Below are positions 1 to 64,000 of a stretch of 64,000 bases of DNA, piece by piece. The number at the start of each line of letters is the position of its first letter. The stretch's first letter is position 1. The position numbers were made by a program, and so were the translations under genes. The stretch comes from a bacterium. GTDB lineage: Bacteria > Verrucomicrobiota > Verrucomicrobiia > Limisphaerales > UBA11358. The stretch spans positions 1 through 64,000 of the forward strand of contig JAJXXW010000028.1 in NCBI GenBank assembly GCA_021780905.1, given 5' to 3'. Under the pieces are notes generated by a model. It ran no database searches. It had not been told where the DNA came from and worked only from the letters and a program-made list of their open reading frames with translations.

Positions 1-235
1 GCACGCATTGGTTGAGGTTGATCACTGTCAGAAAGTCCGGCTGGGCTTGGGGTTTTCCGCGCATGACTTACAGACAAACTTCAACTTCGCTGGTTCAAAC
101 GTTTTTCAACAAACTGCTAACATTATAGGCAGTCGCCGAAAAAGTTCGGGGTGAAAGTGAAGAAAAGATCAGATCGCCGGTAGCAAAGAATCTTCGGGAC
201 CCTAAAATGATAGTGGGCCTTAAGTGGCCTGACCT

Positions 236-1459
236 ATGACAGACATAATAACCCTACTGCAACCGGCAGTGTTTTTGGGGTGGCCGCTTAAAACCAAAGG
301 CTCGCTCCGGCGCTGGAAACATCTGAAACAATCCGACATGACCCCTGCCTATCTGAAACGGCTGGAAGAGGGCAATGTCGGCGTCGCGTTTGGCGCTGTA
401 TCCGCCGATCCCGGTGGACATGTGCTCGCCGGTATTGACCTCGACCGGGCCGATGTCGTCGAGGCATTCTTGGCCGCCAATCCCCAGTTGCAAGAAAATG
501 GCTGGCTCTCGCGTGGCCGGCCGGATCGAATGTTGGTCATCATCCGCATCAATGGGAACTATCCCAAAAGTTGCAAGCTGTTGGACGGTGACAAGCGCCC
601 CGTGGGTGAATGGCGCGTGGATGGTTGCCAAAGCATCATCCCGCCCAGCCTCCATCCCGATACCGACCAACCCTATGAACTGGTTTCCGCCAAGCCTCCG
701 CTACTGCTCTTCTTTGCCGACATCCACTGGCCTGCTGGGGTCTCTCTGACTGCCCCTGATGGAACATCCAGTAACGATCCAAATACCCACTTACTGAGTA
801 ATACTGAGTATCTGAAAACCGTATCCGAAGAGCGTATCGAAAATCCGTATCCCAAATCCGTATCTGAAAAGCGTATTTCAAAACCGTATTCGGAAACCGT
901 ATTTGAAAACCGTAACATGGACATTGAATCGCTGGTATCGCCCTTCATCGTGCCGATGCGGGGCCACAGCAACCGGCTGCTTATGGGACTGGCCCGGCGG
1001 GTGAAGCAACTCACGCTGGCCGGGCAACCAGTGGATACGCGGGCGGTGTTTTTGACCTGGTGGGAGTCGTCGTCTGCCAATGTGGACCCGAAACAAACGG
1101 CGGATGAATTTCTGGAACGGTTCCGCTACGCGGTGGAAAAATCCACCGGCGGAACGGACCTCGTCAATCTCTGGCATCAAGCCAGCGAGGTGGCCGCTCC
1201 CGGTTCGGAAAAACTTCTGGATGACCGGCTCAAACGATTGGCCGGTCTATGCCACTTGCTGCATCAGGCCAACCTTGCCAAAGGGCACGATGGATTTCAT
1301 CTGTCGTGCCGGACAGCGGCGGATTTGTTCGGGGTGAAACCGATGGACGCGTGGCGGTGGCTGGGGTGTCTGGTCAAACAAGGATTGCTGGAACAAGTGA
1401 AGAAGGGCGAGATATTTTCCACGAGCGGTGTCGCCAGCGAGTATCGCTATGCAGGGTGA
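236..1459 (+). CDS. Bifunctional primase-polymerase-like replication protein
   Basis: A 407-aa protein whose first ~170 residues look like an archaeo-eukaryotic primase (prim-pol) domain. The acidic motif GIDLD (D68, D70) lies in a hydrophobic strand, and the second motif SLHP (H140) follows a glycine-rich 'EWRVDGCQSIIPPSLHP' segment typical of these domains. Residues ~194-227 form a charged repeat linker (KTVSEERIENPYP, then KSVSEKRISKPYS), and the C-terminal ~180 residues are helical and unassigned. By family it would prime or extend DNA for a plasmid, phage or satellite. It is followed by a small co-directional gene, and a helicase-like gene faces it. The start has only a weak Shine-Dalgarno. 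The primase assignment rests on motifs; the C-terminal function is unknown. Confidence 0.7.
   Translation: MTDIITLLQPAVFLGWPLKTKGSLRRWKHLKQSDMTPAYLKRLEEGNVGVAFGAVSADPGGHVLAGIDLDRADVVEAFLAANPQLQENGWLSRGRPDRMLVIIRINGNYPKSCKLLDGDKRPVGEWRVDGCQSIIPPSLHPDTDQPYELVSAKPPLLLFFADIHWPAGVSLTAPDGTSSNDPNTHLLSNTEYLKTVSEERIENPYPKSVSEKRISKPYSETVFENRNMDIESLVSPFIVPMRGHSNRLLMGLARRVKQLTLAGQPVDTRAVFLTWWESSSANVDPKQTADEFLERFRYAVEKSTGGTDLVNLWHQASEVAAPGSEKLLDDRLKRLAGLCHLLHQANLAKGHDGFHLSCRTAADLFGVKPMDAWRWLGCLVKQGLLEQVKKGEIFSTSGVASEYRYAG
814..916. repeat. Eight ~13-bp iteron-like direct repeats inside the primase gene
   Basis: Eight consecutive copies of a unit close to GAAAACCGTATYY start at 814, 827, 839, 853, 866, 879, 892 and 905. 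Unit lengths are 13, 12, 14, 13, 13, 13, 13 and 12 bp, so the DNA period is not a codon multiple. Three units equal 39 bp, which appears in the protein as a 13-residue repeat. Two copies of TACTGAGTA lie just upstream (792-800, 802-810). Tandem sites of this size inside a replication gene resemble the iterons of an origin, as in lambda gene O. That role is inferred. Confidence 0.75.
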
Positions 1460-1549
1460 CAGGTGCGGGGTGATGGTCAGTGGTCATAGGTGGACGCGGG
1501 GTGGTTTGGGGGTTCTACCGCTCCGCGTCCAAATAAAATAAGGCAGTCA

Positions 1550-1771
1550 ATGACGATTCTAAATCTGTATCAACTCGACCCAAAACTGGCGGCGAAGATT
1601 CGCGAGCTGATTGAAACGGCCATGCGTTCGAGCAAGCCGCCGTTGAAGAATAAACTCCATGGTATATTGGAAGAATTGGACGAAGCCTACCGCAATTGGG
1701 AGGAAATTGACGATTGGACCGAGCCGGAGAAACCTGAAGCCGTGGAGCCATTCGACCCGTTCGATTTGTGA
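1550..1771 (+). CDS. Small acidic hypothetical protein
   Basis: A 73-aa product counted from the ATG at 1550. The frame is open from 1490, but the upstream part has no sensible start context. It is strongly acidic toward the C-terminus (EELDEAYRNWEEIDDWTEPEKPEAVEPFDPF) with a predicted amphipathic helix before it. It lies about 90 bp downstream of the primase gene on the same strand, so it is probably an accessory gene of the same element. No family was recognised. A short acidic protein beside a replication gene could be a DNA mimic or replication modulator, but nothing in the sequence proves this. Confidence 0.5.
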   Translation: MTILNLYQLDPKLAAKIRELIETAMRSSKPPLKNKLHGILEELDEAYRNWEEIDDWTEPEKPEAVEPFDPFDL

Positions 1772-1805
1772 AAAAAAAGCCAGCCCCCGGTGAAGGGGGC
1801 TGGCT
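1771..1805 (-). terminator. Rho-independent terminator of the helicase gene
   Basis: A perfect 11-bp stem (1778-1788 with 1795-1805) and a 6-nt loop. Read on the minus strand, the hairpin is followed by eight Ts (complement of the A-run at 1771-1778). It lies 18 bp past the stop of the minus-strand helicase gene. It could also block plus-strand read-through, but lacks a T-run on that side. Confidence 0.85.
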
Positions 1806-1822
1806 CTGGTTCCGATAGAATT

Positions 1823-3913
1823 TTAATCGGTAGATTCGATTTCATCCAACGCGGCACTGGCAGGTGTCGCTGGCAGGGGCGTCGCCGGTTCGGTGGCCGG
1901 AGTTGCCGGCGAAGGGCCGGCGGCGGTAGAACCGAGTTCAAATACATAGACTTTCGATTTGAAACTCCCTCCCTTGCTGTCCTTGCGTTCAACCGACCGC
2001 TCGAAGCGACTCACCTTGTAAACGTCGGTGGTGATTGTCGCGTCATCGCCAAAGGCGCGTGCCATGGTCATGCCGATGGCTTTGGTGGCGGCTTCGTCGT
2101 CGCCTACCATTCGCAATCCAGGGATGGTGAGGCCGGCATCGAAGGCAATCTCGGCCAACTGACCGGCCTTCAAGGGCACCTTCAATTTATTTCGTGCGGC
2201 CACGGCAATCGCCAACTGGCGGAGGAATGTCATCGCCGGGCTGCTCACGCGCTTCTTTTCTTCCTCCATTTTTTCCAGAACCGGCGGCAGTTTGAAAATA
2301 TTCTGCACAATCCAGTCAAGGTTCCGTGCCCAGGTCGTGTAGCTATTGTAAGACACGTTCGTCGTTGGGCACCCTGCGTTTATCCATTCCGATGCGATCG
2401 CATAGATTGCCGCCAGGTATTTCTTCGAGTTGGCACGGACGTGTTCCAGCAGGCTGCCTTCACTGTATTTCTGGAACGGGTAGCCATCTGGCTGTTTGCG
2501 CAACCGGATGAAAATTGTCCGGTTCGCCTGGTCGGGCGTCAATTCACATCCGTTGCTGGTCAGAGCCAGCGTGTAGTAGCGGGGATCTACTCCGCGAGGT
2601 TCCTGATATGGCAACCGGATGGGAACCATGCCACTCCGGGCGGTCATGAATGATTCCAATGCCGCCGAGTCCAGTTTGCCCCGCCAGTTATCAAACATCA
2701 CCAACGGATTACCCCGCCCCAGAGCGGTATAGAAGCTTTCATCTTGACCCCCGACCCCGCGCCCTTCGTGTTTTGGAACATAGGATATTTCGAGGTTGAA
2801 AATGGCCGCCAAAATATCCACCAGATACCCCTTGCCGGTCGCAGACTTGTCAGCCTCGATGTAAAACATGGGCACCTCGGTCTGCATCACCCTGCCGGTC
2901 GTCAGAGCCATGGTCAAGAACATGGCCATTGCGCGGGATTTGTCCGAAGGTGCCTGAAAGCTGAAATCCTTGAACAATTCGTCGAGCGTGCTCACCGCGT
3001 CCGCCAACGGCGGCAATGCCGGCAAATCCTGACGCGGTTTGACCAGAATTTCGCTGTGAGTGTCGTAGCCTTCCAAATGGGGGTGGGCCTTGTTGTCCTT
3101 GACCGTGAGCACGGGAAACGAGACCAATCCGCGCACATTTGACAGCATTTCCTTTTCTGGTGCTTTAAGCAATACCTTCGCCTCGTCATGCTTCATGTTG
3201 GCAGGGAGTTGTTGAGTTCCACCCATCATCCCCCAATCTTCCCGCACTAATTTGGGGCCAAGCTTTTCGGCCAATGAGCGGAATTCATCCGGTTCAATGG
3301 GATGCAGTTCGTAGGTTGAATTCAGATTTTGGACGATACAGACACATGGGCCCTGCCGATAGTAATTGCCGTGGCTGAACATGGTCGGAAAGAGGTCTTT
3401 GGCTGTGTCTGCAAATTTGGTGAATGGCTCATTTGGCAACCGGATGACGTCCGGTAACTTCGGGATCGGTGACCTGCCGCTCGGCACCCCCACTCGGGGT
3501 TGGGTAGTTCTGGAATAGACCGGAGATTTTTTCTGGCTCATTTCATCCAGGACTTTGGTGCGGACAATCCGCACCGCCTTCTTGATGGCGGTCAGCTTGT
3601 GACCCAAACAACCTTGAATCAAATCCAACGCTTCACCTTGACGCAATGGGTCAGATTGAAGCATGGCTGCCATGGTGATCAGGTTTTTCTCGGCCTTGGC
3701 CCGGCTCTCGCCGGTTAATTCCTTCATGGCGCTGGCCTGCTTCTTCACCAGTTCAATAGCGAGGCTTCCTTTCGATTCATCTCCTGACATGGAATGGGCA
3801 TTGCGGCTCAGGTTCCCGAAAAATGCCGGGAACTCGCTTCCGAGCTTGGCGCGGACATCATCCACACCTTTTTCAGGACTGTTTACCGGGATCAAGACAA
3901 GGTTAAGTTTCAT
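1823..3913 (-). CDS. Helicase/primase-type ATPase of a mobile element
   Basis: A 696-aa protein. A P-loop-like segment 'ADKSATGKGYL' lies near residues 352-362, followed by a Walker B-like 'LVMFDN' near 407. Downstream 'LALTSNGCEL' and 'NRTIFIRL' segments resemble the sensor/arginine-finger region of superfamily 3 and phage-type replicative helicases. The Walker A is slightly degenerate. The ~330-residue N-terminal region is unassigned. The start at 3913 follows 40 bp after the TOPRIM-like gene on the same strand. With the primase-polymerase it would make a minimal replication module. The ATPase call is fairly safe; the helicase role is inferred. Confidence 0.6.
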   Translation of the reverse strand: MKLNLVLIPVNSPEKGVDDVRAKLGSEFPAFFGNLSRNAHSMSGDESKGSLAIELVKKQASAMKELTGESRAKAEKNLITMAAMLQSDPLRQGEALDLIQGCLGHKLTAIKKAVRIVRTKVLDEMSQKKSPVYSRTTQPRVGVPSGRSPIPKLPDVIRLPNEPFTKFADTAKDLFPTMFSHGNYYRQGPCVCIVQNLNSTYELHPIEPDEFRSLAEKLGPKLVREDWGMMGGTQQLPANMKHDEAKVLLKAPEKEMLSNVRGLVSFPVLTVKDNKAHPHLEGYDTHSEILVKPRQDLPALPPLADAVSTLDELFKDFSFQAPSDKSRAMAMFLTMALTTGRVMQTEVPMFYIEADKSATGKGYLVDILAAIFNLEISYVPKHEGRGVGGQDESFYTALGRGNPLVMFDNWRGKLDSAALESFMTARSGMVPIRLPYQEPRGVDPRYYTLALTSNGCELTPDQANRTIFIRLRKQPDGYPFQKYSEGSLLEHVRANSKKYLAAIYAIASEWINAGCPTTNVSYNSYTTWARNLDWIVQNIFKLPPVLEKMEEEKKRVSSPAMTFLRQLAIAVAARNKLKVPLKAGQLAEIAFDAGLTIPGLRMVGDDEAATKAIGMTMARAFGDDATITTDVYKVSRFERSVERKDSKGGSFKSKVYVFELGSTAAGPSPATPATEPATPLPATPASAALDEIESTD

Positions 3914-3953
3914 ATTTGTGTAGTGTATTTTGGTGTTGTTGGGTGTTATTTGG

Positions 3954-4670
3954 TTAGTTGTTAATCAGTTTGTGGAGTTTGATGGCGGCGTCAGAGTATT
4001 GATAATTGGTGCACATGTCGGAATCGCCGACGAAATGCACCTGCTCTGGTGCAAGGTGGCCAAGCACGGCCTTGATTTCTTCAAGTAGGACGGTGCTTTT
4101 CTGGCGGCCATAGCCATAGATGCCGCCGAGGCCGATGGCGCAAAACCCGGCTTCGACCAAGGCCAGCGCCTTGAACTCACCTTCGATGAGATACAGCGGC
4201 GTGCCCTTGGAAAAATCCGCCAAGCCCGGTGGCAGGTAGGCGCGCACGGGCGAGCCATATTCCTGATGGTATTTTTGCTTCTCGTTCGGGACATCCATGC
4301 GGATGCGGCCGAATGGCTTGCCGGCATGAACCATGTCCGTGCCGTCGAGGTTATTGTAGGGAATCCACAGGCCAGAATAAGGTTGGCCGGTGCGGTCGAA
4401 CGCAGTCTTGGCGTCGATATGGCAGATACCCGCGCGCTGCAACATGGCATCGCTGATACCGGGCCGAATCGTCGAAATGTTCGGTGTGGGTGCGGGCGGG
4501 GTGGTGGAAAGTGCCGGCACGGGTGTCGGCGGTGTGGAGGTTGTATCGACCGGTTGCGTAGTGGGCGCGGCAGTTTCGTTTTTGATGTGCGGTGTGGTTT
4601 CGGTGGTGTTGTGTGTTTTCATTTGTGGCGTGGGGGGGGTGTTGTTGTGTGTTGTTTGTTTTGGGCACAT
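3954..4670 (-). CDS. TOPRIM/DUF3854-like protein with Thr/Pro-rich N-terminus
   Basis: A 238-aa product from the ATG at 4670. The frame opens further up at 4718, but 4670 sits at the place equivalent to the start of the paralogous upstream gene, behind a GGAGG at about 4691. Residues 1-75 are a low-complexity Thr/Pro/Asn linker. The core has 'IRPGISDAMLQRAGI', then 'LYLIEGEFKALALVEAG' and 'AIGLGGIYGYG', and near the end 'VHFVGDSD'. These are the glutamate and DxD elements expected of TOPRIM-like domains found with plasmid and phage primases (DUF3854 type). It probably works with the adjacent ATPase in replication of the element. Confidence 0.55.
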   Translation of the reverse strand: MCPKQTTHNNTPPTPQMKTHNTTETTPHIKNETAAPTTQPVDTTSTPPTPVPALSTTPPAPTPNISTIRPGISDAMLQRAGICHIDAKTAFDRTGQPYSGLWIPYNNLDGTDMVHAGKPFGRIRMDVPNEKQKYHQEYGSPVRAYLPPGLADFSKGTPLYLIEGEFKALALVEAGFCAIGLGGIYGYGRQKSTVLLEEIKAVLGHLAPEQVHFVGDSDMCTNYQYSDAAIKLHKLINN

Positions 4671-4733
4671 CTGCCATCGAGCAATGTGCCTCCATAAGGA
4701 AATACGTCGCGATTTCACACGGGGGAAAAGCCC
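4649..4733 (-). repeat. 85-bp direct repeat, copy A (leader of TOPRIM-like gene)
   Basis: Roughly 90% identical by eye to 5261-5345. Each copy contains, on the minus strand, a sequence encoding GFSP, an A/G-rich ribosome-binding site (GGAGG here) and the start region of the following gene. The arrangement suggests a duplicated gene-junction unit that also serves as leader. Confidence 0.7.
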
Positions 4734-5281
4734 TCGTTTACATCCGACTTGAGCGCCTTGGCTCGTGCATTGACTTTTTTCATGAGCGCATCGTTAATTC
4801 GATGCGTGCCATACATCGCGAAGCAAAAGTTCTCGAAGGTGCGGAACTGGTTGCGGTAAAGCCGGCGCGAAAATATTTCATACAACGCGCCGAGCGCCTT
4901 CATCATGTCGCCCTGGGCCGAGCGGATTGCTTGGTCCGACAATTTCCTTGCCGCCAACTGGCCGTCAGTCATGGGCGTCAAGTCGTCGGCATCATGCTCG
5001 ACATCTATCGGGGTAATCACCAACTGCCCATCCCGGCCACGACAAATCGCGACCACCATGAGCTTCTGGTCTTGCACTTGAGTCGCCCGCTGCAACAGGG
5101 CGTCACTGGTGCCAGGACGGATGCTGGAAGGAGCCGGCGCTGGCGGCACCGTTGGATTCGATTGCATCGGTGTGAGCGTCGGCGTTTGATGGTTCGCATC
5201 AGTGGTGATGGCGGTTGTTTTGGAGTTTCTAGCTGGTGTTTTGTTTTCCATAGGTGGTGTGTGTTGTTTGTTTTGGCGCAT
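4715..5281 (-). CDS. Hypothetical protein of the integrated element
   Basis: A 188-aa product. The N-terminal ~60 residues are Thr/Pro/Asn-rich, like the next gene. It then shares the motif 'SIRPGTSDALLQRA' with that gene ('TIRPGISDAMLQRA'), so the two are partly paralogous. The C-terminal half is helical ('YEIFSRRLYRNQFRTFENFCFAMYG') and ends GFSPV. It overlaps the long form of the downstream frame by 4 bp and sits in the same minus-strand run as the TOPRIM and helicase genes. Family not recognised. The shared motif suggests binding of a common partner, which is inference. Confidence 0.5.
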   Translation of the reverse strand: MRQNKQHTPPMENKTPARNSKTTAITTDANHQTPTLTPMQSNPTVPPAPAPSSIRPGTSDALLQRATQVQDQKLMVVAICRGRDGQLVITPIDVEHDADDLTPMTDGQLAARKLSDQAIRSAQGDMMKALGALYEIFSRRLYRNQFRTFENFCFAMYGTHRINDALMKKVNARAKALKSDVNEGFSPV

Positions 5282-5345
5282 CTGCCATCGAGCAATGTGC
5301 CTCTATAAGAAAATACGTTGTGATTTCACACCGGGGGAAAAGCCC
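5261..5345 (-). repeat. 85-bp direct repeat, copy B (leader of 4715-5281 gene)
   Basis: Second copy of the repeat at 4649-4733, differing by a few substitutions and two compensating single-base indels. It carries the leader and start codon of the unknown gene ending at 4715. Its distal end still resembles the 'GFSP' coding end of a preceding gene, although no such gene remains upstream. Confidence 0.7.
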
Positions 5346-5689
5346 GTTAAAAAATACCGCAACATGTTTATATTGAGATTTCTATGCGGTTAAGGCTCTA
5401 AAGGTGTGAATCTGCATGTTTGCGGGGAATCACTGGAGTTTCAGCTCAAGTCGAAGTCTTGTTTTTGGACACTTGACGGACTGCTAATCTAAACGAAAAA
5501 TTACTGTCGACCGGCAAATTTGGGCCGGAAATTCAATATTTCACTGAATTCATTGGGTGTTTTGTGCCGCCTTCTTCTGTCCGAATGGTTAATAATTTCA
5601 CGGTTCATAAGGCGGAACAGTTTTTGCTGTAAATCGAGCGGTTTTAACTCCAAAAATAAAAATCTATGCTGCGAGATGTTCAATCGTTG
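5346..5689. other. AT-richer gap with no recognisable gene
   Basis: This region would normally hold the catalytic domain of the integrase if that gene were full length. A 60-codon minus-strand frame (5501-5683) carries none of the Arg, His-x-x-Arg or Tyr motifs. I see no repeat, RNA or gene here. Confidence 0.4.
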
Positions 5690-6232
5690 TCAGAACCAAC
5701 TGCAACCACCAGTCCAAAACGGCCAGGCATTGCTACGGAGCAATTCCTGGCGACAGGCCCAAAGAAAGGCGTTGCTCAAGGTTGTGAGTTCCATGTCCAC
5801 GGCGCGGTTGCCCGTGCCACATTTGATATTTTTCTTCCGCCATTCGTGATACCGGTCGCAAGTTGCCAGCGTCACGGCATCGGTGGCGATGTGTTCCCAA
5901 AATTTCAGGAGCGTTTGGCAGTTCTTCGCCTCCATCGTCAGGGTGCGCCCCTGCCGCTTTTGTTTGTGCCGGTCGGGATAGCCGTGCTTTTCATAGCAAC
6001 GAATCACCTGGCCGGTGGTGACGACGGTTGGTTTCGGAACATACGACGCCTCGCCTTTGACCCGTCGCTTGCGCAACTCCTCGCGGGCGAGCTTCAGGTT
6101 TTTGGTGCCCAGTGAACGCCAAGTTGGGCGGCGGTTGATGATGGGGCGTTCGTAAAGCGTGCCTGAAGAACGGCGATAAATCCCGTCGGCGACGCGAATC
6201 CAGTTTTGAGTAGGCATGATTTTTTGTTTCAT
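5690..6232 (-). pseudogene. Truncated tyrosine recombinase (integrase), catalytic domain missing
   Basis: A 180-aa product. It has an N-terminal arm-binding-like part ('GIYRRSSGTLYERPII', 'RRPTWRSLGTKNLKLAREELRKR'), and a core-binding SAM-like domain follows ('LLKFWEHIATDAVTLATCDRYHEWRKK', 'VDMELTTLSNAFLWACRQ'). It stops at residue 180, before any catalytic residue, where family members run 350-400 aa. It lies about 110 bp from a tRNA-Arg 3' end, the standard attachment position. It is probably a dead remnant fixing the element in place. A role as a DNA-binding regulator cannot be excluded. Confidence 0.65.
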
Positions 6233-6343
6233 GCCGATTTGCGCGTGTCACCCTACTGTATCAGAAACTGTATCTCTCACCAACGCGTCGAAAGTGAGAG
6301 CTGAGAAGCACCTTGATAAAGCCTTGCAGTCATTGGCTTTAAG

Positions 6344-6420
6344 TGGTGCACCCAAGAGGAGTTGAACCTCTAACCTGCTGATCCGTAGTCAGCCGCTCTA
6401 TCCAATTGAGCTATGGGTGC
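6344..6420 (-). tRNA. tRNA-Arg (ACG)
   Basis: Reading the minus strand gives a full cloverleaf. The acceptor is GCACCCA/TGGGTGC, the anticodon stem GCTGA/TCAGC has loop CTACGGA (anticodon ACG), and the T-arm contains GTTCAACTC. An A discriminator is followed by an encoded CCA at 6344-6346. The mobile element borders its 3' end, so this tRNA is the likely integration site. Confidence 0.93.
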
Positions 6421-6678
6421 GTAACCATTGATTTTATTGAAGATTAAACGCCTTTTAACCCTCACAAACTTGACATTTTTATACTTTTGTTTTAAGGACA
6501 AGCGCAATAGAACTTAAACAAGAATCGTAATGGCAAAAAACACCTGTCGCTAGTCTTGTCCGCAATACAGCGTCGAGGACTTATTATGCCAGAATCCGAA
6601 TTAAGGGCAAGTTGATTTGGAAATCCTTGAAGGCCGACACCCTTTCAGTGGCAAAGCTGCGGCTGGGGGGAGGGCGGT

Positions 6679-7015
6679 TCATCCGAGAAGTGTGAGTCTG
6701 GAATGATGGAGTGCATACAGTTTGAGGGTGAAGATGCGTTCGTCGCGGAGGCCATAGGTTTGGCGGAGGAGGGTTTTGATTTTGTTGTTAATGCCATCCA
6801 TGCTTCCGTTGCTGATCCAGTGTTGCCACCAGGCGGGAATGCCGGTCGCATGGCCCAGCAGGGTCTTGCCCAACTGTTGCATCTGACGCACGCCCGAGGC
6901 CATCGCCTAGGCGCACCAAAGGTGAAGATCGGATTTCATCTGCGCGTAGCTGGGCTGTTCCCAAAGCAGGTTCAGCGCCGCCTTCAACAGATAGCCGGTG
7001 TTCAACGGCTCGTTG
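6679..7015 (-). pseudogene. ISL3-family transposase C-terminal remnant
   Basis: The minus-strand frame reads 'LNTGYLLKAALNLLWEQ', then an in-frame amber at about 6907, then 'WWQHWISNGSMDGINNKIK' and 'TYGLRDERIFTLKLYAL'. The NG-x-x-x-GINNKIK-x-x-x-R-x-x-YG block is the hallmark of the DDE domain end in ISL3/IS1001-type transposases. The N-terminal two-thirds is gone. The frame runs straight into a methyltransferase fragment, marking a deletion junction. Confidence 0.65.
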
Positions 7016-7029
7016 TGGTTGAGCGCACA

Positions 7030-7200
7030 CTTTTGCAAAGCACCGAGGAAAACTCCATCGCCACAACTTGGCTCAAGTATTCGTTGCGGTCGCACAACCG
7101 CCACCCAGCGGGTAAGAAATTCAGCCAAATCCGTGTCGGTGTAAAATCCACCACGGAGTTTCTGCGCTGACTCAAATTCAATAAAATCATGGCCGGTTAA
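7030..7200 (-). pseudogene. N-terminal fragment of an N6-adenine DNA methyltransferase
   Basis: The frame encodes 'LRGGFYTDTDLAEFLTRWV' followed by 'RILEPSCGDGVFLGAL'. The first segment is the typical N-terminus of restriction-modification class I methylases, and the second is SAM-binding motif I. No catalytic NPPY motif follows, because the frame fuses to the ISL3 fragment. It is a relic of a lost restriction-modification or similar defence gene. Confidence 0.6.
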
Positions 7201-7560
7201 TTCTAGTTTTTGGACCTGGCGGTTCTGCTCTTGGCTTCTTTTTTCCGCCCGTTGCGGTATGCAACCAGTAATTCGGCCAAGGCTTGCGTGCGAAAAGCAG
7301 TGATTGATTACGCTCGCGAAGATTCTCGGTCGCCTTGCGGAGAAACCAGTCCTTGAGCGTCATACCGTTTTTGGTAACGGCGTTGTAAAGCTCCTCCGGC
7401 GCAAAGTTTGAAGTGGAAAATCGTGGTTCTCGTTCGAAACTGGGTTGGCCGCGTCCAGCGGCGGCGAAACAATCTTCCAAATCGCATGGTAAAACAGAGC
7501 AGGGATTTGGCAATAGAGGGTGAGCCGAACGGACGGGAAATTTCAGAGCATTGATAATAA
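7201..7560. other. Decayed region before korA
   Basis: A minus-strand frame of 108 codons (7187-7513) contains 'FAPEELYNAVTKNGMTLKDWFLRKATENLRERNQ', which looks protein-like but matches nothing I recognise. It has neither a clear start nor a sensible C-terminus. No ribosome-binding site or promoter for korA stands out. Treated as remnant DNA. Confidence 0.35.
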
Positions 7561-9354
7561 ATGAGTGAAGATTTGATTATCGGCATTGCCGGTTCCGGCG
7601 GCGACGGCGTGATTTCGGCGGGTGAATCGCTGATCACGGCGGCGGCGCTGGAAGGTTACCATGGCGTCATGACCAAGAGCTTCGGCTCGCAGATCCGCGG
7701 CGGCGAAGCCTCGTGCCGGCTGCGGCTGGCGACCCGGCCCGTGCTCAACCCCAACGGCCCGCTCGACGTGGCGGTGGCGCTCAACTGGGATGATTTCAAA
7801 CGGTTCGGCGCGGAACTGCCCGTCGAGGCCGCGACCATTGTCATCTACGAGAGCAACACTGGCGTCGCGCCCGACAAGCTGCCGTTGCAGGGCGTGAAGC
7901 CGGCGGTCGTCTTCAGCGTGCCGATCACCGCGATGGCGGCGGAACATGCCGGCACCGACAAGGCCAAGAATATCGTCATTGCCGGCCTGCTCGCGGGCTG
8001 GTTCGGCATCGGCCGCGAGAGCATGCTGGCGGGCATCCGCAAAAAATTTGCGAAGAAAGGCACCACCGTGGTCGAAGGCAATGTCCGCGCGTTCCAGGCC
8101 GGACTTGATTTCACCACCGCCAATCCGCTGCCGCAAGATCGCAGGCTATCAACGCCGAAATCCGGTGGTCAGACCAAGCTCCTGACCGATGGCAATGATA
8201 TGTGCGCGGCGGCGGCGATTTTTGCCGGCTGCACCTTTTTCGGCGGCTATCCCATCACGCCTTCGACGGAGATCATGCAATTTCTCGACCGCGAGATTTG
8301 GAAATACGGCGGCACCGTTTTGCAGGCGGAGGATGAAATCGCCGGCATCGGCGCCGTGGTCGGCGCGTCGTTCGCCGGCAAAAAAGCGATGACCGCCACC
8401 TCCGGTCCCGGCATGTCGCTGAAGACCGAGATGCTTGGTCTGGCGAGTCTGGCGGAACTGCCGCTGGTCTGCGTCAACGTCCAGCGCGGGGGGCCGTCCA
8501 CGGGGATGCCGACGAAGGCGGAGCAATCGGATTTGTTTCAGGCGGCGTTTTCCGCGCACGGCGATTGTCTGCGGCCGGTGCTCGCGCCCACCAGCGTCGG
8601 CGACATATTCGGCGTCACGGTGGAAGCGTTCAATCTCGCGGAATATTACCAGACGCCGGTGATTGTGCTGTCCGACCAGGAAATTGCGCAACGCAAGGAG
8701 ACGGTGGATCCGATAGACACCTCGAAATTCCAGATCATCGAGCGCCGGCGGCCGACCGGGCCGGAGTTGACGAATTACACGCGGTTCAAATTAACCGAAT
8801 CGGGCATCAGCCCGATCAGCCATCCCGGTATGCTTGGCGGCAACTATCTCGCGGCCGGCATCGAGCATAATGAACAAGGCCGTCCGACCGCCAGCGGCGA
8901 AATGCACGCGCGCATGAACGAAAAGCGGTTCAACAAATTTAATCCGCTCAAAAACCGCCGCGATCTCTTCACCATCGAAGGCGATCCGGAAGCGCCCATT
9001 GGCATGGTGAGCTGGGGCAGTGTGGCCGGCGTGGCGCAGGAAGCGCTGCGGCTGGCGCAGGCGGAAGGCTTGCAGGTGAAACTCCTCGTGCCCCGGCTGC
9101 TGTATCCGGTGGCCGAAACGGTCTATCAGGACTTCTTCGCGTCCGTCCAGCGCGGTTTGTTCATCGAACAATCCCACCAAGCGCAGCTCTATCGCCTCGT
9201 GCGGATGTATGTGGATTTCCCGGCCGTGGTCAAACCCTTCGCCAAGAGCGGCTCCAATCCCATCCTGCCCTCGGAAGTGCTCAAGCGGCTGCGCGAAATG
9301 GTCGTGGCCATCCAAGGCAATCAGCAGCATCAACCCGAAGCCGTCCAAGATTGA
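7561..9354 (+). CDS. korA: 2-oxoacid:ferredoxin oxidoreductase, fused gamma-alpha subunit
   Basis: A 597-aa protein. The N-terminal ~190 residues are the gamma domain ('GIAGSGGDGVISAGESL', 'KSFGSQIRGGEASCRLR'), fused to the alpha pyrimidine-binding domain ('GYPITPSTEIMQFL', 'TSGPGMSLKTEMLGLA'). It ends with the transketolase C-terminal-like domain. The reaction is reversible oxidative decarboxylation of a 2-oxoacid, most likely 2-oxoglutarate, to the acyl-CoA with reduction of ferredoxin. The partner beta subunit follows 32 bp downstream, making a korAB operon with no separate ferredoxin subunit. Substrate is inferred from family length and architecture; pyruvate or branched-chain acids are alternatives. 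Confidence 0.9.
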   Translation: MSEDLIIGIAGSGGDGVISAGESLITAAALEGYHGVMTKSFGSQIRGGEASCRLRLATRPVLNPNGPLDVAVALNWDDFKRFGAELPVEAATIVIYESNTGVAPDKLPLQGVKPAVVFSVPITAMAAEHAGTDKAKNIVIAGLLAGWFGIGRESMLAGIRKKFAKKGTTVVEGNVRAFQAGLDFTTANPLPQDRRLSTPKSGGQTKLLTDGNDMCAAAAIFAGCTFFGGYPITPSTEIMQFLDREIWKYGGTVLQAEDEIAGIGAVVGASFAGKKAMTATSGPGMSLKTEMLGLASLAELPLVCVNVQRGGPSTGMPTKAEQSDLFQAAFSAHGDCLRPVLAPTSVGDIFGVTVEAFNLAEYYQTPVIVLSDQEIAQRKETVDPIDTSKFQIIERRRPTGPELTNYTRFKLTESGISPISHPGMLGGNYLAAGIEHNEQGRPTASGEMHARMNEKRFNKFNPLKNRRDLFTIEGDPEAPIGMVSWGSVAGVAQEALRLAQAEGLQVKLLVPRLLYPVAETVYQDFFASVQRGLFIEQSHQAQLYRLVRMYVDFPAVVKPFAKSGSNPILPSEVLKRLREMVVAIQGNQQHQPEAVQD

Positions 9355-9386
9355 GCCGGCGAAATTTTCAAGAAAGAGAAAAGAAT

Positions 9387-10292
9387 ATGACCACTCTCGA
9401 ACCTCCTGTGAAACCGATGTCGCTGACCAAATTTCAGGCCGGCGATTTCAAGAGCGACCTCAAACCCATCTGGTGCCCCGGCTGCGGCGACTTTGGCGTC
9501 GTGACCGCCATCACCCGCGCCCTGGCGAACATCGGCCGGCCGCCGCATGAAATCGCCTTCGTCTCCGGCATCGGCTGCTCCAGCCGCATTCCCGGCTACA
9601 CCACCGCTTACGGTTTCAACACCGTGCATGGACGTTCCCTGCCCATCGCCCAAGGCATCAAACTCGCCAACCCGGAACTCCTCGTGCTCGTGGCCAGCGG
9701 CGACGGCGACGGTTTTTCCATCGGCGGCGGCCACGTCGCCCACGTCATCCGGCGCAACATTGACCTCACCTACATCGTGATGGACAACCAGATTTACGGC
9801 CTCACCAAAGGCCAGCTTTCCCCCACCTCGCAACGCGGGCGCAAAACGGTCACCTCCACCTTCGGCAGCCTCGAGAGTCCGGTGAACCCGCTGCTCTACG
9901 TCATGGGCTATGGCGCATCCTATGTGGCGCAAGGCACGCCGGCGGACATGGTCGGCCTCGGCAAGATCATCGAGGAAGGCATCCGTTTCCCCGGCTTCGC
10001 GTTCATCAACGTCCAATCTCCGTGCGTGACTTACGGCCAGGAAGACCAGCAGCTCAAAGCCCACAAGACCCACATGCAGAGCCTGGAAGCGATGGGCCAC
10101 GACACTTCCGACCGCGCGAAAGCCACCGAACTCGCCCGCGAATACGGCACCAAGCTTTACACCGGCGTGCTGTATCGCAATCCCAACCCGCCGCCGACTT
10201 ACGGCCAGGGCGTGACCGAACGCCAGGAAGCGCTCCAGAAACAGACCATTCCGCGCCACGAGATCCTCAACCGTTTCAAGCCGGCCAATTGA
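9387..10292 (+). CDS. korB: 2-oxoacid:ferredoxin oxidoreductase, beta subunit
   Basis: 301 aa from the ATG at 9387, behind an A/G-rich stretch (agaaagagaaaag). It carries the thiamine-pyrophosphate and Fe-S region: 'WCPGCGDFGVV' near the N-terminus, 'GIGCSSRIPGY', then the Mg-TPP motif 'GDGDGFSIGGGH' with 'MDNQIYGLTKGQ'. It holds the TPP and the [4Fe-4S] cluster of the two-subunit enzyme and pairs with the upstream gamma-alpha gene. Length fits the ~290-340 aa family. Expected in the cytoplasm, at the TCA cycle/ferredoxin link. Confidence 0.92.
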   Translation: MTTLEPPVKPMSLTKFQAGDFKSDLKPIWCPGCGDFGVVTAITRALANIGRPPHEIAFVSGIGCSSRIPGYTTAYGFNTVHGRSLPIAQGIKLANPELLVLVASGDGDGFSIGGGHVAHVIRRNIDLTYIVMDNQIYGLTKGQLSPTSQRGRKTVTSTFGSLESPVNPLLYVMGYGASYVAQGTPADMVGLGKIIEEGIRFPGFAFINVQSPCVTYGQEDQQLKAHKTHMQSLEAMGHDTSDRAKATELAREYGTKLYTGVLYRNPNPPPTYGQGVTERQEALQKQTIPRHEILNRFKPAN

Positions 10293-10529
10293 ATGGTGGC
10301 GGCGGCGCGGCAGAGCGCCACATATTTCCACGGAGATTTTCGGAGGCTATGCTTGTCCCCGTTTTCAAACCACTGGCCGACGAAAATAGGCGATAACTGT
10401 CTGGCGCTGACCGACGGTTTGGTTGATCGTCGTTGTTCTGTTCCCCGGGATACTTGGATAGGAGGAAGGCTGCCGTGGCACCGCTTTCTCCCTCCCGTTT
10501 TCTTGGGGGATTCTTTCCATCACCACCGG

Positions 10530-10655
10530 TGGTCTGACTGACGCAGTTCCCAGCCGTGCTCGTAGCCGCGTAGGGGGATGTCCTCATGCTTCGAGTTCCG
10601 CCACAACCGTTCCACAAACCGGTTGTCCAGCCACCGTCCGCGCCCGGCCATGCTC
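10530..10655 (-). pseudogene. IS3-family transposase C-terminal fragment
   Basis: The minus strand reads 'MAGRGRWLDNRFVERLWR' then 'NSKHEDIPLRGYEHGWELR'. This is the conserved last third of IS3-group OrfB integrase cores, including the final catalytic-region Glu in the 'ERLWR' helix. Only ~40 codons survive. The rest of the 10293-10934 interval shows no gene. Confidence 0.7.
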
Positions 10656-10934
10656 ATGTTTTTTTTCGGCATCCGAAAAATCAGCCGTGTCCGCGCGACG
10701 CTTCAATCCCGGCGTGGCTGCGGCTTTTTTTCTTCCGCCTCCATCCACGAACTAGACACGGGGGGAGCAGTTTTGTCTTGAAGAGGTTCATCGGGCCTGA
10801 ACGGGCGAAATGGGGGGGCGCTTGAAAATCGCGGATTTACCGCATCAAACCAAGGAAATTTGGGCAATTGGAAAATCTGAAAGGATTGTCCGTCTGGCCG
10901 TCGCTCTGGCAAGCGAATTGCATAGAGCAGGGCT

Positions 10935-12134
10935 GTGGTTATTCTGACTTTATTAATCCGGGTCAAGCGACGGGCTCTGAACTGGCTGCTCCCGCTGACG
11001 CTGCTCATTTTGTCATCCCCGGTCGCCAAAGCATCGGTGGGTTCCACCCTAGTATGGAGCCCCAGTTTGGATCCGGCGGTGACCGGCTACAACATTTATT
11101 TCGGGACGGCGAGCCGCAATTACACGGGAAAAATCAACGTGGGCGACGCCACCACCGCTTACGTCGGCAATCTGCTGCCGAACACGACGTATTATTTTGC
11201 CGCCACCACCTATGACGCGGCAGGCAATGAAAGCGCCTTTTCGCCAGAGGTGATTCAGGGCAACTATCAATTCAATCCACAGAACGGACTGGCACTGGCC
11301 ACCTGCCCGCCGGCTTTGACCAACGATCAGGTGGTTTTCAGCCTCGCCGCCGGCGCCCCGGCTGGGGTCGCAATCAACCCGACTAACGGAATCCTCTCCT
11401 GGATGCCCGGCGTTTTGGCTCCCAGCCAGACCAGTGCCATTGCGATCAATGTCACCGACCTGAACAATCCTGGCGCCAGCACACAAATCAGCCTGCAGGT
11501 GACGGTGGGTGATTACCTCGGGCTGGCGTTGCCCGCCGCGCCCGTCGTGGCTGCCGCCACCGGCCAGACGGGTATGCTGCCGATCACACTCACGGCCAAC
11601 AGCGGCGTCACGAACTGCACCTTCAGCGTGGGCTGGGACGGCAACCGCCTGCTCAATCCGACCCTGGCCTGCTACCCGCCCGTGGCCGGCGGCACGCTGC
11701 TGAATCAAGGATCCAATCTCGTCATCCAGATTTGGACAGCCAATGGTCAATCGCTCATCGGGACCAATCTGGTGGGGCAAATCCAATTTACAGCCAACCA
11801 GAACTTGCAAAACTCGGCGTTCTTGAATCTACCGTTCACCGCCGTCGCCGGGGCCAAAACGGATGGCACCAGCTTTGCCAACACGAACGGTCAATCTGGC
11901 GAGGTCGTTTTCGTCGGCACGCAACCTTTGCTGCGACCGACCTGCGCCGGCGGGACCAGAACCCTGACCTGTTTTGCGAATCCGGGATTTTCCTATGAAT
12001 TGCAATGCGCCACCAATTTCGCGTCGCCGTCGCCCTGGCAGCCGGTGGCCACCTGCCAGCAGACGAACGTCGCGCAGGATTTGACCTTTGAAAGCGCGCC
12101 GCCGATGGCCTTTTACCGGCTCAAGCAATTGTGA
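10935..12134 (+). CDS. Exported fibronectin type III domain protein
   Basis: A 399-aa protein starting with GTG. The N-terminus has basic residues then the hydrophobic stretch 'LNWLLPLTLLILSSPVAKA', a signal peptide. Residues ~36-105 form an FN3 domain ('LVWSPSLDPAVTGYNIYFG', 'LLPNTTYYFAATTYDAAGN'). A cadherin/Ig-like putative-binding segment and a cohesin-like beta region follow, ending 'MAFYRLKQL'. It probably functions at the cell surface or in the periplasm as a binding or structural protein. No catalytic motif is seen. The N-terminal boundary is uncertain, since the ribosome site is weak. Confidence 0.7.
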   Translation: MVILTLLIRVKRRALNWLLPLTLLILSSPVAKASVGSTLVWSPSLDPAVTGYNIYFGTASRNYTGKINVGDATTAYVGNLLPNTTYYFAATTYDAAGNESAFSPEVIQGNYQFNPQNGLALATCPPALTNDQVVFSLAAGAPAGVAINPTNGILSWMPGVLAPSQTSAIAINVTDLNNPGASTQISLQVTVGDYLGLALPAAPVVAAATGQTGMLPITLTANSGVTNCTFSVGWDGNRLLNPTLACYPPVAGGTLLNQGSNLVIQIWTANGQSLIGTNLVGQIQFTANQNLQNSAFLNLPFTAVAGAKTDGTSFANTNGQSGEVVFVGTQPLLRPTCAGGTRTLTCFANPGFSYELQCATNFASPSPWQPVATCQQTNVAQDLTFESAPPMAFYRLKQL

Positions 12135-12209
12135 GCCGCCGGATGGATTTTTCAAAAATGTGTTGACACCCGGCCGCCCAATCAGCAAGTAAAGACCAAA
12201 ACACTCGCT

Positions 12210-12899
12210 ATGGCCGCCAAAACCAAACTCCCGCCGGTGAAATCCAAGCCGGCCAAGTCGCGCATCGTGGTTGTGGAGGACCACCCGGTTTTCGCCGAGG
12301 GACTGGTTCGGCTGATTGACGGCGAAGCCGACATGCAAGTGTTGGAGAAAGTGGCGGACGGCGCGAAGGCACTCGGGGTCATCCGGAGATTAAAGCCGGA
12401 CCTCGCGCTGGTGGATCTGGGTTTGCCCAACAAAAGCGGACTGGAAGTCATCAAGCAAGTCCGCGCCGCCAAACTGCCCGTCAAGCTGCTGGTCGTGTCC
12501 ATGTATGACGAGGCGTTGTATGCACAGCGCGTGCTGCAGGCCGGCGGCGATGGTTACATCATGAAACAGGAGGACCCGCCGGAGATCATCAACGCCATCC
12601 GCGACGTGCTGGCCGGCCGCATCTATGTCAGCGAAGAAGTCCTGGCCAACGGCGCCACCCCGGCCGCACCCGCCGCCGCGCCGGTCAGCGAGCTGGACAA
12701 GTTGTCGGACACGGAACTGGAAATCCTCGAATGGCTCGGCAAGGGCCGCAGTAACGAGGAAATCGCCGGTTACGTCCGCCTGAAGGATGCCCGCGAGGTG
12801 GCCGCAAAATTAAGTCAGATTCAAGGCAAGTTGAATCTCAACGGCTTGAATGCCCTGATTCGCTACGCGGTGTGCTGGGTTGAAAGTCCGGCCAATTAA
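12210..12899 (+). CDS. NarL/LuxR-type response regulator
   Basis: A 229-aa protein. A basic leader precedes a receiver domain ('RIVVVEDHPVFAEGL', phospho-acceptor Asp in 'LALVDLGLPNKSG', 'KLLVVSMYDE', conserved Lys in 'GYIMKQE'). An Ala/Pro-rich linker leads to a LuxR-like helix-turn-helix that begins 'LDKLSDTELEILEWLGKGRSNEEIA'. It would bind DNA when phosphorylated. It lies tail-to-tail, 21 bp from a large HisKA_3-type kinase, the family that normally pairs with NarL regulators, so the two are likely partners. Targets are unknown. Confidence 0.85.
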   Translation: MAAKTKLPPVKSKPAKSRIVVVEDHPVFAEGLVRLIDGEADMQVLEKVADGAKALGVIRRLKPDLALVDLGLPNKSGLEVIKQVRAAKLPVKLLVVSMYDEALYAQRVLQAGGDGYIMKQEDPPEIINAIRDVLAGRIYVSEEVLANGATPAAPAAAPVSELDKLSDTELEILEWLGKGRSNEEIAGYVRLKDAREVAAKLSQIQGKLNLNGLNALIRYAVCWVESPAN

Positions 12900-12920
12900 A
12901 AGTCCAGCTTCCCCCGCCGC

Positions 12921-15881
12921 TTACCTTGCCTTTTCGTCGGCTTCGGGTTGGTCGGCCAGCACCAGCGGCACGGTGACGGTGATGGTCGTCCCCTTTTTTG
13001 ATCCGGGCAGGATTTTGCAGGTGCCACCCAGCACCTTCGCCCGTTCTTGAATATTGGTCAGGCCGAACCCGTGTCCGCGCTTCTTGGGCGGGCCGGCTTT
13101 CTTGAGGTCAAACCCGCGACCGTCATCGGCGATTTTCAGAGTGACGGACTGGCCTTTCACCACGAACTCCACCTTGATGTTCCGGGCCTGCGCGTGTTTC
13201 TCGATGTTGTTGAGGACCTCCTGCAAAATGCGGAACAAGTTTAATTCGGTGATGCTGGCCAGCCGGTGCTTCGTCTCGGGAATCCGGCATTGCACCGCAA
13301 GGTCGGTGCGCAACTGGAATTCGCTGCAGAAATTCCGGCACGCGGCGAACAGTCCGAAATGGTCCAGGTCGCTGGGCCGCAGGTCGTGCGAGATGCGCCG
13401 GTTTTCCTGCAGCGCCTTGACGAGCAACTGGTCGCAGCGCGACAGGATCACCCGCGCCGCCGGCGAGAGGCCCTCCAAATTTTGCTCCACTTTTTTCAGC
13501 CGCATTTTGACGGAGGCGAGAATCTGATTGATGCCGTCGTGCAGTTCCCGCGCTATGGCCTGGCGCTCGGCCTCCTGAATTTCAATGATCCGCCGGGGGA
13601 ATTGCAGCAACTCCTCCTCCGCGCGTTTGCGCTGCGTGATGTCGCGGACATACAGCGTGAAGTTCGGCTGCCCCTTCAGGCGGATGCGGGTGATGGTCAG
13701 TTCGGCCGGAAAGCGGCTGCCGTCGCTGCGCAAAATCGGCATCTCGATGCGGCTGCCGGCCGCCGGACCTTTTTCGCCGGTGAAACTGCGGGCCAGGCCG
13801 TCCTCAAACCACGGCTGCAGGGAGGGCGGAATGAGCTCCAGAATATTCCGGCCGACCAGCTTGGCGCTGCGGTGGGTGAAGATTTTTTCCGCCGCCGCGT
13901 TCAGCTCGACGATTTTCCCGGCATGGTCAATCGTCACGATGCCGTCCAGCGCCACCCGCATGATGGCGCCCTTGCGGGCCTCGCTTTCCGAGAGCGCGTC
14001 CCAAAGCTCCTTGCGCTTGGTGATGTCATCCGCGATGCCGGCGATGCGATACACTTTGCCGACTTCGTTGCGGATGGGAAAGGCGCGGTCTTGAATCCAT
14101 CGGATGGAGCCGTCCGGCCGGAAGATGCGATAAACCTCGTCATAAGTGCCCTGGGCTTGTTTGGTGCGGATGGCTTCCTTGATCCGGGGCCGGTCTTCGG
14201 GATGGATGGCTTCAATCCGATCCGCCGGCGAGGCGTAAAGGCTCTGGCAGGAGCGGCCCCAGATTTCCTCGTAGCCGCGGCTGACGTAAATCAGTTCCTG
14301 CTGGAGCGGATCGGTCATCCAGAACACCTGCTGGATGTGGTCGGAGAATTGCCGGAACTTTTCCTCGCTGGCGCGCAACAGGTTTTCCGCGCGGAGGCGG
14401 TCGGTGTTGTCGCGCAGAAACAACAGGATTTGGTTTTCCCGCTGCTTGAGGATGGTGGCGACGACCTCCACATCCAGCCGGCTGCCGTCCTGGCGGCGGA
14501 GCTGGGTGTCGAACCGCGCGCCGCCGGATTTCAGCGACTGGTGCAGGTGGTGGAGCGTCAGGTCCGGAAACGGATTGTTCCGGTGTTCCTGGACGCCCAG
14601 GCTCATGCCCAGCAAAACCTCGCGGGGGCAGCCGATCATCCGGCAGCAGGCTTCATTGGCGTCCAGAAACTGACCGGCTTGATTCAGGCGGCAGAACCCC
14701 TCCAGCGTGGTGCTGAGGATTCGCTGGCTCAAGGCTTCCTGCTCGTGCAATTTCTCCTCGGCCAGCTTGCGCTGGGTGATGTCGGTTAGGATGCAAACCA
14801 CCAGGTGCGCGTCGGCCCCTGCGGCACCGACCAGCGTCCAGTGGCACTGAAAAATCATCGGCTTCTGCGCCTTGCTGAAGCCGATCAATTCCCCATGCCA
14901 TTTGCCGGTGCGCAGCAAAATGTCCTGCGCCGCCTTGGAACGCTTGGGATCTTCGTAGAGCAACTCGTTCATGTTGCGTCCCTGGACTTCGGCCGCCGTC
15001 CAGCCCAGCGCGCGCTCCGCACCCTTGTTGAAATATTGAATCCGGCCGCCGAGGTCGCGGACAATGATCACATCGTGCGCTTGGTCGAGCAGGCTGAGGA
15101 GCTGGTGGATTTTTTCCTGTGCCGCCTTGCGCTCGGTGATGTCGCGCACCACGCACACCCAGCCGGCCGACTGTGCACCGGGGCCGTTGATGTGGGTGGC
15201 GCTCAACTCCACCCGCACGGGCTCGCCGTTTTTTTTCAGCAGGGTGTATTCGGCCTCGCGAAGGACGCCGGAATTTCTGGCGGCCCGGATGTCGGCCTGG
15301 ATCTTTTCATATTCCGCCGCCGCGGCCAGCTCGGAAATTTTTTTGCCGATCAACTCCGCCGGCCCGCCGTAACCCATCAGCGCGACGGCGCGCGCGTTGA
15401 CGTTCGTGATCCGGTCGCCCTGAAACATGCAGAAGGCGTCTGGCAGGATGTCAATCAGCCGGCGGTGATGCTCCTCGCTCGCCCGCAGCGCCCGCACGGT
15501 TTCCCGCAGCCGCATCAGCGTTCGGATTCGCGCCCGCAACTCCTCCAGATCCACCGGCTTGGTCAGGTATTCATCCGCCCCCGTCACCAGCCCCTGCACC
15601 TTGTCGGCGCTGCTGATGGCTTCGCCCGAGCAGAGCACCACCAGCATGTCGCGCAGTTCAGCGTCGCCTTTGATTTGCCGGCAAACCTCCCGGCCGCCCA
15701 AGTCCGGCAGCCGCACATCGAGCAGCACGAGATCGGGCCGGCGGGTGCGTGCCATTTCCAAACCTTGCCGGCCCGTGGCCGCCTCCAGCACTGCATAGCC
15801 GTCCTCACGCAGAAATTCCGCATGCAGCCTTGAAACATCACTGTTGTCGTCCACCACCAGAATGGAGCCTTTGTCTTTCAT
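12921..15881 (-). CDS. Multi-PAS sensor histidine kinase with N-terminal receiver
   Basis: 986 aa from the ATG at 15881. The frame is open to 16076 but the extension has no homology-like features. The order is a receiver domain ('SILVVDDNSDVSRLHAEFL', Asp in 'LVLLDVRLPD'), then five PAS/PAC modules. The modules are recognisable by repeated 'VRDITERKxAQE'-type ends. Last comes a HisKA_3 dimerisation helix with the phospho-His in 'AIARELHDGINQILAS' and an HATPase ('DDGRGFD', 'GHGFGLTNIQERA'). No transmembrane helix, so it is a soluble sensor. Pairs with the NarL-type regulator facing it. Ligands are unknown. Confidence 0.88.
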   Translation of the reverse strand: MKDKGSILVVDDNSDVSRLHAEFLREDGYAVLEAATGRQGLEMARTRRPDLVLLDVRLPDLGGREVCRQIKGDAELRDMLVVLCSGEAISSADKVQGLVTGADEYLTKPVDLEELRARIRTLMRLRETVRALRASEEHHRRLIDILPDAFCMFQGDRITNVNARAVALMGYGGPAELIGKKISELAAAAEYEKIQADIRAARNSGVLREAEYTLLKKNGEPVRVELSATHINGPGAQSAGWVCVVRDITERKAAQEKIHQLLSLLDQAHDVIIVRDLGGRIQYFNKGAERALGWTAAEVQGRNMNELLYEDPKRSKAAQDILLRTGKWHGELIGFSKAQKPMIFQCHWTLVGAAGADAHLVVCILTDITQRKLAEEKLHEQEALSQRILSTTLEGFCRLNQAGQFLDANEACCRMIGCPREVLLGMSLGVQEHRNNPFPDLTLHHLHQSLKSGGARFDTQLRRQDGSRLDVEVVATILKQRENQILLFLRDNTDRLRAENLLRASEEKFRQFSDHIQQVFWMTDPLQQELIYVSRGYEEIWGRSCQSLYASPADRIEAIHPEDRPRIKEAIRTKQAQGTYDEVYRIFRPDGSIRWIQDRAFPIRNEVGKVYRIAGIADDITKRKELWDALSESEARKGAIMRVALDGIVTIDHAGKIVELNAAAEKIFTHRSAKLVGRNILELIPPSLQPWFEDGLARSFTGEKGPAAGSRIEMPILRSDGSRFPAELTITRIRLKGQPNFTLYVRDITQRKRAEEELLQFPRRIIEIQEAERQAIARELHDGINQILASVKMRLKKVEQNLEGLSPAARVILSRCDQLLVKALQENRRISHDLRPSDLDHFGLFAACRNFCSEFQLRTDLAVQCRIPETKHRLASITELNLFRILQEVLNNIEKHAQARNIKVEFVVKGQSVTLKIADDGRGFDLKKAGPPKKRGHGFGLTNIQERAKVLGGTCKILPGSKKGTTITVTVPLVLADQPEADEKAR

Positions 15882-16102
15882 GTCGCGCGGCAAAACCCAC
15901 TTATACTCCGGGGCCTCGGAGGCTGAAAGTAAAAACCATGCCTCATTCATCACACCGGCTGATTGGCTGCAAATCCATGTGCGGTCCCCGCTTATCGGGG
16001 GGACAAATCGGTTCCATCGTCGGATCGGGATTATCTTGCCCGCCGATTGAAATTCCTGGTGGAATTCGCCGGACAAGTGTGCGACAAGTGGAGCCTATTT
16101 TT

Positions 16103-16858
16103 ATGAGCCACAAAACCGCCATCATCACCGGAGGATCACGCGGCATCGGCCGGGCCATCGCCCTGCGCCTGGCCAGATCGGGGGTTGATTCCATCATCAC
16201 CTACAAAACGTCACAAGTCGAGGCCGGCGAGATTGTGAAACAAATCGAGGCGTTCGGCGCCCGCGCCGTGGCCGTGCCCTTGGATGTGGCCGCGCGCGAT
16301 TCCTACTTGAATTTTGCCGCCGTCGCCAAGGGCGCGCTCGGAAAACTCGGCGCGACGAAATTTGATTTCCTCGTCAACAACGCCGGCATCGGCCTCTCGC
16401 AGCCGTTCGCCGAAACCACCGAGGCGCAATTCGACGAGATGACCAACATCCACTTCAAATCCGTCTTCTTCCTCTCGCAGACCTTACTGCCGCTCATCAA
16501 CGACGGCGGGCAGATCGTCAACATCTCCACCGGCACCAGCCGGTTCGTGCTGCCGGGCTACTCGATTTACGCGTCACTGAAAACGGCTGTGGAAGGACTG
16601 ACGCGCTACATGGCCAAGGAACTCGGCCCGCGACGAATCCGCGTCAACGTCGTGGCGCCGGGCGCGACGGAAACGGATTTTCGCGGCGGCTTCATCCGGA
16701 ACAATCCGCAGTTCAAGAAAATGATGGAGGCGAACATCGCGCTGGGCCGCGTGGGGCAGGCGGACGACATCGCCGGCGTGGTCAACGCGCTGCTGTCCGA
16801 CGATTGCTACTGGATCAACGGCCAGCGCATCGAAGCCTCCGGCGGCCAGGTGCTATAA
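16103..16858 (+). CDS. Short-chain dehydrogenase/reductase
   Basis: 251 aa from the ATG at 16103. A classical SDR: NAD(P)-binding 'TGGSRGIGRAIALRL', 'NNAGIG', the catalytic Ser in 'VNISTGTS' and the YxxxK motif in 'YASLKTAVEG'. The C-terminus 'DCYWINGQRIEASGGQVL' is typical of FabG-like members. Probably an NADPH-dependent 3-oxoacyl or related reductase. It stands alone, divergent from the kinase, and is not near fatty-acid genes, so substrate is unknown. Confidence 0.82.
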   Translation: MSHKTAIITGGSRGIGRAIALRLARSGVDSIITYKTSQVEAGEIVKQIEAFGARAVAVPLDVAARDSYLNFAAVAKGALGKLGATKFDFLVNNAGIGLSQPFAETTEAQFDEMTNIHFKSVFFLSQTLLPLINDGGQIVNISTGTSRFVLPGYSIYASLKTAVEGLTRYMAKELGPRRIRVNVVAPGATETDFRGGFIRNNPQFKKMMEANIALGRVGQADDIAGVVNALLSDDCYWINGQRIEASGGQVL

Positions 16859-16901
16859 CCGGGTTTAGGCCGGTCCGCGTGGCCCTTCCAGCCGCCACCA
16901 A

Positions 16902-16936
16902 CAAAAAAATCCCCAGGCCGATTCCGGTCTGGGGAT
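16902..16936 (-). terminator. Rho-independent terminator after fba
   Basis: A 12-bp stem with one wobble pair (16909-16920 with 16925-16936). On the minus strand it is followed by a run of seven Ts, from the A-run at 16903-16909. It lies 17 bp beyond the stop of the aldolase gene. Confidence 0.85.
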
Positions 16937-16952
16937 GTTGTTTGAGTTTATT

Positions 16953-17915
16953 TCAGTCGAAGGCGTGGCCCGCGCAGCAGAGCACATCCTTGACCTTGTG
17001 CCGAACGAGATCCTTGACCATCTGACGCGCGGGACCGAGATACTTGCGCGGATCGAATTCGCCCGGCTTTTCCATGAACACCTTGCGAATGCCGGCGGTC
17101 ATGGCCATGCGCAGGTCAGTGTCAATGTTGACCTTCGTGCAGCCCACGCGGCGCGCGACTTCGATATCGGCTTCTGGCACGCCCTGCGAGTCGGGCATAT
17201 TGCCGCCGTATTTGTTGATCTGGTCGGCCAGGTATTTCGGCACGCTGGACGCGCCGTGCAGCACGAGCGGATAATCGCCGAGGTTCGCCTCCATCAGGGC
17301 TTTCTTGATCAATTTCAGGCGCTCCAAATCCAGATGTTGTTCGCCTTTGAACTTGTAGGCGCCGTGGCTGTTGCCGATGGCGACGGCGAGCGAATCGCAG
17401 CCGGATTCCTTGACGAATTTCACCGCCTCATCCGGCACGGTGTAGTGGCCGCTCATTGAGTGCGCGCCGCCTTCCTCGCCTTCGTCGAACTGTGCGCCGA
17501 CGAGATGGCCGAGTTCGGATTCGACGGAGCAGTTGTATTTGTGCGCGTATTCGACGACTTTTTTGGTGATTTCGACGTTTTTGTCGAACGGCTCGTGGCT
17601 CGCGTCAATCATCACGCTGGTAAAACCCTCGTCAATGCACTCCTTGCACAGCTCAAACGTGTCGCCGTGGTCCAAATGCACTGCGATCGGCACGTTGGAC
17701 AGGCTGACGGCGGCCTCGATAAGCTTCTTGAGATAAACCGGGTTGGCATATTGGCGTGCGCCTTTGGAAATCTGGAGGATGAGCGGGGCTTTCTCTTCCT
17801 CGCAGGCCTCGACGATGGCTTGGATGAGTTCCATGTTGTTCACGTTGAACGCGCCGAGGGCGTATTTGCCTTTGAGCGCCTTGGCGAACAGGTCTTTGGT
17901 GTGTGTCAGTGGCAT
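16953..17915 (-). CDS. fba: Class II fructose-bisphosphate aldolase
   Basis: A 320-aa protein. It shows the zinc-binding 'VAVHLDHGD'-type motif (IAVHLDHGD), 'ASHEPFDKNVEITKKVVEYAH', 'ESELGHLVG', the phosphate-binding 'GNSHGAYK' and 'LHGASSVP', and 'KVNIDTDLRMA'. It cleaves fructose-1,6-bisphosphate to glyceraldehyde-3-phosphate and dihydroxyacetone phosphate in glycolysis and gluconeogenesis. A single-gene unit closed by its own terminator. Tagatose-bisphosphate specificity is possible but less likely given length and context. Confidence 0.93.
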   Translation of the reverse strand: MPLTHTKDLFAKALKGKYALGAFNVNNMELIQAIVEACEEEKAPLILQISKGARQYANPVYLKKLIEAAVSLSNVPIAVHLDHGDTFELCKECIDEGFTSVMIDASHEPFDKNVEITKKVVEYAHKYNCSVESELGHLVGAQFDEGEEGGAHSMSGHYTVPDEAVKFVKESGCDSLAVAIGNSHGAYKFKGEQHLDLERLKLIKKALMEANLGDYPLVLHGASSVPKYLADQINKYGGNMPDSQGVPEADIEVARRVGCTKVNIDTDLRMAMTAGIRKVFMEKPGEFDPRKYLGPARQMVKDLVRHKVKDVLCCAGHAFD

Positions 17916-18049
17916 AAATTTAGATTTTTGGTTTGAGGGCGGCCCGCCCTGATTGCTCCAACAGCCCGGAAGTATAAAAAACTTCCGCCGAAAGAAAATA
18001 CAAATTTATTAACAATGTTTGCGGAAAGCCGGCGTAAAATTGCTGCGCC

Positions 18050-19159
18050 TTAACGCCGGAAAAATTCCCTCACCACCGCCGCCACGCGCCCAATCTGCGC
18101 GTCCGTCAGTTCGGGGAACATCGGCAGGCTCAGGACTTCGCCCGATGCCTTTTCGGCCACCGGAAAATCGCCGGACTTGTAACCCAGCGACGCGTAGGCT
18201 TTTTGCAGGTGCAACGGCAGGGGATAATGCACCGCGTTGCCGATTTTGTTTTCGTCCAAAAACTTTTTCAACTCGTCGCGGCGCGGCGAGCGGACCGTGT
18301 AAAGATGCCACGCGCTCTCATTGCCCGGCGTCACCGTCGGCAGTTGCAGCGGCGTGTCGGCCAGCAGCTCCGCGTAACGCGCGGCGATACGCTGGCGTTC
18401 GCGCGTCCACGCGGCCAGATGCTTGAGCTTCACGCCGAGCACCGCGCCTTGGATGCCTTCGAGCCGGTAATTGTAGCCGATCTCGTCGTGGTGATAGCGC
18501 ACCGTGGAACCGTGTTCGCGCAGCGATTTCGCGCGGGCGGCCAGCGCCGAGTCGTTTGTCACCAGCGCGCCGCCTTCGCCGCACGCGCCGAGATTTTTCG
18601 CCGGATAAAAACTGAAGCACGACACCGCGCCGAACGTGCCGACCGGCCGGCCTTTGTATTTCGCGCCGTGCGCCTGCGCCGCGTCCTCGACGAACGGCAG
18701 ATTGTGCTTTTGGCAAACCGCCGCCACCGCGTCCACGTCGAACGGTTGGCCGTAAAGATGCACGGGCAAAACGGCTTTTGTGCGTGGCGTAATAGCCTTT
18801 TCGATCAGCGCCGGATTCAAGTTGAATGTCGCCTCGTCAATGTCCACATACACCGGCTTCGCGCCGCAATAGGAAATCGCCCAGCTCGTGGCGATGAAGG
18901 TGTAGGGCGTGGTGATGACCTCGTCGCCGGGGCCGACATCCAGCAAGCGCATGGCGACGTGCAGCGCGGAGGTGCCGCTATTGAAGCCGAGTGCGTGCGG
19001 CGCGCCGCAAAACGCGGCGAAATCCATTTCAAACTGCGCCACATCCGGGCCGAGACAGAACGAGCAGTGGTCCAGTGTGCGGGCGATGACGGCATCAAGT
19101 TCCGCGCGCAAAGGTTTGAGCTGGGCGCGCAGGTCGAGGTAAGGAACCGGTCCGAACAT
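18050..19159 (-). CDS. DegT/DnrJ/EryC1/StrS-family sugar aminotransferase
   Basis: A 369-aa protein. PLP-dependent fold type I: 'SGTSALHVAMRLLDVGPGDEV', 'YCGAKPVYVDID', 'PFVEDAAQAHGAKYKG' and the Schiff-base Lys in 'FSFYPAKNLGACGEGGA'. It ends with 'LPMFPELTDAQIGRVAAVVREF'. Family members transaminate keto-sugars for lipopolysaccharide O-antigen or related glycans, with glutamate as donor. No other nucleotide-sugar gene is adjacent, so the precise sugar is not known. Confidence 0.9.
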   Translation of the reverse strand: MFGPVPYLDLRAQLKPLRAELDAVIARTLDHCSFCLGPDVAQFEMDFAAFCGAPHALGFNSGTSALHVAMRLLDVGPGDEVITTPYTFIATSWAISYCGAKPVYVDIDEATFNLNPALIEKAITPRTKAVLPVHLYGQPFDVDAVAAVCQKHNLPFVEDAAQAHGAKYKGRPVGTFGAVSCFSFYPAKNLGACGEGGALVTNDSALAARAKSLREHGSTVRYHHDEIGYNYRLEGIQGAVLGVKLKHLAAWTRERQRIAARYAELLADTPLQLPTVTPGNESAWHLYTVRSPRRDELKKFLDENKIGNAVHYPLPLHLQKAYASLGYKSGDFPVAEKASGEVLSLPMFPELTDAQIGRVAAVVREFFRR

Positions 19160-19220
19160 CCGGCGAATCTATCGGCAACCGGCGGGTTTGTGAACTGTAA
19201 ATATGGGATTGCTGATGGAT

Positions 19221-20996
19221 TTACGACTGGCCTTCAAACAGGCTCGGTGCCGTCTCGCGGGCGAATTTGACGCAGCGGGCAAAAATCTCCGCGGACGATT
19301 CACTGGCCAGGGCGAAGGTGGCGAGCTCGCGGGCCTCGCTCAATTTGACGCGGCGGATGATGTATTTCACCTGGTCCAGCACGGCGGGCGCGGCGCTCAA
19401 TTCATCCACGCCGAGGCCGAGCAGCAGCGGCGTCAGCACCGGGTCGCCGGCGATTTCGCCGCAGACGCCGGCCCAGATGCCGTGCGCGTGTGCGGCGTCC
19501 ACGGTCATCTTGATGAGCCGCAAAATCGCCGGATGTGTCGGCTCGTAAAGGTGCGAAACCTTTTCGTTCGTGCGGTCGGCCGCGAGCGTGTATTGGATCA
19601 AGTCGTTCGAGCCAATGCTGAAAAAGCTGACTTTTTTTGCCAGCGCGTCGGCGATCAGCGCGGCGGACGGGATTTCAATCATCGCGCCGATTTTCATCGC
19701 TTCATTGAACGGGATTTGGTCCGCGCGCAGCTCGGCCTTGCATTTTTCAACCAGCGCGTTGGCCTGGTTCAATTCATCCAGTCCGGAAATCATCGGATAC
19801 ATCATCTTCACCCTGCCCTCGGGGCTGGCGCGCAGAATGGCGCGGATCTGGGCGCGGAACATTTCCGGCTGCGCGAGGCAGAAGCGAATGGCGCGCCAGC
19901 CGAGAAAGGGATTCATCTCCCGGGCCAGTTGCAGGTGCGAGGCGAATTTGTCGCCGCCCAAATCCAAAGTGCGGATGATGACCGGATGCGGTTTCAGGGC
20001 GGCCGCCACCTGACGATAGACTTGGTATTGTTCCTCCTCGGTCGGCAACTGGTCGCGGTTGATGAATAAAAATTCCGTCCGGAACAAACCGACGCCTTCC
20101 GCCCCGTGCGCGAGGACGGATTCAATGTCGTGCTGGTCCTCAATGTTCGCCGAAAGATGGATGGTTTTGCCGTCGAGCGTGACGGCGGGCTGGTTTTGTA
20201 TTTCGCGCAGTTTCTCGTTGAGCGACGCCTGGATTTGGGCGAGCTGGCCGTATTCAAACAGCGTCTGGTCGGTGGGATTGACGATGACCGTGCCGTTGTA
20301 GCCGTCCAACAGCGCATAGTCGCCGGTTTCCAGTTCCTCGCTGAGGGTTTGTGCGCCGACGATCGCCGGGATGTCGAGCGAACGCGCCAGGATGGCCGTG
20401 TGCGACGTCTTGCCGCCGATATCCGTGGCAAAACCGAGGACATATTTCCGGTCCAGTTGCGCGGTCATGGAGGGGCTTAAATCGTGGCCGACCAGGATGC
20501 AAGGCTCGTTCAGGCGCTTGAGGTCAAAACTGTCTTTGACCTCCAGCAGATTGTCTAGCACGCGGCCGGACGTGTCGCGCAAAACATCCACCCGCTCCCG
20601 GAAAAACTCGTCCTCTTCCCGGGCCATCGCCGCGATGTAGCGGTCGGTCACGGTGTGAAAGGCAAAATCGGCGTTGCTCTTCTGCTCCTGGATCATGCGG
20701 ATGACTTCGTCAATCACCACTCGGTCTTCGAGCATCAGCATGTGCGCGTCAAAAATGTCGCCTTCGGACGCCCCCGTGTTTTGGATGACACGCCGCTGGA
20801 TTTCAACCATCTGCTGGCGGGTGCGGACGAGCGCCTGCTCAAAGCGCTTGATCTCACCGGCCAGTTCCGTGTCGGCGATTCTTCGCCGCGCGATGACATG
20901 GCGGGCCTGGTGCAGAACCAAAACCTTGCCCCGGCACACCCCCGCCGAGACGGGAATGCCGCGATAAATCTTTTCGCCTTTGATCTGCCCGGACAT
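19221..20996 (-). CDS. ptsI: PTS enzyme I (phosphoenolpyruvate-protein phosphotransferase)
   Basis: A 591-aa protein of usual length. The N-terminal swivel domain carries the phospho-His in 'GGKTSHTAILARSL'. The PEP-binding domain has 'GAEGVGLFRTEFLFI', 'IRTLDLGGDKF', 'NPFLGWRAIRFCL', 'IGSNDLIQYTLAADR' and 'VCGEIAGDP'. It takes phosphate from PEP and passes it to HPr. Neither HPr nor an EIIA gene is adjacent, so it may serve a regulatory PTS or sugar uptake genes elsewhere. An efp terminator separates it from the upstream gene. Confidence 0.92.
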   Translation of the reverse strand: MSGQIKGEKIYRGIPVSAGVCRGKVLVLHQARHVIARRRIADTELAGEIKRFEQALVRTRQQMVEIQRRVIQNTGASEGDIFDAHMLMLEDRVVIDEVIRMIQEQKSNADFAFHTVTDRYIAAMAREEDEFFRERVDVLRDTSGRVLDNLLEVKDSFDLKRLNEPCILVGHDLSPSMTAQLDRKYVLGFATDIGGKTSHTAILARSLDIPAIVGAQTLSEELETGDYALLDGYNGTVIVNPTDQTLFEYGQLAQIQASLNEKLREIQNQPAVTLDGKTIHLSANIEDQHDIESVLAHGAEGVGLFRTEFLFINRDQLPTEEEQYQVYRQVAAALKPHPVIIRTLDLGGDKFASHLQLAREMNPFLGWRAIRFCLAQPEMFRAQIRAILRASPEGRVKMMYPMISGLDELNQANALVEKCKAELRADQIPFNEAMKIGAMIEIPSAALIADALAKKVSFFSIGSNDLIQYTLAADRTNEKVSHLYEPTHPAILRLIKMTVDAAHAHGIWAGVCGEIAGDPVLTPLLLGLGVDELSAAPAVLDQVKYIIRRVKLSEARELATFALASESSAEIFARCVKFARETAPSLFEGQS

Positions 20997-21073
20997 GAGA
21001 TTTTAACCACGAATAACCGAACCGATTGAAATTGAAAAGCCTTTCCGCTCGAAATCGGGAGAAATGCAGACAA

Positions 21074-21098
21074 TAAAAAAGCCCGCGCGTGGCGGGCT
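21074..21098 (-). terminator. Rho-independent terminator after efp
   Basis: A 7-bp GC-rich stem (21080-21086 with 21092-21098). Read on the minus strand it is followed by six Ts. It lies 39 bp past the efp stop and before ptsI. Confidence 0.75.
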
Positions 21099-21136
21099 GG
21101 GGTTCGGCACTCGAAATTTGCAATTCGCAATTTCCG

Positions 21137-21694
21137 TCAGGCGCGTTCCATGTATTTGCCGGTGCGCGTGTCAATCCGGATTTTTTCGCCGGTTTTGATG
21201 AACAGCGGCGCCTGCATGGTGATGCCGGTCTCGACGGTGATCGCCTTCTGCACGTTGTTGGCGGAATCGCCGCGCACACCCTCCGGCGCGTCGGTCACGG
21301 TCAGGATGACGCTGGCGGGAATTTCCACGCTCACCGCCTTTTCCTCGACGAAGGTCACGGTCACCTCGCCGTTCTCCACGAGGTAATTTTTGGCGTCGCC
21401 AACCAGTTCGGCGGAAAGCGTGACCGTTTCGTAGGTGGTCGGGTCGGTGAAGACATAATCTTCGCCGTCCTTGTAGCTGAATTCCATCTTGGTGGTGATC
21501 ATCGGCACCGGCTCGATTTTCTCGGTGGAACTGAGGCGGATGTCCGACGACTTGCCGGTGCGGATGCTGCGGAGCGAGGCCTGGACAAAGGCGCGCAGGT
21601 TGCCGGGCGTGCGGTGCTGAAAATCCAGCACCACGCAGATGTCGCCGTTGTAATTGATCGCCATGCCGCGGCGGAGGTCGTTTGCTGTTGCCAT
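21137..21694 (-). CDS. efp: Elongation factor P
   Basis: 185 aa from the ATG at 21694. The open frame extends upstream to 21844, but homology starts at MATANDLRRG. It has three domains: the KOW-like N-terminus, the middle OB fold ('YKDGEDYVFTDPTTYE') and the C-terminal OB fold ('LKGDTA'-like 'VRGDSANNVQKAITVETG', ending 'GEKIRIDTRTGKYMERA'). EF-P relieves ribosome stalling at polyproline. The loop that normally carries the modified Lys34 (PGKGxAF) reads PGNLRAF, so Asn32 stands at that place. No modification enzyme is nearby. Confidence 0.93.
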   Translation of the reverse strand: MATANDLRRGMAINYNGDICVVLDFQHRTPGNLRAFVQASLRSIRTGKSSDIRLSSTEKIEPVPMITTKMEFSYKDGEDYVFTDPTTYETVTLSAELVGDAKNYLVENGEVTVTFVEEKAVSVEIPASVILTVTDAPEGVRGDSANNVQKAITVETGITMQAPLFIKTGEKIRIDTRTGKYMERA

Positions 21695-22030
21695 AAAAAT
21701 TGTCTTTGCGTTGGTGTCTCTAAAAATGAGCCGGCAAGCATACCCGCAAAAAGGACGAATGCAAGGGGCATTTTGCGGGTTTCCCGGGAACCCGTCGCGC
21801 ACGCGGGGCGGCAGCCATTCCGAAATCGCCGGGAGGACGCCCAATCACACGGGATGGAACTTTTGCCTTGATTTGGAACTTTCTAAATTCTCAATCCGCT
21901 TTGCGAGGACACTCTGAATGTCTCCAAGATGGCACAACGTGTCCTAAAATTAGATAGATAAAACCCCTGACTGGTTGGATAGTGTAGCTAATTATCAACC
22001 ATGACCTTAACCAAACCGGCTTGAACGAGT
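21695..22030. other. Intergenic region between efp and lepB
   Basis: A divergent promoter region by position. The lepB-proximal half (about 21900-22000) is AT-rich. I cannot pick a convincing -35/-10 pair, and I see no gene or RNA structure. Confidence 0.4.
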
Positions 22031-22603
22031 ATGAAAAAGGCAGCGACGGCAAGAGTTTATCCCTTTCAACCCTATTTTCTCTGGCTGGATGAGCGGGTGC
22101 GCCGGTCGGGTTCTTTGCTGCTGGATCTGTTATACAGTTTCGCCATCATAGCCATCTTGGGTGTCTTGAGCTTTTGGCTGATTAGCCGGTTTGTTTTCCA
22201 GTCCGTGATTGTCAGCGGAAACAGCATGAACCCGACGCTCCTGGCCAACAGCAACTGCTGGTTGATCCACACCGCTTACTGGCTTCACGAACCGCGCCGG
22301 ACGGACATCGTGGCCGTCAAAGATCCGGACGACGGCTGCCTGATGGTCAAACGCATTATCGGCCTGCCCGGAGACCTGATTTACCTCAATCATGGCAAGG
22401 TTTTTGTCAATGGTCGCCCGCTGAAAGAAGCCTATTTGCCGGGCAACACCTACACTTTTGCCACCCGAAAAAACGGCACCGAATTTCTCACCATGAGGAA
22501 GGGACAATACTTCGTCCTCGGCGACAACCGGGGCAACAGTTGCGACAGCCGCATCTTCGGTCCCGTGTCCCGTGGGGAAATTCTCGGAAAAGTAACCGAC
22601 TAA
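22031..22603 (+). CDS. lepB: Signal peptidase I
   Basis: A 190-aa protein. One transmembrane helix near residues 37-57 ('YSFAIIAILGVLSFWLISRFVF'). The catalytic Ser65 lies in 'SGNSMNPTL' and the general-base Lys107 in 'LMVKRIIGLPGD'. The C-terminal box 'GQYFVLGDNRGNSCDSR' is complete. It cleaves N-terminal signal peptides on the outer face of the inner membrane. A monocistronic gene. Shorter than the E. coli enzyme but normal for the family at large. Confidence 0.92.
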   Translation: MKKAATARVYPFQPYFLWLDERVRRSGSLLLDLLYSFAIIAILGVLSFWLISRFVFQSVIVSGNSMNPTLLANSNCWLIHTAYWLHEPRRTDIVAVKDPDDGCLMVKRIIGLPGDLIYLNHGKVFVNGRPLKEAYLPGNTYTFATRKNGTEFLTMRKGQYFVLGDNRGNSCDSRIFGPVSRGEILGKVTD

Positions 22604-22675
22604 ATTCATCCTGCATTCGCCGGGCACCGGAGGATGTTGCAAACGCATTCGGAGAAGATGCGTTACGACCCACCT

Positions 22676-22713
22676 AAAAAACGGCCAGCCTGAAAACCAT
22701 AACAGGCTGGCCG
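22676..22713 (-). terminator. Hairpin terminator, minus strand
   Basis: A perfect 11-bp stem (22682-22692 with 22703-22713), loop AAAACCATAA. Read on the minus strand it is followed by six Ts (22676-22681). It would stop transcription coming from the IS110 remnant. It lies 79 bp past lepB and may also form in the lepB transcript, though without a T-run there. Confidence 0.7.
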
Positions 22714-22860
22714 GAACCCAATCCATTTATGAAGATCGGCATTGCGCCGACCGCCTCAATTAAGCAACTCCCTTGCCAAGCTGACGACCTGGATCAAAAC
22801 CGACGCATAAACACCCCAAGATATTCTCTGGGTTGCAAGTGGTGATTTCATAAAAGTTAT

Positions 22861-23573
22861 TCACACGGTTTTGCAGACGGCAGTGGGCTCCAGTTTGAGC
22901 ACCCAAGAGCCGTGTTTCTGCTGGTTGCGCGCGTGTAGATCCGCGTCATAAGGCGTCTTCGTTGGCCACATCTTCCAGAGGATTTTGAGCCAGCGTTGAG
23001 CCAGACACCGCAACGCACACGCGTGACTTTTCCCTTTGACTCGATGCGCTTGATAATAGGCTTGCGCCCAAGGACACGCGTGGCGACTCGAGTTGGACCA
23101 AAGATGCACCGCCGCTCGCAAGCCCCGATGACAAGCCCGTCGCATCATCCGTTTGGTGATCTGGCCGGACTGGATGGTCACGGGCGCAGTGCCGGCGAAG
23201 CATTGCAGGGATTGCGCGCTGTCGAAACGGTTGCGATCACTGCCCAACTCGGCCAACAGGCGCGGCCCTAGTTTCGGGCCGATGCCCGGCAGCGAGCCGA
23301 ACACATCGTGGTCGGGATGCTGCGCGAAGAGCGCTTCGATACGTTCGCGATACACGGCCAGTTGTTGGTTCAAGGTCCGCAGCATCACCGCCAGCGTGCT
23401 GGCCAGCAAACTGCGGGCGGCAATCACTCCCGGGGTGCTCGTGAACTGGTCTGCGCGCGCAAAGATCTCCAGTCGGCGCTGGTGCGTTGCGGGGCGGTAA
23501 AGCTTCTGCGTGTGCAAAAACTTTTCCCAGGTCCGCTTGCCGGCCTTGACCAGCGCTTGCGGGGTGGAGACCC
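22861..23573 (-). pseudogene. IS110-family transposase, N-terminally truncated
   Basis: Only the C-terminal ~235 residues remain. The Transposase_20 domain is clear: 'FGSLPGIGPKLGPRLLAELG', 'AQSLQCFAGTAPVTIQSG', 'RACHRGLRAAVHLWSNSS'. The catalytic Ser lies in the usual place of such serine-containing C-terminal domains. The N-terminal RuvC-like DEDD domain is lost. At about 23570 the sequence switches into an oppositely oriented IS1380 fragment. Confidence 0.8.
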
Positions 23574-23575
23574 GT

Positions 23576-23829
23576 TGCCACGGCTGGTGGGCCAACCAGT
23601 TCCGGCTGCTGCTGTCGAGCTTCGCCTAGGTGCTGCTGGAACGGTTACGCGCACTCGGTCTGGCGGGGACGGAACTGGCGCGGGCGCAGGCCGGGACCAT
23701 TCGGCTGAAGTTGCTGAAGATTGGCGCGTGGTCCTGCGCAACACGCGGCGCATTCAACTGCGGTTGAGCAGCAGCTATCCCGATCAGCGGCTCTTCGGGC
23801 AGGTGGTCCAAGCGCTGGGCAGCAGTTGA
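23576..23829 (+). pseudogene. IS1380-family transposase C-terminal remnant
   Basis: The plus strand reads 'WWANQFRLLLSSFA', an in-frame TAG, then 'VLLERLRALGLAGTELARAQ' and 'TIRLKLLKIGA'. After a frameshift it continues 'WRVVLRNTRRIQLRLSSSYP' to a stop at 23829. This block is the conserved end of IS1380-type DDE transposases. It carries both a nonsense codon and a frameshift. Confidence 0.7.
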
Positions 23830-24192
23830 CGCGCGGTGAGTGCTGCCCCGGCATGTGGAAAAACAATGGGGATTGGGAGCACTCTGTCCACGACGGGAAA
23901 AACCACGCGCTTTCACCCCTGACCCGCCTCAAAATCCCGCCGCCGTGACAAAAAATCCCGGCCCCTCCCCTGGGTGAAATGATCGGGCTAAGCGAGTGTG
24001 AGCCAGGCGTGTGAACGGATGGGCATGGGCGGGGACGCGGCGCATGAGATCATGAAGCGCGCCGTGGCGCGCAGATTGGAGCGGCGGCAAATGGATCAGC
24101 TGACCGAAGTTTTCCCGGCGGCCGCGTCGTCAAGGCCTGCAATCGGGAAATCGCAGTCACCCATGATTTCGGTGCCAACGCTGGGCGTTCGG
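23830..24192. other. Gap after the IS remnants, nothing recognisable
   Basis: Plus-strand frames here are antisense to the CBM48 gene or too short. I see neither an RNA nor a clear IS terminal repeat. Confidence 0.4.
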
Positions 24193-24498
24193 TCAATTGA
24201 CGGCGATGACCGAAACCGGATTATTATCGTTGTCACGGATGCTGCCCAAGGCTTGCGGATCAAGCATCGGCTGGCCATCCACCAGAAAATGATATTGGTG
24301 GGGGCCATGGGTCAGCACCACTTGAACAAACCACCAGCCATCGTCCCGCGGGTGCATCCGCATGGTTTGCCAATGATTGAAATTGCCGGTTAGGTGAACC
24401 GCTTTGGCGCGCGGTGCCGCGCAATAAAAATTGACCGGCTTGCGAGAATGCCCGGCTGGATAAAGTTCGCCGCTGGGTCGGTCATGGACGGTGTTCAT
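24193..24498 (-). CDS. CBM48/AMPK-type glycogen-binding domain protein
   Basis: A 101-aa stand-alone domain. After a short leader the E-set carbohydrate-binding module reads 'VNFYCAAPRAKAVHLTGNFNHWQ', 'MHPRDDGWWFVQVVLTHGPH' and 'YHFLVDGQPMLDPQALG'. This matches CBM48 modules of glycogen enzymes and AMPK beta subunits, including the conserved Trp in 'FNHWQ' and the YHFLVDG strand. It may target a partner to glycogen or regulate it. It has no catalytic domain and no glycogen gene next to it. The GH57 enzyme is 35 kb away. Confidence 0.8.
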   Translation of the reverse strand: MNTVHDRPSGELYPAGHSRKPVNFYCAAPRAKAVHLTGNFNHWQTMRMHPRDDGWWFVQVVLTHGPHQYHFLVDGQPMLDPQALGSIRDNDNNPVSVIAVN

Positions 24499-24548
24499 AT
24501 AGGCTTCCTTGGCAGTTTGATTTTTAGGACAGTGTCTAAAGCTCGGTG

Positions 24549-25091
24549 TCAGCGGACGTGATACGGGGACGACCCGGCCGGCGCCGGCCGGTAATGAAAG
24601 GTCGCTTCCCGTCCGACCAGTCGGCGGAGCCGGACTTCGCTCGATTCCGCGAGCAGCCGGCGAAGGGTTGCGAGCAGATGCGGAATGTCCAGCGGCTTCT
24701 CCAACAACGACCCCACGCCCGCGCCCACCGCCGTGAACAGTTGGTTCGGCCGGCCCGTGATGAGGATGACGGGCACCAACGGATGTTTTGCGCTGAGGCG
24801 TTCGAATGTTTCCCAGCCGTTCTTGCGCGGCATGTTGAGGTCGAGCAGCACAAGGTCAAAGGCCGTGGCGGCGATTAGTTCCAAGGCGTGCTGGCCGTCA
24901 TGGGCGGGAATCACCTGGTAGCCTTCCTCAACCAGCACGTCTTGAAGCGAGGCGCGCACGCTGATGTCATCATCGGCCAGCAGGATGCGTGGGCCCACGG
25001 CGCACGGCAACGGCTTCGCCAGCGGCTCCCGGGGCCGGCGAAGGGATTTGGCGGCGGCTTTCATGTCAGGAATGGTTTGCGCCATGGCCAT
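24549..25091 (-). CDS. Stand-alone receiver-domain response regulator
   Basis: A 180-aa protein. A ~45-residue leader precedes a receiver: 'RILLADDDISVRASLQDVL', acceptor Asp in 'LVLLDLNMPRKNGW', 'PVILITGRPNQL' and Lys in 'LLEKPLDI'. The ~35 residues after the domain have no DNA-binding motif. It overlaps the preceding response regulator by 26 bp, so the two are co-transcribed. Output must be by protein-protein contact. The partner kinase may be the divergent kinase at 25773. Confidence 0.8.
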   Translation of the reverse strand: MAMAQTIPDMKAAAKSLRRPREPLAKPLPCAVGPRILLADDDISVRASLQDVLVEEGYQVIPAHDGQHALELIAATAFDLVLLDLNMPRKNGWETFERLSAKHPLVPVILITGRPNQLFTAVGAGVGSLLEKPLDIPHLLATLRRLLAESSEVRLRRLVGREATFHYRPAPAGSSPYHVR

Positions 25092-25590
25092 GGAGCAGCC
25101 GCGTGACGAAGCCCCGGCTGGTAATTCGCTCGGTGTGCCGCTTTTCCGGTTCGTGCGTTAATTTGCGGATGGAGCGCAGCAGCACCGGAAAATCGAGCGG
25201 TTTTTCCATGAAGGCATCCACGCCCAGCCGCACCGCTTCCGGGTATTGATGCGGCCGCGCCGTGATGATGATGACCGGCAGCAGGGGGCAGACATGGTCA
25301 AGCTGCGTGAACGCCAGCCAGCCGTCCACATGGGGCATGTTCAAGTCCAGCAGCACGAGATCCGGAGGATGCGTGGTGGCGTGGGCGACCGCTTGGCGGC
25401 CATCCGCCGCCATGTCCACCTCGTAACCTTCGGAGGCCAGGACGGCGGCCAGCGCGTCGCGCACCACGGTGTCGTCGTCGGCAATCAGAACCCGCTTGCA
25501 ATTCGCGGTGGCGAATAAACGGTCGGAATCAGGTGCCGGCAGGCACAGCGCGATCTCAGAGGCTTTCAAAAATTCATTGGTTGATTTCAT
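25066..25590 (-). CDS. Stand-alone receiver-domain response regulator
   Basis: A 174-aa protein, similar to its downstream neighbour. Receiver: 'RVLIADDDTVVRDALAAVL', acceptor Asp in 'LVLLDLNMPHVDGW', 'PVIIITARPHQYPEA', Lys in 'FMEKPLDFPVLLRSIRKL'. Short basic C-terminal tail, no output domain. The two likely arose by duplication. It is divergent from the kinase/NtrC pair, with 182 bp between start codons, suggesting shared control. Confidence 0.8.
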   Translation of the reverse strand: MKSTNEFLKASEIALCLPAPDSDRLFATANCKRVLIADDDTVVRDALAAVLASEGYEVDMAADGRQAVAHATTHPPDLVLLDLNMPHVDGWLAFTQLDHVCPLLPVIIITARPHQYPEAVRLGVDAFMEKPLDFPVLLRSIRKLTHEPEKRHTERITSRGFVTRLLHGHGANHS

Positions 25591-25772
25591 GTTTTTTTGG
25601 TTTTTGGTTATACCGCCCTTCGAATCGGGCGTTCGGACGAGTTCAATGTAAGCCGCCGGGATGCCAACTGGCGCGCGTGTTGATTTGCAGGGATTTAGTT
25701 CAAGAACGCATCTGTCGCGCCATTTTTTTGGTTAAGAAGTTACCGCCGTCTGGTAAGCTGCTGACCATTGAT

Positions 25773-27157
25773 ATGAATTCCGCCGCCCGCCTGCGCATGA
25801 CGATGTTGATCGGCGCCATCGCTTTGATGGCCGGCCTGACGCTTTGGGGTATGCAGGATTCCTGGCGGCGCATCGCGCAGCTTGAACGCAAGCTGACCGC
25901 CTCGCAGCTTGGCAGCTTCCGGCTCGCCGAAGAATTCCAGCAGCGACTGCACACCCAAGGCGAACTCCTACTGCGCTACACCGCCCGGCGCAGTCCGGCA
26001 ACGTGGACTCAATTTCAAGCGGCGAGCAGCCAACTCGACCAATGGATCGGCGAGCAAATCGCGAAGCACCCAAACCCGCGCGAGCTGGACCTCTTCCACC
26101 AACTCAACACCGCCTATGCCGACTACCTGGCCGCCGCCGCCCAGGTGCAGACCAACGGCCAGCCCGCCGGCATCACGGCGGAGGCGTTTACCCAGCTGGA
26201 ACACGTCGAACGCACCGAAGACCAGTTGCACCAACTCGGCCTCCAGCTCGCCGGGATGCATCGCGAGGCGGAGGCGCTTTTCCTGGCCGACGCGAACCAC
26301 ACGCTCGCGAACCTGCGCGTCTTTCTGTTTATCGGCGTCGTGCTGCTGCTCGCGCTGGTTGCGGTGCTCGGCGTCATTCTCTACCGCGACCTCATTGCCC
26401 CGCTGCGCCGGAAGCTCGTGCAAAGCGAGGTCCTGCTCGAAAAACAGGAGAAGCTCGCCACGCTCGGCACGCTGGCTGCCGGCATCGCCCACGAAATCCG
26501 CAACCCGCTCACGTCCATCAAGGCCCGGCTTTACCTGCTCGGCAAACGGGTTGCCACCGACGCGGCCAGCACGGCGGACACCGGCGTCATCAGTTCCGAA
26601 ATCGGCCGGCTCGAACGCATTGTGCAGGACGTGCTCCATTTCGCCCGCCCCTCCGAACCGCAACTCAAGGTCGTCCGCGCCGATGCGCCTTTGCGCGATG
26701 TGTTCACCTTGATGGGCCGCACCCTCGAATCGGGCCGCGTGCAGCTCGCGATCGAAGCCGGACCGGAGTTGCACGTTTCGATAGATGCGGCGCTCATTGA
26801 ACAAGTCCTCATCAATCTGGTGCGCAACGCCGCCGAAGCCATCGAAGGGCAGGGCCGCGTCACGCTGCGGGTGCGGGCGAGCCATGCCGAGATTCACGGC
26901 AGATCCAGCAGCGTAGCTGTCCTCGAAGTCACCGACACCGGCAAGGGGATTCCCCCCGAAGTCGAGAAACGCCTGTTCGACCCGTTCTTTACGACGAAGG
27001 ACGCGGGCACGGGGCTTGGCCTTTCCATTGCGGCGCGCATCGTCGAGAAACACGGCGGCGCGCTGGAATATCAGACCCAGCCGGGTCACGGCACGACTTT
27101 TGGCATCGTGTTGCCGGTCGTGCCCGCGCCGGCGACCGGTTCAGCCATTCCGCCCGC

Positions 27158-27161
<4 letters not shown>
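25773..27161 (+). CDS. Membrane sensor histidine kinase (NtrB/ZraS-like)
   Basis: 462 aa from the ATG at 25773. TM1 near residues 9-27 ('MTMLIGAIALMAGLTLWGM'), a ~150-residue helical periplasmic sensor, TM2 ('FLFIGVVLLLALVAVLGVILY'). Then HisKA with the phospho-His in 'LAAGIAHEIRNPLTSIKA', and HATPase N-box 'NLVRNAAEAIEG', G1 'DTGKGIPPE', G2 'GTGLGLSIA'. It overlaps the NtrC-type regulator by 4 bp (ATGA), so the two are a cognate pair. The sensed signal is unknown. Confidence 0.9.
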
Positions 27162-28597
<1,436 letters not shown>

Positions 28598-28746
28598 ACG
28601 GATCGCGCGCCCGCCGTTGCCATTGGTAAGGGGTTTATCCCTCCCTGATAAACGTCTGACCGCCGGCGCGGCGCATTTTTCTCTCGCTTCGTTCGTAAAT
28701 CATTGAGCCTGCGCACACCGCCTTCGGAATCGCTCTGAAAAGGGGC

Positions 28747-28762
28747 TGGCATACGCGCCGCT
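28747..28762 (+). promoter_or_regulatory. Possible sigma-54 (-24/-12) promoter for the P-type ATPase
   Basis: TGGCAT-ACGCG-CCGCT keeps the invariant GG and GC dinucleotides with 10 bp between them (consensus TGGCAC-N5-TTGCA), but the -12 part is weak. It lies 80 bp upstream of the ATPase start and directly after an NtrC-type gene. Confidence 0.35.
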
Positions 28763-28841
28763 ATAGCGTAGTGTCCGGGCGACGGCGCAACCGGCGCGAA
28801 CGAACGTCACCAGACCAACATGAAAGCTGCGCATCAAAATA

Positions 28842-31199
28842 ATGACCACCGCTGAAAACCCGCCGCCGAATGCCCCTGGAGTGGAGCCAGACGGGCTGAC
28901 CACCGCCGCCGCCCAGGCACGGCTCGCCCAGTTCGGTCCCAATGCCGTCCGCGAGGAAACCCCGCATCCGTGGCGCCAGTTCGCCCGCCGGTTTTGGGCA
29001 CCCATTCCCTGGCTGCTCGAAGCCGCCGTCATCCTTCAATTGTTCCTAGGCGAGCGCGTCGAGGCGGAAGTGATTGCCGCACTCCTGGTGGCGAACGCCC
29101 TGCTCGGCTTTTTGCAGGAAGGTAAGGCCCAGAAGGCGCTCGCCTTGCTGCGGCAGCAATTGCGCATCGAGGCCCGCGTCCGGCGCGACGGCCAGTGGCA
29201 GACCATCGGTGCGGAGGCCTTGGTGCCGGACGACCTGATTCATCTGCGCCAGGGCGGCATCGTGCCCGCCGATGTCAAACTGTGCGACGGTTCGCTCCTG
29301 GTGGACCAATCGGCGCTCACGGGCGAATCCGCCGCCGTGTCCGTCGCCCCCGGCAACACCGCCTACGCCGGCGCGCTGGTGCGGGGCGGCGAAGCCAACG
29401 GCGTCGTCACCGCCACCGGCGAGCGCACGTTTTTCGGCAAGACGGCGGAACTCGTGCGCACCGCGCACGCCGCCAACCGGCAGGAACTGGAAATTGTGCG
29501 CATCGTGCGCGACCTGTTCGTGCTGAACGCCTGCCTGATCATCGTCGTTTTTGGGGCGGCGCATCTCCGGGGGTTGTCGCTGGAATACACGCTGCCGCTG
29601 GCGCTGACCATTCTGCTGGCGTCCATCCCCGTCGCGCTGCCGGCCACGTTCACGCTCGCCGCCGCGCTCGGCTCGGTGGAGCTGTCCAAGTTCGGCGTGC
29701 TGGTGACCCGCCTGAGCGCGCTGCACGACATCGCCGCGATGACCGTGCTGTGCAGTGACAAGACCGGGACGCTCACGCGCAACGAAGCCACCGTCCGCAC
29801 GCTGCGGCCGGCGGCCGGTTTCAGCGAGGAACAATTGCAGCGCGCCGCCTGGCTCGCCAGCGACCCGGCGGGACAGGATCCGGTGGACGGCGCGATGGTG
29901 CGCGCGGCCACGGCGCGCGGTTTGGCGGGCGAGAACCTTGCCCGCATCGAATTCAAACCATTTGATCCGGCAACCAAACGCGCCGAGGCTGCTTATCACG
30001 AGGCGGACGGCGTGTGCCGCTACACGAAAGGCGCGCCCGCCGTCATCGCCCAACTCTGCGGTGTGCCGGAATCCGCGTGGCAGCCGGGATCGGCGGAACT
30101 GGCCGCGCGCGGCCAGCGCGTGCTCGGCGTGGCGGCGGGCGTCGCTGATTCCATGCGCTTCGCGGGCTTGATTGGTCTGGAAGACGCCGTCCGCGACGAT
30201 TCCCGCGCCGTGGTGAAAGCCATTCAGGACGCCGGCGTGCGCGTGGTGATGATCACCGGCGACAACGCGCTCACCGCCTCCGCCGTGGCGGCGCAGGTGG
30301 GCATTCCGCCCCAAGTCTGTCCGCCGGAGCAACTGCACGGCGATTTCAGCGATGGCACGCTGGACCACAGCGTGTTTGCCGGCGTGTTTCCGGAGGACAA
30401 GTTCAAGCTGGTCCGCGCCTTCCAGCGGCGGGGCGCGGTGGTGGGCATGAGCGGCGACGGCGTGAACGACGCGCCCGCGTTGCGGCAGGCCGAGGCGGGC
30501 ATCGCCGTGGACAACGCGACGGACGTGGCCAAGGCCGCCGCCGCGATCGTGCTGACCCAGCCGGGCCTGGCCAACGTGGTGCCGGCCATCGAGGCGAGCC
30601 GGCGCGTGTTCCAGCGCGTGCTGACCTACACGCTCAACATGCTCTCGAAAAAAATCGAACTGATGCTTTTGCTCGTCGCCGGCTTTCTGCTCACCGGCCA
30701 CAAGCCGCTGACGCCGCTGCTGATGGTGCTGGTCATTTTCCTCAACGACTTTCTGACGATGGCGCTGACGACCGACCGCATGAGCGTCTCGCGGCGGCCG
30801 AATCTCTGGCGCACGCGGCCCATCGCCCTGGTGGGCGTCACCCTGGGGCTGCTGCGGCTGGGGTTCACTTTCGGCGTTTTTTTACTCGGCCATTTCGTGC
30901 TGCACTTCGACATGGCGCACCTGCAAACGCTGACCTTCGCGACGGTGATCATCAGTTCGCAGGCAGGCGTGTATCTGCTGCGCGAACGCGGCCACTGCTG
31001 GGCGTCGCGGCCGAGCCGGGCGATGCTGGGCAGCACGGCGCTGGGGCTGGGCGTGACGGCGTTCATGGCGCTGTCGGGCTGGCATGTGCCGGCCATTGAC
31101 CTGCGGTTGCTGCTGGCCGTCGCCGGCGCGGCGGTGGTTTATTTTCTCGCCCTGGATTGGGTCAAAGTCTGGCTGTTCGTGCGCTGGTCGTTGCGCTGA
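28842..31199 (+). CDS. P-type ATPase, plasma-membrane proton-pump type (P3A-like)
   Basis: A 785-aa protein. The N-terminus is 'LTTAAAQARLAQFGPNAVREE'. The actuator domain has 'LTGESAAV', and the phosphorylated Asp306 lies in 'CSDKTGTLTRNE'. 'MITGDNALTASAVA' and the hinge 'GDGVNDAPALRQAEAGIAV' follow. About ten transmembrane helices are apparent. The short N-terminus without metal-binding repeats and the 'SIPVALPATFTLAAALG' helix match H+-ATPases of fungal/plant PMA type and their bacterial relatives. It would export protons using ATP. A cation such as Mg2+ or Ca2+ is the alternative. An IS630 fragment abuts its stop codon. Confidence 0.85.
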   Translation: MTTAENPPPNAPGVEPDGLTTAAAQARLAQFGPNAVREETPHPWRQFARRFWAPIPWLLEAAVILQLFLGERVEAEVIAALLVANALLGFLQEGKAQKALALLRQQLRIEARVRRDGQWQTIGAEALVPDDLIHLRQGGIVPADVKLCDGSLLVDQSALTGESAAVSVAPGNTAYAGALVRGGEANGVVTATGERTFFGKTAELVRTAHAANRQELEIVRIVRDLFVLNACLIIVVFGAAHLRGLSLEYTLPLALTILLASIPVALPATFTLAAALGSVELSKFGVLVTRLSALHDIAAMTVLCSDKTGTLTRNEATVRTLRPAAGFSEEQLQRAAWLASDPAGQDPVDGAMVRAATARGLAGENLARIEFKPFDPATKRAEAAYHEADGVCRYTKGAPAVIAQLCGVPESAWQPGSAELAARGQRVLGVAAGVADSMRFAGLIGLEDAVRDDSRAVVKAIQDAGVRVVMITGDNALTASAVAAQVGIPPQVCPPEQLHGDFSDGTLDHSVFAGVFPEDKFKLVRAFQRRGAVVGMSGDGVNDAPALRQAEAGIAVDNATDVAKAAAAIVLTQPGLANVVPAIEASRRVFQRVLTYTLNMLSKKIELMLLLVAGFLLTGHKPLTPLLMVLVIFLNDFLTMALTTDRMSVSRRPNLWRTRPIALVGVTLGLLRLGFTFGVFLLGHFVLHFDMAHLQTLTFATVIISSQAGVYLLRERGHCWASRPSRAMLGSTALGLGVTAFMALSGWHVPAIDLRLLLAVAGAAVVYFLALDWVKVWLFVRWSLR

Positions 31200-31486
31200 A
31201 ACGCTGCGCCCGGGCGACGTGGTGGTGATGGACAATCTGTCCCCCACAAAAGCGATCCCACTTTGGCTCTGATCCTGCAAGCGGGAGCCTAAGTGCGGTT
31301 TTGCCGGCCTACTCGCCCGATCTCAATCCCATCGAAAAGATGGGGAGCAAAGTCAAATCCCTGCTGCGGTCCGCCGAGGCTCGAACGCCTGCTGATTTGG
31401 TCCAAGCCATCGGCCAAGCGCTGGCCCAAGTAACGCCTCAAGATGCACTCGGTTGGTTTGCCTCCTGCGGCTACATTTTATGTTGA
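31200..31486 (+). pseudogene. IS630-family transposase C-terminal remnant
   Basis: Encodes 'TLRPGDVVVMDNLS', then after a frameshift 'LALILQAGA', then in another frame 'LPAYSPDLNPIEKMGSKVK' and 'TPQDALGWFASCGY'. The DNLS and YSPDLNPIE blocks carry the second Asp and the Glu of the IS630/Tc1 DDE triad. The N-terminal domain is absent, and the reading frame is broken at least twice. Confidence 0.8.
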
Positions 31487-32057
31487 TACTTTCTGGCGCG
31501 GTGATGTTGGACTGGTTCATGATTTAGAACTGGAAAGGCATCACATGAAAAATCGGTTCACCCTGTTCCAACGCTCCGGCGTGTTTTATTGCGAAGACAC
31601 GACCACCCGGCAGTCGTCGGATTCGATCTGCAAATTAGAAACTACCTTCTGCAAGTCGCAAATGACCACTGCCGGTCGCCAAATGGCTGCGTGCTGTTGT
31701 TTTATTCTAAAATCCGCAGTGAAGCTTCAACCGGTCGAGGTTGGGGTGGGTTGCGCGAGCCATTCGAGGGGGCATCAGTGGTTTGGCGGGCAAGCCGGCG
31801 CAGAAATTTGCCTTGGGTTACCTACTGCGGCACAGTGGCCGCCCACCACGTCCGCAACTATTCGTAGCAGCCTTCAAACACCGTCATCGTCCGAACAACC
31901 CGCCGTTGCCTCCGCCGGTTCACCGATGTCACCGAAAAGAGGTCACATCAAGATGTGATGCTGAAAACGGGCTGAACGGATACATTAGACTGAACGTATG
32001 AATCCGCACCTGATCCGGCCGGACTCCCGCCAGGCGGGCGTCCGGCGTTGAGGCGGC
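31487..32057. other. Decayed mobile DNA between IS630 remnant and GH128 gene
   Basis: About 31545-31600 reads 'MKNRFTLFQRSGVFYCEDTTTR' (split here as MKNRFTLFQRSG and VFYCEDTTTR). This resembles the arm-binding N-terminus of tyrosine recombinases that I associate with Verrucomicrobiota, but it degenerates at once. The rest shows no coherent frame. No promoter could be identified. Confidence 0.35.
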
Positions 32058-32948
32058 ATGGCATTTGACTTTATGAATCGGAGAAAATTCATCCATCTCG
32101 GAGTGGCGGCGGCGGCGGCGGGAACACTGTTCCCGGGTTGCGCCACCGGGGCGTTAAAGCCATCCACCCGGGTCCATCCCAAACGCGGACTGGGCATCAC
32201 CACCCAGCCGGGCAGCCCGTGGCGCGAACAACTGCAATTGTGCGGGGCCCACTGGTTTTATTCCTGGGGCAGCACGCCGCCGGAAAGGCTGCCCGCCGGG
32301 ATAGAGTTTGTGCCGATGGTCTGGCGCGGCAACCCCGGCGACTCATTCGCCAAACTGGGCAAGCAATTGCGCAGGGCGGGCTGCCAGCAACTGCTGGGTT
32401 TCAATGAGCCGGATCAGAAGGATCAGTCCAACATGACAGTGGAAGCCGCCCTCGCCCTGTGGCCCAAACTCATGGACACCGGACTACGTCTGGGCAGTCC
32501 GGGCTGTGTGCATCCGGATCGGGAATGGATGAAAGCGTTCATGCAGGGGGTGAAGGATCGGCAGTTGCGGGTGGATTTTGTCACGGTGCATTCCTACGGC
32601 GGATTGAATGTGGACGCCTTGATGAAACAGTTGGCGGCGGTGCATCAGCAATTTCAGCGCCCGCTTTGGATCACGGAATTCGCGGTGGGCGACTGGCAGG
32701 CCAAGACCCGCGCCGAAAACCGCTACCAGCCGGAGCAAATTGTGAAATTCGTGGAACAAGTGCTGCCGCGCCTGGATCAGTGCGGGTTTGTGGAACGTTA
32801 CGCGTGGTTCCCGGCCCGGCCGGACAATCACGCGCTCGGGCCATGCGCCCTGTTCAACGAGGACGGCTCGTTGACGCCAGTGGGGCACGCTTATCGCATG
32901 GCCGAAGACCGCGACCTTGAACTCATCAACGAAGCCATGCCGGACTAA
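32058..32948 (+). CDS. GH128-like glycoside hydrolase, exported lipoprotein-like
   Basis: A 296-aa protein. GAGG five bases before the ATG supports this start. The N-terminus 'MNRRKFIHLGVAAAAAGTLF' is Tat-like (RR-x-F) and ends in a lipobox-like 'FPGC'. The Glyco_hydro_cc fold follows: 'GAHWFYSWGS', 'GFNEPDQKDQSNM' with the likely acid/base Glu, 'VDFVTVHSYGG' and 'PLWITEFAVGDW' with the likely nucleophile Glu. Family GH128 enzymes are endo-beta-1,3-glucanases. It would act outside the cytoplasmic membrane on beta-1,3-glucan. No partner genes nearby. Confidence 0.8.
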   Translation: MAFDFMNRRKFIHLGVAAAAAGTLFPGCATGALKPSTRVHPKRGLGITTQPGSPWREQLQLCGAHWFYSWGSTPPERLPAGIEFVPMVWRGNPGDSFAKLGKQLRRAGCQQLLGFNEPDQKDQSNMTVEAALALWPKLMDTGLRLGSPGCVHPDREWMKAFMQGVKDRQLRVDFVTVHSYGGLNVDALMKQLAAVHQQFQRPLWITEFAVGDWQAKTRAENRYQPEQIVKFVEQVLPRLDQCGFVERYAWFPARPDNHALGPCALFNEDGSLTPVGHAYRMAEDRDLELINEAMPD

Positions 32949-33197
32949 TCACTGTGATTTTTTCCGCTTGGACTTGGCTTGCGCTTTCTTGGCCCGGTCA
33001 AGTATCGCCCGCCCCTTCGGACTCAGAGGCGAGCTTCGTGATACCTGTTCCAACATTTCAGCGAGCGTGAGTTGGCGGCGGGGCATCCTTCCTGCCAATG
33101 TCGGCAAGAGTTTTTCGTATGGATTTGGAGGAGTCTCGTCCGCCATGCGTCCCAGCCAGAGAATTCTCTGTCCTGTGTCAAAAAATGCCATTGGCAC
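32949..33197 (-). CDS. Small basic hypothetical protein
   Basis: An 82-aa frame convergent with the GH128 gene; their ends touch. The C-terminal half is helical and very basic ('RAILDRAKKAQAKSKRKKSQ'). Family unknown. The N-terminal part overlaps a decayed frame on the same strand, so this may be the tail of a larger broken gene rather than an intact small gene. Confidence 0.3.
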   Translation of the reverse strand: MPMAFFDTGQRILWLGRMADETPPNPYEKLLPTLAGRMPRRQLTLAEMLEQVSRSSPLSPKGRAILDRAKKAQAKSKRKKSQ

Positions 33198-33546
33198 GAA
33201 TCAGAAATCGGGGCTTCACGCCTGCCCAGATGGCCGTTGATGAACCGACAGCGGACACCAGTCGCCTGGAATTGTCTCCATTGCACGGACAATTCCTGCC
33301 GGATCAGGTCACGGGCCTTGGGTGAACAGGTGGCGGTGAGTTGTTCCACGGCCAGCGTTCGCGGGTCAATGGCCTAGAATCGCACGCGTGAAAATGCCAG
33401 CCGATCTGTAGTTCTGGGTTGCGGCGGAAGATCTCCAGTGCGTGACCCGTGCCCGGTTGAGGCAGTCCGGCATTATTATCGGTGGCATCAGACAGTCCGC
33501 TGGTGTCGTCCGTCAGGTTACGTGGCGATGGTTTTACTGCTGCCAA
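33198..33546 (-). pseudogene. Broken YdjC/ChbG-HpnK-type carbohydrate deacetylase
   Basis: Two minus-strand frames together resemble this family. 33304-33546 reads 'TSGLSDATDNNAGLPQPG', 'FRRNPELQIGWHFHACDSRPL', the first metal-site and 'GLHL' strands. The frame ending at 33023 reads 'SPKARDLIRQELSVQWRQFQ' and 'ATGVRCRFINGHL', the 'THINGHxH' strand. The N-terminal Asp-Asp and the end are lost, and a frameshift joins the halves. On the plus strand 33525-33680 shows an eroded hydrophobic segment. The call rests on pattern recall only. Confidence 0.4.
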
Positions 33547-33876
33547 TATTGGGTTGGGCCGGACTGGCGATATTCACGCGCGATCAATTTTTACCTCAGC
33601 GGACTGACCGGCATTTTTCTGGCTGAAATCATGGTTGCCGCCCTCGCCTGCTGGTTGGTGGGCTGTCGTTGCCCGTAACGACGTGGCTTGGAATAATCCT
33701 CTGGCCGTTTGCCCGCCCGCTGGTCTGGCTGCCGATTCCGGTGAGCTGGTCGGGGCAAAAGAAAACCTGTTCCGCGCCGCGACAAACATGATCGCGACTT
33801 GCTCTTCAAAGGTTGGTCGGGATGGTTGCGGCACCCTGTTCTATTGCGTAAGCTTTGACGCGGTTTTGTGAGCGTT

Positions 33877-35181
33877 ATGAACACAAACGATTTTGACGTC
33901 ATCATCATCGGCGGCGGGCCGGGCGGCAGCAGTGCGGCGACCTATCTGGCCCGCGCCGGCAAACGGGTGCTCATCCTGGAAAAGGAAATCTTTCCGCGCT
34001 TTCATATCGGAGAATCCTTGTTGCCCTACAACCAGAAAATCTTCCGCGAATTGGGCGTGCTACCCGCCATCCAAGCCGCCGGATTTCCGCGCAAGGTCGG
34101 CGCTCAGTTTTTCCTCGGCAACGGTTCCATGTCCACCCGCTTCGTCTTTCGCAAAGGCAAGTTCACGCGCGAGCCGGAGGTCGTGCAGGTGGAACGCGCC
34201 AAGTTCGATCACATCCTTCTGAAGCATGCGCGTTCCAGCGGCGCCGACGCGCGTGAAGGCTGGACGGCGCTGAAGACTATTTCCGATGCGGATGGCGTGA
34301 ATGTCGAGGCCCGGGACGGTGAGGGAAAAACCTATTCTTTGCGAGCCAGATTCGTGATCGATGCCAGCGGCCGCGCCAATCTGACTGGCAATCAGGAGGG
34401 CTTGCGAGTCGTGCATCCGCGTTTGAAAAAGCTCGCCGTCTTCGGCCATTTCACAGGCGTAGCGCTGGATGCCGGGGAAGCGGGCGGCGACACGGTCATC
34501 ACGCGGTTGGAGAACAAATGGTTCTGGATCATCCCTGTCTCCCAGGAGAAAACCAGTGTCGGCCTCGTGCTGGACAAGGATGAGTTCGCCGCGAGCAAGC
34601 TCACACCGGCGGAAGTTTTCAACCAGTGGAAGGAATTTTCGCCAGTGATGCAGCAACGCATGTGCAATGCGCAGCTCTCCGGAGAAATTAAGACCACCAC
34701 GGATTTCAGTTACTTCAACCGCCGGCTCATCGGCGGGCGCGTGCTGCGCATCGGTGACGCAGCCGGTTTCATGGACCCGATCTTTTCGGCCGGAGTTTAC
34801 CTGGCTATGTGGTCTGGCAAGCTGGCTGCGGAAGTCGTGACCAAGTCGTTGGCAAAGGGCGACGACGGCTCGCGACGTTTCCTGAAATTTGAAAAGCGCG
34901 TAAAGGCCGGCATGCACTTCTACTGGCAGATGGTGGAGCATTATTATACCAAGCCTTTCATGGAACTGTTCCTCCAGCCGCGCAACCATGCGAGCCTACC
35001 CGACGCGGTGAACGCCGTGCTCGCTGGTGAACTGGAAGGCGGCTGGAATCTCCGCTGGCGGCTGCGCTACTTCTTTTTCCTCGTCAAATTCCACACTCGC
35101 CGGCCACTCGTGCCGCGCCTGAACTTTGCGCCGTTGCGCCGTCAGGAAACATCCGACGTCTTATCCACGGAGAAAGTTTGA
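33877..35181 (+). CDS. FAD-dependent oxidoreductase, halogenase-like (aryl-polyene type locus)
   Basis: 434 aa from the ATG at 33877; an in-frame GTG at 33868 is possible. Rossmann motif 'IIIGGGPGGSSAATYLARAG', then 'FHIGESLLP'. The flavin-halogenase signature WxWxIP appears as 'WFWIIP' (residues 215-220), and 'GDAAGFMDPIFSAGVYLAM' follows. The family includes tryptophan/phenolic halogenases, and close relatives are regular members of aryl-polyene and flexirubin clusters. It heads a five-gene operon. Whether it halogenates, hydroxylates or desaturates the product cannot be told. The expected active-site Lys of halogenases is not assignable by eye. Confidence 0.8.
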   Translation: MNTNDFDVIIIGGGPGGSSAATYLARAGKRVLILEKEIFPRFHIGESLLPYNQKIFRELGVLPAIQAAGFPRKVGAQFFLGNGSMSTRFVFRKGKFTREPEVVQVERAKFDHILLKHARSSGADAREGWTALKTISDADGVNVEARDGEGKTYSLRARFVIDASGRANLTGNQEGLRVVHPRLKKLAVFGHFTGVALDAGEAGGDTVITRLENKWFWIIPVSQEKTSVGLVLDKDEFAASKLTPAEVFNQWKEFSPVMQQRMCNAQLSGEIKTTTDFSYFNRRLIGGRVLRIGDAAGFMDPIFSAGVYLAMWSGKLAAEVVTKSLAKGDDGSRRFLKFEKRVKAGMHFYWQMVEHYYTKPFMELFLQPRNHASLPDAVNAVLAGELEGGWNLRWRLRYFFFLVKFHTRRPLVPRLNFAPLRRQETSDVLSTEKV

Positions 35182-35188
35182 GTGGCCG

Positions 35189-35653
35189 ATGAAAATTTTC
35201 CCAGCCGCACCCTTCTGGCTGCTGGCGCTCGCCGGCGTCTCCTGTCGGACCTTGCCGCCGCTGCCGCCGGCCAACCTCTCGACGCCCGGCTGGCGCCTCC
35301 AGCAGGGCCAGGCGGTCTGGCAACCACCCGGCCACCAGCCCGAGATGACCGGCGACTTGCTGCTCGCCACGAATGTGAACGGAAGTTTCTTCCTGCAGTT
35401 CACCAAGGATCCATTCCCGCTCGTCACGGCGGAATCGCGCGCCGGCCGCTGGCAGATCAGCTTTGGTGCGGATGAACATGTCTGGCGTGGGCCGGGCAAA
35501 CCGCCCGCGCGCTTTGTCTGGTTTCAATTGCCGTCGGCCTTATTGTCGGGAAAAACCGCCGGCACCTGGCGCTTCACCTCTGCGGAGACCAACCGCTGGC
35601 GACTCGAAAACCTGCGCACGGGCGAAACCCTGGAGGGCGGATTTTTCCCATGA
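35189..35653 (+). CDS. Putative outer-membrane lipoprotein of the polyene-type locus
   Basis: 154 aa from the ATG at 35189, 7 bp after the FAD gene; the longer frame from 35126 would overlap it. The N-terminus 'MKIFPAAPFWLLALAGVSC' is a signal peptide ending in a near-lipobox Cys. The body is beta-rich. Small lipoproteins of this kind (for example DUF3261 members) recur in aryl-polyene clusters next to the exporter and the LolA gene. It probably helps move the product to the outer membrane. Family membership is inferred from context. Confidence 0.6.
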   Translation: MKIFPAAPFWLLALAGVSCRTLPPLPPANLSTPGWRLQQGQAVWQPPGHQPEMTGDLLLATNVNGSFFLQFTKDPFPLVTAESRAGRWQISFGADEHVWRGPGKPPARFVWFQLPSALLSGKTAGTWRFTSAETNRWRLENLRTGETLEGGFFP

Positions 35654-38600
35654 AATGGTTCCGTTGGTGGTGGCTGTTGTTTCTGGTTCCGGTCGCGATC
35701 GGACTTGCCCGCCTGCGCTTTGACGGCGACGTGCTTGACCTGTTGCCGGGAAAAGTTCCCGCCGTCGCCGGCCTGAAAATCTACCAGCAGCACTTCACCA
35801 ATTCGCGCGAACTGATCGTCACGGTGCAAGCCGGTGACGCTGATGCGGCAAAACACGCCGCCCAAGCCATCGCGGAAAAATTACGCGCCGCCACCAACCT
35901 GGTTTCCGAAGTTACCTGGCAGCCGCCGTGGCTGGAACACCCGGAACAGACCGCTGAATTTGTCGCATATCTGTGGCTGAACCAGCCGCCGGAAGTGTTC
36001 GAAAAATTTGCCGGCCGACTGACGGAAACCAACTTGCCCAGTTTGCTGGCCGACACGCGTGAACAACTGGCCAGCACACTGTCGCCCGGCGACATCGCGC
36101 AGTTGAGCTACGATCCGTATGGCTTCTCAAGACTGCCGGAAAAACTCACCGGCATGGCGGCAAACTTTGGGCAGGGAGAGGAAATGTTTGCCTCGCCTGA
36201 TGGAAGCTTCCGAATCCTCTTCGTGAAAGCGCGCGCAGAACTGCCCGGCTACCGCGAATGCACGGACTGGCTCGACGCCGTGGTTGCGTCTCTCGGCGAC
36301 GCTGTGCCACAAGACGTGAAAATTGGTTTCACGGGCCGGCCGGCCTTCGAGGCGGAAATCTCCGCCAGCATGAAGCACGACATCATTTTGTCTGTCGGCG
36401 GCACATCGGTCATCATCGCGATCTTGTTCTGGCTCGCGCATCGCCGGTTCAAGCCCATGCTCTGGCTGCTGCTGCTGCTGGCTTTAATTCTGGCGGCGAC
36501 GCTCGCGCTTGGCGGACTGATCATCGGCACGGTCAACGTCATCAGCATGGGCTTCGCCGCCATCCTGCTCGGCCTCGCGGTGGACTACGCCGTGGTGCAT
36601 TACCAGGAGGCGCTCGCGCAACCGCATCTTTCCATCCCGCAAATCCGCCTCGCCATCGCCCCCGCGATCTTCTGGGCGGCGGTCACCACCATCAGCGCGT
36701 TTCTGGTGCTCAACTTCGGCGGCCTGCCCGGACTCGCCCAGCTCGGCTCGCTCGTGGGCATCGGCGTCGCGCTCTCGGCATTCGTGATGATCTTCGCCTT
36801 TTTGCCGCCGCTATTTCCGGAGCGCATGCGTATTGCCGCTGAAAAAATTAGTAGAGAGGAAGACGCGCTTATTCCCACAACGCTCAGCCCAACTCGAGCC
36901 AGAGTAATTCTGGTCATTACTGCAGTTTTGATCCTGCTGGCGTTTTTCATTCTGCGTTCCGGCCTGCCGAAATTGGACAACAGTGCGGATGCCTTGCAAC
37001 CACGTGGCAGCCAGGCCTACGCAGCGCTGGCCGCCGTCCAAAAAAGTCTCAGCCGAAACAGCGATCCGCTCTGGCTGGTCGTGGCCGGCGTGGACGAAAG
37101 TCAGGTGGCGCGAAAGTTGGATGCCATTCATCCGGTGTTGGAGAACGCCGTCCGCAACCAGATTTTGAGCGGTTATTCCTCGCCGGATACTTTCTGGCCG
37201 CAACCCGATAACCAATCCCGCAATCGGATCACCGCCCAAAAAATAGTGTCTGAACAATCCGCCCTGCACGCGGCGGCGGCGGCCGGCGGGTTTGCTGAAG
37301 GCGCCTTGGGCCTGACCGATTCAATCCTCGTAACGTGGCAACGTGCGGCGGCAACAACGGATGTTTTCTGGCCGACCAATCCGCTTTGCGCCTGGATCTT
37401 TGAAAAACTGACCGTGCGCGAGAAGAACCAATTTTACGCCGTCGCCTTTCTCTTCCCCGGCACCAACTCCGCCGCGCTCGCGCGCATGGAAGCATGGTTG
37501 CCGCGCGATGGTGTCTGGCTTTCGAGCTGGAAACTTCTCGGTGAAACTGTGCTGGCCGAGGTGGAAAAAAATCTCTGGAAGCTGGTGGCGGGGATGGGCG
37601 GGCTAATCCTGTTTGCACTGTGGCTGGCCTTCCGTCGTCCGCTGGAGATCGGCCTGAGCCTGGGCGTGCTGTTGTTGAGCGGCCTCGTGCTGTTGGCAGC
37701 GATGAAACTTTCCGGCTGGTCGTGGAATCTGCTCAATCTTATGGCGCTGCCGCTCATCCTCGGCACTGGCGTGGATTACAGTATTTTCATGCAACTCGCG
37801 TTGCGACGGCACGGCGGCGATCGGCGACTCGCGCATCGTTCTGTCGGTCGCGCTCTGTTGCTCTGCGGCGGCACGGCCATCGCGGGCTTTGGGATGCTCG
37901 GTCTTTCCAGCAATGCCGGCATGGCCAGCCTTGGCCGGGTGTGCGCAGTGGGCATCGCCGGCAACATGCTTCTGTCTATCTTCCTGCTGCCGGTCTGGTG
38001 GAAATGGCTGGGCGGTGAAAAAGGTTCATCCGTGCGAAAAGTTTCCGGGCCTTCGCAACTTTATCAGGCGCGACTCTGGCAGGCAGGTCTGTTGCTGGTG
38101 CGCCTGTTGCCGCAATGGTTTTGCACCGGACTGGCGAGGATCGCTGCTGCCATCTACTGGCATTTCGCTCCGCACCGCCGCACGATCGTAATCCAGAATC
38201 TGGTGCCGGTTTTTCAGAATGATCGCAAAGCCGCCCGGCGCGCCGCCCGGGAATTGTTCACGGAATTCCTGCTCAAGCTGCTCGACCTCTGGCGCTATGA
38301 AAGCGGCGTAATCGACAGCCAATGGTTTCTGGACTGGAAAGGCTGGGAGACATTCAAGGCTGCAGAATCACGCGGGCGCGGTGTGCTGCTAGTCACGCCG
38401 CATCTCGGCAATTGGGAACTCGGCGGGCCGTTCATGGTGCGGCACGACATCAAGTTGCTGGCGTTGACGCAGGATGAACCTGACCCGCGCATGACGGCGA
38501 TGCGCCAGGCCTCGCGCGCCCGCTGGGGCGTGGAGACGGTGGTTGTGGGCAAGGACGCTTTTGCCATCGTGGAAATTATTAAGCGCTTGCAGGTCGGGGC

Positions 38601-38928
38601 GACCGTGGCCTTACTCGTGGATCGTCCGCCCGCGCCGACGGCGGTAACTGTGAAATTGTTCGGTCAAGACTTTGCCGCATCCATCGCCGCCGCCGAGCTC
38701 GCGCGCGCCTCCGGTTGCGCCATTATTCCCACCATGATCGTGCGCGAGGCGAACGGTTATCGCGCCCAGATCCTGCAGGAAATCTCATACGACCGCGCTC
38801 ACATCAACAACCGGCCCGAGCGCATCCGGCTTACCCAGGAAATCCTGCGTGCGTTCGAACCAGCCATCCGGCAATATGCCGCGCAATGGTATCACTTCGT
38901 TCCCATCTGGCCGTCAGAGAAAAAATGA
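35650..38928 (+). CDS. RND/MMPL-type exporter fused to LpxL-type acyltransferase
   Basis: A 1092-aa protein starting in an ATGA overlap. Residues 1-~790 form an MMPL/RND transporter of two halves, each with a large periplasmic loop and TM bundles ('FAAILLGLAVDYAVVHYQEAL', 'LILGTGVDYSIFMQLALRR'). The GxxxDY motifs in TM4-like helices are the proton relay type. Residues ~800-1092 are a lysophospholipid/lipid A acyltransferase domain with H918xxxxE ('PHLGNWE') and 'LLVDRPPAPTAVTV'. In known aryl-polyene loci these are normally two adjacent genes. The fusion would couple lipid attachment to export across the inner membrane. Confidence 0.85.
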   Translation: MKWFRWWWLLFLVPVAIGLARLRFDGDVLDLLPGKVPAVAGLKIYQQHFTNSRELIVTVQAGDADAAKHAAQAIAEKLRAATNLVSEVTWQPPWLEHPEQTAEFVAYLWLNQPPEVFEKFAGRLTETNLPSLLADTREQLASTLSPGDIAQLSYDPYGFSRLPEKLTGMAANFGQGEEMFASPDGSFRILFVKARAELPGYRECTDWLDAVVASLGDAVPQDVKIGFTGRPAFEAEISASMKHDIILSVGGTSVIIAILFWLAHRRFKPMLWLLLLLALILAATLALGGLIIGTVNVISMGFAAILLGLAVDYAVVHYQEALAQPHLSIPQIRLAIAPAIFWAAVTTISAFLVLNFGGLPGLAQLGSLVGIGVALSAFVMIFAFLPPLFPERMRIAAEKISREEDALIPTTLSPTRARVILVITAVLILLAFFILRSGLPKLDNSADALQPRGSQAYAALAAVQKSLSRNSDPLWLVVAGVDESQVARKLDAIHPVLENAVRNQILSGYSSPDTFWPQPDNQSRNRITAQKIVSEQSALHAAAAAGGFAEGALGLTDSILVTWQRAAATTDVFWPTNPLCAWIFEKLTVREKNQFYAVAFLFPGTNSAALARMEAWLPRDGVWLSSWKLLGETVLAEVEKNLWKLVAGMGGLILFALWLAFRRPLEIGLSLGVLLLSGLVLLAAMKLSGWSWNLLNLMALPLILGTGVDYSIFMQLALRRHGGDRRLAHRSVGRALLLCGGTAIAGFGMLGLSSNAGMASLGRVCAVGIAGNMLLSIFLLPVWWKWLGGEKGSSVRKVSGPSQLYQARLWQAGLLLVRLLPQWFCTGLARIAAAIYWHFAPHRRTIVIQNLVPVFQNDRKAARRAARELFTEFLLKLLDLWRYESGVIDSQWFLDWKGWETFKAAESRGRGVLLVTPHLGNWELGGPFMVRHDIKLLALTQDEPDPRMTAMRQASRARWGVETVVVGKDAFAIVEIIKRLQVGATVALLVDRPPAPTAVTVKLFGQDFAASIAAAELARASGCAIIPTMIVREANGYRAQILQEISYDRAHINNRPERIRLTQEILRAFEPAIRQYAAQWYHFVPIWPSEKK

Positions 38929-39602
38929 GCCGCTTCCGTCTCATCATTCTGGCCATGATGCTGGTGTTGTCGGGAAAAAATCTTCGCGCCGGCGATACGA
39001 ACACTGTGCTCGACGGCTGGTTCGCTGCACAGACAAAAGTGCAGTCTTGGTCGGCAGATTTCATCCAGACGCGTTCGCTGAAAACTCTCACCCAACCGCT
39101 GGTCGCCACCGGCCGCGTGGATTTTGCCATGCCGGGCAATTTTCGTTGGGAGATCGGTCGCACGGCCCGCACCGTAGCCGTTGGCGACGGCTCCGTGATG
39201 TTCGTGATCTATCCGCTGCTAAAGCGCGCGGAAAAATACCCGCTCGGTGCCAGCGCCCCGAAGCAATGGCGCGACATGCTTTCATTGTTGCAGGTCGGAT
39301 TCCCCCATAGCCGCAAGGAATTCGATGCGCAGTTCGCGATGCGTTCGTTGACGGAAGCGAATGGCGTCTGGCAATTGTCGCTCGCGCCGCAAAGCGACCT
39401 CGCCCGGCAGATGATGCCTGAGTTGCGGCTGGGCCTGGCGACGAATGACTTTTCGTTGCGCAGCACGGAGATGATCTTTGTGGACGGTTCGAGGATGCGG
39501 AGCGATTACACCAACGCGGTGCTGAATCAGCCGTTGGAACCGGAGCGGTTTCACTGGACACCCCCGGCTGATTTCAAAGTCACCACGCCGTTCAACAAAT
39601 GA
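38925..39602 (+). CDS. LolA-like outer-membrane lipoprotein carrier
   Basis: 225 aa from the ATG at 38925, in an ATGA overlap with the exporter. Signal peptide 'MSRFRLIILAMMLVLSGKN', then the LolA fold: 'VQSWSADFIQTRSL', 'LVATGRVDFAMPGNFRWEI', 'LLKRAEKYPLG', 'FVDGSRMRSDYTN'. LolA shuttles lipoproteins through the periplasm. The cluster-bound homologues in aryl-polyene loci are thought to carry the lipid-linked pigment. A housekeeping LolA would normally sit elsewhere. Confidence 0.85.
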   Translation: MSRFRLIILAMMLVLSGKNLRAGDTNTVLDGWFAAQTKVQSWSADFIQTRSLKTLTQPLVATGRVDFAMPGNFRWEIGRTARTVAVGDGSVMFVIYPLLKRAEKYPLGASAPKQWRDMLSLLQVGFPHSRKEFDAQFAMRSLTEANGVWQLSLAPQSDLARQMMPELRLGLATNDFSLRSTEMIFVDGSRMRSDYTNAVLNQPLEPERFHWTPPADFKVTTPFNK

Positions 39603-40030
39603 GCGCTGATTTTCAAAAGGCTTTGGACGCTTTGCCGCACGGCGCGGAGTTCCGGTTCGTGGACCGGCTCACGCGGCTTGAACCCGGCAAATCCGGCGCG
39701 GGCGAATACACCGTGCGCGGCAACGAACCGTTTCTGCGCGGTCATTTTCCAGGCGAACCGATCTTTCCCGGCGTTTTATTGGCCGAGGCGGCAGCGCAAT
39801 TGGCCGGGATCGTGGCGCAAAGCGATCCGCAAATTCCGCCGTTGAAAAATCTGAGGCTCACCGCCCTTCGTAATGTGAAAATCCTCGGCACAGCACGTCC
39901 CGGTGAAACCATTCAAATCGAAGCAACGATTGCCGGACGACTGGGTGGCCTCGTTCAGGCACAGGTGACAGGCCAAGTGAATGGCGAGGTTGTTCTGCGG
40001 GCGGAGTTGACTTTAAGTGGTGATTTGTGA
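39599..40030 (+). CDS. FabZ-like 3-hydroxyacyl-ACP dehydratase
   Basis: A 143-aa single hot-dog domain starting in an ATGA overlap with the LolA gene. The catalytic motif is intact: 'FLRGHFPGEPIFPGVLLAEAAAQ' split as GHFPGEPIFPG with the His, and LLAEAAAQ with the Glu. It would dehydrate 3-hydroxyacyl-ACP to the trans-2-enoyl form, the step that, without enoyl reduction, builds a conjugated polyene. Last gene of the first operon. Confidence 0.88.
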   Translation: MSADFQKALDALPHGAEFRFVDRLTRLEPGKSGAGEYTVRGNEPFLRGHFPGEPIFPGVLLAEAAAQLAGIVAQSDPQIPPLKNLRLTALRNVKILGTARPGETIQIEATIAGRLGGLVQAQVTGQVNGEVVLRAELTLSGDL

Positions 40031-40184
40031 GAAAAAGCTGCAGGTTTTTATGGGTATGCCACAAAAATAATTAGCCGTTCTATGTTGTATAACACTACTT
40101 ACAACAGGCTGCGGTAGCCTATCAAAGTTTACGTAGCTATCGATTCCGACCCTCAAGGTGCCAGAGTTGAAGTCAACAACGACT

Positions 40185-40442
40185 ATGCCGGAACAACGCC
40201 AAACTTATACAATCCAAGGAAATGCAGACCGGTCATTCAATGGAAACTGGGTTGAAGGGTCTATGATTGAATTTGTTGCTACGCCTCCTCCAGAACAAAC
40301 AAATCTGTATGTGATTAAAAAATCGTTTCGTCCCAGCGCTTTCTTCCAGCAGGGAGACCACATTCCTGAAAAAATGTTTTCCGATCTACGACGCAAACCA
40401 GAAGGTTTTCATCTAAACGTCTCTCCTGATTCTAAACCATAA
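40185..40442 (+). CDS. Small hypothetical protein
   Basis: 85 aa from the ATG at 40185; the frame extends to a GTG at 40158. Mixed alpha/beta, no signal peptide ('YTIQGNADRSFNGNWVEGS', 'LYVIKKSFRPSAFFQQGDHIP'). Clearly lower in GC than the operon before it. No ribosome site or family recognised; may be a recent arrival. Confidence 0.4.
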   Translation: MPEQRQTYTIQGNADRSFNGNWVEGSMIEFVATPPPEQTNLYVIKKSFRPSAFFQQGDHIPEKMFSDLRRKPEGFHLNVSPDSKP

Positions 40443-40520
40443 CGAATTTGACCGGCTCAACCTCAACCAAATTAATCCATAAATTTTCCGAAGCTTTTTT
40501 ATGTTGCCTCTTTAATTTTA

Positions 40521-40811
40521 ATGCTTAGCTTAATTATTCTCGTAAAAGCCGCCGATGCAACATCGACACAAGTGCAAAAACTTGAATATGTGTCAATCCA
40601 TTGGGATGGCCGCGATAACACGCATATCATATTACCCAATGGTGTTGTGAAGTGCTTGGGGCCTCAGCTGACGGTGATTTCAAAACCAAGCCGCACCGAT
40701 GAAAGAGCGTTCTATATGAACATCGCCATCAACAGTCTGGCCAAGGAAGGTTATGAATTTGTCGGCATTCGGGATAACGACGTTATCATGAAGCGGATCG
40801 CTACTCCTTAA
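40521..40811 (+). CDS. Small hypothetical protein, possibly exported
   Basis: A 96-aa protein. The first ~12 residues are hydrophobic (MLSLIILVKAADA), possibly a short signal peptide, followed by 'LEYVSIHWDGRDNTHIILPNG' and 'INSLAKEGYEFVGIRDNDVIM'. The 'LAKEGYEFVGI' ending resembles small DUF4177-like proteins. AT-rich like its neighbour. Convergent with the antiporter gene 12 bp away. Confidence 0.45.
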   Translation: MLSLIILVKAADATSTQVQKLEYVSIHWDGRDNTHIILPNGVVKCLGPQLTVISKPSRTDERAFYMNIAINSLAKEGYEFVGIRDNDVIMKRIATP

Positions 40812-40823
40812 AGCATTCTAGAT

Positions 40824-42089
40824 TCAATCCGGCACCAGTTTCCTCAAATCCTTCGGCAGCCAGCGGCGCAGCAACGGCCCGGTCATGGCCGTGGTCAGCA
40901 GCGCCATGATGACCAGCATGGTGAACAGCGCCGGGGTGAGCAGCTTCAGGTCGAGTCCCACATTGATGGCGATGAGCGCCATGAGTGCGCGGGTGTTCAT
41001 GAGCACGGCAATGGACGCGGCCTCGCGCGTTGGCTGCCCGGTGACTTTTGCGCCGACAAAACAGCCGCCGAGTTTTCCCGCCACCGCCGCAACCAGCACC
41101 AGCGCACAGGCCAGCCAGGCTTCGGGGGTTTGCAGCGAGCCGATGTGAGTATTGAGTCCGGTGTTCGTGAAAAATACCGGCACGAATGCCACCAGCACCA
41201 CGTCCGAGAACCGGTCGCGCCACGCCTTGACGATGCCCGGTTCCTGGTGCAGGCAGACGCCAAACAGAAACGCGCCAAAGATGACGAAGATGCCGAGGTA
41301 ATGCGTGATGAGGCAACTGGCAAACAGACAGACCAGCAGCAGGGCGAGAAAGGAATTGGGCATGCCCTTTTCATGGGCGTCGCGAACGTGATTTTTCCAA
41401 AAAGTGCGCAGCCATGGCCCGACTACCCTTTGCAATAGGCCGAAAAAAACCACGATCAAGGCGATCTGACCGAGCAGATGCCAGATCTGAAAATGGCTGG
41501 TGACCAGGGCCGTCGCCACGCCGAGCAGCACCCAGCCGATGACGTCGTCAATCGCCGCCGTGCTGATCGCAATGGCACCGATAGCGGTGCGTTCCAGTCG
41601 CATTTCCAGCAGAATGCGCCCCATGATTGGCAGCGCGGAAATGCTCAGCGCGATGCAGATGAACAGCAGGAAGCCGAACTGGGGAATATCCGGTGCGAAG
41701 GTGGAATGCAGCCAGGGGCCGATGGCCAGTCCGCACAAGAACGGCATCACCATGCCCATGATGGAAACGATGGTGATGGTGCGCGAGCGTGAGCGCACAT
41801 GGCTGTAATCAAATTCCATCCCTACCTGAAACAGTAGGAAGATCAGGCCGAGCTTGCCGAGCAGTTGCATGGAAGTCTGGGTCTCCTTGGGGAACAACAC
41901 GGGCCAGTCCGCCGGCCAGATGAGACCGAGCGCCGAGGGGCCGAGCAGGATGCCCGCCGCGATCTCGCCGACCGCGAGCGGCTGGCCAAACTTTTTCCCA
42001 AGCCGGCCAAAGACCCACGCGGCGGCGATGATGATCATCCATTGGATCAGGACGAGCGTAAGATGGCCCTCGATGGCGCTTGGATTCAT
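40824..42089 (-). CDS. CPA2-family Na+/H+ (or K+/H+) antiporter
   Basis: 421 aa from the ATG at 42089 (MNPSAIEGHLTLVLIQWMI); the open frame to 42374 antisenses nothing convincing and lacks homology. About twelve transmembrane helices: 'GRLGKKFGQPLAVGEIAAGILLGPSALG', 'LGLIFLLFQVGMEFDY', 'AISTAAIDDVIGWVLLG' with the paired acidic DD of the cation site, and 'FGAFLFGVCLHQEPG'. It lacks the RCK/TrkA-N domain of Kef proteins. Possibly supports ion or pH homeostasis. It follows the AMP-ligase by 53 bp on the same strand and may be co-transcribed. Confidence 0.85.
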   Translation of the reverse strand: MNPSAIEGHLTLVLIQWMIIIAAAWVFGRLGKKFGQPLAVGEIAAGILLGPSALGLIWPADWPVLFPKETQTSMQLLGKLGLIFLLFQVGMEFDYSHVRSRSRTITIVSIMGMVMPFLCGLAIGPWLHSTFAPDIPQFGFLLFICIALSISALPIMGRILLEMRLERTAIGAIAISTAAIDDVIGWVLLGVATALVTSHFQIWHLLGQIALIVVFFGLLQRVVGPWLRTFWKNHVRDAHEKGMPNSFLALLLVCLFASCLITHYLGIFVIFGAFLFGVCLHQEPGIVKAWRDRFSDVVLVAFVPVFFTNTGLNTHIGSLQTPEAWLACALVLVAAVAGKLGGCFVGAKVTGQPTREAASIAVLMNTRALMALIAINVGLDLKLLTPALFTMLVIMALLTTAMTGPLLRRWLPKDLRKLVPD

Positions 42090-42142
42090 AAAAACCTGCC
42101 TGCGAATAGTCGGGATGCGACGGCAAGGCAAGCCAAATAACC

Positions 42143-43399
42143 TCAGCTCACGGATCCCATTAGCCAGCGCCGCCGCCATTCCGCGCGGGAAATTTTGCCG
42201 CGAGCATTGGCCGGGAGCGCGGTCACAAACTGCCAGCGTCGCGGGACCTGCCACGCGGGGAGCGTTTCGAGCAGAAAATGTTTCAGCCCGGCTTCTGTGG
42301 CGGAAGCGACGACCACGGCGACGATGATTTCCGAACGTTCCGCTTCGTCGCTCGGCACGCCGAACACCAGGCATTCCCGGACCTGCGGGTGGGCCAGCAG
42401 CGCCCCCTCGATGGACTCCGGCGAGATCTTACGTCCGGCGACATTGATCAGGTCGCTCAACCGTCCGCGCAGAAACACCTGCCCGTTTTTCAACTCGGCC
42501 AGATCACTGGTGCGAAATATTTTGCTACCCAGAGCCGTGGAAGAATCCGGCCAATACGTTTCCGCCACCGCGACGCTTTGGACGATGAGGCAATTGTTTT
42601 CATCCAGTGACAACGAAACGCTCCGCACGGAATGCCCGATGAATGATGCATCTGTGCGCGGCGTTTCGCTGGTGTCGTAGGCGATGCCACCGCATTCAGA
42701 TGAGCCGAGGAAGTTGTGGATCTTCAGGCCGCTCGCATGAAAGATTTCCTCTTCCAAAGGCAGGGCGAGCGGTGCGCCGGCGGAGATGGCCAGCCGGGTG
42801 TTTGGCGGAATCGCATCGGCCTGATGCCAGGCACGCCACATTGCGGGAACGGCGGGAAGCGTGATGGTGTCGGCCTGAGCCGCCGCGTGACGGATCGTTT
42901 CCGGCAACGGTGCCGGGGCGAGAATCAATGGGATGCCGTGCAACAGCAGCGGCAACACGAGATTGGAGAAACCATATGAGTGCGCCAGCGAGATGACACC
43001 GAGGTTCGGCCAATCCGGTCGCAGGCCCATGGTGGCGACGATATTTTCCGCGTCTGCGGCAAGTTGTTCCGCGGTGAAGGCCACCAGTTTTGCAGCGCCA
43101 GAGGTGGCGGAGGTGGACTTGAAATGAATGATCCTTTCCGACGGCGCGGGAATCAGCGGCGGCATCTGGCCGGGCTCCAGCGGACAGGCGATGGTTTTCG
43201 TGCGCCAGGCCGCAAGCAGGGCGAGGATAAAATCCGGCGACTGGCCTTGGGGAAAGGCGCCGCCGGATGAATCAACTTGCCGGCATTCACCGTCGGCAAA
43301 TAATTCTCCGAACGTCCACCGGCGGCCGGTGGCAAAATCCAGCAGCGCCAGTTCGTCGCGGCGCGTCGCCGCTATGTCCCGCCACCGTTCGTAAAGCAT
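42143..43399 (-). CDS. AMP-dependent acyl/aryl-CoA (ACP) ligase
   Basis: 418 aa from the ATG at 43399 (MLYERWRDIAATRRDELALL). A class I adenylate-forming enzyme: P-loop 'STSATSGAAKLVAFT', 'ISAGAPLALPLEEEIF', 'NFLGSSECGGIAYDTS', hinge region 'RTSDLAELKNGQVFLRGRL', 'VAGRKISPESIEGAL', catalytic Lys near the end in 'NARGKISRAEW'. Somewhat short (usual 450-550). In aryl-polyene loci the ligase loads the aromatic starter acid onto ACP, and that role is inferred here. Divergent from the 43446 gene with 46 bp between starts. Confidence 0.8.
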   Translation of the reverse strand: MLYERWRDIAATRRDELALLDFATGRRWTFGELFADGECRQVDSSGGAFPQGQSPDFILALLAAWRTKTIACPLEPGQMPPLIPAPSERIIHFKSTSATSGAAKLVAFTAEQLAADAENIVATMGLRPDWPNLGVISLAHSYGFSNLVLPLLLHGIPLILAPAPLPETIRHAAAQADTITLPAVPAMWRAWHQADAIPPNTRLAISAGAPLALPLEEEIFHASGLKIHNFLGSSECGGIAYDTSETPRTDASFIGHSVRSVSLSLDENNCLIVQSVAVAETYWPDSSTALGSKIFRTSDLAELKNGQVFLRGRLSDLINVAGRKISPESIEGALLAHPQVRECLVFGVPSDEAERSEIIVAVVVASATEAGLKHFLLETLPAWQVPRRWQFVTALPANARGKISRAEWRRRWLMGSVS

Positions 43400-43445
43400 T
43401 GTTAGTTTGGTAGCGCACGCGTAACTTGTTGCCAAGCTGATTTGC

Positions 43446-44174
43446 ATGGATAACGAGACACGCCCGCGCCGCTTTGATTTTGACCGCGACCGGTTTGCCT
43501 TCGCCAACGAACTCGTCTGGGAATACCAGTTCGATGCGACCACGGGCAAAATGAACTTCCGTCCCCACGACCCGAAGCCGGAATACACGCATCGCTGTTT
43601 TGTGCTCGCGCGCGTCGCCCGGCAGTTCCTTTATCATGCACGGTTTGATGCGCAACAGAAGCTGGCGGATGAAAGCACGTATCGCCGGCTCATCCACCGG
43701 GTGCTGGCGCGCAGTCCGCGCGTTCCCAGTGCGGCCAACGATCAGGTGGTCATTCCCGGCTTCGCGAACCTGCGCGAATTCAGCACGATGCAGGAAAAAT
43801 TGCTGAAGGCCGAGTGCGGCGGCGCATGGCGTTCCTATGTTTTGCGCAGCCATTGGCGGATGGTCTTCCCGATTTCGCGGGAACATCAGGAGCGCACGGC
43901 GGAAGGGTTGCTCGTGGCGCTGGCCGGAAATGTTTTACCCATCATCCACCTCGTAAATTTTCCCTCGCTGACGATCAACCACGGCATGATGATTTTTGCC
44001 GCATTGGAAACGGCGCGCGGGCACGAGTTTCTGGCGTTGGATCCGAACGACCATGAACAGCCGGCGCGGTTGTCCTATAATCGGGCGAGCCGGACGTTTT
44101 CGCTGCCGGCGAACCGTTACTGGGCGGGCGGCGATTTGAACATCATCCAGATTTACCAGAGCTGGTGGATGTGA
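43446..44174 (+). CDS. Unknown conserved-looking protein of the polyene-type locus
   Basis: A 242-aa soluble protein, no signal peptide or membrane helix. The N-terminal half is basic and helical ('YTHRCFVLARVARQFLYHARFD'). The C-terminal half has 'NHGMMIFAALETARGHEFLALDPNDHEQPARLSYNRASR' (here NHGMMIFAA, FLALDPNDH), reminiscent of the His and Asp-Pro-Asn region of papain-like hydrolase folds. A matching catalytic Cys is only guessable ('AECGG'). Its 3' end overlaps the 44143 gene tail-to-tail by 32 bp. Function unknown; I do not assign one. Confidence 0.6.
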   Translation: MDNETRPRRFDFDRDRFAFANELVWEYQFDATTGKMNFRPHDPKPEYTHRCFVLARVARQFLYHARFDAQQKLADESTYRRLIHRVLARSPRVPSAANDQVVIPGFANLREFSTMQEKLLKAECGGAWRSYVLRSHWRMVFPISREHQERTAEGLLVALAGNVLPIIHLVNFPSLTINHGMMIFAALETARGHEFLALDPNDHEQPARLSYNRASRTFSLPANRYWAGGDLNIIQIYQSWWM

Positions 44175-44532
44175 CCGGGCGCGGCCGCCAGAACAATGGG
44201 CCAATGAAGACGAGGCCGCAGATGTTCACGCCGCAGATGTAGCCGATTTTGTAAATCCGCCCGACGTTGTGATCGTCGTAGATTTGAACGTCGTGGCCGG
44301 TGACCAGGCTGGGCAGCGAGAGCGGCATCATGGCGCCGTGCAACATGCCGTAGCCGAAACCGGCGGTCCGATCTTTTGCAAAGGCCCAGGGCGAGGCCCA
44401 GCTGTAAAGCCAGCCGAATACCAATGTGACGATGATGATCGTCACCGCCTTACGGATGATCAACTTGACGAGCCGCTTGACCTTGGTGTCCGGGGCTGGT
44501 GTTGTATCCGGGTTTGATTTAATCGAGAGCAT
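44143..44532 (-). CDS. Small membrane protein, unknown
   Basis: 129 aa from the ATG at 44532; an upstream in-frame ATG at 44574 is possible. Two hydrophobic helices: 'AVTIIIVTLVFGWLYSWAS' and 'IGYICGVNICGLVFIGPLFW'. Between them lies 'TAGFGYGMLHGAMMPLSLPS', which looks like a hairpin in the membrane. Its start codon overlaps that of the methyltransferase on the other strand (shared CATG at 44530-44533). Family unknown. Confidence 0.5.
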   Translation of the reverse strand: MLSIKSNPDTTPAPDTKVKRLVKLIIRKAVTIIIVTLVFGWLYSWASPWAFAKDRTAGFGYGMLHGAMMPLSLPSLVTGHDVQIYDDHNVGRIYKIGYICGVNICGLVFIGPLFWRPRPVTSTSSGKSG

Positions 44533-45220
44533 GTTTTTGCGCGAACGTTCAACGCAGACAGAGTATTTCGACACGCCGGGGCTTTCTCAAGCCCAGCGTG
44601 ATCTCGCCTATCGTGAACTCGACCGTTTGAACCGGTTTTTTCATTTCAGCCACACATTTGTCAGCCGCATCCCACGCTGGCTCGGCCGGAAACGGTGCGA
44701 GCGATTGCAGATTCTGGACGTAGGGGCGGGCACTGGTCTGTTGGGAAAACGGATGTCAGAGTGGGCAGCACGACGGGGTTGGAACTGGAGCTTTACAAAC
44801 CTGGATCTCAATCCCCGCCCGCTGGGAAATGAATTGTCCGCAAAATTTGTTGCAGGCTCGGCACTGCAACTGCCGTTCGCCGAGGCCAGCTTCGATCTCG
44901 TCATCGCCTCACAGATGACCCATCACCTGACGGACAAGGAAATCGTTCAGCACTGGCGGGAGGCGTGGCGCGTGACGCGCGACGGGATTTTTATCTGTGA
45001 CTTACATCGCAATGCCGGCTTTTACGGAATGTTGCGGTTGATGATGCGGTTGATCCGCACGGATGAACAGGTGCGGAAAGATGGTTTGATTTCTATCGAG
45101 CGCGGCTTTCGTTGTCCGGAATGGCGCGAACTGGCCGCGCACGCGGGGATTCCCAGGGCAGAGGTCTCGCTGTATTACGGCACGCGGATTGTGCTGCAGG
45201 CGCGCAAGGCCGCGCGTTGA
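44531..45220 (+). CDS. SAM-dependent methyltransferase of polyketide/polyene type
   Basis: 229 aa from the ATG at 44531. The start 'MFLRERSTQTEYFDTPGLS' is the typical leader (R-R-S-T-x-x-E-x-x-D) of class I methyltransferases found in type III PKS and aryl-polyene clusters. SAM motif I 'LQILDVGAGTGLLGKRM', then 'FDLVIASQMTHHLTDKEIV'. Probably O- or C-methylates the aromatic head group. Overlaps the GT2 gene tail-to-tail by 46 bp. Confidence 0.82.
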   Translation: MFLRERSTQTEYFDTPGLSQAQRDLAYRELDRLNRFFHFSHTFVSRIPRWLGRKRCERLQILDVGAGTGLLGKRMSEWAARRGWNWSFTNLDLNPRPLGNELSAKFVAGSALQLPFAEASFDLVIASQMTHHLTDKEIVQHWREAWRVTRDGIFICDLHRNAGFYGMLRLMMRLIRTDEQVRKDGLISIERGFRCPEWRELAAHAGIPRAEVSLYYGTRIVLQARKAAR

Positions 45221-45891
45221 GTCAGCCGCCAGCGCAGCCAGCGGAATGTGTCTGTGAGCGGGTTGATCTTGCTGGCCTCGCGCTCATAAATGCAACGGAC
45301 GGGAACGAATTCCACTTTTTCCCCCGCCGCCAGGAAGGACGTGAGCATCGCGGATTCGATCTCGAAACGATTTCCGTGCAACGACAGGGCCAGCAAGGTA
45401 TCGAGCCGGGCCAGCCGGAAGCCGCACTGTGAATCCGGCAGCTCCGCGCCGGTCAGATGGGAGATGCGCCGGGACATCCAACGATTCACCCAGCGCCGAA
45501 TGACCGGCATGGCTTCCGGGTTTTGCATTCGGTTGCCAACGATTAGCGCGGCTCCGCTTTGTTCCGCCTGTTTGAAAAAGTTCGGAATTTCCTGCGCATC
45601 ATGCTGGCCATCGCCATCCAGCATCAAGGCCCAGTTGCAACCCAGCTGGCGGGCCTGTTGCCAGCCATGGCGCAGAGCGATGCCCTTGCCGGAATTTTTG
45701 GGAAGCGACAACACCATTGCACCGGATCGCCGGGCCGTTTCAACGGTCGCATCGGTGGAACCGTCGTCCACCACGATGACGGTGGCGAGATGTTGACGGG
45801 CTTTTTCAACCACGCGTCCGAGGTGCAGTGCCTCGTTGAAGCATGGGATGATGACCGCGCACCGTTGATTCCAGTCCATGCAGGGAATCAT
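45175..45891 (-). CDS. GT2-family glycosyltransferase (DPM-like)
   Basis: A 238-aa GT-A fold: 'CAVIIPCFNEALHLGRVV', 'TVIVVDDGSTDATVE', 'NSGKGIALRHGWQQA', the metal-binding 'LMLDGDGQHDAQEI' and 'ADLPDSQCGFR'-type acceptor loop (AELPDSQCGFRLARLD). No transmembrane helix. Glycosyltransferases of this kind occur in aryl-polyene loci and presumably glycosylate or help anchor the product. It overlaps the exported protein gene upstream by 4 bp (ATGA), so they are coupled. Confidence 0.85.
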   Translation of the reverse strand: MIPCMDWNQRCAVIIPCFNEALHLGRVVEKARQHLATVIVVDDGSTDATVETARRSGAMVLSLPKNSGKGIALRHGWQQARQLGCNWALMLDGDGQHDAQEIPNFFKQAEQSGAALIVGNRMQNPEAMPVIRRWVNRWMSRRISHLTGAELPDSQCGFRLARLDTLLALSLHGNRFEIESAMLTSFLAAGEKVEFVPVRCIYEREASKINPLTDTFRWLRWRLTQRAALRACSTIRVP

Positions 45892-46457
45892 TCCAAGCGG
45901 CTCGGGTGCAGGTCGGCCTTGAGAATGGACCCGTCCGTGGCGGAGATGTGAACGACACCGATGTCAGCCATGTCTTCCGGGTGTTTGAGTTTCGCCGCCC
46001 AGAGTTTGACTTTCCATTCCGGTCCGGTCGCACCATGACCGAGCTGGAGTTGCGTGGCCTTAAGGGCGAGTGATTTGACGAGCGGATGGTCCGTGGCGAT
46101 GGCCTGGGCCTTGTCAGAATCAATCTTCAATTTGTCGGCATCCAGTATTTTATCGTCGCCAGTGATCGGCTCCAGCAGGCGCAGCGGATGCGAAACATCC
46201 AACTTTTCGCCCGCGCCAAATTTCACCTCGACGGCTTTGAGCGTGGCATCGGGATCGTAATACACCACATACCAGATGTTCGGGGTGAGGCCACCGAGGG
46301 ATTTCTCCGAGCGGATTTGGACGACCTTGTCTTTGCTCTGCACGCCTACGTATTCATTCCCGCGTTTGACCAATTGGAAGGCGGTCAGATCTTTGGCGTC
46401 TGCCGTAGTGACGATGCAGACTGCCAGTAGCACGAAAGCGAAATATTTTATTTTCAT
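45888..46457 (-). CDS. Exported hypothetical protein
   Basis: 189 aa from the ATG at 46457, chosen because 'MKIKYFAFVLLAVCIVTTADA' is a clean signal peptide with an A-x-A site. The mature part is beta-rich ('YVGVQSKDKVVQIRSEKSLGG', 'WYVVYYDPDATLKAVEVKFG') and PepSY-like toward the end ('WKVKLWAA', 'VVHISATDGSILKADLHP'). Probably periplasmic. Divergent from the radical SAM gene, with 38 bp between start codons. Confidence 0.65.
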   Translation of the reverse strand: MKIKYFAFVLLAVCIVTTADAKDLTAFQLVKRGNEYVGVQSKDKVVQIRSEKSLGGLTPNIWYVVYYDPDATLKAVEVKFGAGEKLDVSHPLRLLEPITGDDKILDADKLKIDSDKAQAIATDHPLVKSLALKATQLQLGHGATGPEWKVKLWAAKLKHPEDMADIGVVHISATDGSILKADLHPSRLE

Positions 46458-46495
46458 AGTCTGGCCGCAATCTAGTCGCTGCCGGCCAAAGCGCA

Positions 46496-47590
46496 ATGGA
46501 TTTTTTTCAGCGCAGAAAATGCGTTGCACTGGACCCGGTCGCGATTTTTAATAGGGCTGTGCCGGATAAATATTATTTTCCAAGCGCCATTGATCTGGCT
46601 GTCCAAGGGACAAAACAGGCTGCGTTTCACGAACGGGCGACCGGCGTCACTCGCGGGAGATTCGGCACGTCGGTCTTTGTGCGTGCTGTGGTCGAGGTTT
46701 CCAACTTCTGCCGGGAGAACTGCACCTATTGCGGGATGCGGCGCGACAACCGCGCGTTGAAGCGTGTCCGCGCCCGGCACGAGTCGCTGGCGGAAATGCT
46801 CATCCAGCACCGGCCTGCCAGTGTCACGGACATCAACATCCAGGCCGGTGAAGATCCCGTGGCCGTGCGTGAAGTGGTGCTGCCGCTCATCCGCGCGCTC
46901 CGGCGTGAAACTTCCCTCGGCATCAGCGTTTGTCTCGGCACGTTGCCCACGGAATTATACGCGGAACTGCAATCCGCCGGTGCCAGCATCTACATCATCA
47001 AGTTCGAGATCGGCGGGGCCGCCCAATACGAACAGTTTGCCGCGCCCGGCACATTGGCTGAACGTCTGCGTCATGTTCGATTGCTTGCGGATGCCGGATG
47101 GAATGTCAGTTCCGGCTTCATCTCCGGCCTGCCCGGTCAGACCGTCGATGACCTGATACATAATTTCAAGATTGCCAGCGAGCTTCCCCTGAACGGTTGC
47201 AGCGTCAGTCCATTCATTCCCGGAAATGAGACGCCGCTTTCCGACGGCCAGCCGGGACGTTCGGATTGGACTTTGAATTCGATCGCCGCGCTCCGGCTGA
47301 TGCGGCCGGACTGGATCATTCCCGCCATCAGCGCGTTGAACCTCATGGAGTCGGACGGTTATCGTCATGGCTTGCGCGCGGGCGCGAACTTGGTGACGAT
47401 GAACCTGACCCCGGAAGAAGTGCGTGGCGATTATGTCATTTACAAACGCGACCGGTTCATCATGACCGAGGAACGTGTTCTGGACGCCATCGCCGCCGAG
47501 GGTTTGCAGCCATCCGTCGGCGGACTGGCGGAACACTATCGCCATCAGGCCGAGCGGCAGCCACAACCCCGGACCGCCCTGCCGGTTTAA
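46496..47590 (+). CDS. Radical SAM enzyme, HydE/BioB/PylB-like
   Basis: A 364-aa protein. The cluster motif is C72-x3-C76-x2-C79 in 'SNFCRENCTYCGMRRDN', very close to the HydE form. 'INIQAGEDP' follows, then 'GLPGQTVDDLI', 'SPFIPGNETPL' and the BATS-like end 'GANLVTMNLTPEEVRGDY'. It binds a [4Fe-4S] cluster and SAM. HydE itself matures [FeFe]-hydrogenase, but no hydF, hydG or hydrogenase gene is in the window. Here it is the first gene of an operon with KS, CLF, KR and ACP, 6 bp before the KS. A role in making or modifying the polyketide/starter is the simplest reading; the reaction is unknown. Confidence 0.85.
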   Translation: MDFFQRRKCVALDPVAIFNRAVPDKYYFPSAIDLAVQGTKQAAFHERATGVTRGRFGTSVFVRAVVEVSNFCRENCTYCGMRRDNRALKRVRARHESLAEMLIQHRPASVTDINIQAGEDPVAVREVVLPLIRALRRETSLGISVCLGTLPTELYAELQSAGASIYIIKFEIGGAAQYEQFAAPGTLAERLRHVRLLADAGWNVSSGFISGLPGQTVDDLIHNFKIASELPLNGCSVSPFIPGNETPLSDGQPGRSDWTLNSIAALRLMRPDWIIPAISALNLMESDGYRHGLRAGANLVTMNLTPEEVRGDYVIYKRDRFIMTEERVLDAIAAEGLQPSVGGLAEHYRHQAERQPQPRTALPV

Positions 47591-47596
47591 TATTTT

Positions 47597-48838
47597 GTGC
47601 TCTTTCCGCTCACAAAAAAAACCGAAAGCGCCAACCGCGTTGTGGTGACCGGCGCTGGTGTCATCACCGCGCTCGGCGCGGGGTGGGAGATCAACGCCGC
47701 CGGTTTCCGCGCGGGCCGGAACGCCTTTCGACCCGTAACGCTGTTCGACGCTTCCCATCAACGCGCCAAGATCGCGGCGGAGATCGACTTGCCCGGAGAA
47801 TTTCCCGCCACGCGGCTGCCGACAAAATATTATCGCCGGCTCGATCGCGCGGCGCGGATGTTGTTGCTGGCTGCGCACGAAGCATGGACGCAAAGCGGCT
47901 GGCAAGGCAGCGAAAATCTGCCGGTGGTTTTGGGAACGACCAGCGGAGAGATGTCGCTCGGTCAGGCTTACCTGCGTCAGGCCATCAACTCACCGCGGCA
48001 ATTTCACCGGCAGGCCACGCGCGTGGCTTACTATCAGATGCAGCGCCAGGCACTGGATTTGTGCGAGGCATTCGGTTTTAACGGGCCGGTCACCATCATC
48101 TCCAACGCCTGTGCCTCCGGGTCCAACGCCATCGGCCACGCATGGGAATTGTTGCGCGATGGCCGTGCGGAAAGAGTGTTGACGGGTGGCTACGACGCCT
48201 TGTGCCAGCTCACCTTTGCGGGTTTCGATTCGTTGCAAGCGCTCGCGCCCACGGCCTGCCGGCCATTCGACGCGACGCGCAACGGGCTGACGCTTGGCGA
48301 AGGGGCGGCAGTTTTTACTTTGGAAACCCTTGCCGGTGCGCAGAAACGCGCCGCGCCGATCCTTGGAGAGATCATCGGCTACGGTGCGACCACCGATGTG
48401 CATCATCTCACCCAGCCGCATCCCGAAGGCGATGCCGCCCTCGCGGCGATGAACGCCGCCTGCGCCGCGGCCGGCATCACGGCCGCCCAAGTGGACTACG
48501 TGAATGCCCACGGCACGGCCACGCCGCAGAATGACGCCACCGAAGCCGTCGCTATCAACCGTTGGGCCGGCGAACATGCCCGGAATATTTCTGTGAGTTC
48601 CACCAAGGCGTGCATCGGGCATCTGCTCGGTGCGGCGGGTGCAGTCGAGGCGGCGGTTTGCCTGATGGCATTGCGCGGACAATGGCTGCCGCCGGAAGTT
48701 TTGCTTGAACAGGTGGATCCCGTGTGTCGTTTCTCTATCGTGCGCCAGCCCACGGACAAAAAAATCAAGATCGCGCTGTCGAACTCCTTCGGCTTCGGCG
48801 GTGCCAATGCCTCGCTCATCTTCCGGAGGTGGGCGTGA
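47597..48838 (+). CDS. Beta-ketoacyl-ACP synthase (KS, FabF type)
   Basis: A 413-aa protein with a GTG start. All catalytic residues are in place: Cys172 in 'SNACASGSNAIGHA', His305 in 'VNAHGTATPQND', Lys337 and His342 in 'KACIGHLLGAAG'. 'NSFGFGGANAS' ends the fold. It performs decarboxylative condensation of malonyl-ACP onto the growing chain. It is followed by a degenerate partner in a 4-bp overlap, so the pair is a KS-CLF heterodimer as in type II PKS and aryl-polyene synthases. Confidence 0.92.
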   Translation: MLFPLTKKTESANRVVVTGAGVITALGAGWEINAAGFRAGRNAFRPVTLFDASHQRAKIAAEIDLPGEFPATRLPTKYYRRLDRAARMLLLAAHEAWTQSGWQGSENLPVVLGTTSGEMSLGQAYLRQAINSPRQFHRQATRVAYYQMQRQALDLCEAFGFNGPVTIISNACASGSNAIGHAWELLRDGRAERVLTGGYDALCQLTFAGFDSLQALAPTACRPFDATRNGLTLGEGAAVFTLETLAGAQKRAAPILGEIIGYGATTDVHHLTQPHPEGDAALAAMNAACAAAGITAAQVDYVNAHGTATPQNDATEAVAINRWAGEHARNISVSSTKACIGHLLGAAGAVEAAVCLMALRGQWLPPEVLLEQVDPVCRFSIVRQPTDKKIKIALSNSFGFGGANASLIFRRWA

Positions 48839-49833
48839 GCCGGATTTTCATCCATGGCACTGGTGCGGTTTCCCCGGCGGGTTGGGGCGTCGCGGCTTTA
48901 TGCGAGGCTGTGAAGCAGGGCGTGCCGTTGCCGTGTCAGGATGTCCAACGTCCGGGTTGGGATGAACTGCTGGCTGTGCGTCTGGTTCCGGCACCGGCAG
49001 TCCGGTCGGCATTTCTCGCGCATCCCCGGCTGCGCCGGGCCGGGGCGATGGCGCAACACACTGTTGGCGCGGTGCTGGAGGCGCTGGGTGACGATGTGGC
49101 TCGTGTGCAATCCGGCGAACTGCGCTTAGGTATCATCGTGTGCATGATGGCCGGTGGCGTGACCTATTCGCGGCGGTTTTACGAGGAAGTGATGAAGGCA
49201 CCGGAAACGGCCAGTCCGTTAATTTTTCCCGAGACGGTCTTCAATGCGCCAGCCAGCCATGTCGGTGCGTATCTCGGCTCCAAGACGATCAATTACACGC
49301 TCGTGGGCGACAACGGAACGGTTCTGCAAGGTCTTGCGCTTGGCGCCGGCTGGCTGGACAGCGGCCGGGCCGATGCCTGTGTGGTGATCGGCACCGAGGA
49401 AGTGGACTGGGTGGTGGCCGATGCCTTGAGATTGTTCCAGCCGCGCACAATTTACAGCGGTGGTGCTGGCGCGGTGTATTTGAAGAAGGCGGTTTCCGAC
49501 GTGGAGCTAAAGGCCGTCACGGATTCGTTTGTTTTCACCCGCCAGCAGGATTGCGTTGTGGCAGCGCGACTGGTGCGGGCGCAATTGCCGTCTGGATCTG
49601 CCGGGGAATTATTGTGTGATTGCGGCAGCCGCTTCGCGGATTGGACTGGCTGGCCAGGACAACGACTGACTTTAAAGCCAGTTCTCGGTGAAGCCTTTGA
49701 CGCCTCGGCCGCATGGCAATGTGTGGTGGCTGCCCACACATTGCACGCAAAGGAATTTTCAGCGGCGAACATCAGTGTGGCCGGCGTAAACCAGCAGGCG
49801 ATCGGCGCGCGGTTTGCCAGAAACGATTTATGA
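48835..49833 (+). CDS. Chain-length-factor-like ketosynthase partner
   Basis: 332 aa from GTG at 48835, behind GGAGG at about 48824. Thiolase fold, but by spacing to the conserved GRA the nucleophile Cys is replaced by Asn160 ('VGDNGTVLQG'). The HGT and KxxxGH motifs of active KS are gone. It is shorter than the KS (332 vs 413), lacking much of the C-terminal half. Such inactive partners set chain length. The frame extends upstream to 48724 inside the KS gene, but the overlap start fits better. Confidence 0.82.
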   Translation: MSRIFIHGTGAVSPAGWGVAALCEAVKQGVPLPCQDVQRPGWDELLAVRLVPAPAVRSAFLAHPRLRRAGAMAQHTVGAVLEALGDDVARVQSGELRLGIIVCMMAGGVTYSRRFYEEVMKAPETASPLIFPETVFNAPASHVGAYLGSKTINYTLVGDNGTVLQGLALGAGWLDSGRADACVVIGTEEVDWVVADALRLFQPRTIYSGGAGAVYLKKAVSDVELKAVTDSFVFTRQQDCVVAARLVRAQLPSGSAGELLCDCGSRFADWTGWPGQRLTLKPVLGEAFDASAAWQCVVAAHTLHAKEFSAANISVAGVNQQAIGARFARNDL

Positions 49834-50561
49834 GTCAACGGATCATTCTCATCACGGGCGCGAACGGCGCGCTGGGACAGGCGGTGGCCCGGGCATTTTT
49901 GGATGAATCGCCTGGCAACCACGTGTGGCTTGGAGTCCATCAGCGGCGCGATCGGGCGGATGCGCTCGCTGCCGCAGAGGCCGGACGCTGCCGGGTCGTG
50001 TCGTTGAACGTGGCCGAGGCCGCCTCGTGGAAAAACGCCGTGGCCGAAATCCTTTCCGCGCATGATCGTCTGGATGCGCTCGTGAACAACGCCGGCACGC
50101 ATGACGACGTCCTGCTCGCCCAGATGAAGCCGGAGTCGTGGCATGGGGTTCTCTCCGTGAATCTAGACGGGGTTTTTCATGGCTGTCAGACCGTGTTGCC
50201 GACGATGATTTCCCAACACCATGGGCGAATCATCAACATTTCGTCCTTGAGCGCCATCTACGCGCCGGCCGGGCAGACGAACTACGCTGCCGCAAAGGCG
50301 GGCGTAGTGGCGCTGACGCAATCGCTGGCGAAGGAGGTCGCGCGGCTGGGCATCACAGTCAACGCCGTGTGCCCCGGCTATCTTGAGACCGAGATGCTGG
50401 ATAAAATGGATTCGGCCACCCGTCAACGAGTGATGATGCAGGTGCCCATGCGCCGTTTTGGGAAGCCGGCGGAAGTTGCCGAAGCAGTTAGATTTCTGGC
50501 TTGCCCCGGTGCAAGTTACATCACAGGCTCTGTGCTAAAAATTGACGGCGGAATTTTTTAA
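49830..50561 (+). CDS. 3-oxoacyl-ACP reductase (FabG-like ketoreductase)
   Basis: 243 aa from the ATG at 49830 in an ATGA overlap; the frame opens earlier at 49713 within the CLF gene. Classical SDR: 'ITGANGALGQAVARAF', 'NNAGTHDDVLLAQM', Ser in 'IINISSLSAI' and YxxxK in 'NYAAAKAGVVAL', plus 'VNAVCPGYLETEML'. It reduces the 3-keto group on ACP before dehydration by the FabZ-like enzyme at 39599. Confidence 0.9.
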   Translation: MSQRIILITGANGALGQAVARAFLDESPGNHVWLGVHQRRDRADALAAAEAGRCRVVSLNVAEAASWKNAVAEILSAHDRLDALVNNAGTHDDVLLAQMKPESWHGVLSVNLDGVFHGCQTVLPTMISQHHGRIINISSLSAIYAPAGQTNYAAAKAGVVALTQSLAKEVARLGITVNAVCPGYLETEMLDKMDSATRQRVMMQVPMRRFGKPAEVAEAVRFLACPGASYITGSVLKIDGGIF

Positions 50562-50564
50562 GCA

Positions 50565-50819
50565 ATGAGCGATTCAATACAACTCAAAAGCGAGATCAAA
50601 CGCATGTTGGTGGAGAACCTGATGCTGCAGATCAGCGCGGAAGAAATCGGCGACGACCAGCCGCTGTTTGGGCCAGACAGTCTCGGCTTGGACTCCGTGG
50701 ATGCATTGCAGCTGGTGGTGGCTTTGGAAAAAAATTTCGGTTTGAAGCTCTCTGATCCAGAAGTGGCCCGCGGAGTTTTGCGAAACGTAAACTCCATTGC
50801 TGCAGCCTTGCAATCCTAA
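50565..50819 (+). CDS. Acyl carrier protein
   Basis: An 84-aa, acidic four-helix protein. The phosphopantetheine attachment Ser44 is in 'SLGLDSVDALQLVVALE'. It starts 3 bp after the ketoreductase stop. It would carry the growing chain for the KS/CLF, KR and dehydratase of this locus. The dedicated position and GLDS (rather than LGADSLD) motif argue against it being the housekeeping AcpP. Confidence 0.92.
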   Translation: MSDSIQLKSEIKRMLVENLMLQISAEEIGDDQPLFGPDSLGLDSVDALQLVVALEKNFGLKLSDPEVARGVLRNVNSIAAALQS

Positions 50820-51813
50820 ACCAGCACCTTTCGGTGTGCGGCGTGATTCGAAGTTTTGGACCAGTTAAATCGGAATACTCCATGCCATTAGGCTGACTCG
50901 GAAGTTTACATGTCCATATGCCGTCCGAGGTGTGGCACGGGTGCTCAGCGCGCGCGAGCGTAACTCGCGTGAACTGCTGTTGATATTGGTGACAACCGAT
51001 TCTCACCCTATTGATGACCCGCTGGGCTCAGTAGAACGAAAGTTCGCGCTCTGCAAGCTCGCTGATCATAAGGTAAATACAAACGCGCTAGTGGCCCGCG
51101 GAAATGGTGCCACTCCGGAAGGAGCTTCGCTCGCAGGCCGGCATGCAGCTCGTGACAGTTGCTCGGCAGTGCGCCTCGCACCTGTCACTATGGCTTCTTC
51201 TCTGCCGCCGTGCTGGCACTTCGCTTCGGATACCGCTCCGCCTGCGCAGGGTGTCTCGGACAAAAGCTTTTGCGTATTGCGCCAGTTCCGCTGTGCGATC
51301 CTGGCGTTTCGGCATCATCTTCTGCAAAAACTGGTCGCGGGTGACGGGGTATTCCCCGGTTGGCAAAAAGGGATCTTCGACAGAATCTGAACCACTCCGG
51401 GTTTTATCCCAAACCCATTGACTGTTTTGCATCCCCACTTCGTCAACAAAATCGGCGAGAAAGATCCTTTTCCGGGCCGCCAGTCATAGACTCATGGCTA
51501 TTTCCGCAAGACGGTCATGATTTTCGTTCGAGATTCGCGCCAAAGTGGCAGTGATCAAGGCAATCCATCCGGCAACACGCCTCTGTCAAAAGCTGAAAAT
51601 CCTCATGCGAAGCTTTCGAGCACACCTTCGCAAACTCATTCTGCTATCACTGAAAAGACCGCCGGGAAAAGTTGCCATTAAATTTGCCTTTAAGCGGTTT
51701 TTGTGGCAACTATCTGCACTCCAGTTCACTCACCTGCACTTTGAAGAAATCCGCCAAAAATCAACACTCCCCTTTATCCATAGCCTTCTTTTTGATTTTC
51801 CAATGAAAAGAAG
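50820..51813. other. ~1 kb gap after the ACP gene
   Basis: Several open frames exist on both strands (for example 50932-51390 plus and 51088-51438 minus), but none shows a family motif, ribosome site or consistent composition. A small hairpin follows the ACP (CACCTTTCGGTG near 50824), without a T-run. Possibly decayed DNA. No RNA gene seen before the tRNA. Confidence 0.35.
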
Positions 51814-51889
51814 TGGTGGGTTGGCGGGGACTCGAACCCCGGACCAATGCCTTAAAAGGGCACTGCTCTACCAACTGAGCTACCAACCC
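51814..51889 (-). tRNA. tRNA-Lys (TTT)
   Basis: On the minus strand the acceptor GGGTTGG pairs with CCAACCC. The D-arm is GCTCAGTTGG, the anticodon stem GTGCC/GGCAT has loop CTTTTAA (anticodon TTT), and the T-arm carries GGTTCGAGTCC. Discriminator A and an encoded CCA (51814-51816). Confidence 0.93.
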
Positions 51890-52089
51890 ATCCGATTTTT
51901 ATTCGGCGTTGAAGACATCACCTTGCAACCTCATAGAACTTCAAATCATCGGCAGGTATTATACCTTGGCTTGCTTGAGGGGCAAGTCGTTTCACGGTGA
52001 CTCTTCACGCCGCCGTCCTTCCCATCACTTTCCCTTGCCGAAGAATACGGCCAGGGGCGTTGCTCGAAAACCATCTTTCCCCTCCGGAC

Positions 52090-53691
52090 TCAACTCCCGC
52101 GCCGCACCACGGAATCGCGCTGCGACCAGGCTGGGTTCGCCCCGGGGAAATCCAGATTGTAATTCAGTCCGCGGCTTTCGGGACGCTGCAAGGCGCAATG
52201 CACAATCAATTCGGCCACCATCGCGATGTTACGCAGTTCCAGCAAATCGGCGGTCACGATGAAATTCCAGTAATACTCCTGAATTTCCTGCTGCAAGTTC
52301 GCCAGCCGTTTTTGTGCGCGTTGCAGCCGCTTGTTCGTCCGCACGATGCCGACGTAATCCCACATCAGCCGCCGGATCTCGTCCCAGTTGTGCGCGACGA
52401 CGACCATTTCATCCGCGTTCGTCGCGCTGCCGGATTGCCACACCGGGATTTTGAAATCGGATTTCGGCAGCGGCGCGGAAAGAATCTTTTCCGCCGCCCG
52501 ATGCGCGCAGACGAGCGCCTCCAGCAGCGAATTGCTCGCCAGCCGGTTCGCGCCGTGCAGGCCGGTGCAGGCGACTTCGCCGACGGCGAACAGCCCGGCG
52601 ATGTCCGTCCCGCCGTCCAGGTTCGTCACCACGCCGCCGCACTGGTAATGCGCCGCCGGCACCACGGGAATCGGCTCGCGCGTGATGTCAATGCCGTAGC
52701 GCAGGCACGTCTGGTGGATGTTCGGAAACCGCTCGATGATGAATTTCGCCGACTTGTGCGTGATGTCCAGATGCACGCAGTCCGCGCCGGTCTTTTTCAT
52801 CTCGCTGTCAATCGCGCGGGCCACGATGTCGCGCGGAGCGAGTGATTTCAGCGGATGCACGGCGTCCATGAATTCCCGACCGTCGAGCGTTTTCAAAATG
52901 CCGCCTTCACCGCGCACGGCTTCGCTGATGAGAAATGATTTCGCCTTCGGATGGTAAAGGCACGTCGGATGAAACTGGACGAACTCCATGTTCGCGATGC
53001 TCGCGCCAGCGCGAAACGCCATCGCCACGCCGTCGCCGGTCGCGATGTCGGGATTCGTCGTGTAGAGATAAACCTTGCCGCAACCGCCCGTCGCCAGCAC
53101 CGTCACCGGCGCGGCGAACGTCCAGACGCGGTTGCCCTTTTTGTCGAAAACGTAAGCACCAAGACAGCGGTTCTCGCCGACGTAGCCGAGCTTCTGGCTC
53201 GTGATCAAATCAATCGCGATGTGGTTCTCAAAAATCTCGATGTTCGGCTGACGCGAAATGGCGTCGAGCAGCGCGCGCTCGATTTCGCGGCCGGTCACGT
53301 CCTTCGCGTGCAGAATCCGGCGCTCGGAATGACCGCCTTCGCGGCCGAGGTCGAGCTGTTTGCCGCCGTCTTTGCTGGGCGCGGCACTTTCGGAAAATTT
53401 CATCCCGAGCGCGATCAGCTCCGCGATGCGCGCCGGTCCTTCCCCGACAATCGTGCGCACGACGCTTTCCTTGCACAGCCCCGCGCCCGCCGTGAGCGTA
53501 TCTTGAACGTGCGACTCGAAGGAATCCGTCTTGCTCGTGACCGACGCGATGCCGCCCTGCGCGTAGTTGGTGTTCGACTCTGCGCGGTCTTTTTTGGTGA
53601 CGATGGCCACGCGCCCGCGCGGCGCGACCTTGAGCGCGAACGTCAGTCCAGCGATGCCGCTGCCGAGAATGAGAAAATCAAAATGTTTCAC
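52090..53691 (-). CDS. nadB: L-aspartate oxidase
   Basis: A 533-aa protein of the fumarate reductase/succinate dehydrogenase flavoprotein fold: FAD motif '[19 protein letters not shown]', '[10 protein letters not shown]', '[19 protein letters not shown]'-like (RRILHAKD), '[24 protein letters not shown]', '[16 protein letters not shown]', '[24 protein letters not shown]', '[13 protein letters not shown]'. It oxidises L-aspartate to iminoaspartate, first step of de novo NAD synthesis. nadA and nadC are not in the window. Confidence 0.93.
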
Positions 53692-53866
53692 CGGACAAAA
53701 GCATTAACGCAAAGACCCGGAAGGGCAAAGCCGCAAATGTTTTGAAGTTTCAAACTTTCCGTCCTGAATTGACAATTTGCATCTGCGGAACAGCGGCGGT
53801 AGCGGCCCACGTTGCAACTTCGGCCTTGTTTTTTGTCGCCACTTCTAGGCCACCCTCTCCGGGTCT

Positions 53867-56290
53867 TCAAGATATGCCTTTATTCCCGCCCCACTGGTAG
53901 GTTTCACCCTTCTTGATTTCCACGGCCTTGGTCGCCGAGCCGTAACGCAGCACGGCGCGATTGCCATTTAGCGAGCGAATGGCCGCTTTCGTCAGTTTTC
54001 CATTTTGCCAGGCGATGTCCACCTCGAAGCCGCCGCGAGCGCGCAGGCCTTTGACGCTGCCGGTCGGCCACGCTTGCGGCAGCGCAGGCAGGAGCTGGAG
54101 TTCGCCGTTCTGGCTTTGCAGCAACATTTCCGTGATCCCGGAAGCGCCGCCGAAGTTACCGTCAATCTGGAACGGCGGGCAGGAGTCGAAGAGGTCGGGA
54201 TACGTGCAGCGCGGACTGATGAGGTCTTGCAAGATCCCGAACGCATGGTCGCCATCACGCAGTCGCGCCCAGAGGTTGATGCGCCAGGCCGTGCCCCAGC
54301 CGGTCGCCTGGTCGCCGCGAATCTCCAAGGATTTTTTTACGGCGGCGGCGAGTTCGGGCGTGGTGCGCAGGTCGATTTGTGCGCTGGGATAAAGTCCATA
54401 GAGATGTGACACGTGACGGTGATGCAACTCGTGTGAGTTAAGATCCAAATCCTGCAACCATTCCTGCAACTGGCCGGCGGAGCCAATCTGCAACGGCGCG
54501 AGCCGTGCGCGGGCGGCGGCAACCTGCGCGGCAAATTTTTGGTCCGTGCCAAAAATTTCCGAGGCGCGGATGCAGTTCGCGAACAAGTCGCGGAGAATTT
54601 CCAGATCCATTGTCGGGCCGGCGCAGATGCTGGTGCCTTTCGCCGCAGGGTTGCGGTTCTCCGGCGAGAGCGACGGACAGGTGACCAGATTCGCGGGGGC
54701 GGGCAGGTTCGGATCTGCAACCAGCGTGTCGAGGAAGAACTGCGCCGCGCCTTTCATGGCGGGATAAATCCGGCGCAAATAGCTTTCATCATCGGTGAAC
54801 AGGTAATGTTCCCACAAATTCTGGAGCAGCCATGCGCCGCCCAGCGGCCACATGCCGGAATTCGGCCCGTCAATCGGCGCGGTCGCGCGCCACAAATCCA
54901 GATTGTGATGCGCCACCCAGCCGTGCGCGCCATACATCACCTGCGCGGTGCGCTGGCCGGTCTCGGCCGCCTCCAAAACCATTTGCGTGAGCGGCTCGAC
55001 GCATTCGGAAAGGTTGTCCGGCTCGGCGGGCCAGTAATTCATCTCGGTGTTGATGTTGATGGTGTATTTGCTGTCCCACGGCGGCTTCATGGAATTGTTC
55101 CACAAGCCCTGCAACGTCGCTGGCTGGCTGCCGGGCCGCGAGCAGGAAATCAGCAGGTAGCGCGCAAACTGGAAATACAGCGCGGCCAGCTGCGGGTCGC
55201 GGCCGTCGGCAAAATGTTGAATGCGCTCGTCGGTCGGCAATTTCATTGCCTCCGACTCGCCGAGATTCAGTTCCACCCGGCGGAAAAGTCTTTGGTAATC
55301 GGCGCAGTGCGCCGCGCGCAAAGCGGCGAAGGTTTTTTTGCCGGCGGCGGCAAGCTGTTTTTTGACGATGGCTTCGGGATCGCCGCTGACGTCGTGATAA
55401 TTTCTAAAACTCGTCGCGGCGGCAAGGAACAGCGTGGCCTCGTCCGCATTGGCAACCCGGATGGAATCCGGACCGGTGAACAGTGTTCCGCCGTGCGCTT
55501 GGATGCCGATCCGCGCCTGAAATTTCAGCGCGCCCGGGATGCCGCGCGCCTCACTGTTGACGCCGCGCAAGACCAGTTGCGAGGGAAATTCGGATCCAGC
55601 CGGCAGTTTTCCAATCGCATTTGGCGTTCCGAACATTTCCGTCTTCATCACGGCTTTCTGCGGTGTCGTCATTCCGGCCGTGAACGAGATTTTTCCCGGC
55701 TGATCCGCCGTCAGCCGGATGACAATAACCTGATCCACCGCGCTGGAGAAAATTTCGCGTTTGAAATGCACGCCGTTCGCCGTGTAGCTGACCGTTGCGA
55801 CGGCGGTATCCAAATCCAAATCGCGGCGATAGTTTTCCATCGCGGGCGACGGCAAATCATGCAGCCGGTCATCTTCGTTCGTCGTGGTTCTGGGCAAATC
55901 CAGCCACAAATCGCCCAGCGTCTGATACGGCAACTGGCGGAGCGGCACGGCCATCATTTTATCGCTGATCAATTTGGCCGCCTCGTCATATTTGCCGGCG
56001 AACACCAGCCGGCGGACTTCCGGCAGCGCGGCGAACGCGTTGGTGTTGTTCGGGTCGTAAGGCCCGCCGGCCCAGAGTGTGCCTTCGTTCAGTTGCAGAT
56101 GTTCGCGCTCCACACCACCGAAAATCATCGCGCCCAGCCGGCCGTTGCCGATGGGCAGCGCCTCGGTCCAGGCCTTGGCCGGTTGTTGATACCACAGCGT
56201 CAGCGGCGACGCGGCGCTGCCGGCATGGCTGGATTGAAAAAGAGAAATCGCCGTGAGCGCGGCAAAAAAGCTGCGGGAGATGGCTGCCAT
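53867..56290 (-). CDS. GH95 alpha-L-fucosidase-like glycoside hydrolase
   Basis: 807 aa from the ATG at 56290, chosen because '[20 protein letters not shown]' is a signal peptide; the frame runs on to 56494. GH95 order: N-terminal '[19 protein letters not shown]', '[22 protein letters not shown]', the central (alpha/alpha)6 barrel ('[22 protein letters not shown]', '[21 protein letters not shown]'), and '[16 protein letters not shown]' with the catalytic-region Asp. Cleaves alpha-1,2-fucose (or galactose) by inversion. 47 bp downstream of the GH2 gene, so a two-gene operon. Confidence 0.9.
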
Positions 56291-56337
56291 CAAAACATTT
56301 TCGCCGGCCCCGCCCCGCAAACAAGCGCAAAATGGAA

Positions 56338-59268
56338 TCACGGCACGCTCGGGCGGGACGTGCAGGGCTGCGAGGCGATCGTCGCCGTCGCGGCGGTCAG
56401 ACCGTCCGCACTCGCGTTCAGTTTGATTTCGCCGGCATCCTTGGTGGATTGCACGATGATTTGCGCCAGGCCGTTGAACAAGCTGCGCGAACACAGCGGC
56501 GCAACCGGCCGGCCGATAATTTCCACGTTCACGTCCGGACTCAGGCCGCCATCACCCTCGTCATTTTTCACCCCCACCGCGATAACATTGTCGCCGGCAT
56601 GCAGCGTCTGTTTGAGGTCAAATACCGGCGCGGCTTGCCAGTTGTGCGATTCGCCGATCCGCTCGTTGTTCACGAAGACCCAGCCGTGATCGTCAATCGA
56701 GCCAAACCGGATTTGCGCGCCGGGGTTGTTCAGGTCTTGCGCCGTCAACGGGAGATGCGCGCGGAAAACAGCCGTCTCGCCTGGCTGCAAAACCATGCCG
56801 CGCTTGGTGTCGCCTTGGGATTTGATGGTGTTCCACGCCGAGTCGTCGAACTCCGGCGCGTATTCCGGCGCCAACGCGCCCTTCGCGGGCAGCTTGGCGA
56901 GTTGCCAGCGCCAGGCGTTCACCGGCAACGTTTTCTCCGCCGGCAGCGCGACGAACGTGTCCGGTTCGTGGCAGCTTGGGTCGCCGTTGCCGACGCCGAT
57001 AATTTTCCCCGCGCCTCCGATGACAAAATTGATTTTATTCTGCGCCACCGGCACCACACGGCCCTGCGCGTCCCGCACGGCCACGGTGAATATGCTGACG
57101 TCCGTGCCGTCGGCGTTGATTGTCTTACGGTCTGGCGTGAGCTGGATTTGTGTCGCCGAGCCGGTCGTCTCGACTTGCGTCTCGGCGATGACATTGCCGG
57201 CGGCGTCAAACCCTTTCGCGCTCAACGTGCCCGGCGCGTAGGTCACTTTCCACGTCAGCTTGGAATTCGGCTTCATGTCCTGTTTGCCAAGCGATGCGCC
57301 GTTCAGAAAGAGTTCCACGGATTTGCAGTTGCTCAACGCGTCCACGCGGATTTCCTGGCCTTCCTTGCCGGGCCAGTTCCAGTGCGGCAGCAGATGCAAA
57401 ACAATGTTGGTCGTCCACCAGGATTGGTAGTAATAAAAATTGTCCTTGGGGAAACCGCACATGTCGAGCACGCCGAAATGCGAGCTGATGCACGGCCACG
57501 AATACGGCGTCGGCTCGCCGCGATAATCAAAGCCCGTCCAGATAAACCCGCCGCTCAACCACGGGCGGTCCGCGAAAAACTTCCACCAGCGCTCCGCCGT
57601 CTGCGTGCCGCGATCATCATAGGCGCGGACGTAGCCGCGCTGGGCGTCATCCTGGTAAATGCCGCGGGTGCAAACGGTGCTGGCCTGTTCCGTGCCGACG
57701 TTTGGCTGGTCGGGATGCTGGGCGTGATACTTATCCATGTCCGGGCCGGGATAATAATTCCAGCCGCGCACCTCGATGACGGAGTTGACGCCCTTGAAAA
57801 CATCGCCTTCCGGCGCAGCATAAGTTACCGGCCGCGTCGGGTCGAGCTGCTTGGCCAGGTTTTGCATGGAGCACGCGACGTTGGCGGCCTGCGGCGTGTC
57901 TTGCACGGTAAACTCCTCGTTGCCGATGCTCCAGAGGGCGACGCTCGGATGATTGCGGTCGCGGCGGATCTGGTCGTCCCACTTTTTAAGATTTTCCGAA
58001 TCGCTGCCGAGCAAGCGGCTCTCGTCCATGACGATCATGCCGAGTCGGTCACAGGCGTCGAGCAATTCCGGCGTGGGCGGATTGTGCGAGGTGCGGATGG
58101 CGTTGCAGCCAAATTCCTTCAACTTTTTCACGCGGAAATCCTGCAACGCATCTGGCAGCGCCGCGCCGACACCGGCCATGTCCTGATGATTGCACGTGCC
58201 GTAAAGTTCGTAAGGCTGGCCGTTCAGAAGAAAGCCTTTGTCCTTGTCAAAAGCGAACGTGCGGATGCCGAACTCGGTTTCAACGCGGTCAACGACACTG
58301 TTGCTGATAATAACTGTCGTGATGAGCTTGTAGAGTTTTGGTGTTTCGGGAGACCAAAGTTCAGGAACAGGAACTTCAAGGAAATCCCTCACCATATGGC
58401 CGCCAAATTTATCTCGTCGGGTATACGTCTCAATCCAAGATTGAAGACTTTCATATTTATCTTTTTTTTCAAAAATAATTTCACCTTTTGGACCAAGGAT
58501 TTTTTGCGCCAGAAGAACCAGAACATCGTTTGTCAAATAATTCAACAAGTTAATATCTGTTTGTATTAACGCAGTGCTTTGTTCCTTAGTGGTTGTCGAA
58601 CCAACGACTCCATGATCGAAATAGGAGCTTACAAACACCCCGTCCGGCGCGATGGCTACCGGCGCGGTTTTGTCCAGCCAGACATGGCGGTAGATGCCCG
58701 CGCCCTCGTAAAACCAGCCCTCGAACTTGCTTGCGTCCACGCGCACGGCAATCACGTTCTGGCCGCCGAACTTCACCACGTCCGTAATGTCTTCGCGAAA
58801 TGGATAGTAGCCGCCCTCATGCCGCTTCACGAGCCAGCCGTTCACCCACACCGTCGCGTCGTGCATCACGCCGTCGAACGTCAGCCAGATGCGCCGGCCG
58901 GCATCCTCCGCCGGTAAATCAAACTTCCGACGATACCAACCGAGACTATTCGTCGGAAAGCCCGGCCCGACCGGCTTAAAGCCGTGGTTCCGGTCGGCGC
59001 TGGCGTCAAACGGCAGTTCAACCGCCCAGTCGTGCGGCAGGTCGAGGGTGCGCCAGGCGGTGTCGTTGAAATTTTCCGCCGCCGGCCCGCCGCTCTTGCC
59101 GGCTTTTTCGAGATTCAGCGCATTCGGCCAGTCGTCACCGAGGTGAAATTTCCAGTTCGCGTCGAGCGAAAGATGTTCGCGGGGCGAAGCGGCGGCGGCG
59201 GCGCGCAGGCTGGGATGAAAGGCGGCGACGGACCACACAAGCCAGCCAAGGACGCAGGCGGATTTCAT
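56338..59268 (-). CDS. GH2 beta-galactosidase-like glycoside hydrolase
   Basis: 976 aa from the ATG at 59268, where '[20 protein letters not shown]' is a signal peptide. Sugar-binding N-domain ('[13 protein letters not shown]', '[18 protein letters not shown]'), Ig-like domain, TIM barrel with 'CNHQDMAG', acid/base Glu in 'LWSIGNEEF' and '[15 protein letters not shown]' near the nucleophile. DUF4982-like and C-terminal jelly-roll modules follow. Probably an exo-beta-galactosidase working with the GH95 fucosidase on fucosylated galactosides. An AT-rich patch lies inside the Ig-like part (58290-58640). Confidence 0.88.
58290..58640. other. AT-rich mosaic patch inside the GH2 gene
   Basis: In 58441-58500 only 15 of 60 bases are G or C, and in 58501-58560 about 20 of 60, while flanking parts of the same gene are around 60% GC. 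The reading frame stays open and encodes a Lys/Asn/Ile-rich stretch ('[19 protein letters not shown]') in the Ig-like domain. Confidence 0.8.
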
Positions 59269-59367
59269 GCGGACAATTTGGGCACCCGTGCGGCGCGTGG
59301 CAATTTTATTCCCCAATCTTTCAGCGCGGCGGCAGGCTGCCGGCAGAGTGGCCGGATGAAATGGCCG

Positions 59368-60939
59368 CTATTTCCAATAGTTCCAGTTCGCGTCGGGGAA
59401 AAGATTGTCGCGCGCCTCGATTTCGCGGAGCCATTTCGCGTCCACCTTCGTCCGCGTGAGCTGCTCGTGCAGCGCAATGAACCGGAGCAGATGATCCTTC
59501 ACGCGGCGGCGCGCGTAGTCGGGACTGGTGCCGGCGCGCAGGATGAACGGCCAGTCGCTCGCCTGCGCGAGCAGGAGTTCGCGCGCGGCCTGCTTGAGCG
59601 CGCGCGCCTTGAGGCCGGTGGCGGCGGGAAACTTGTTCGCCAGCTCGGTCATCCGCTCCTGCGCGATTTGCAGATGCGGATAAATCCACTCGTTGGTCTC
59701 GTTGAGCCACACGCGCCAGTAGCCTTCCTCGCCCCAGCTCGACGCGCCGGGCGTGGCGACCTGGTTGGTCGGATGGCGCTGCAAGTATTCGCCGGGGGTG
59801 ATGAGGGAAATGTCCTTCTGCTCGTGGCACAGTTTCCGCGCGAGAAAATCCAAGAACTCCGGCCCTTCATACCACCAGTGCCCGAACAGCTCCGCGTCAT
59901 ACGGCGCGACGATGATGGGCGGCCGGTCGAGCAGCGGCGCAATCTGTTTCGCCTGCGCCACCCGTTCGTCAAGAAAATGCCGCGCGTGTTCGCTGGCCGC
60001 CGCAAGCGCGTGGTCGCGCTCATAGACCTGCTTCTCGCCGGTGCCGGTGATGCGGTAGTATTTGATGCCGGTGAAGCCGCGATTGTCCGGCGACGGCAGA
60101 TGCGGCTTCACATAATCAAAATCGAGATCGAAGCCGATGTCGCGGTAGAAGTCGCGGTAGCGCGGGTCGCCGGGATAACCCTCGTGCTGGCTCCAGACCT
60201 GCCGCGAGGAATCGTAGTCGCGCCCGAACGCGGCGACGCCATTCGGCGTGAAGATGGGCGCGAACGTGCCGAAGCGCGGACGCGGCTTGGCGTGCAAAAT
60301 GCCGTGCGTGTCGAGGATGAACCAGCGGATGTTCGCCTCCTGCAAAAACTTTTCGACGCCCTCGGCGTAGGCGCATTCCGGCAGCCAGATGCCGCGCGGT
60401 TCGCGTCCGAAACAACTTTGGTAGTGGTCGCGCGCGGTGAGGATTTGCCCGCGAATGCTCGGCGCATGAGCGGACATGAGCGGCAATAATCCGTGCGTCG
60501 CGGCGGTGGTGATAATTTCAAGCTGACCCTCGTCCTGAAACTGGCGGAAGGCGGAAATCAGATTTCCATCGTAATGACGCCATGTTTCGCGCGCCTGGCA
60601 GAATTTATGGTGATACATCCACGCGAGGTCGCGATAGGCGCGATCCCAGTGTGTGCGATGAATTTCCTTTTCCGCCAAATCAATCAAGCCGTCGAGATGT
60701 TTGGCGTAGCGGTCGCGCAGCAGCGGGTCGAGCAGCATCGCGCACAGCGTGGGCGAAAGCGAGAGCGTGAAACGCGCGGGCGATTGGTCGCGCCGCCAGC
60801 TTTGAATGACCTGAATGAGCGGCAGGTAGGTTTCGGTGACGGCCTCGAACAGCCAGCTTTCTTCCAGAAATTTTTGATGTTCCGGGTGCCGCACAAACGG
60901 CAGGTGTGCGTGGAGGACGATGGAAAGGTAGCCGGACAT
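59368..60939 (-). CDS. GH57-family 1,4-alpha-glucan branching-type enzyme
   Basis: A 523-aa protein. GH57 motifs in order: 'LSIVLHAHLPFVRHPEH', 'TAATHGLLPLMSAH', nucleophile Glu in 'GIWLPECAYAEG', acid/base Asp in 'APYDAELFGHWWYEG' and the C-terminal DUF1957 helical domain ('LKARALKQAARELLLAQASDW'). Family members with this domain are glycogen branching enzymes (alpha-1,6 transfer), cytoplasmic. No signal peptide, in keeping with that. Stands alone between the GH2 gene and an IS5 remnant. Confidence 0.9.
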   Translation of the reverse strand: MSGYLSIVLHAHLPFVRHPEHQKFLEESWLFEAVTETYLPLIQVIQSWRRDQSPARFTLSLSPTLCAMLLDPLLRDRYAKHLDGLIDLAEKEIHRTHWDRAYRDLAWMYHHKFCQARETWRHYDGNLISAFRQFQDEGQLEIITTAATHGLLPLMSAHAPSIRGQILTARDHYQSCFGREPRGIWLPECAYAEGVEKFLQEANIRWFILDTHGILHAKPRPRFGTFAPIFTPNGVAAFGRDYDSSRQVWSQHEGYPGDPRYRDFYRDIGFDLDFDYVKPHLPSPDNRGFTGIKYYRITGTGEKQVYERDHALAAASEHARHFLDERVAQAKQIAPLLDRPPIIVAPYDAELFGHWWYEGPEFLDFLARKLCHEQKDISLITPGEYLQRHPTNQVATPGASSWGEEGYWRVWLNETNEWIYPHLQIAQERMTELANKFPAATGLKARALKQAARELLLAQASDWPFILRAGTSPDYARRRVKDHLLRFIALHEQLTRTKVDAKWLREIEARDNLFPDANWNYWK

Positions 60940-61099
60940 ATCCCTATAAGACCGTCAGAATACTCGTTTTTGGGGAAAGTCGTGTAGATCGGGGTGGTGT
61001 GCTGGATAACGAGTGAACGAAAAGTGAAGAATGAATTGACATACGCTTGCGAATCCGGCGGCTCATTTTAAGCGCCGGTTCAGTTGGGGCGCGAAAATC

Positions 61100-61422
61100 G
61101 CCATCTGCGAAACCAGCCTCACGGATGCCCAATGGGCATGCCTCCAACCGATGCTTCCCAAACCCGCCGAACGCGGCCGTCCGCCCACTGACTTTCCCCC
61201 GTGGGTCAAAGGTCTCCGTCCCAAACTGGCGGTCGGGGTCACTCAACGCTCGGGCACGACCACGGGCTTCAAAGTCTTGGCGTGCCGCTGGGGGGGAGGG
61301 CGCACCTCCGGCTGGTTGATGCCCCAGCGCCGACTCGTGCGCGATTACGAAACCACCGAGCCCGGCGCCGTGGCGTGGACCTATATCGCGATGCTCCGCA
61401 TTCAACGCCGCCGACCGGCTTG
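61100..61422 (+). pseudogene. IS5-family transposase remnant with internal deletion
   Basis: The frame begins 'TSLTDAQWACLQPMLPKPAE' and 'RGRPPTDF', the DNA-binding start of IS5-group transposases. It jumps to 'GFKVLACRWGGGRTSGWLMP' and 'RRLVRDYETTEPGAVAWTYI', the C-terminal end. The whole catalytic middle is gone and the two ends are joined in frame. Non-functional. I could not see matching terminal inverted repeats. Confidence 0.75.
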
Positions 61423-61479
61423 ATTCCTCAGCTTTCATGATATTTCAGACGCACTCTCAAACTCCAGGGCCTTCACGCC

Positions 61480-64000
61480 TCAAGACACCAACTTCTCGGA
61501 CGAACCATCTTCCGCGAACAAATACTCCAAATCCATCGCCGTGAGGCTGCGGGCGAAACCTTCCTCGCCGAGCACGTCGGCGATCGTCTTGGCCTTGGCC
61601 TGCTGGAGTTCCCAGATTTTTTCCTCCACCGTGCCGGGCGCGATGAGCCGGTAGGCGTTCACGGTCTGCGTTTGGCCGATGCGGTGCGAGCGGTCAATCG
61701 CCTGCGCCTCCACGGCGGGATTCCACCACGGATCGTAGAGCACCACATAGCTGGCATTAGTCAAATTCAATCCGGTTCCCGCCGCGCGCAAACTCAACAG
61801 GAATACGCCCGCGCCGTTGTCGGCTTGAAAAGCATTGACGACCGACTGCCGGTCCTTCGTCTGACCGGTGAGCATGTGGGTCGGAATATTTCGCGCCTGA
61901 CATTCCTTTTCGAGAATCTGCAGCATCTGTACGAACTGCGAAAACACCAAAACCTTTTGTCCGTCGGCCACCAGCGGGTCGAGCAGTTCAAACAGCGTGT
62001 CGGTCTTGCCGCTGGCGGTGTCATTGCCAACGAGCGACGGATGACAGCATACCTGCCGCAACCGCGTGAGCGCGGCGAGCACGTGCATTTTGCTTTTGTT
62101 GAGGCCCTGTTCGGCGACGGCGGTCTGGATCTGTTCGCGGCTGCGGCGCAGTTCGGCGAGATACAATTTCCGCTGCTCGTCGCCGAGCGGACAATCGCGG
62201 CGTTCCTCGATGCGGTCGGGCAGATCCTTCGCGACGTGTTTTTTCAGCCGGCGCAGCAGCAGCGGCCGGAGCTTGGCGGAAAGCCGTTTGCGGGCGATGC
62301 GCTGTTCGCTTTCAGCGTTTTCGCCGCGCGGCTCGTAGGCTTCCAAAAATTGCTCCTGATTGCCGAGGTAGCCGGGCTGGATGAAATCCACGATGCTCCA
62401 CAAATCCAGCAGCCGGTTTTCCAGCGGCGTGCCGGTGAGCGCGATTTTGTGCTCGCACTTCAACTGCTTCACCGACTGCGTGACCTGCGCACCGGGATTC
62501 TTGATGAACTGCGCTTCGTCCAAGATGACCGCCCGGAATGCGAATTTGTGAAACTCCTCCAGATCGCGCCGCAACAGCGCGTAGTTGGTGACGATAAGGT
62601 CGTGCTCCGGAATCTGCCGGCGCAAATTGTGCCGGGCGGCGCCGCTTTCGAGCACGAGCACCTCCATGTCCGGCGTGAATTTCTCCGCCTCGCGCCGCCA
62701 GTTGTGCAGCACCGACGCGGGACAAATCACCAGCGACGGCTTGGGATTTTTTTTGTTCTGCTCCTTGAGCCACGCCAGCCACGTCAAGGTCTGGAGCGTT
62801 TTGCCGAGGCCCATGTCGTCGGCCAGAATGCCGCCGAGTTTCACCCGCACCAGATGCGCGAGGAAATCAAAGCCGTCTTTCTGATAGGGCCGCAGTTCGG
62901 CGTTGAGTGATTTTGGCAATTCGGCGGACGGCACACCCTTGAAATCCTTGACCCGCTCGCGCAGCGCCAGCGCTTCCGGCGAATCCACAAAGCGCCCCAG
63001 TTCTTCCTCGTCCAGATGCGCGACGTGTTCAAGACCAACTTTTTGCGGCACGGCAATGAGACCCTCCACGCCCATGTCGGCCATCACCTCGTGCGCGCCC
63101 TGCACGGCGGCGGTGTCGAGTTCCACCCAGCCGGAGTTCGGCAGCTTGACAAAGCGACCGGTCGCGGCCGCGAGCCGTTCGAGGTCGGCTTTGGAAAGTT
63201 TCATGCCTTCCGCCTCCCACTCGGCGGAGACGGCGAGCCAGTCAATGCCGCTGCCCTTGACGACGAGGCGCGGCGTGAGCCGGTGCGGCGTGAGGAACAA
63301 CCGGTGAAACGCCGCGTTGCCGAGAAATTCAGCCGCCGCCGGCCGCGTGGCCCACGCCTCGGCGAGCGCGCCGAGGAAATTTTCATTCGCCTCGCCGATC
63401 CACAGGCCCGGTTCCTGCATGAACCAGTCGAGCTTGCGCAGCCATTGCACGGTGGGTTCGAGGCGCGGATCGTCAAGAATCTCCGGCTTCTCGCCGCGTG
63501 GCGACGACGCCCTCGTCGCAAATTGGGCCGGCGACGAGACGTCGCCGCCACGAATCCATTCGTGGCCGTTCCAGAACCAGGTGCTCTGGTCGCGCGCGCT
63601 CTTTGCCAGCAAGCGCAGGCGAACCGTGTCGTCGAGTAATTCAAAGACAAACTGCGGCGCGGCCGGATGCGCGACGCACAACTGTTCCCAGTCCACGCCG
63701 TGATTCGCCTGCGACTTGCGCAGGTGCAGCAGCAGCCGGTGGCCCAACTTGCGCACCGGCACGGATGGTTTCTGCGCGAGATATTTCAGCACGCCGGCGG
63801 GCGGGGCGTTGCGCAGCAGGAAAAATTCATTGCCCACGAGAGCCACGGGCGACTGGCGGTTGAAAAACTTCGCGTCCGCAACGGAATGATGGCTGCCGTC
63901 CGGCAGCAAAATGCGGTGGGTGAAGGACAGCTCCTTGTCGCCATTCTCCAGATGCGGTGTCAGCGCGATGATGTGGCCGTGGAAAAAAATGGGCCGGCCG
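61480..64000 (-). CDS. SNF2/HepA-family helicase, 5' end beyond the window
   Basis: At least 839 codons in the window. The frame is open to the last base ('FFHGHIIALTPHLENGDKEL'), so the N-terminus is missing. N-terminal region ~450 residues of SNF2_N-associated type, then Walker A 'ADDMGLGKTLQTLTWLAWL', DEAQ box 'VILDEAQFIKNP', 'ALTGTPLENRLLDLWSI', and the C-terminal helicase part with 'VLVFSQFVQMLQIL' and motif VI 'DRSHRIGQTQTVNAYRLI'. An ATP-dependent DNA translocase, possibly acting on RNA polymerase or bound proteins. A palindromic insert lies at 63497-63552. Confidence 0.88.
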   Translation of the reverse strand, partial: GRPIFFHGHIIALTPHLENGDKELSFTHRILLPDGSHHSVADAKFFNRQSPVALVGNEFFLLRNAPPAGVLKYLAQKPSVPVRKLGHRLLLHLRKSQANHGVDWEQLCVAHPAAPQFVFELLDDTVRLRLLAKSARDQSTWFWNGHEWIRGGDVSSPAQFATRASSPRGEKPEILDDPRLEPTVQWLRKLDWFMQEPGLWIGEANENFLGALAEAWATRPAAAEFLGNAAFHRLFLTPHRLTPRLVVKGSGIDWLAVSAEWEAEGMKLSKADLERLAAATGRFVKLPNSGWVELDTAAVQGAHEVMADMGVEGLIAVPQKVGLEHVAHLDEEELGRFVDSPEALALRERVKDFKGVPSAELPKSLNAELRPYQKDGFDFLAHLVRVKLGGILADDMGLGKTLQTLTWLAWLKEQNKKNPKPSLVICPASVLHNWRREAEKFTPDMEVLVLESGAARHNLRRQIPEHDLIVTNYALLRRDLEEFHKFAFRAVILDEAQFIKNPGAQVTQSVKQLKCEHKIALTGTPLENRLLDLWSIVDFIQPGYLGNQEQFLEAYEPRGENAESEQRIARKRLSAKLRPLLLRRLKKHVAKDLPDRIEERRDCPLGDEQRKLYLAELRRSREQIQTAVAEQGLNKSKMHVLAALTRLRQVCCHPSLVGNDTASGKTDTLFELLDPLVADGQKVLVFSQFVQMLQILEKECQARNIPTHMLTGQTKDRQSVVNAFQADNGAGVFLLSLRAAGTGLNLTNASYVVLYDPWWNPAVEAQAIDRSHRIGQTQTVNAYRLIAPGTVEEKIWELQQAKAKTIADVLGEEGFARSLTAMDLEYLFAEDGSSEKLVS
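63497..63552. repeat. REP-like palindrome inside the SNF2 gene
   Basis: Arms 63497-63519 and 63531-63552 are inverted copies with about 20 matching positions, around an 11-nt loop (AAATTGGGCCG). The core is GCGACGAG/CTCGTCGC. It is read through in frame, encoding an Ala/Ser/Thr/Arg-rich stretch ('SSPAQFATRASSPRGEKP') unlike the surrounding protein. Confidence 0.75.

What the first reader, a model, noticed from the sequence alone, without database searches (positions are those of the whole stretch)
33877..50819. Aryl-polyene/flexirubin-like locus with a radical SAM enzyme and no visible ammonia-lyase
Seen: KS, CLF-like partner, KR, dehydratase, ACP, AMP-ligase, methyltransferase, GT2, LolA-like, RND/MMPL exporter, LpxL-type acyltransferase and halogenase-like FAD protein within 17 kb. 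Known: this is the usual kit of aryl-polyene, xanthomonadin and flexirubin clusters, whose aromatic starter often comes from an ammonia-lyase or a chorismate enzyme. Absent: any ammonia-lyase, chorismatase or thioesterase. Present instead: a HydE/BioB-like radical SAM protein leading the KS operon. The product could be a polyene with an unusual head group, or a modified chain (ladderane-like KS/radical-SAM loci are an alternative comparison).
Basis: partly seen in the sequence, partly recalled or inferred. Interest (0 to 1): 0.85.

Follow-up and report, generated by a model that had tools for sequence, protein, structure and literature searches.

The report
Polyene gene cluster with repurposed HydE-type enzyme
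This bacterial gene cluster encodes a polyketide-type assembly line that is predicted to make an outer-membrane polyene lipid, and its lead operon gene belongs to a family related to a hydrogenase-building radical enzyme but kept in genomes where no such hydrogenase was found, so it likely reshapes the polyene by a chemistry not yet known for such pigments.

The parts
33868..35181 (+). FAD-dependent halogenase-like protein
   Evidence: PF04820 100.8 bits; WFWIIP and FMDPIFSAG motifs, motif meaning recalled
35186..35653 (+). small lipoprotein-like protein before the exporter; no Pfam hit; counterpart of E. coli ApeN (DUF3261) by position only
   Evidence: in 11 of 81 clustered loci
35650..38928 (+). 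MMPL/RND exporter fused to LpxL-type acyltransferase
   Evidence: PF03176 and PF03279 in one ORF
38925..39602 (+). LolA-like carrier
   Evidence: PF03548 44.2 bits
39599..40030 (+). FabZ-type 3-hydroxyacyl-ACP dehydratase
   Evidence: PF07977, FabZ model 90.7 bits, under its cut-off of 113
40824..42374 (-). Na+/H+ exchanger beside the AMP ligase; also next to the radical SAM in two deep relatives
   Evidence: PF00999; L188 and L124
42143..43588 (-). AMP-forming acyl/aryl ligase (ORF; true start probably further in)
   Evidence: PF00501, PF13193
43446..44174 (+). 242-aa protein, possible papain-like cysteine enzyme (C51, H179, D199, N201 invariant in 15 rows)
   Evidence: A2, weak fold matches; listed homologues carry PF26995/PF26997
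44143..44574 (-). small protein without Pfam hit, conserved in several clusters
44426..45220 (+). SAM-dependent methyltransferase
   Evidence: PF08241
45175..45891 (-). GT2 glycosyltransferase
   Evidence: PF00535
45888..46529 (-). 213-aa protein without Pfam hit, conserved beside the radical SAM in a subset
46496..47590 (+). HydE-fold radical SAM enzyme of a PKS-linked clade
47597..48838 (+). ketosynthase with complete active site
48805..49833 (+). chain length factor (inactive KS partner); longest ORF starts at 48724
49713..50561 (+). ketoreductase (likely start 49830)
50565..50819 (+). acyl carrier protein
   Evidence: PF00550

Best explanation
The locus encodes a type II polyketide system (KS, CLF, KR, dehydratase, ACP, AMP ligase) that is predicted to build a polyene lipid for the outer membrane, led by a HydE-fold radical SAM enzyme that likely acts on the polyene chain or its ACP-bound intermediates rather than making hydrogenase cofactor or replacing an ammonia-lyase. 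Shown by sequence: gene content, clade, linkage, genomes without a detected [FeFe]-hydrogenase, changed residues, and no co-occurrence (in 59 genomes) with the CrtISO/CrtI-like flavoenzyme found in related KS/CLF clusters. Inferred: the AMP ligase loads an acid of unknown nature on the ACP; KS/CLF extends it with malonyl units; KR and dehydratase leave double bonds; the radical SAM abstracts a hydrogen from the chain and returns or relocates it (isomerisation, double-bond shift or ring closure), a task for which the flavoenzyme would be a substitute; halogenase-like protein, methyltransferase, GT2 and the LpxL domain decorate the product; LolA, lipoprotein and MMPL export it.
For: Linkage: KS follows the radical SAM on the same strand in 47 of 80 named loci; CLF is in 14 of the 15 genomes with the clade, against 13 of the 44 others. 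Not a maturase: PF02906 in 7 of 21 genomes, exactly the 7 with the 33-36% HydE relatives, and 0 of the 14 with only this clade. Apart from HydE in a tree (clade 94/94, HydE 94/83, just under the starred level). Of 81 clade members versus 9 HydE rows: position 165 never Arg (HydE Arg 9 of 9), K169 81 (Arg 8), G234 81 (Met 9), I209 81 (Met 9), V278 79 (Thr 9), T301 79 (Met 8), C146 80 (Ser 8, Cys 1), C235 77; the pocket role of these positions is recalled. Flavoenzyme: at 66-100% identity in 9 of 59 genomes, each with the CLF and none with the radical SAM (three further hits at 36-37% are in genomes with neither); at locus level in 9 of 16 CLF loci and 0 of 95 radical SAM loci, some of these the same contig twice; its best NCBIfam match is carotenoid isomerase, 134.7 bits, far below the cut-off of 586.9. 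In the KS tree, with moderate support, most flavoenzyme-type KS form a subclade inside the radical SAM type; the two AMP ligases found in flavoenzyme-type loci also fall inside (90/70).
Against: HydE, BioB, PylB and ThiH relatives act on small free molecules in a closed barrel (recalled), so an ACP-bound chain would be unusual. Only 2 of the 13 genomes with CLF but no radical SAM show this AMP ligase in the fetched stretch, so 'the ligase does not need the radical SAM' rests on little. Those loci also lack the MMPL, LolA, dehydratase and 242-aa genes, so they may make a different product, and most form one KS subclade: the exclusion may be a single event, and the trees do not force the direction of change (starred branches allow one origin of either type). 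G039, G040 and G046 have neither enzyme. Eleven of 42 well-flanked loci have the radical SAM without a 50% KS nearby, though one of these (L125) has a 44% KS. No chemistry was tested.
Confidence: 0.37

Rival explanations
1. The radical SAM makes or remodels the starter acid: it acts on a small free molecule, for example an amino acid, and the AMP ligase loads the product on the ACP, giving a polyene with an unusual head group.
For: The HydE/PylB/BioB/ThiH fold group works on small molecules (recalled). No ammonia-lyase, UbiC or FkbO/Hyg5-type enzyme was found in G000. In L124 and in G136 (complete, 99%) the radical SAM sits beside the exchanger with an AMP ligase next or about 4.7 kb on, and in L125 beside an AMP ligase; G136 has no PF00221. 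Most CLF loci without the radical SAM also show no such ligase in the fetched stretch (11 of 13). K169 is invariant and could hold a carboxylate (role inferred).
Against: Two clusters without the radical SAM do carry a closely related ligase, and the ligases of L124 and L125 form a separate deep clade (100/99). Clusters without the radical SAM also lack lyase and UbiC, so the family does not clearly need it for a starter.
Confidence: 0.32
2. A ladderane-like or cyclised lipid pathway rather than an aryl polyene; radical SAM enzymes close rings on a polyunsaturated chain.
For: B12 radical SAM (TIGR04072 rSAM_ladder_B12) between the radical SAM and the KS in 7 of 80 named loci, and after it in one more; the 5 representatives scanned are over the cut-off; a phytoene desaturase-like protein and a ligase, two further traits of ladderane clusters (PMC2649909 passages), occur in relatives.
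Against: No B12 radical SAM among the window cluster ORFs, which keep the outer-membrane export kit of aryl polyene clusters. Ladderane lipids are known only from anammox bacteria (PMC9902471 passages).
Confidence: 0.12
3. The radical SAM is an ordinary HydE or a bystander that happens to lie by the PKS operon.
Against: No [FeFe]-hydrogenase domain in the 14 genomes with only this clade; below the HydE cut-off; linkage conserved in G136, outside the order.
Confidence: 0.03

Closest known systems
Aryl polyene (APE) clusters, e.g. E. coli CFT073 and Xenorhabdus doucetiae
   Same: KS plus CLF, KR, dehydratase, ACP, AMP ligase, GT2, methyltransferase, LolA, MMPL exporter, acyltransferase; no lyase in the cluster, as in E. 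coli
   Different: No third KS (ApeR type), one ACP and one dehydratase seen, no thioesterase, MMPL and LpxL fused, halogenase-like protein and HydE-type radical SAM added; KS falls in its own clade
Flexirubin cluster (flx) of Chitinophaga and Flavobacterium
   Same: Type II polyene machinery, ligase, LolA, exporter (PMC3992019 passages); KR matches the FlxB model below cut-off (209.5 against 340)
   Different: No tyrosine ammonia-lyase FlxA; no DarA/DarB-type gene recognised among the ORFs scanned; radical SAM added
Ladderane-type clusters of anammox bacteria and Desulfotalea
   Same: FabF-like pairs with radical SAM enzymes, ligase, GT (PMC2649909 and PMC4790861 passages); some sister loci of the window carry the ladderane-associated B12 radical SAM family
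   Different: The window's radical SAM has no B12 domain hit; export kit present; no phytoene desaturase-like gene in the window cluster. Anammox sequences were not compared directly
HydE, [FeFe]-hydrogenase maturase
   Same: Fold, CxxxCxxC, E171 and Q116 kept
   Different: Recalled HydE pocket positions changed; genomes lack the hydrogenase domain; linked to KS/CLF

Membership tests
Aryl polyene cluster | KS with a chain length factor lacking the catalytic Cys | tested here: met
   KS C172 in 42 of 42; CLF has no Cys there in 36 of 36, second His is Glu in 33 of 36
Aryl polyene cluster | KS groups with known APE KS | tested here: inconclusive
   Window KS falls in a clade of its own (98/99), apart from FabF and not joined to E. 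coli ApeO or ApeR; APE rows are long branches
Aryl polyene cluster | Ligase, KR, dehydratase, ACP, LolA, MMPL, acyltransferase, GT2 | tested here: met
Aryl polyene cluster | Aromatic starter | not testable with these tools
   No lyase, UbiC or chorismatase found in G000; chemistry unknown
Flexirubin cluster | Tyrosine ammonia-lyase | tested here: not met
   PF00221 0 in G000
Ladderane-type cluster | B12 radical SAM TIGR04072 in the cluster | tested here: not met
   No B12 domain or TIGR04072 hit among the window cluster ORFs scanned; present in 8 of 80 named sister loci
HydE | Score over the HydE equivalog cut-off | tested here: not met
   184.2 against 254.6 bits
HydE | [FeFe]-hydrogenase in the genome | tested here: not met
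   PF02906 0 in G000 and in the 13 other genomes with only this clade; these are mostly incomplete MAGs
HydE | HydE fold and radical SAM motif | tested here: met

The most novel reading that the evidence does not exclude
A HydE-fold radical SAM enzyme is the polyene isomerase or ring-closing enzyme of a type II PKS: it makes a carbon radical on the ACP-bound chain and the new active-site cysteine C146 returns the hydrogen, doing by radicals what CrtISO/CrtI-like flavoenzymes do in the sister clusters that lack it.
Probability: 0.17. Interest if true: 0.88.

Novelty: new variant of a known kind. Interest (0 to 1): 0.6.

Why it matters
[quoted passage not shown] A conserved branch with a dedicated HydE-type radical SAM would be a new enzymatic step for them and a new job for the HydE fold, outside metal cofactor assembly. 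The natural contrast between clusters with the radical SAM, with a CrtISO-like flavoenzyme and with a ladderane-associated B12 radical SAM gives a ready comparative set for asking how bacteria reshape polyene chains, including the unsolved ladderane step.

Full report
What is there. The window lies on contig C19 of a 3.89 Mb genome (G000, 96 contigs, 90.56% complete, 6.65% contaminated). The nearest named relatives of the radical SAM are Limisphaerales/Pedosphaera/Verrucomicrobia MAGs, so the host is likely a verrucomicrobial bacterium. Two gene blocks make up the locus. Block 1 (33868-40030, + strand): FAD halogenase-like protein, a small lipoprotein-like protein, an MMPL exporter fused to an LpxL-type acyltransferase, LolA and a FabZ-type dehydratase, end to end. 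Block 2 (46496-50819, + strand): radical SAM, KS, CLF, KR and ACP, end to end. Between them, on mixed strands, lie a Na+/H+ exchanger, the AMP ligase, a conserved 242-aa protein, a small protein, a methyltransferase, a GT2 and a 213-aa protein.

Active sites. The KS keeps Cys172, His305, Lys337 and His342, as do all 42 KS compared; the window CLF has Asn at the Cys position and Glu at the second His, and none of the 36 CLF compared has Cys there. The halogenase-like protein carries WFWIIP and FMDPIFSAG, which fit motifs that I recall for flavin halogenases.

Not FabF. A tree of 39 KS rows puts the 28 cluster KS in one clade (98/99), apart from five FabF (99/97); E. coli ApeO and ApeR and the KS of a second polyene-like cluster in G016 are long, unsettled branches outside it.

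Linkage. Of 80 named loci found with the radical SAM alignment (the best 80 of 121 confirmed), 47 have a KS of at least 50% identity on the same strand within 3.5 kb downstream; of the 42 with at least 5 kb downstream, 31 do and 11 do not. Of 23 KS loci with about 10 kb upstream, the ligase is in 14, the 242-aa gene in 15, GT2 in 16, MMPL-LpxL in 12; of 31 with enough downstream sequence CLF is in 31, ACP in 29, KR in 23. In 59 genomes CLF is in 27 and the radical SAM clade in 15, together in 14; the odd one, G030, is 69% complete. In G136, a complete single-contig genome of the same class but another order, the radical SAM (56%) still lies beside KS (44%), CLF (30%), ACP, halogenase-like protein, MMPL, dehydratase, exchanger, GT2 and ligase, so the association is likely old.

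Variants. Between radical SAM and KS, 7 of 80 named loci hold a B12 radical SAM, with an eighth after the radical SAM on a contig without KS; the five representatives scanned (four from radical SAM loci, one from L164, which lacks the radical SAM) exceed the TIGR04072 rSAM_ladder_B12 cut-off. A second B12 radical SAM is there in 5 of the 80. A second halogenase-like protein is present in 27 of 80, in 16 of them between radical SAM and KS. Thirteen genomes have the CLF but not the radical SAM. Nine of these carry a CrtISO/CrtI-like flavoenzyme at 66-100% identity, a tenth (G022) a partial copy at its locus; G039, G040 and G046 have neither. The same search also hit three genomes at 36-37% that have neither CLF nor this radical SAM. 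No genome or locus examined has both enzymes. The KS tree places most flavoenzyme-type KS in a subclade (100/99) inside the radical SAM type, near loci with the B12 radical SAMs; the two ligases available from flavoenzyme-type loci also fall inside (90/70). The inner branches are mostly unstarred, so the direction of change is not settled. If labels were independent, no overlap between 15 and 9 of 28 genomes would have a chance of about 1e-4, but the flavoenzyme type is mostly one subclade, so this may be one event.

Ammonia-lyase. PF00221 is in 1 of 28 genomes with the CLF or radical SAM. That one, G016, has it about 1 kb beyond the exporter, in an adjoining second cluster with its own KS genes (37-40% to the window KS), ACP, thioesterase and an acyltransferase-like stretch. 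The lyase scores best to histidine ammonia-lyase models, under their cut-offs, and 397 bits to the flexirubin TAL model (cut-off 700), so its substrate is open. UbiC is in 0 of 28; PF21168 gives 7 hits, one over its cut-off, none in G000, with no hit in its control genomes. G136 has no PF00221; G315 has one on another contig than the radical SAM. So lack of the lyase goes with the whole KS/CLF family examined, not with the radical SAM.

How it most likely works. Steps shown: gene content, active-site residues, clade, linkage, exclusion. Steps inferred: loading of an acid by the ligase, extension by KS/CLF, polyene formation by KR and dehydratase, decoration, export. For the radical SAM I weigh two readings. 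Chain role (0.37): a polyene-type flavoenzyme stands in related clusters without it, at least two such clusters keep a related ligase, and the positions that I recall as lining the HydE pocket change from Met, Arg and Thr to Gly, Ile, Thr, Val and other mostly apolar residues, with K169 kept basic and Cys at 146, which would suit a larger apolar substrate. Starter role (0.32): the fold group works on small molecules, no known starter enzyme was found in the genome, deep relatives keep radical SAM and ligase close, and 11 of 13 loci without the radical SAM show no such ligase in the fetched stretch. A single-cluster radical SAM with an internal thiol would suit a redox-neutral change such as isomerisation; this is a guess.

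The 242-aa protein is a possible release enzyme in place of a thioesterase: Cys51, His179, Asp199 and Asn201 are invariant in 15 rows and the fold matches are papain-like but weak. It was not found in the flavoenzyme-type loci compared.

Comparison with the known. It works like an aryl polyene cluster and shares most of that kit, but the aromatic starter is unproven and the KS clade is its own. It is not a flexirubin cluster (no lyase). It is not a ladderane cluster by the B12 radical SAM test, though some sister loci pass that test. The radical SAM is HydE-like in fold and not HydE by score, context or residues.

Noticed in passing
G000 contigs C94, C29, C74 (L045, L046, L047): Three ThiH genes over the equivalog cut-off on three contigs of one genome; 6.65% contamination may explain part of it.
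   Followed up: partly
L172 (G016 C44:58000-77900), 6240-12677: A second polyene-like cluster with ammonia-lyase, thioesterase and its own KS lies directly beside the radical SAM cluster of G016.
   Followed up: partly
window 43446-44174: 242-aa protein of a large family (2338 relatives among 7998 candidates scored; listed ones carry PF26995/PF26997), possibly a papain-like cysteine enzyme.
   Followed up: partly
L157-L162, L165, L167, L168: Related KS/CLF clusters with a CrtISO/CrtI-like flavoenzyme, in most directly after KR, and no radical SAM.
   Followed up: yes
   Followed up: no
window 40158-40811: Two small ORFs without Pfam hits; the second recurs in 4 of 81 loci clustered.
   Followed up: no
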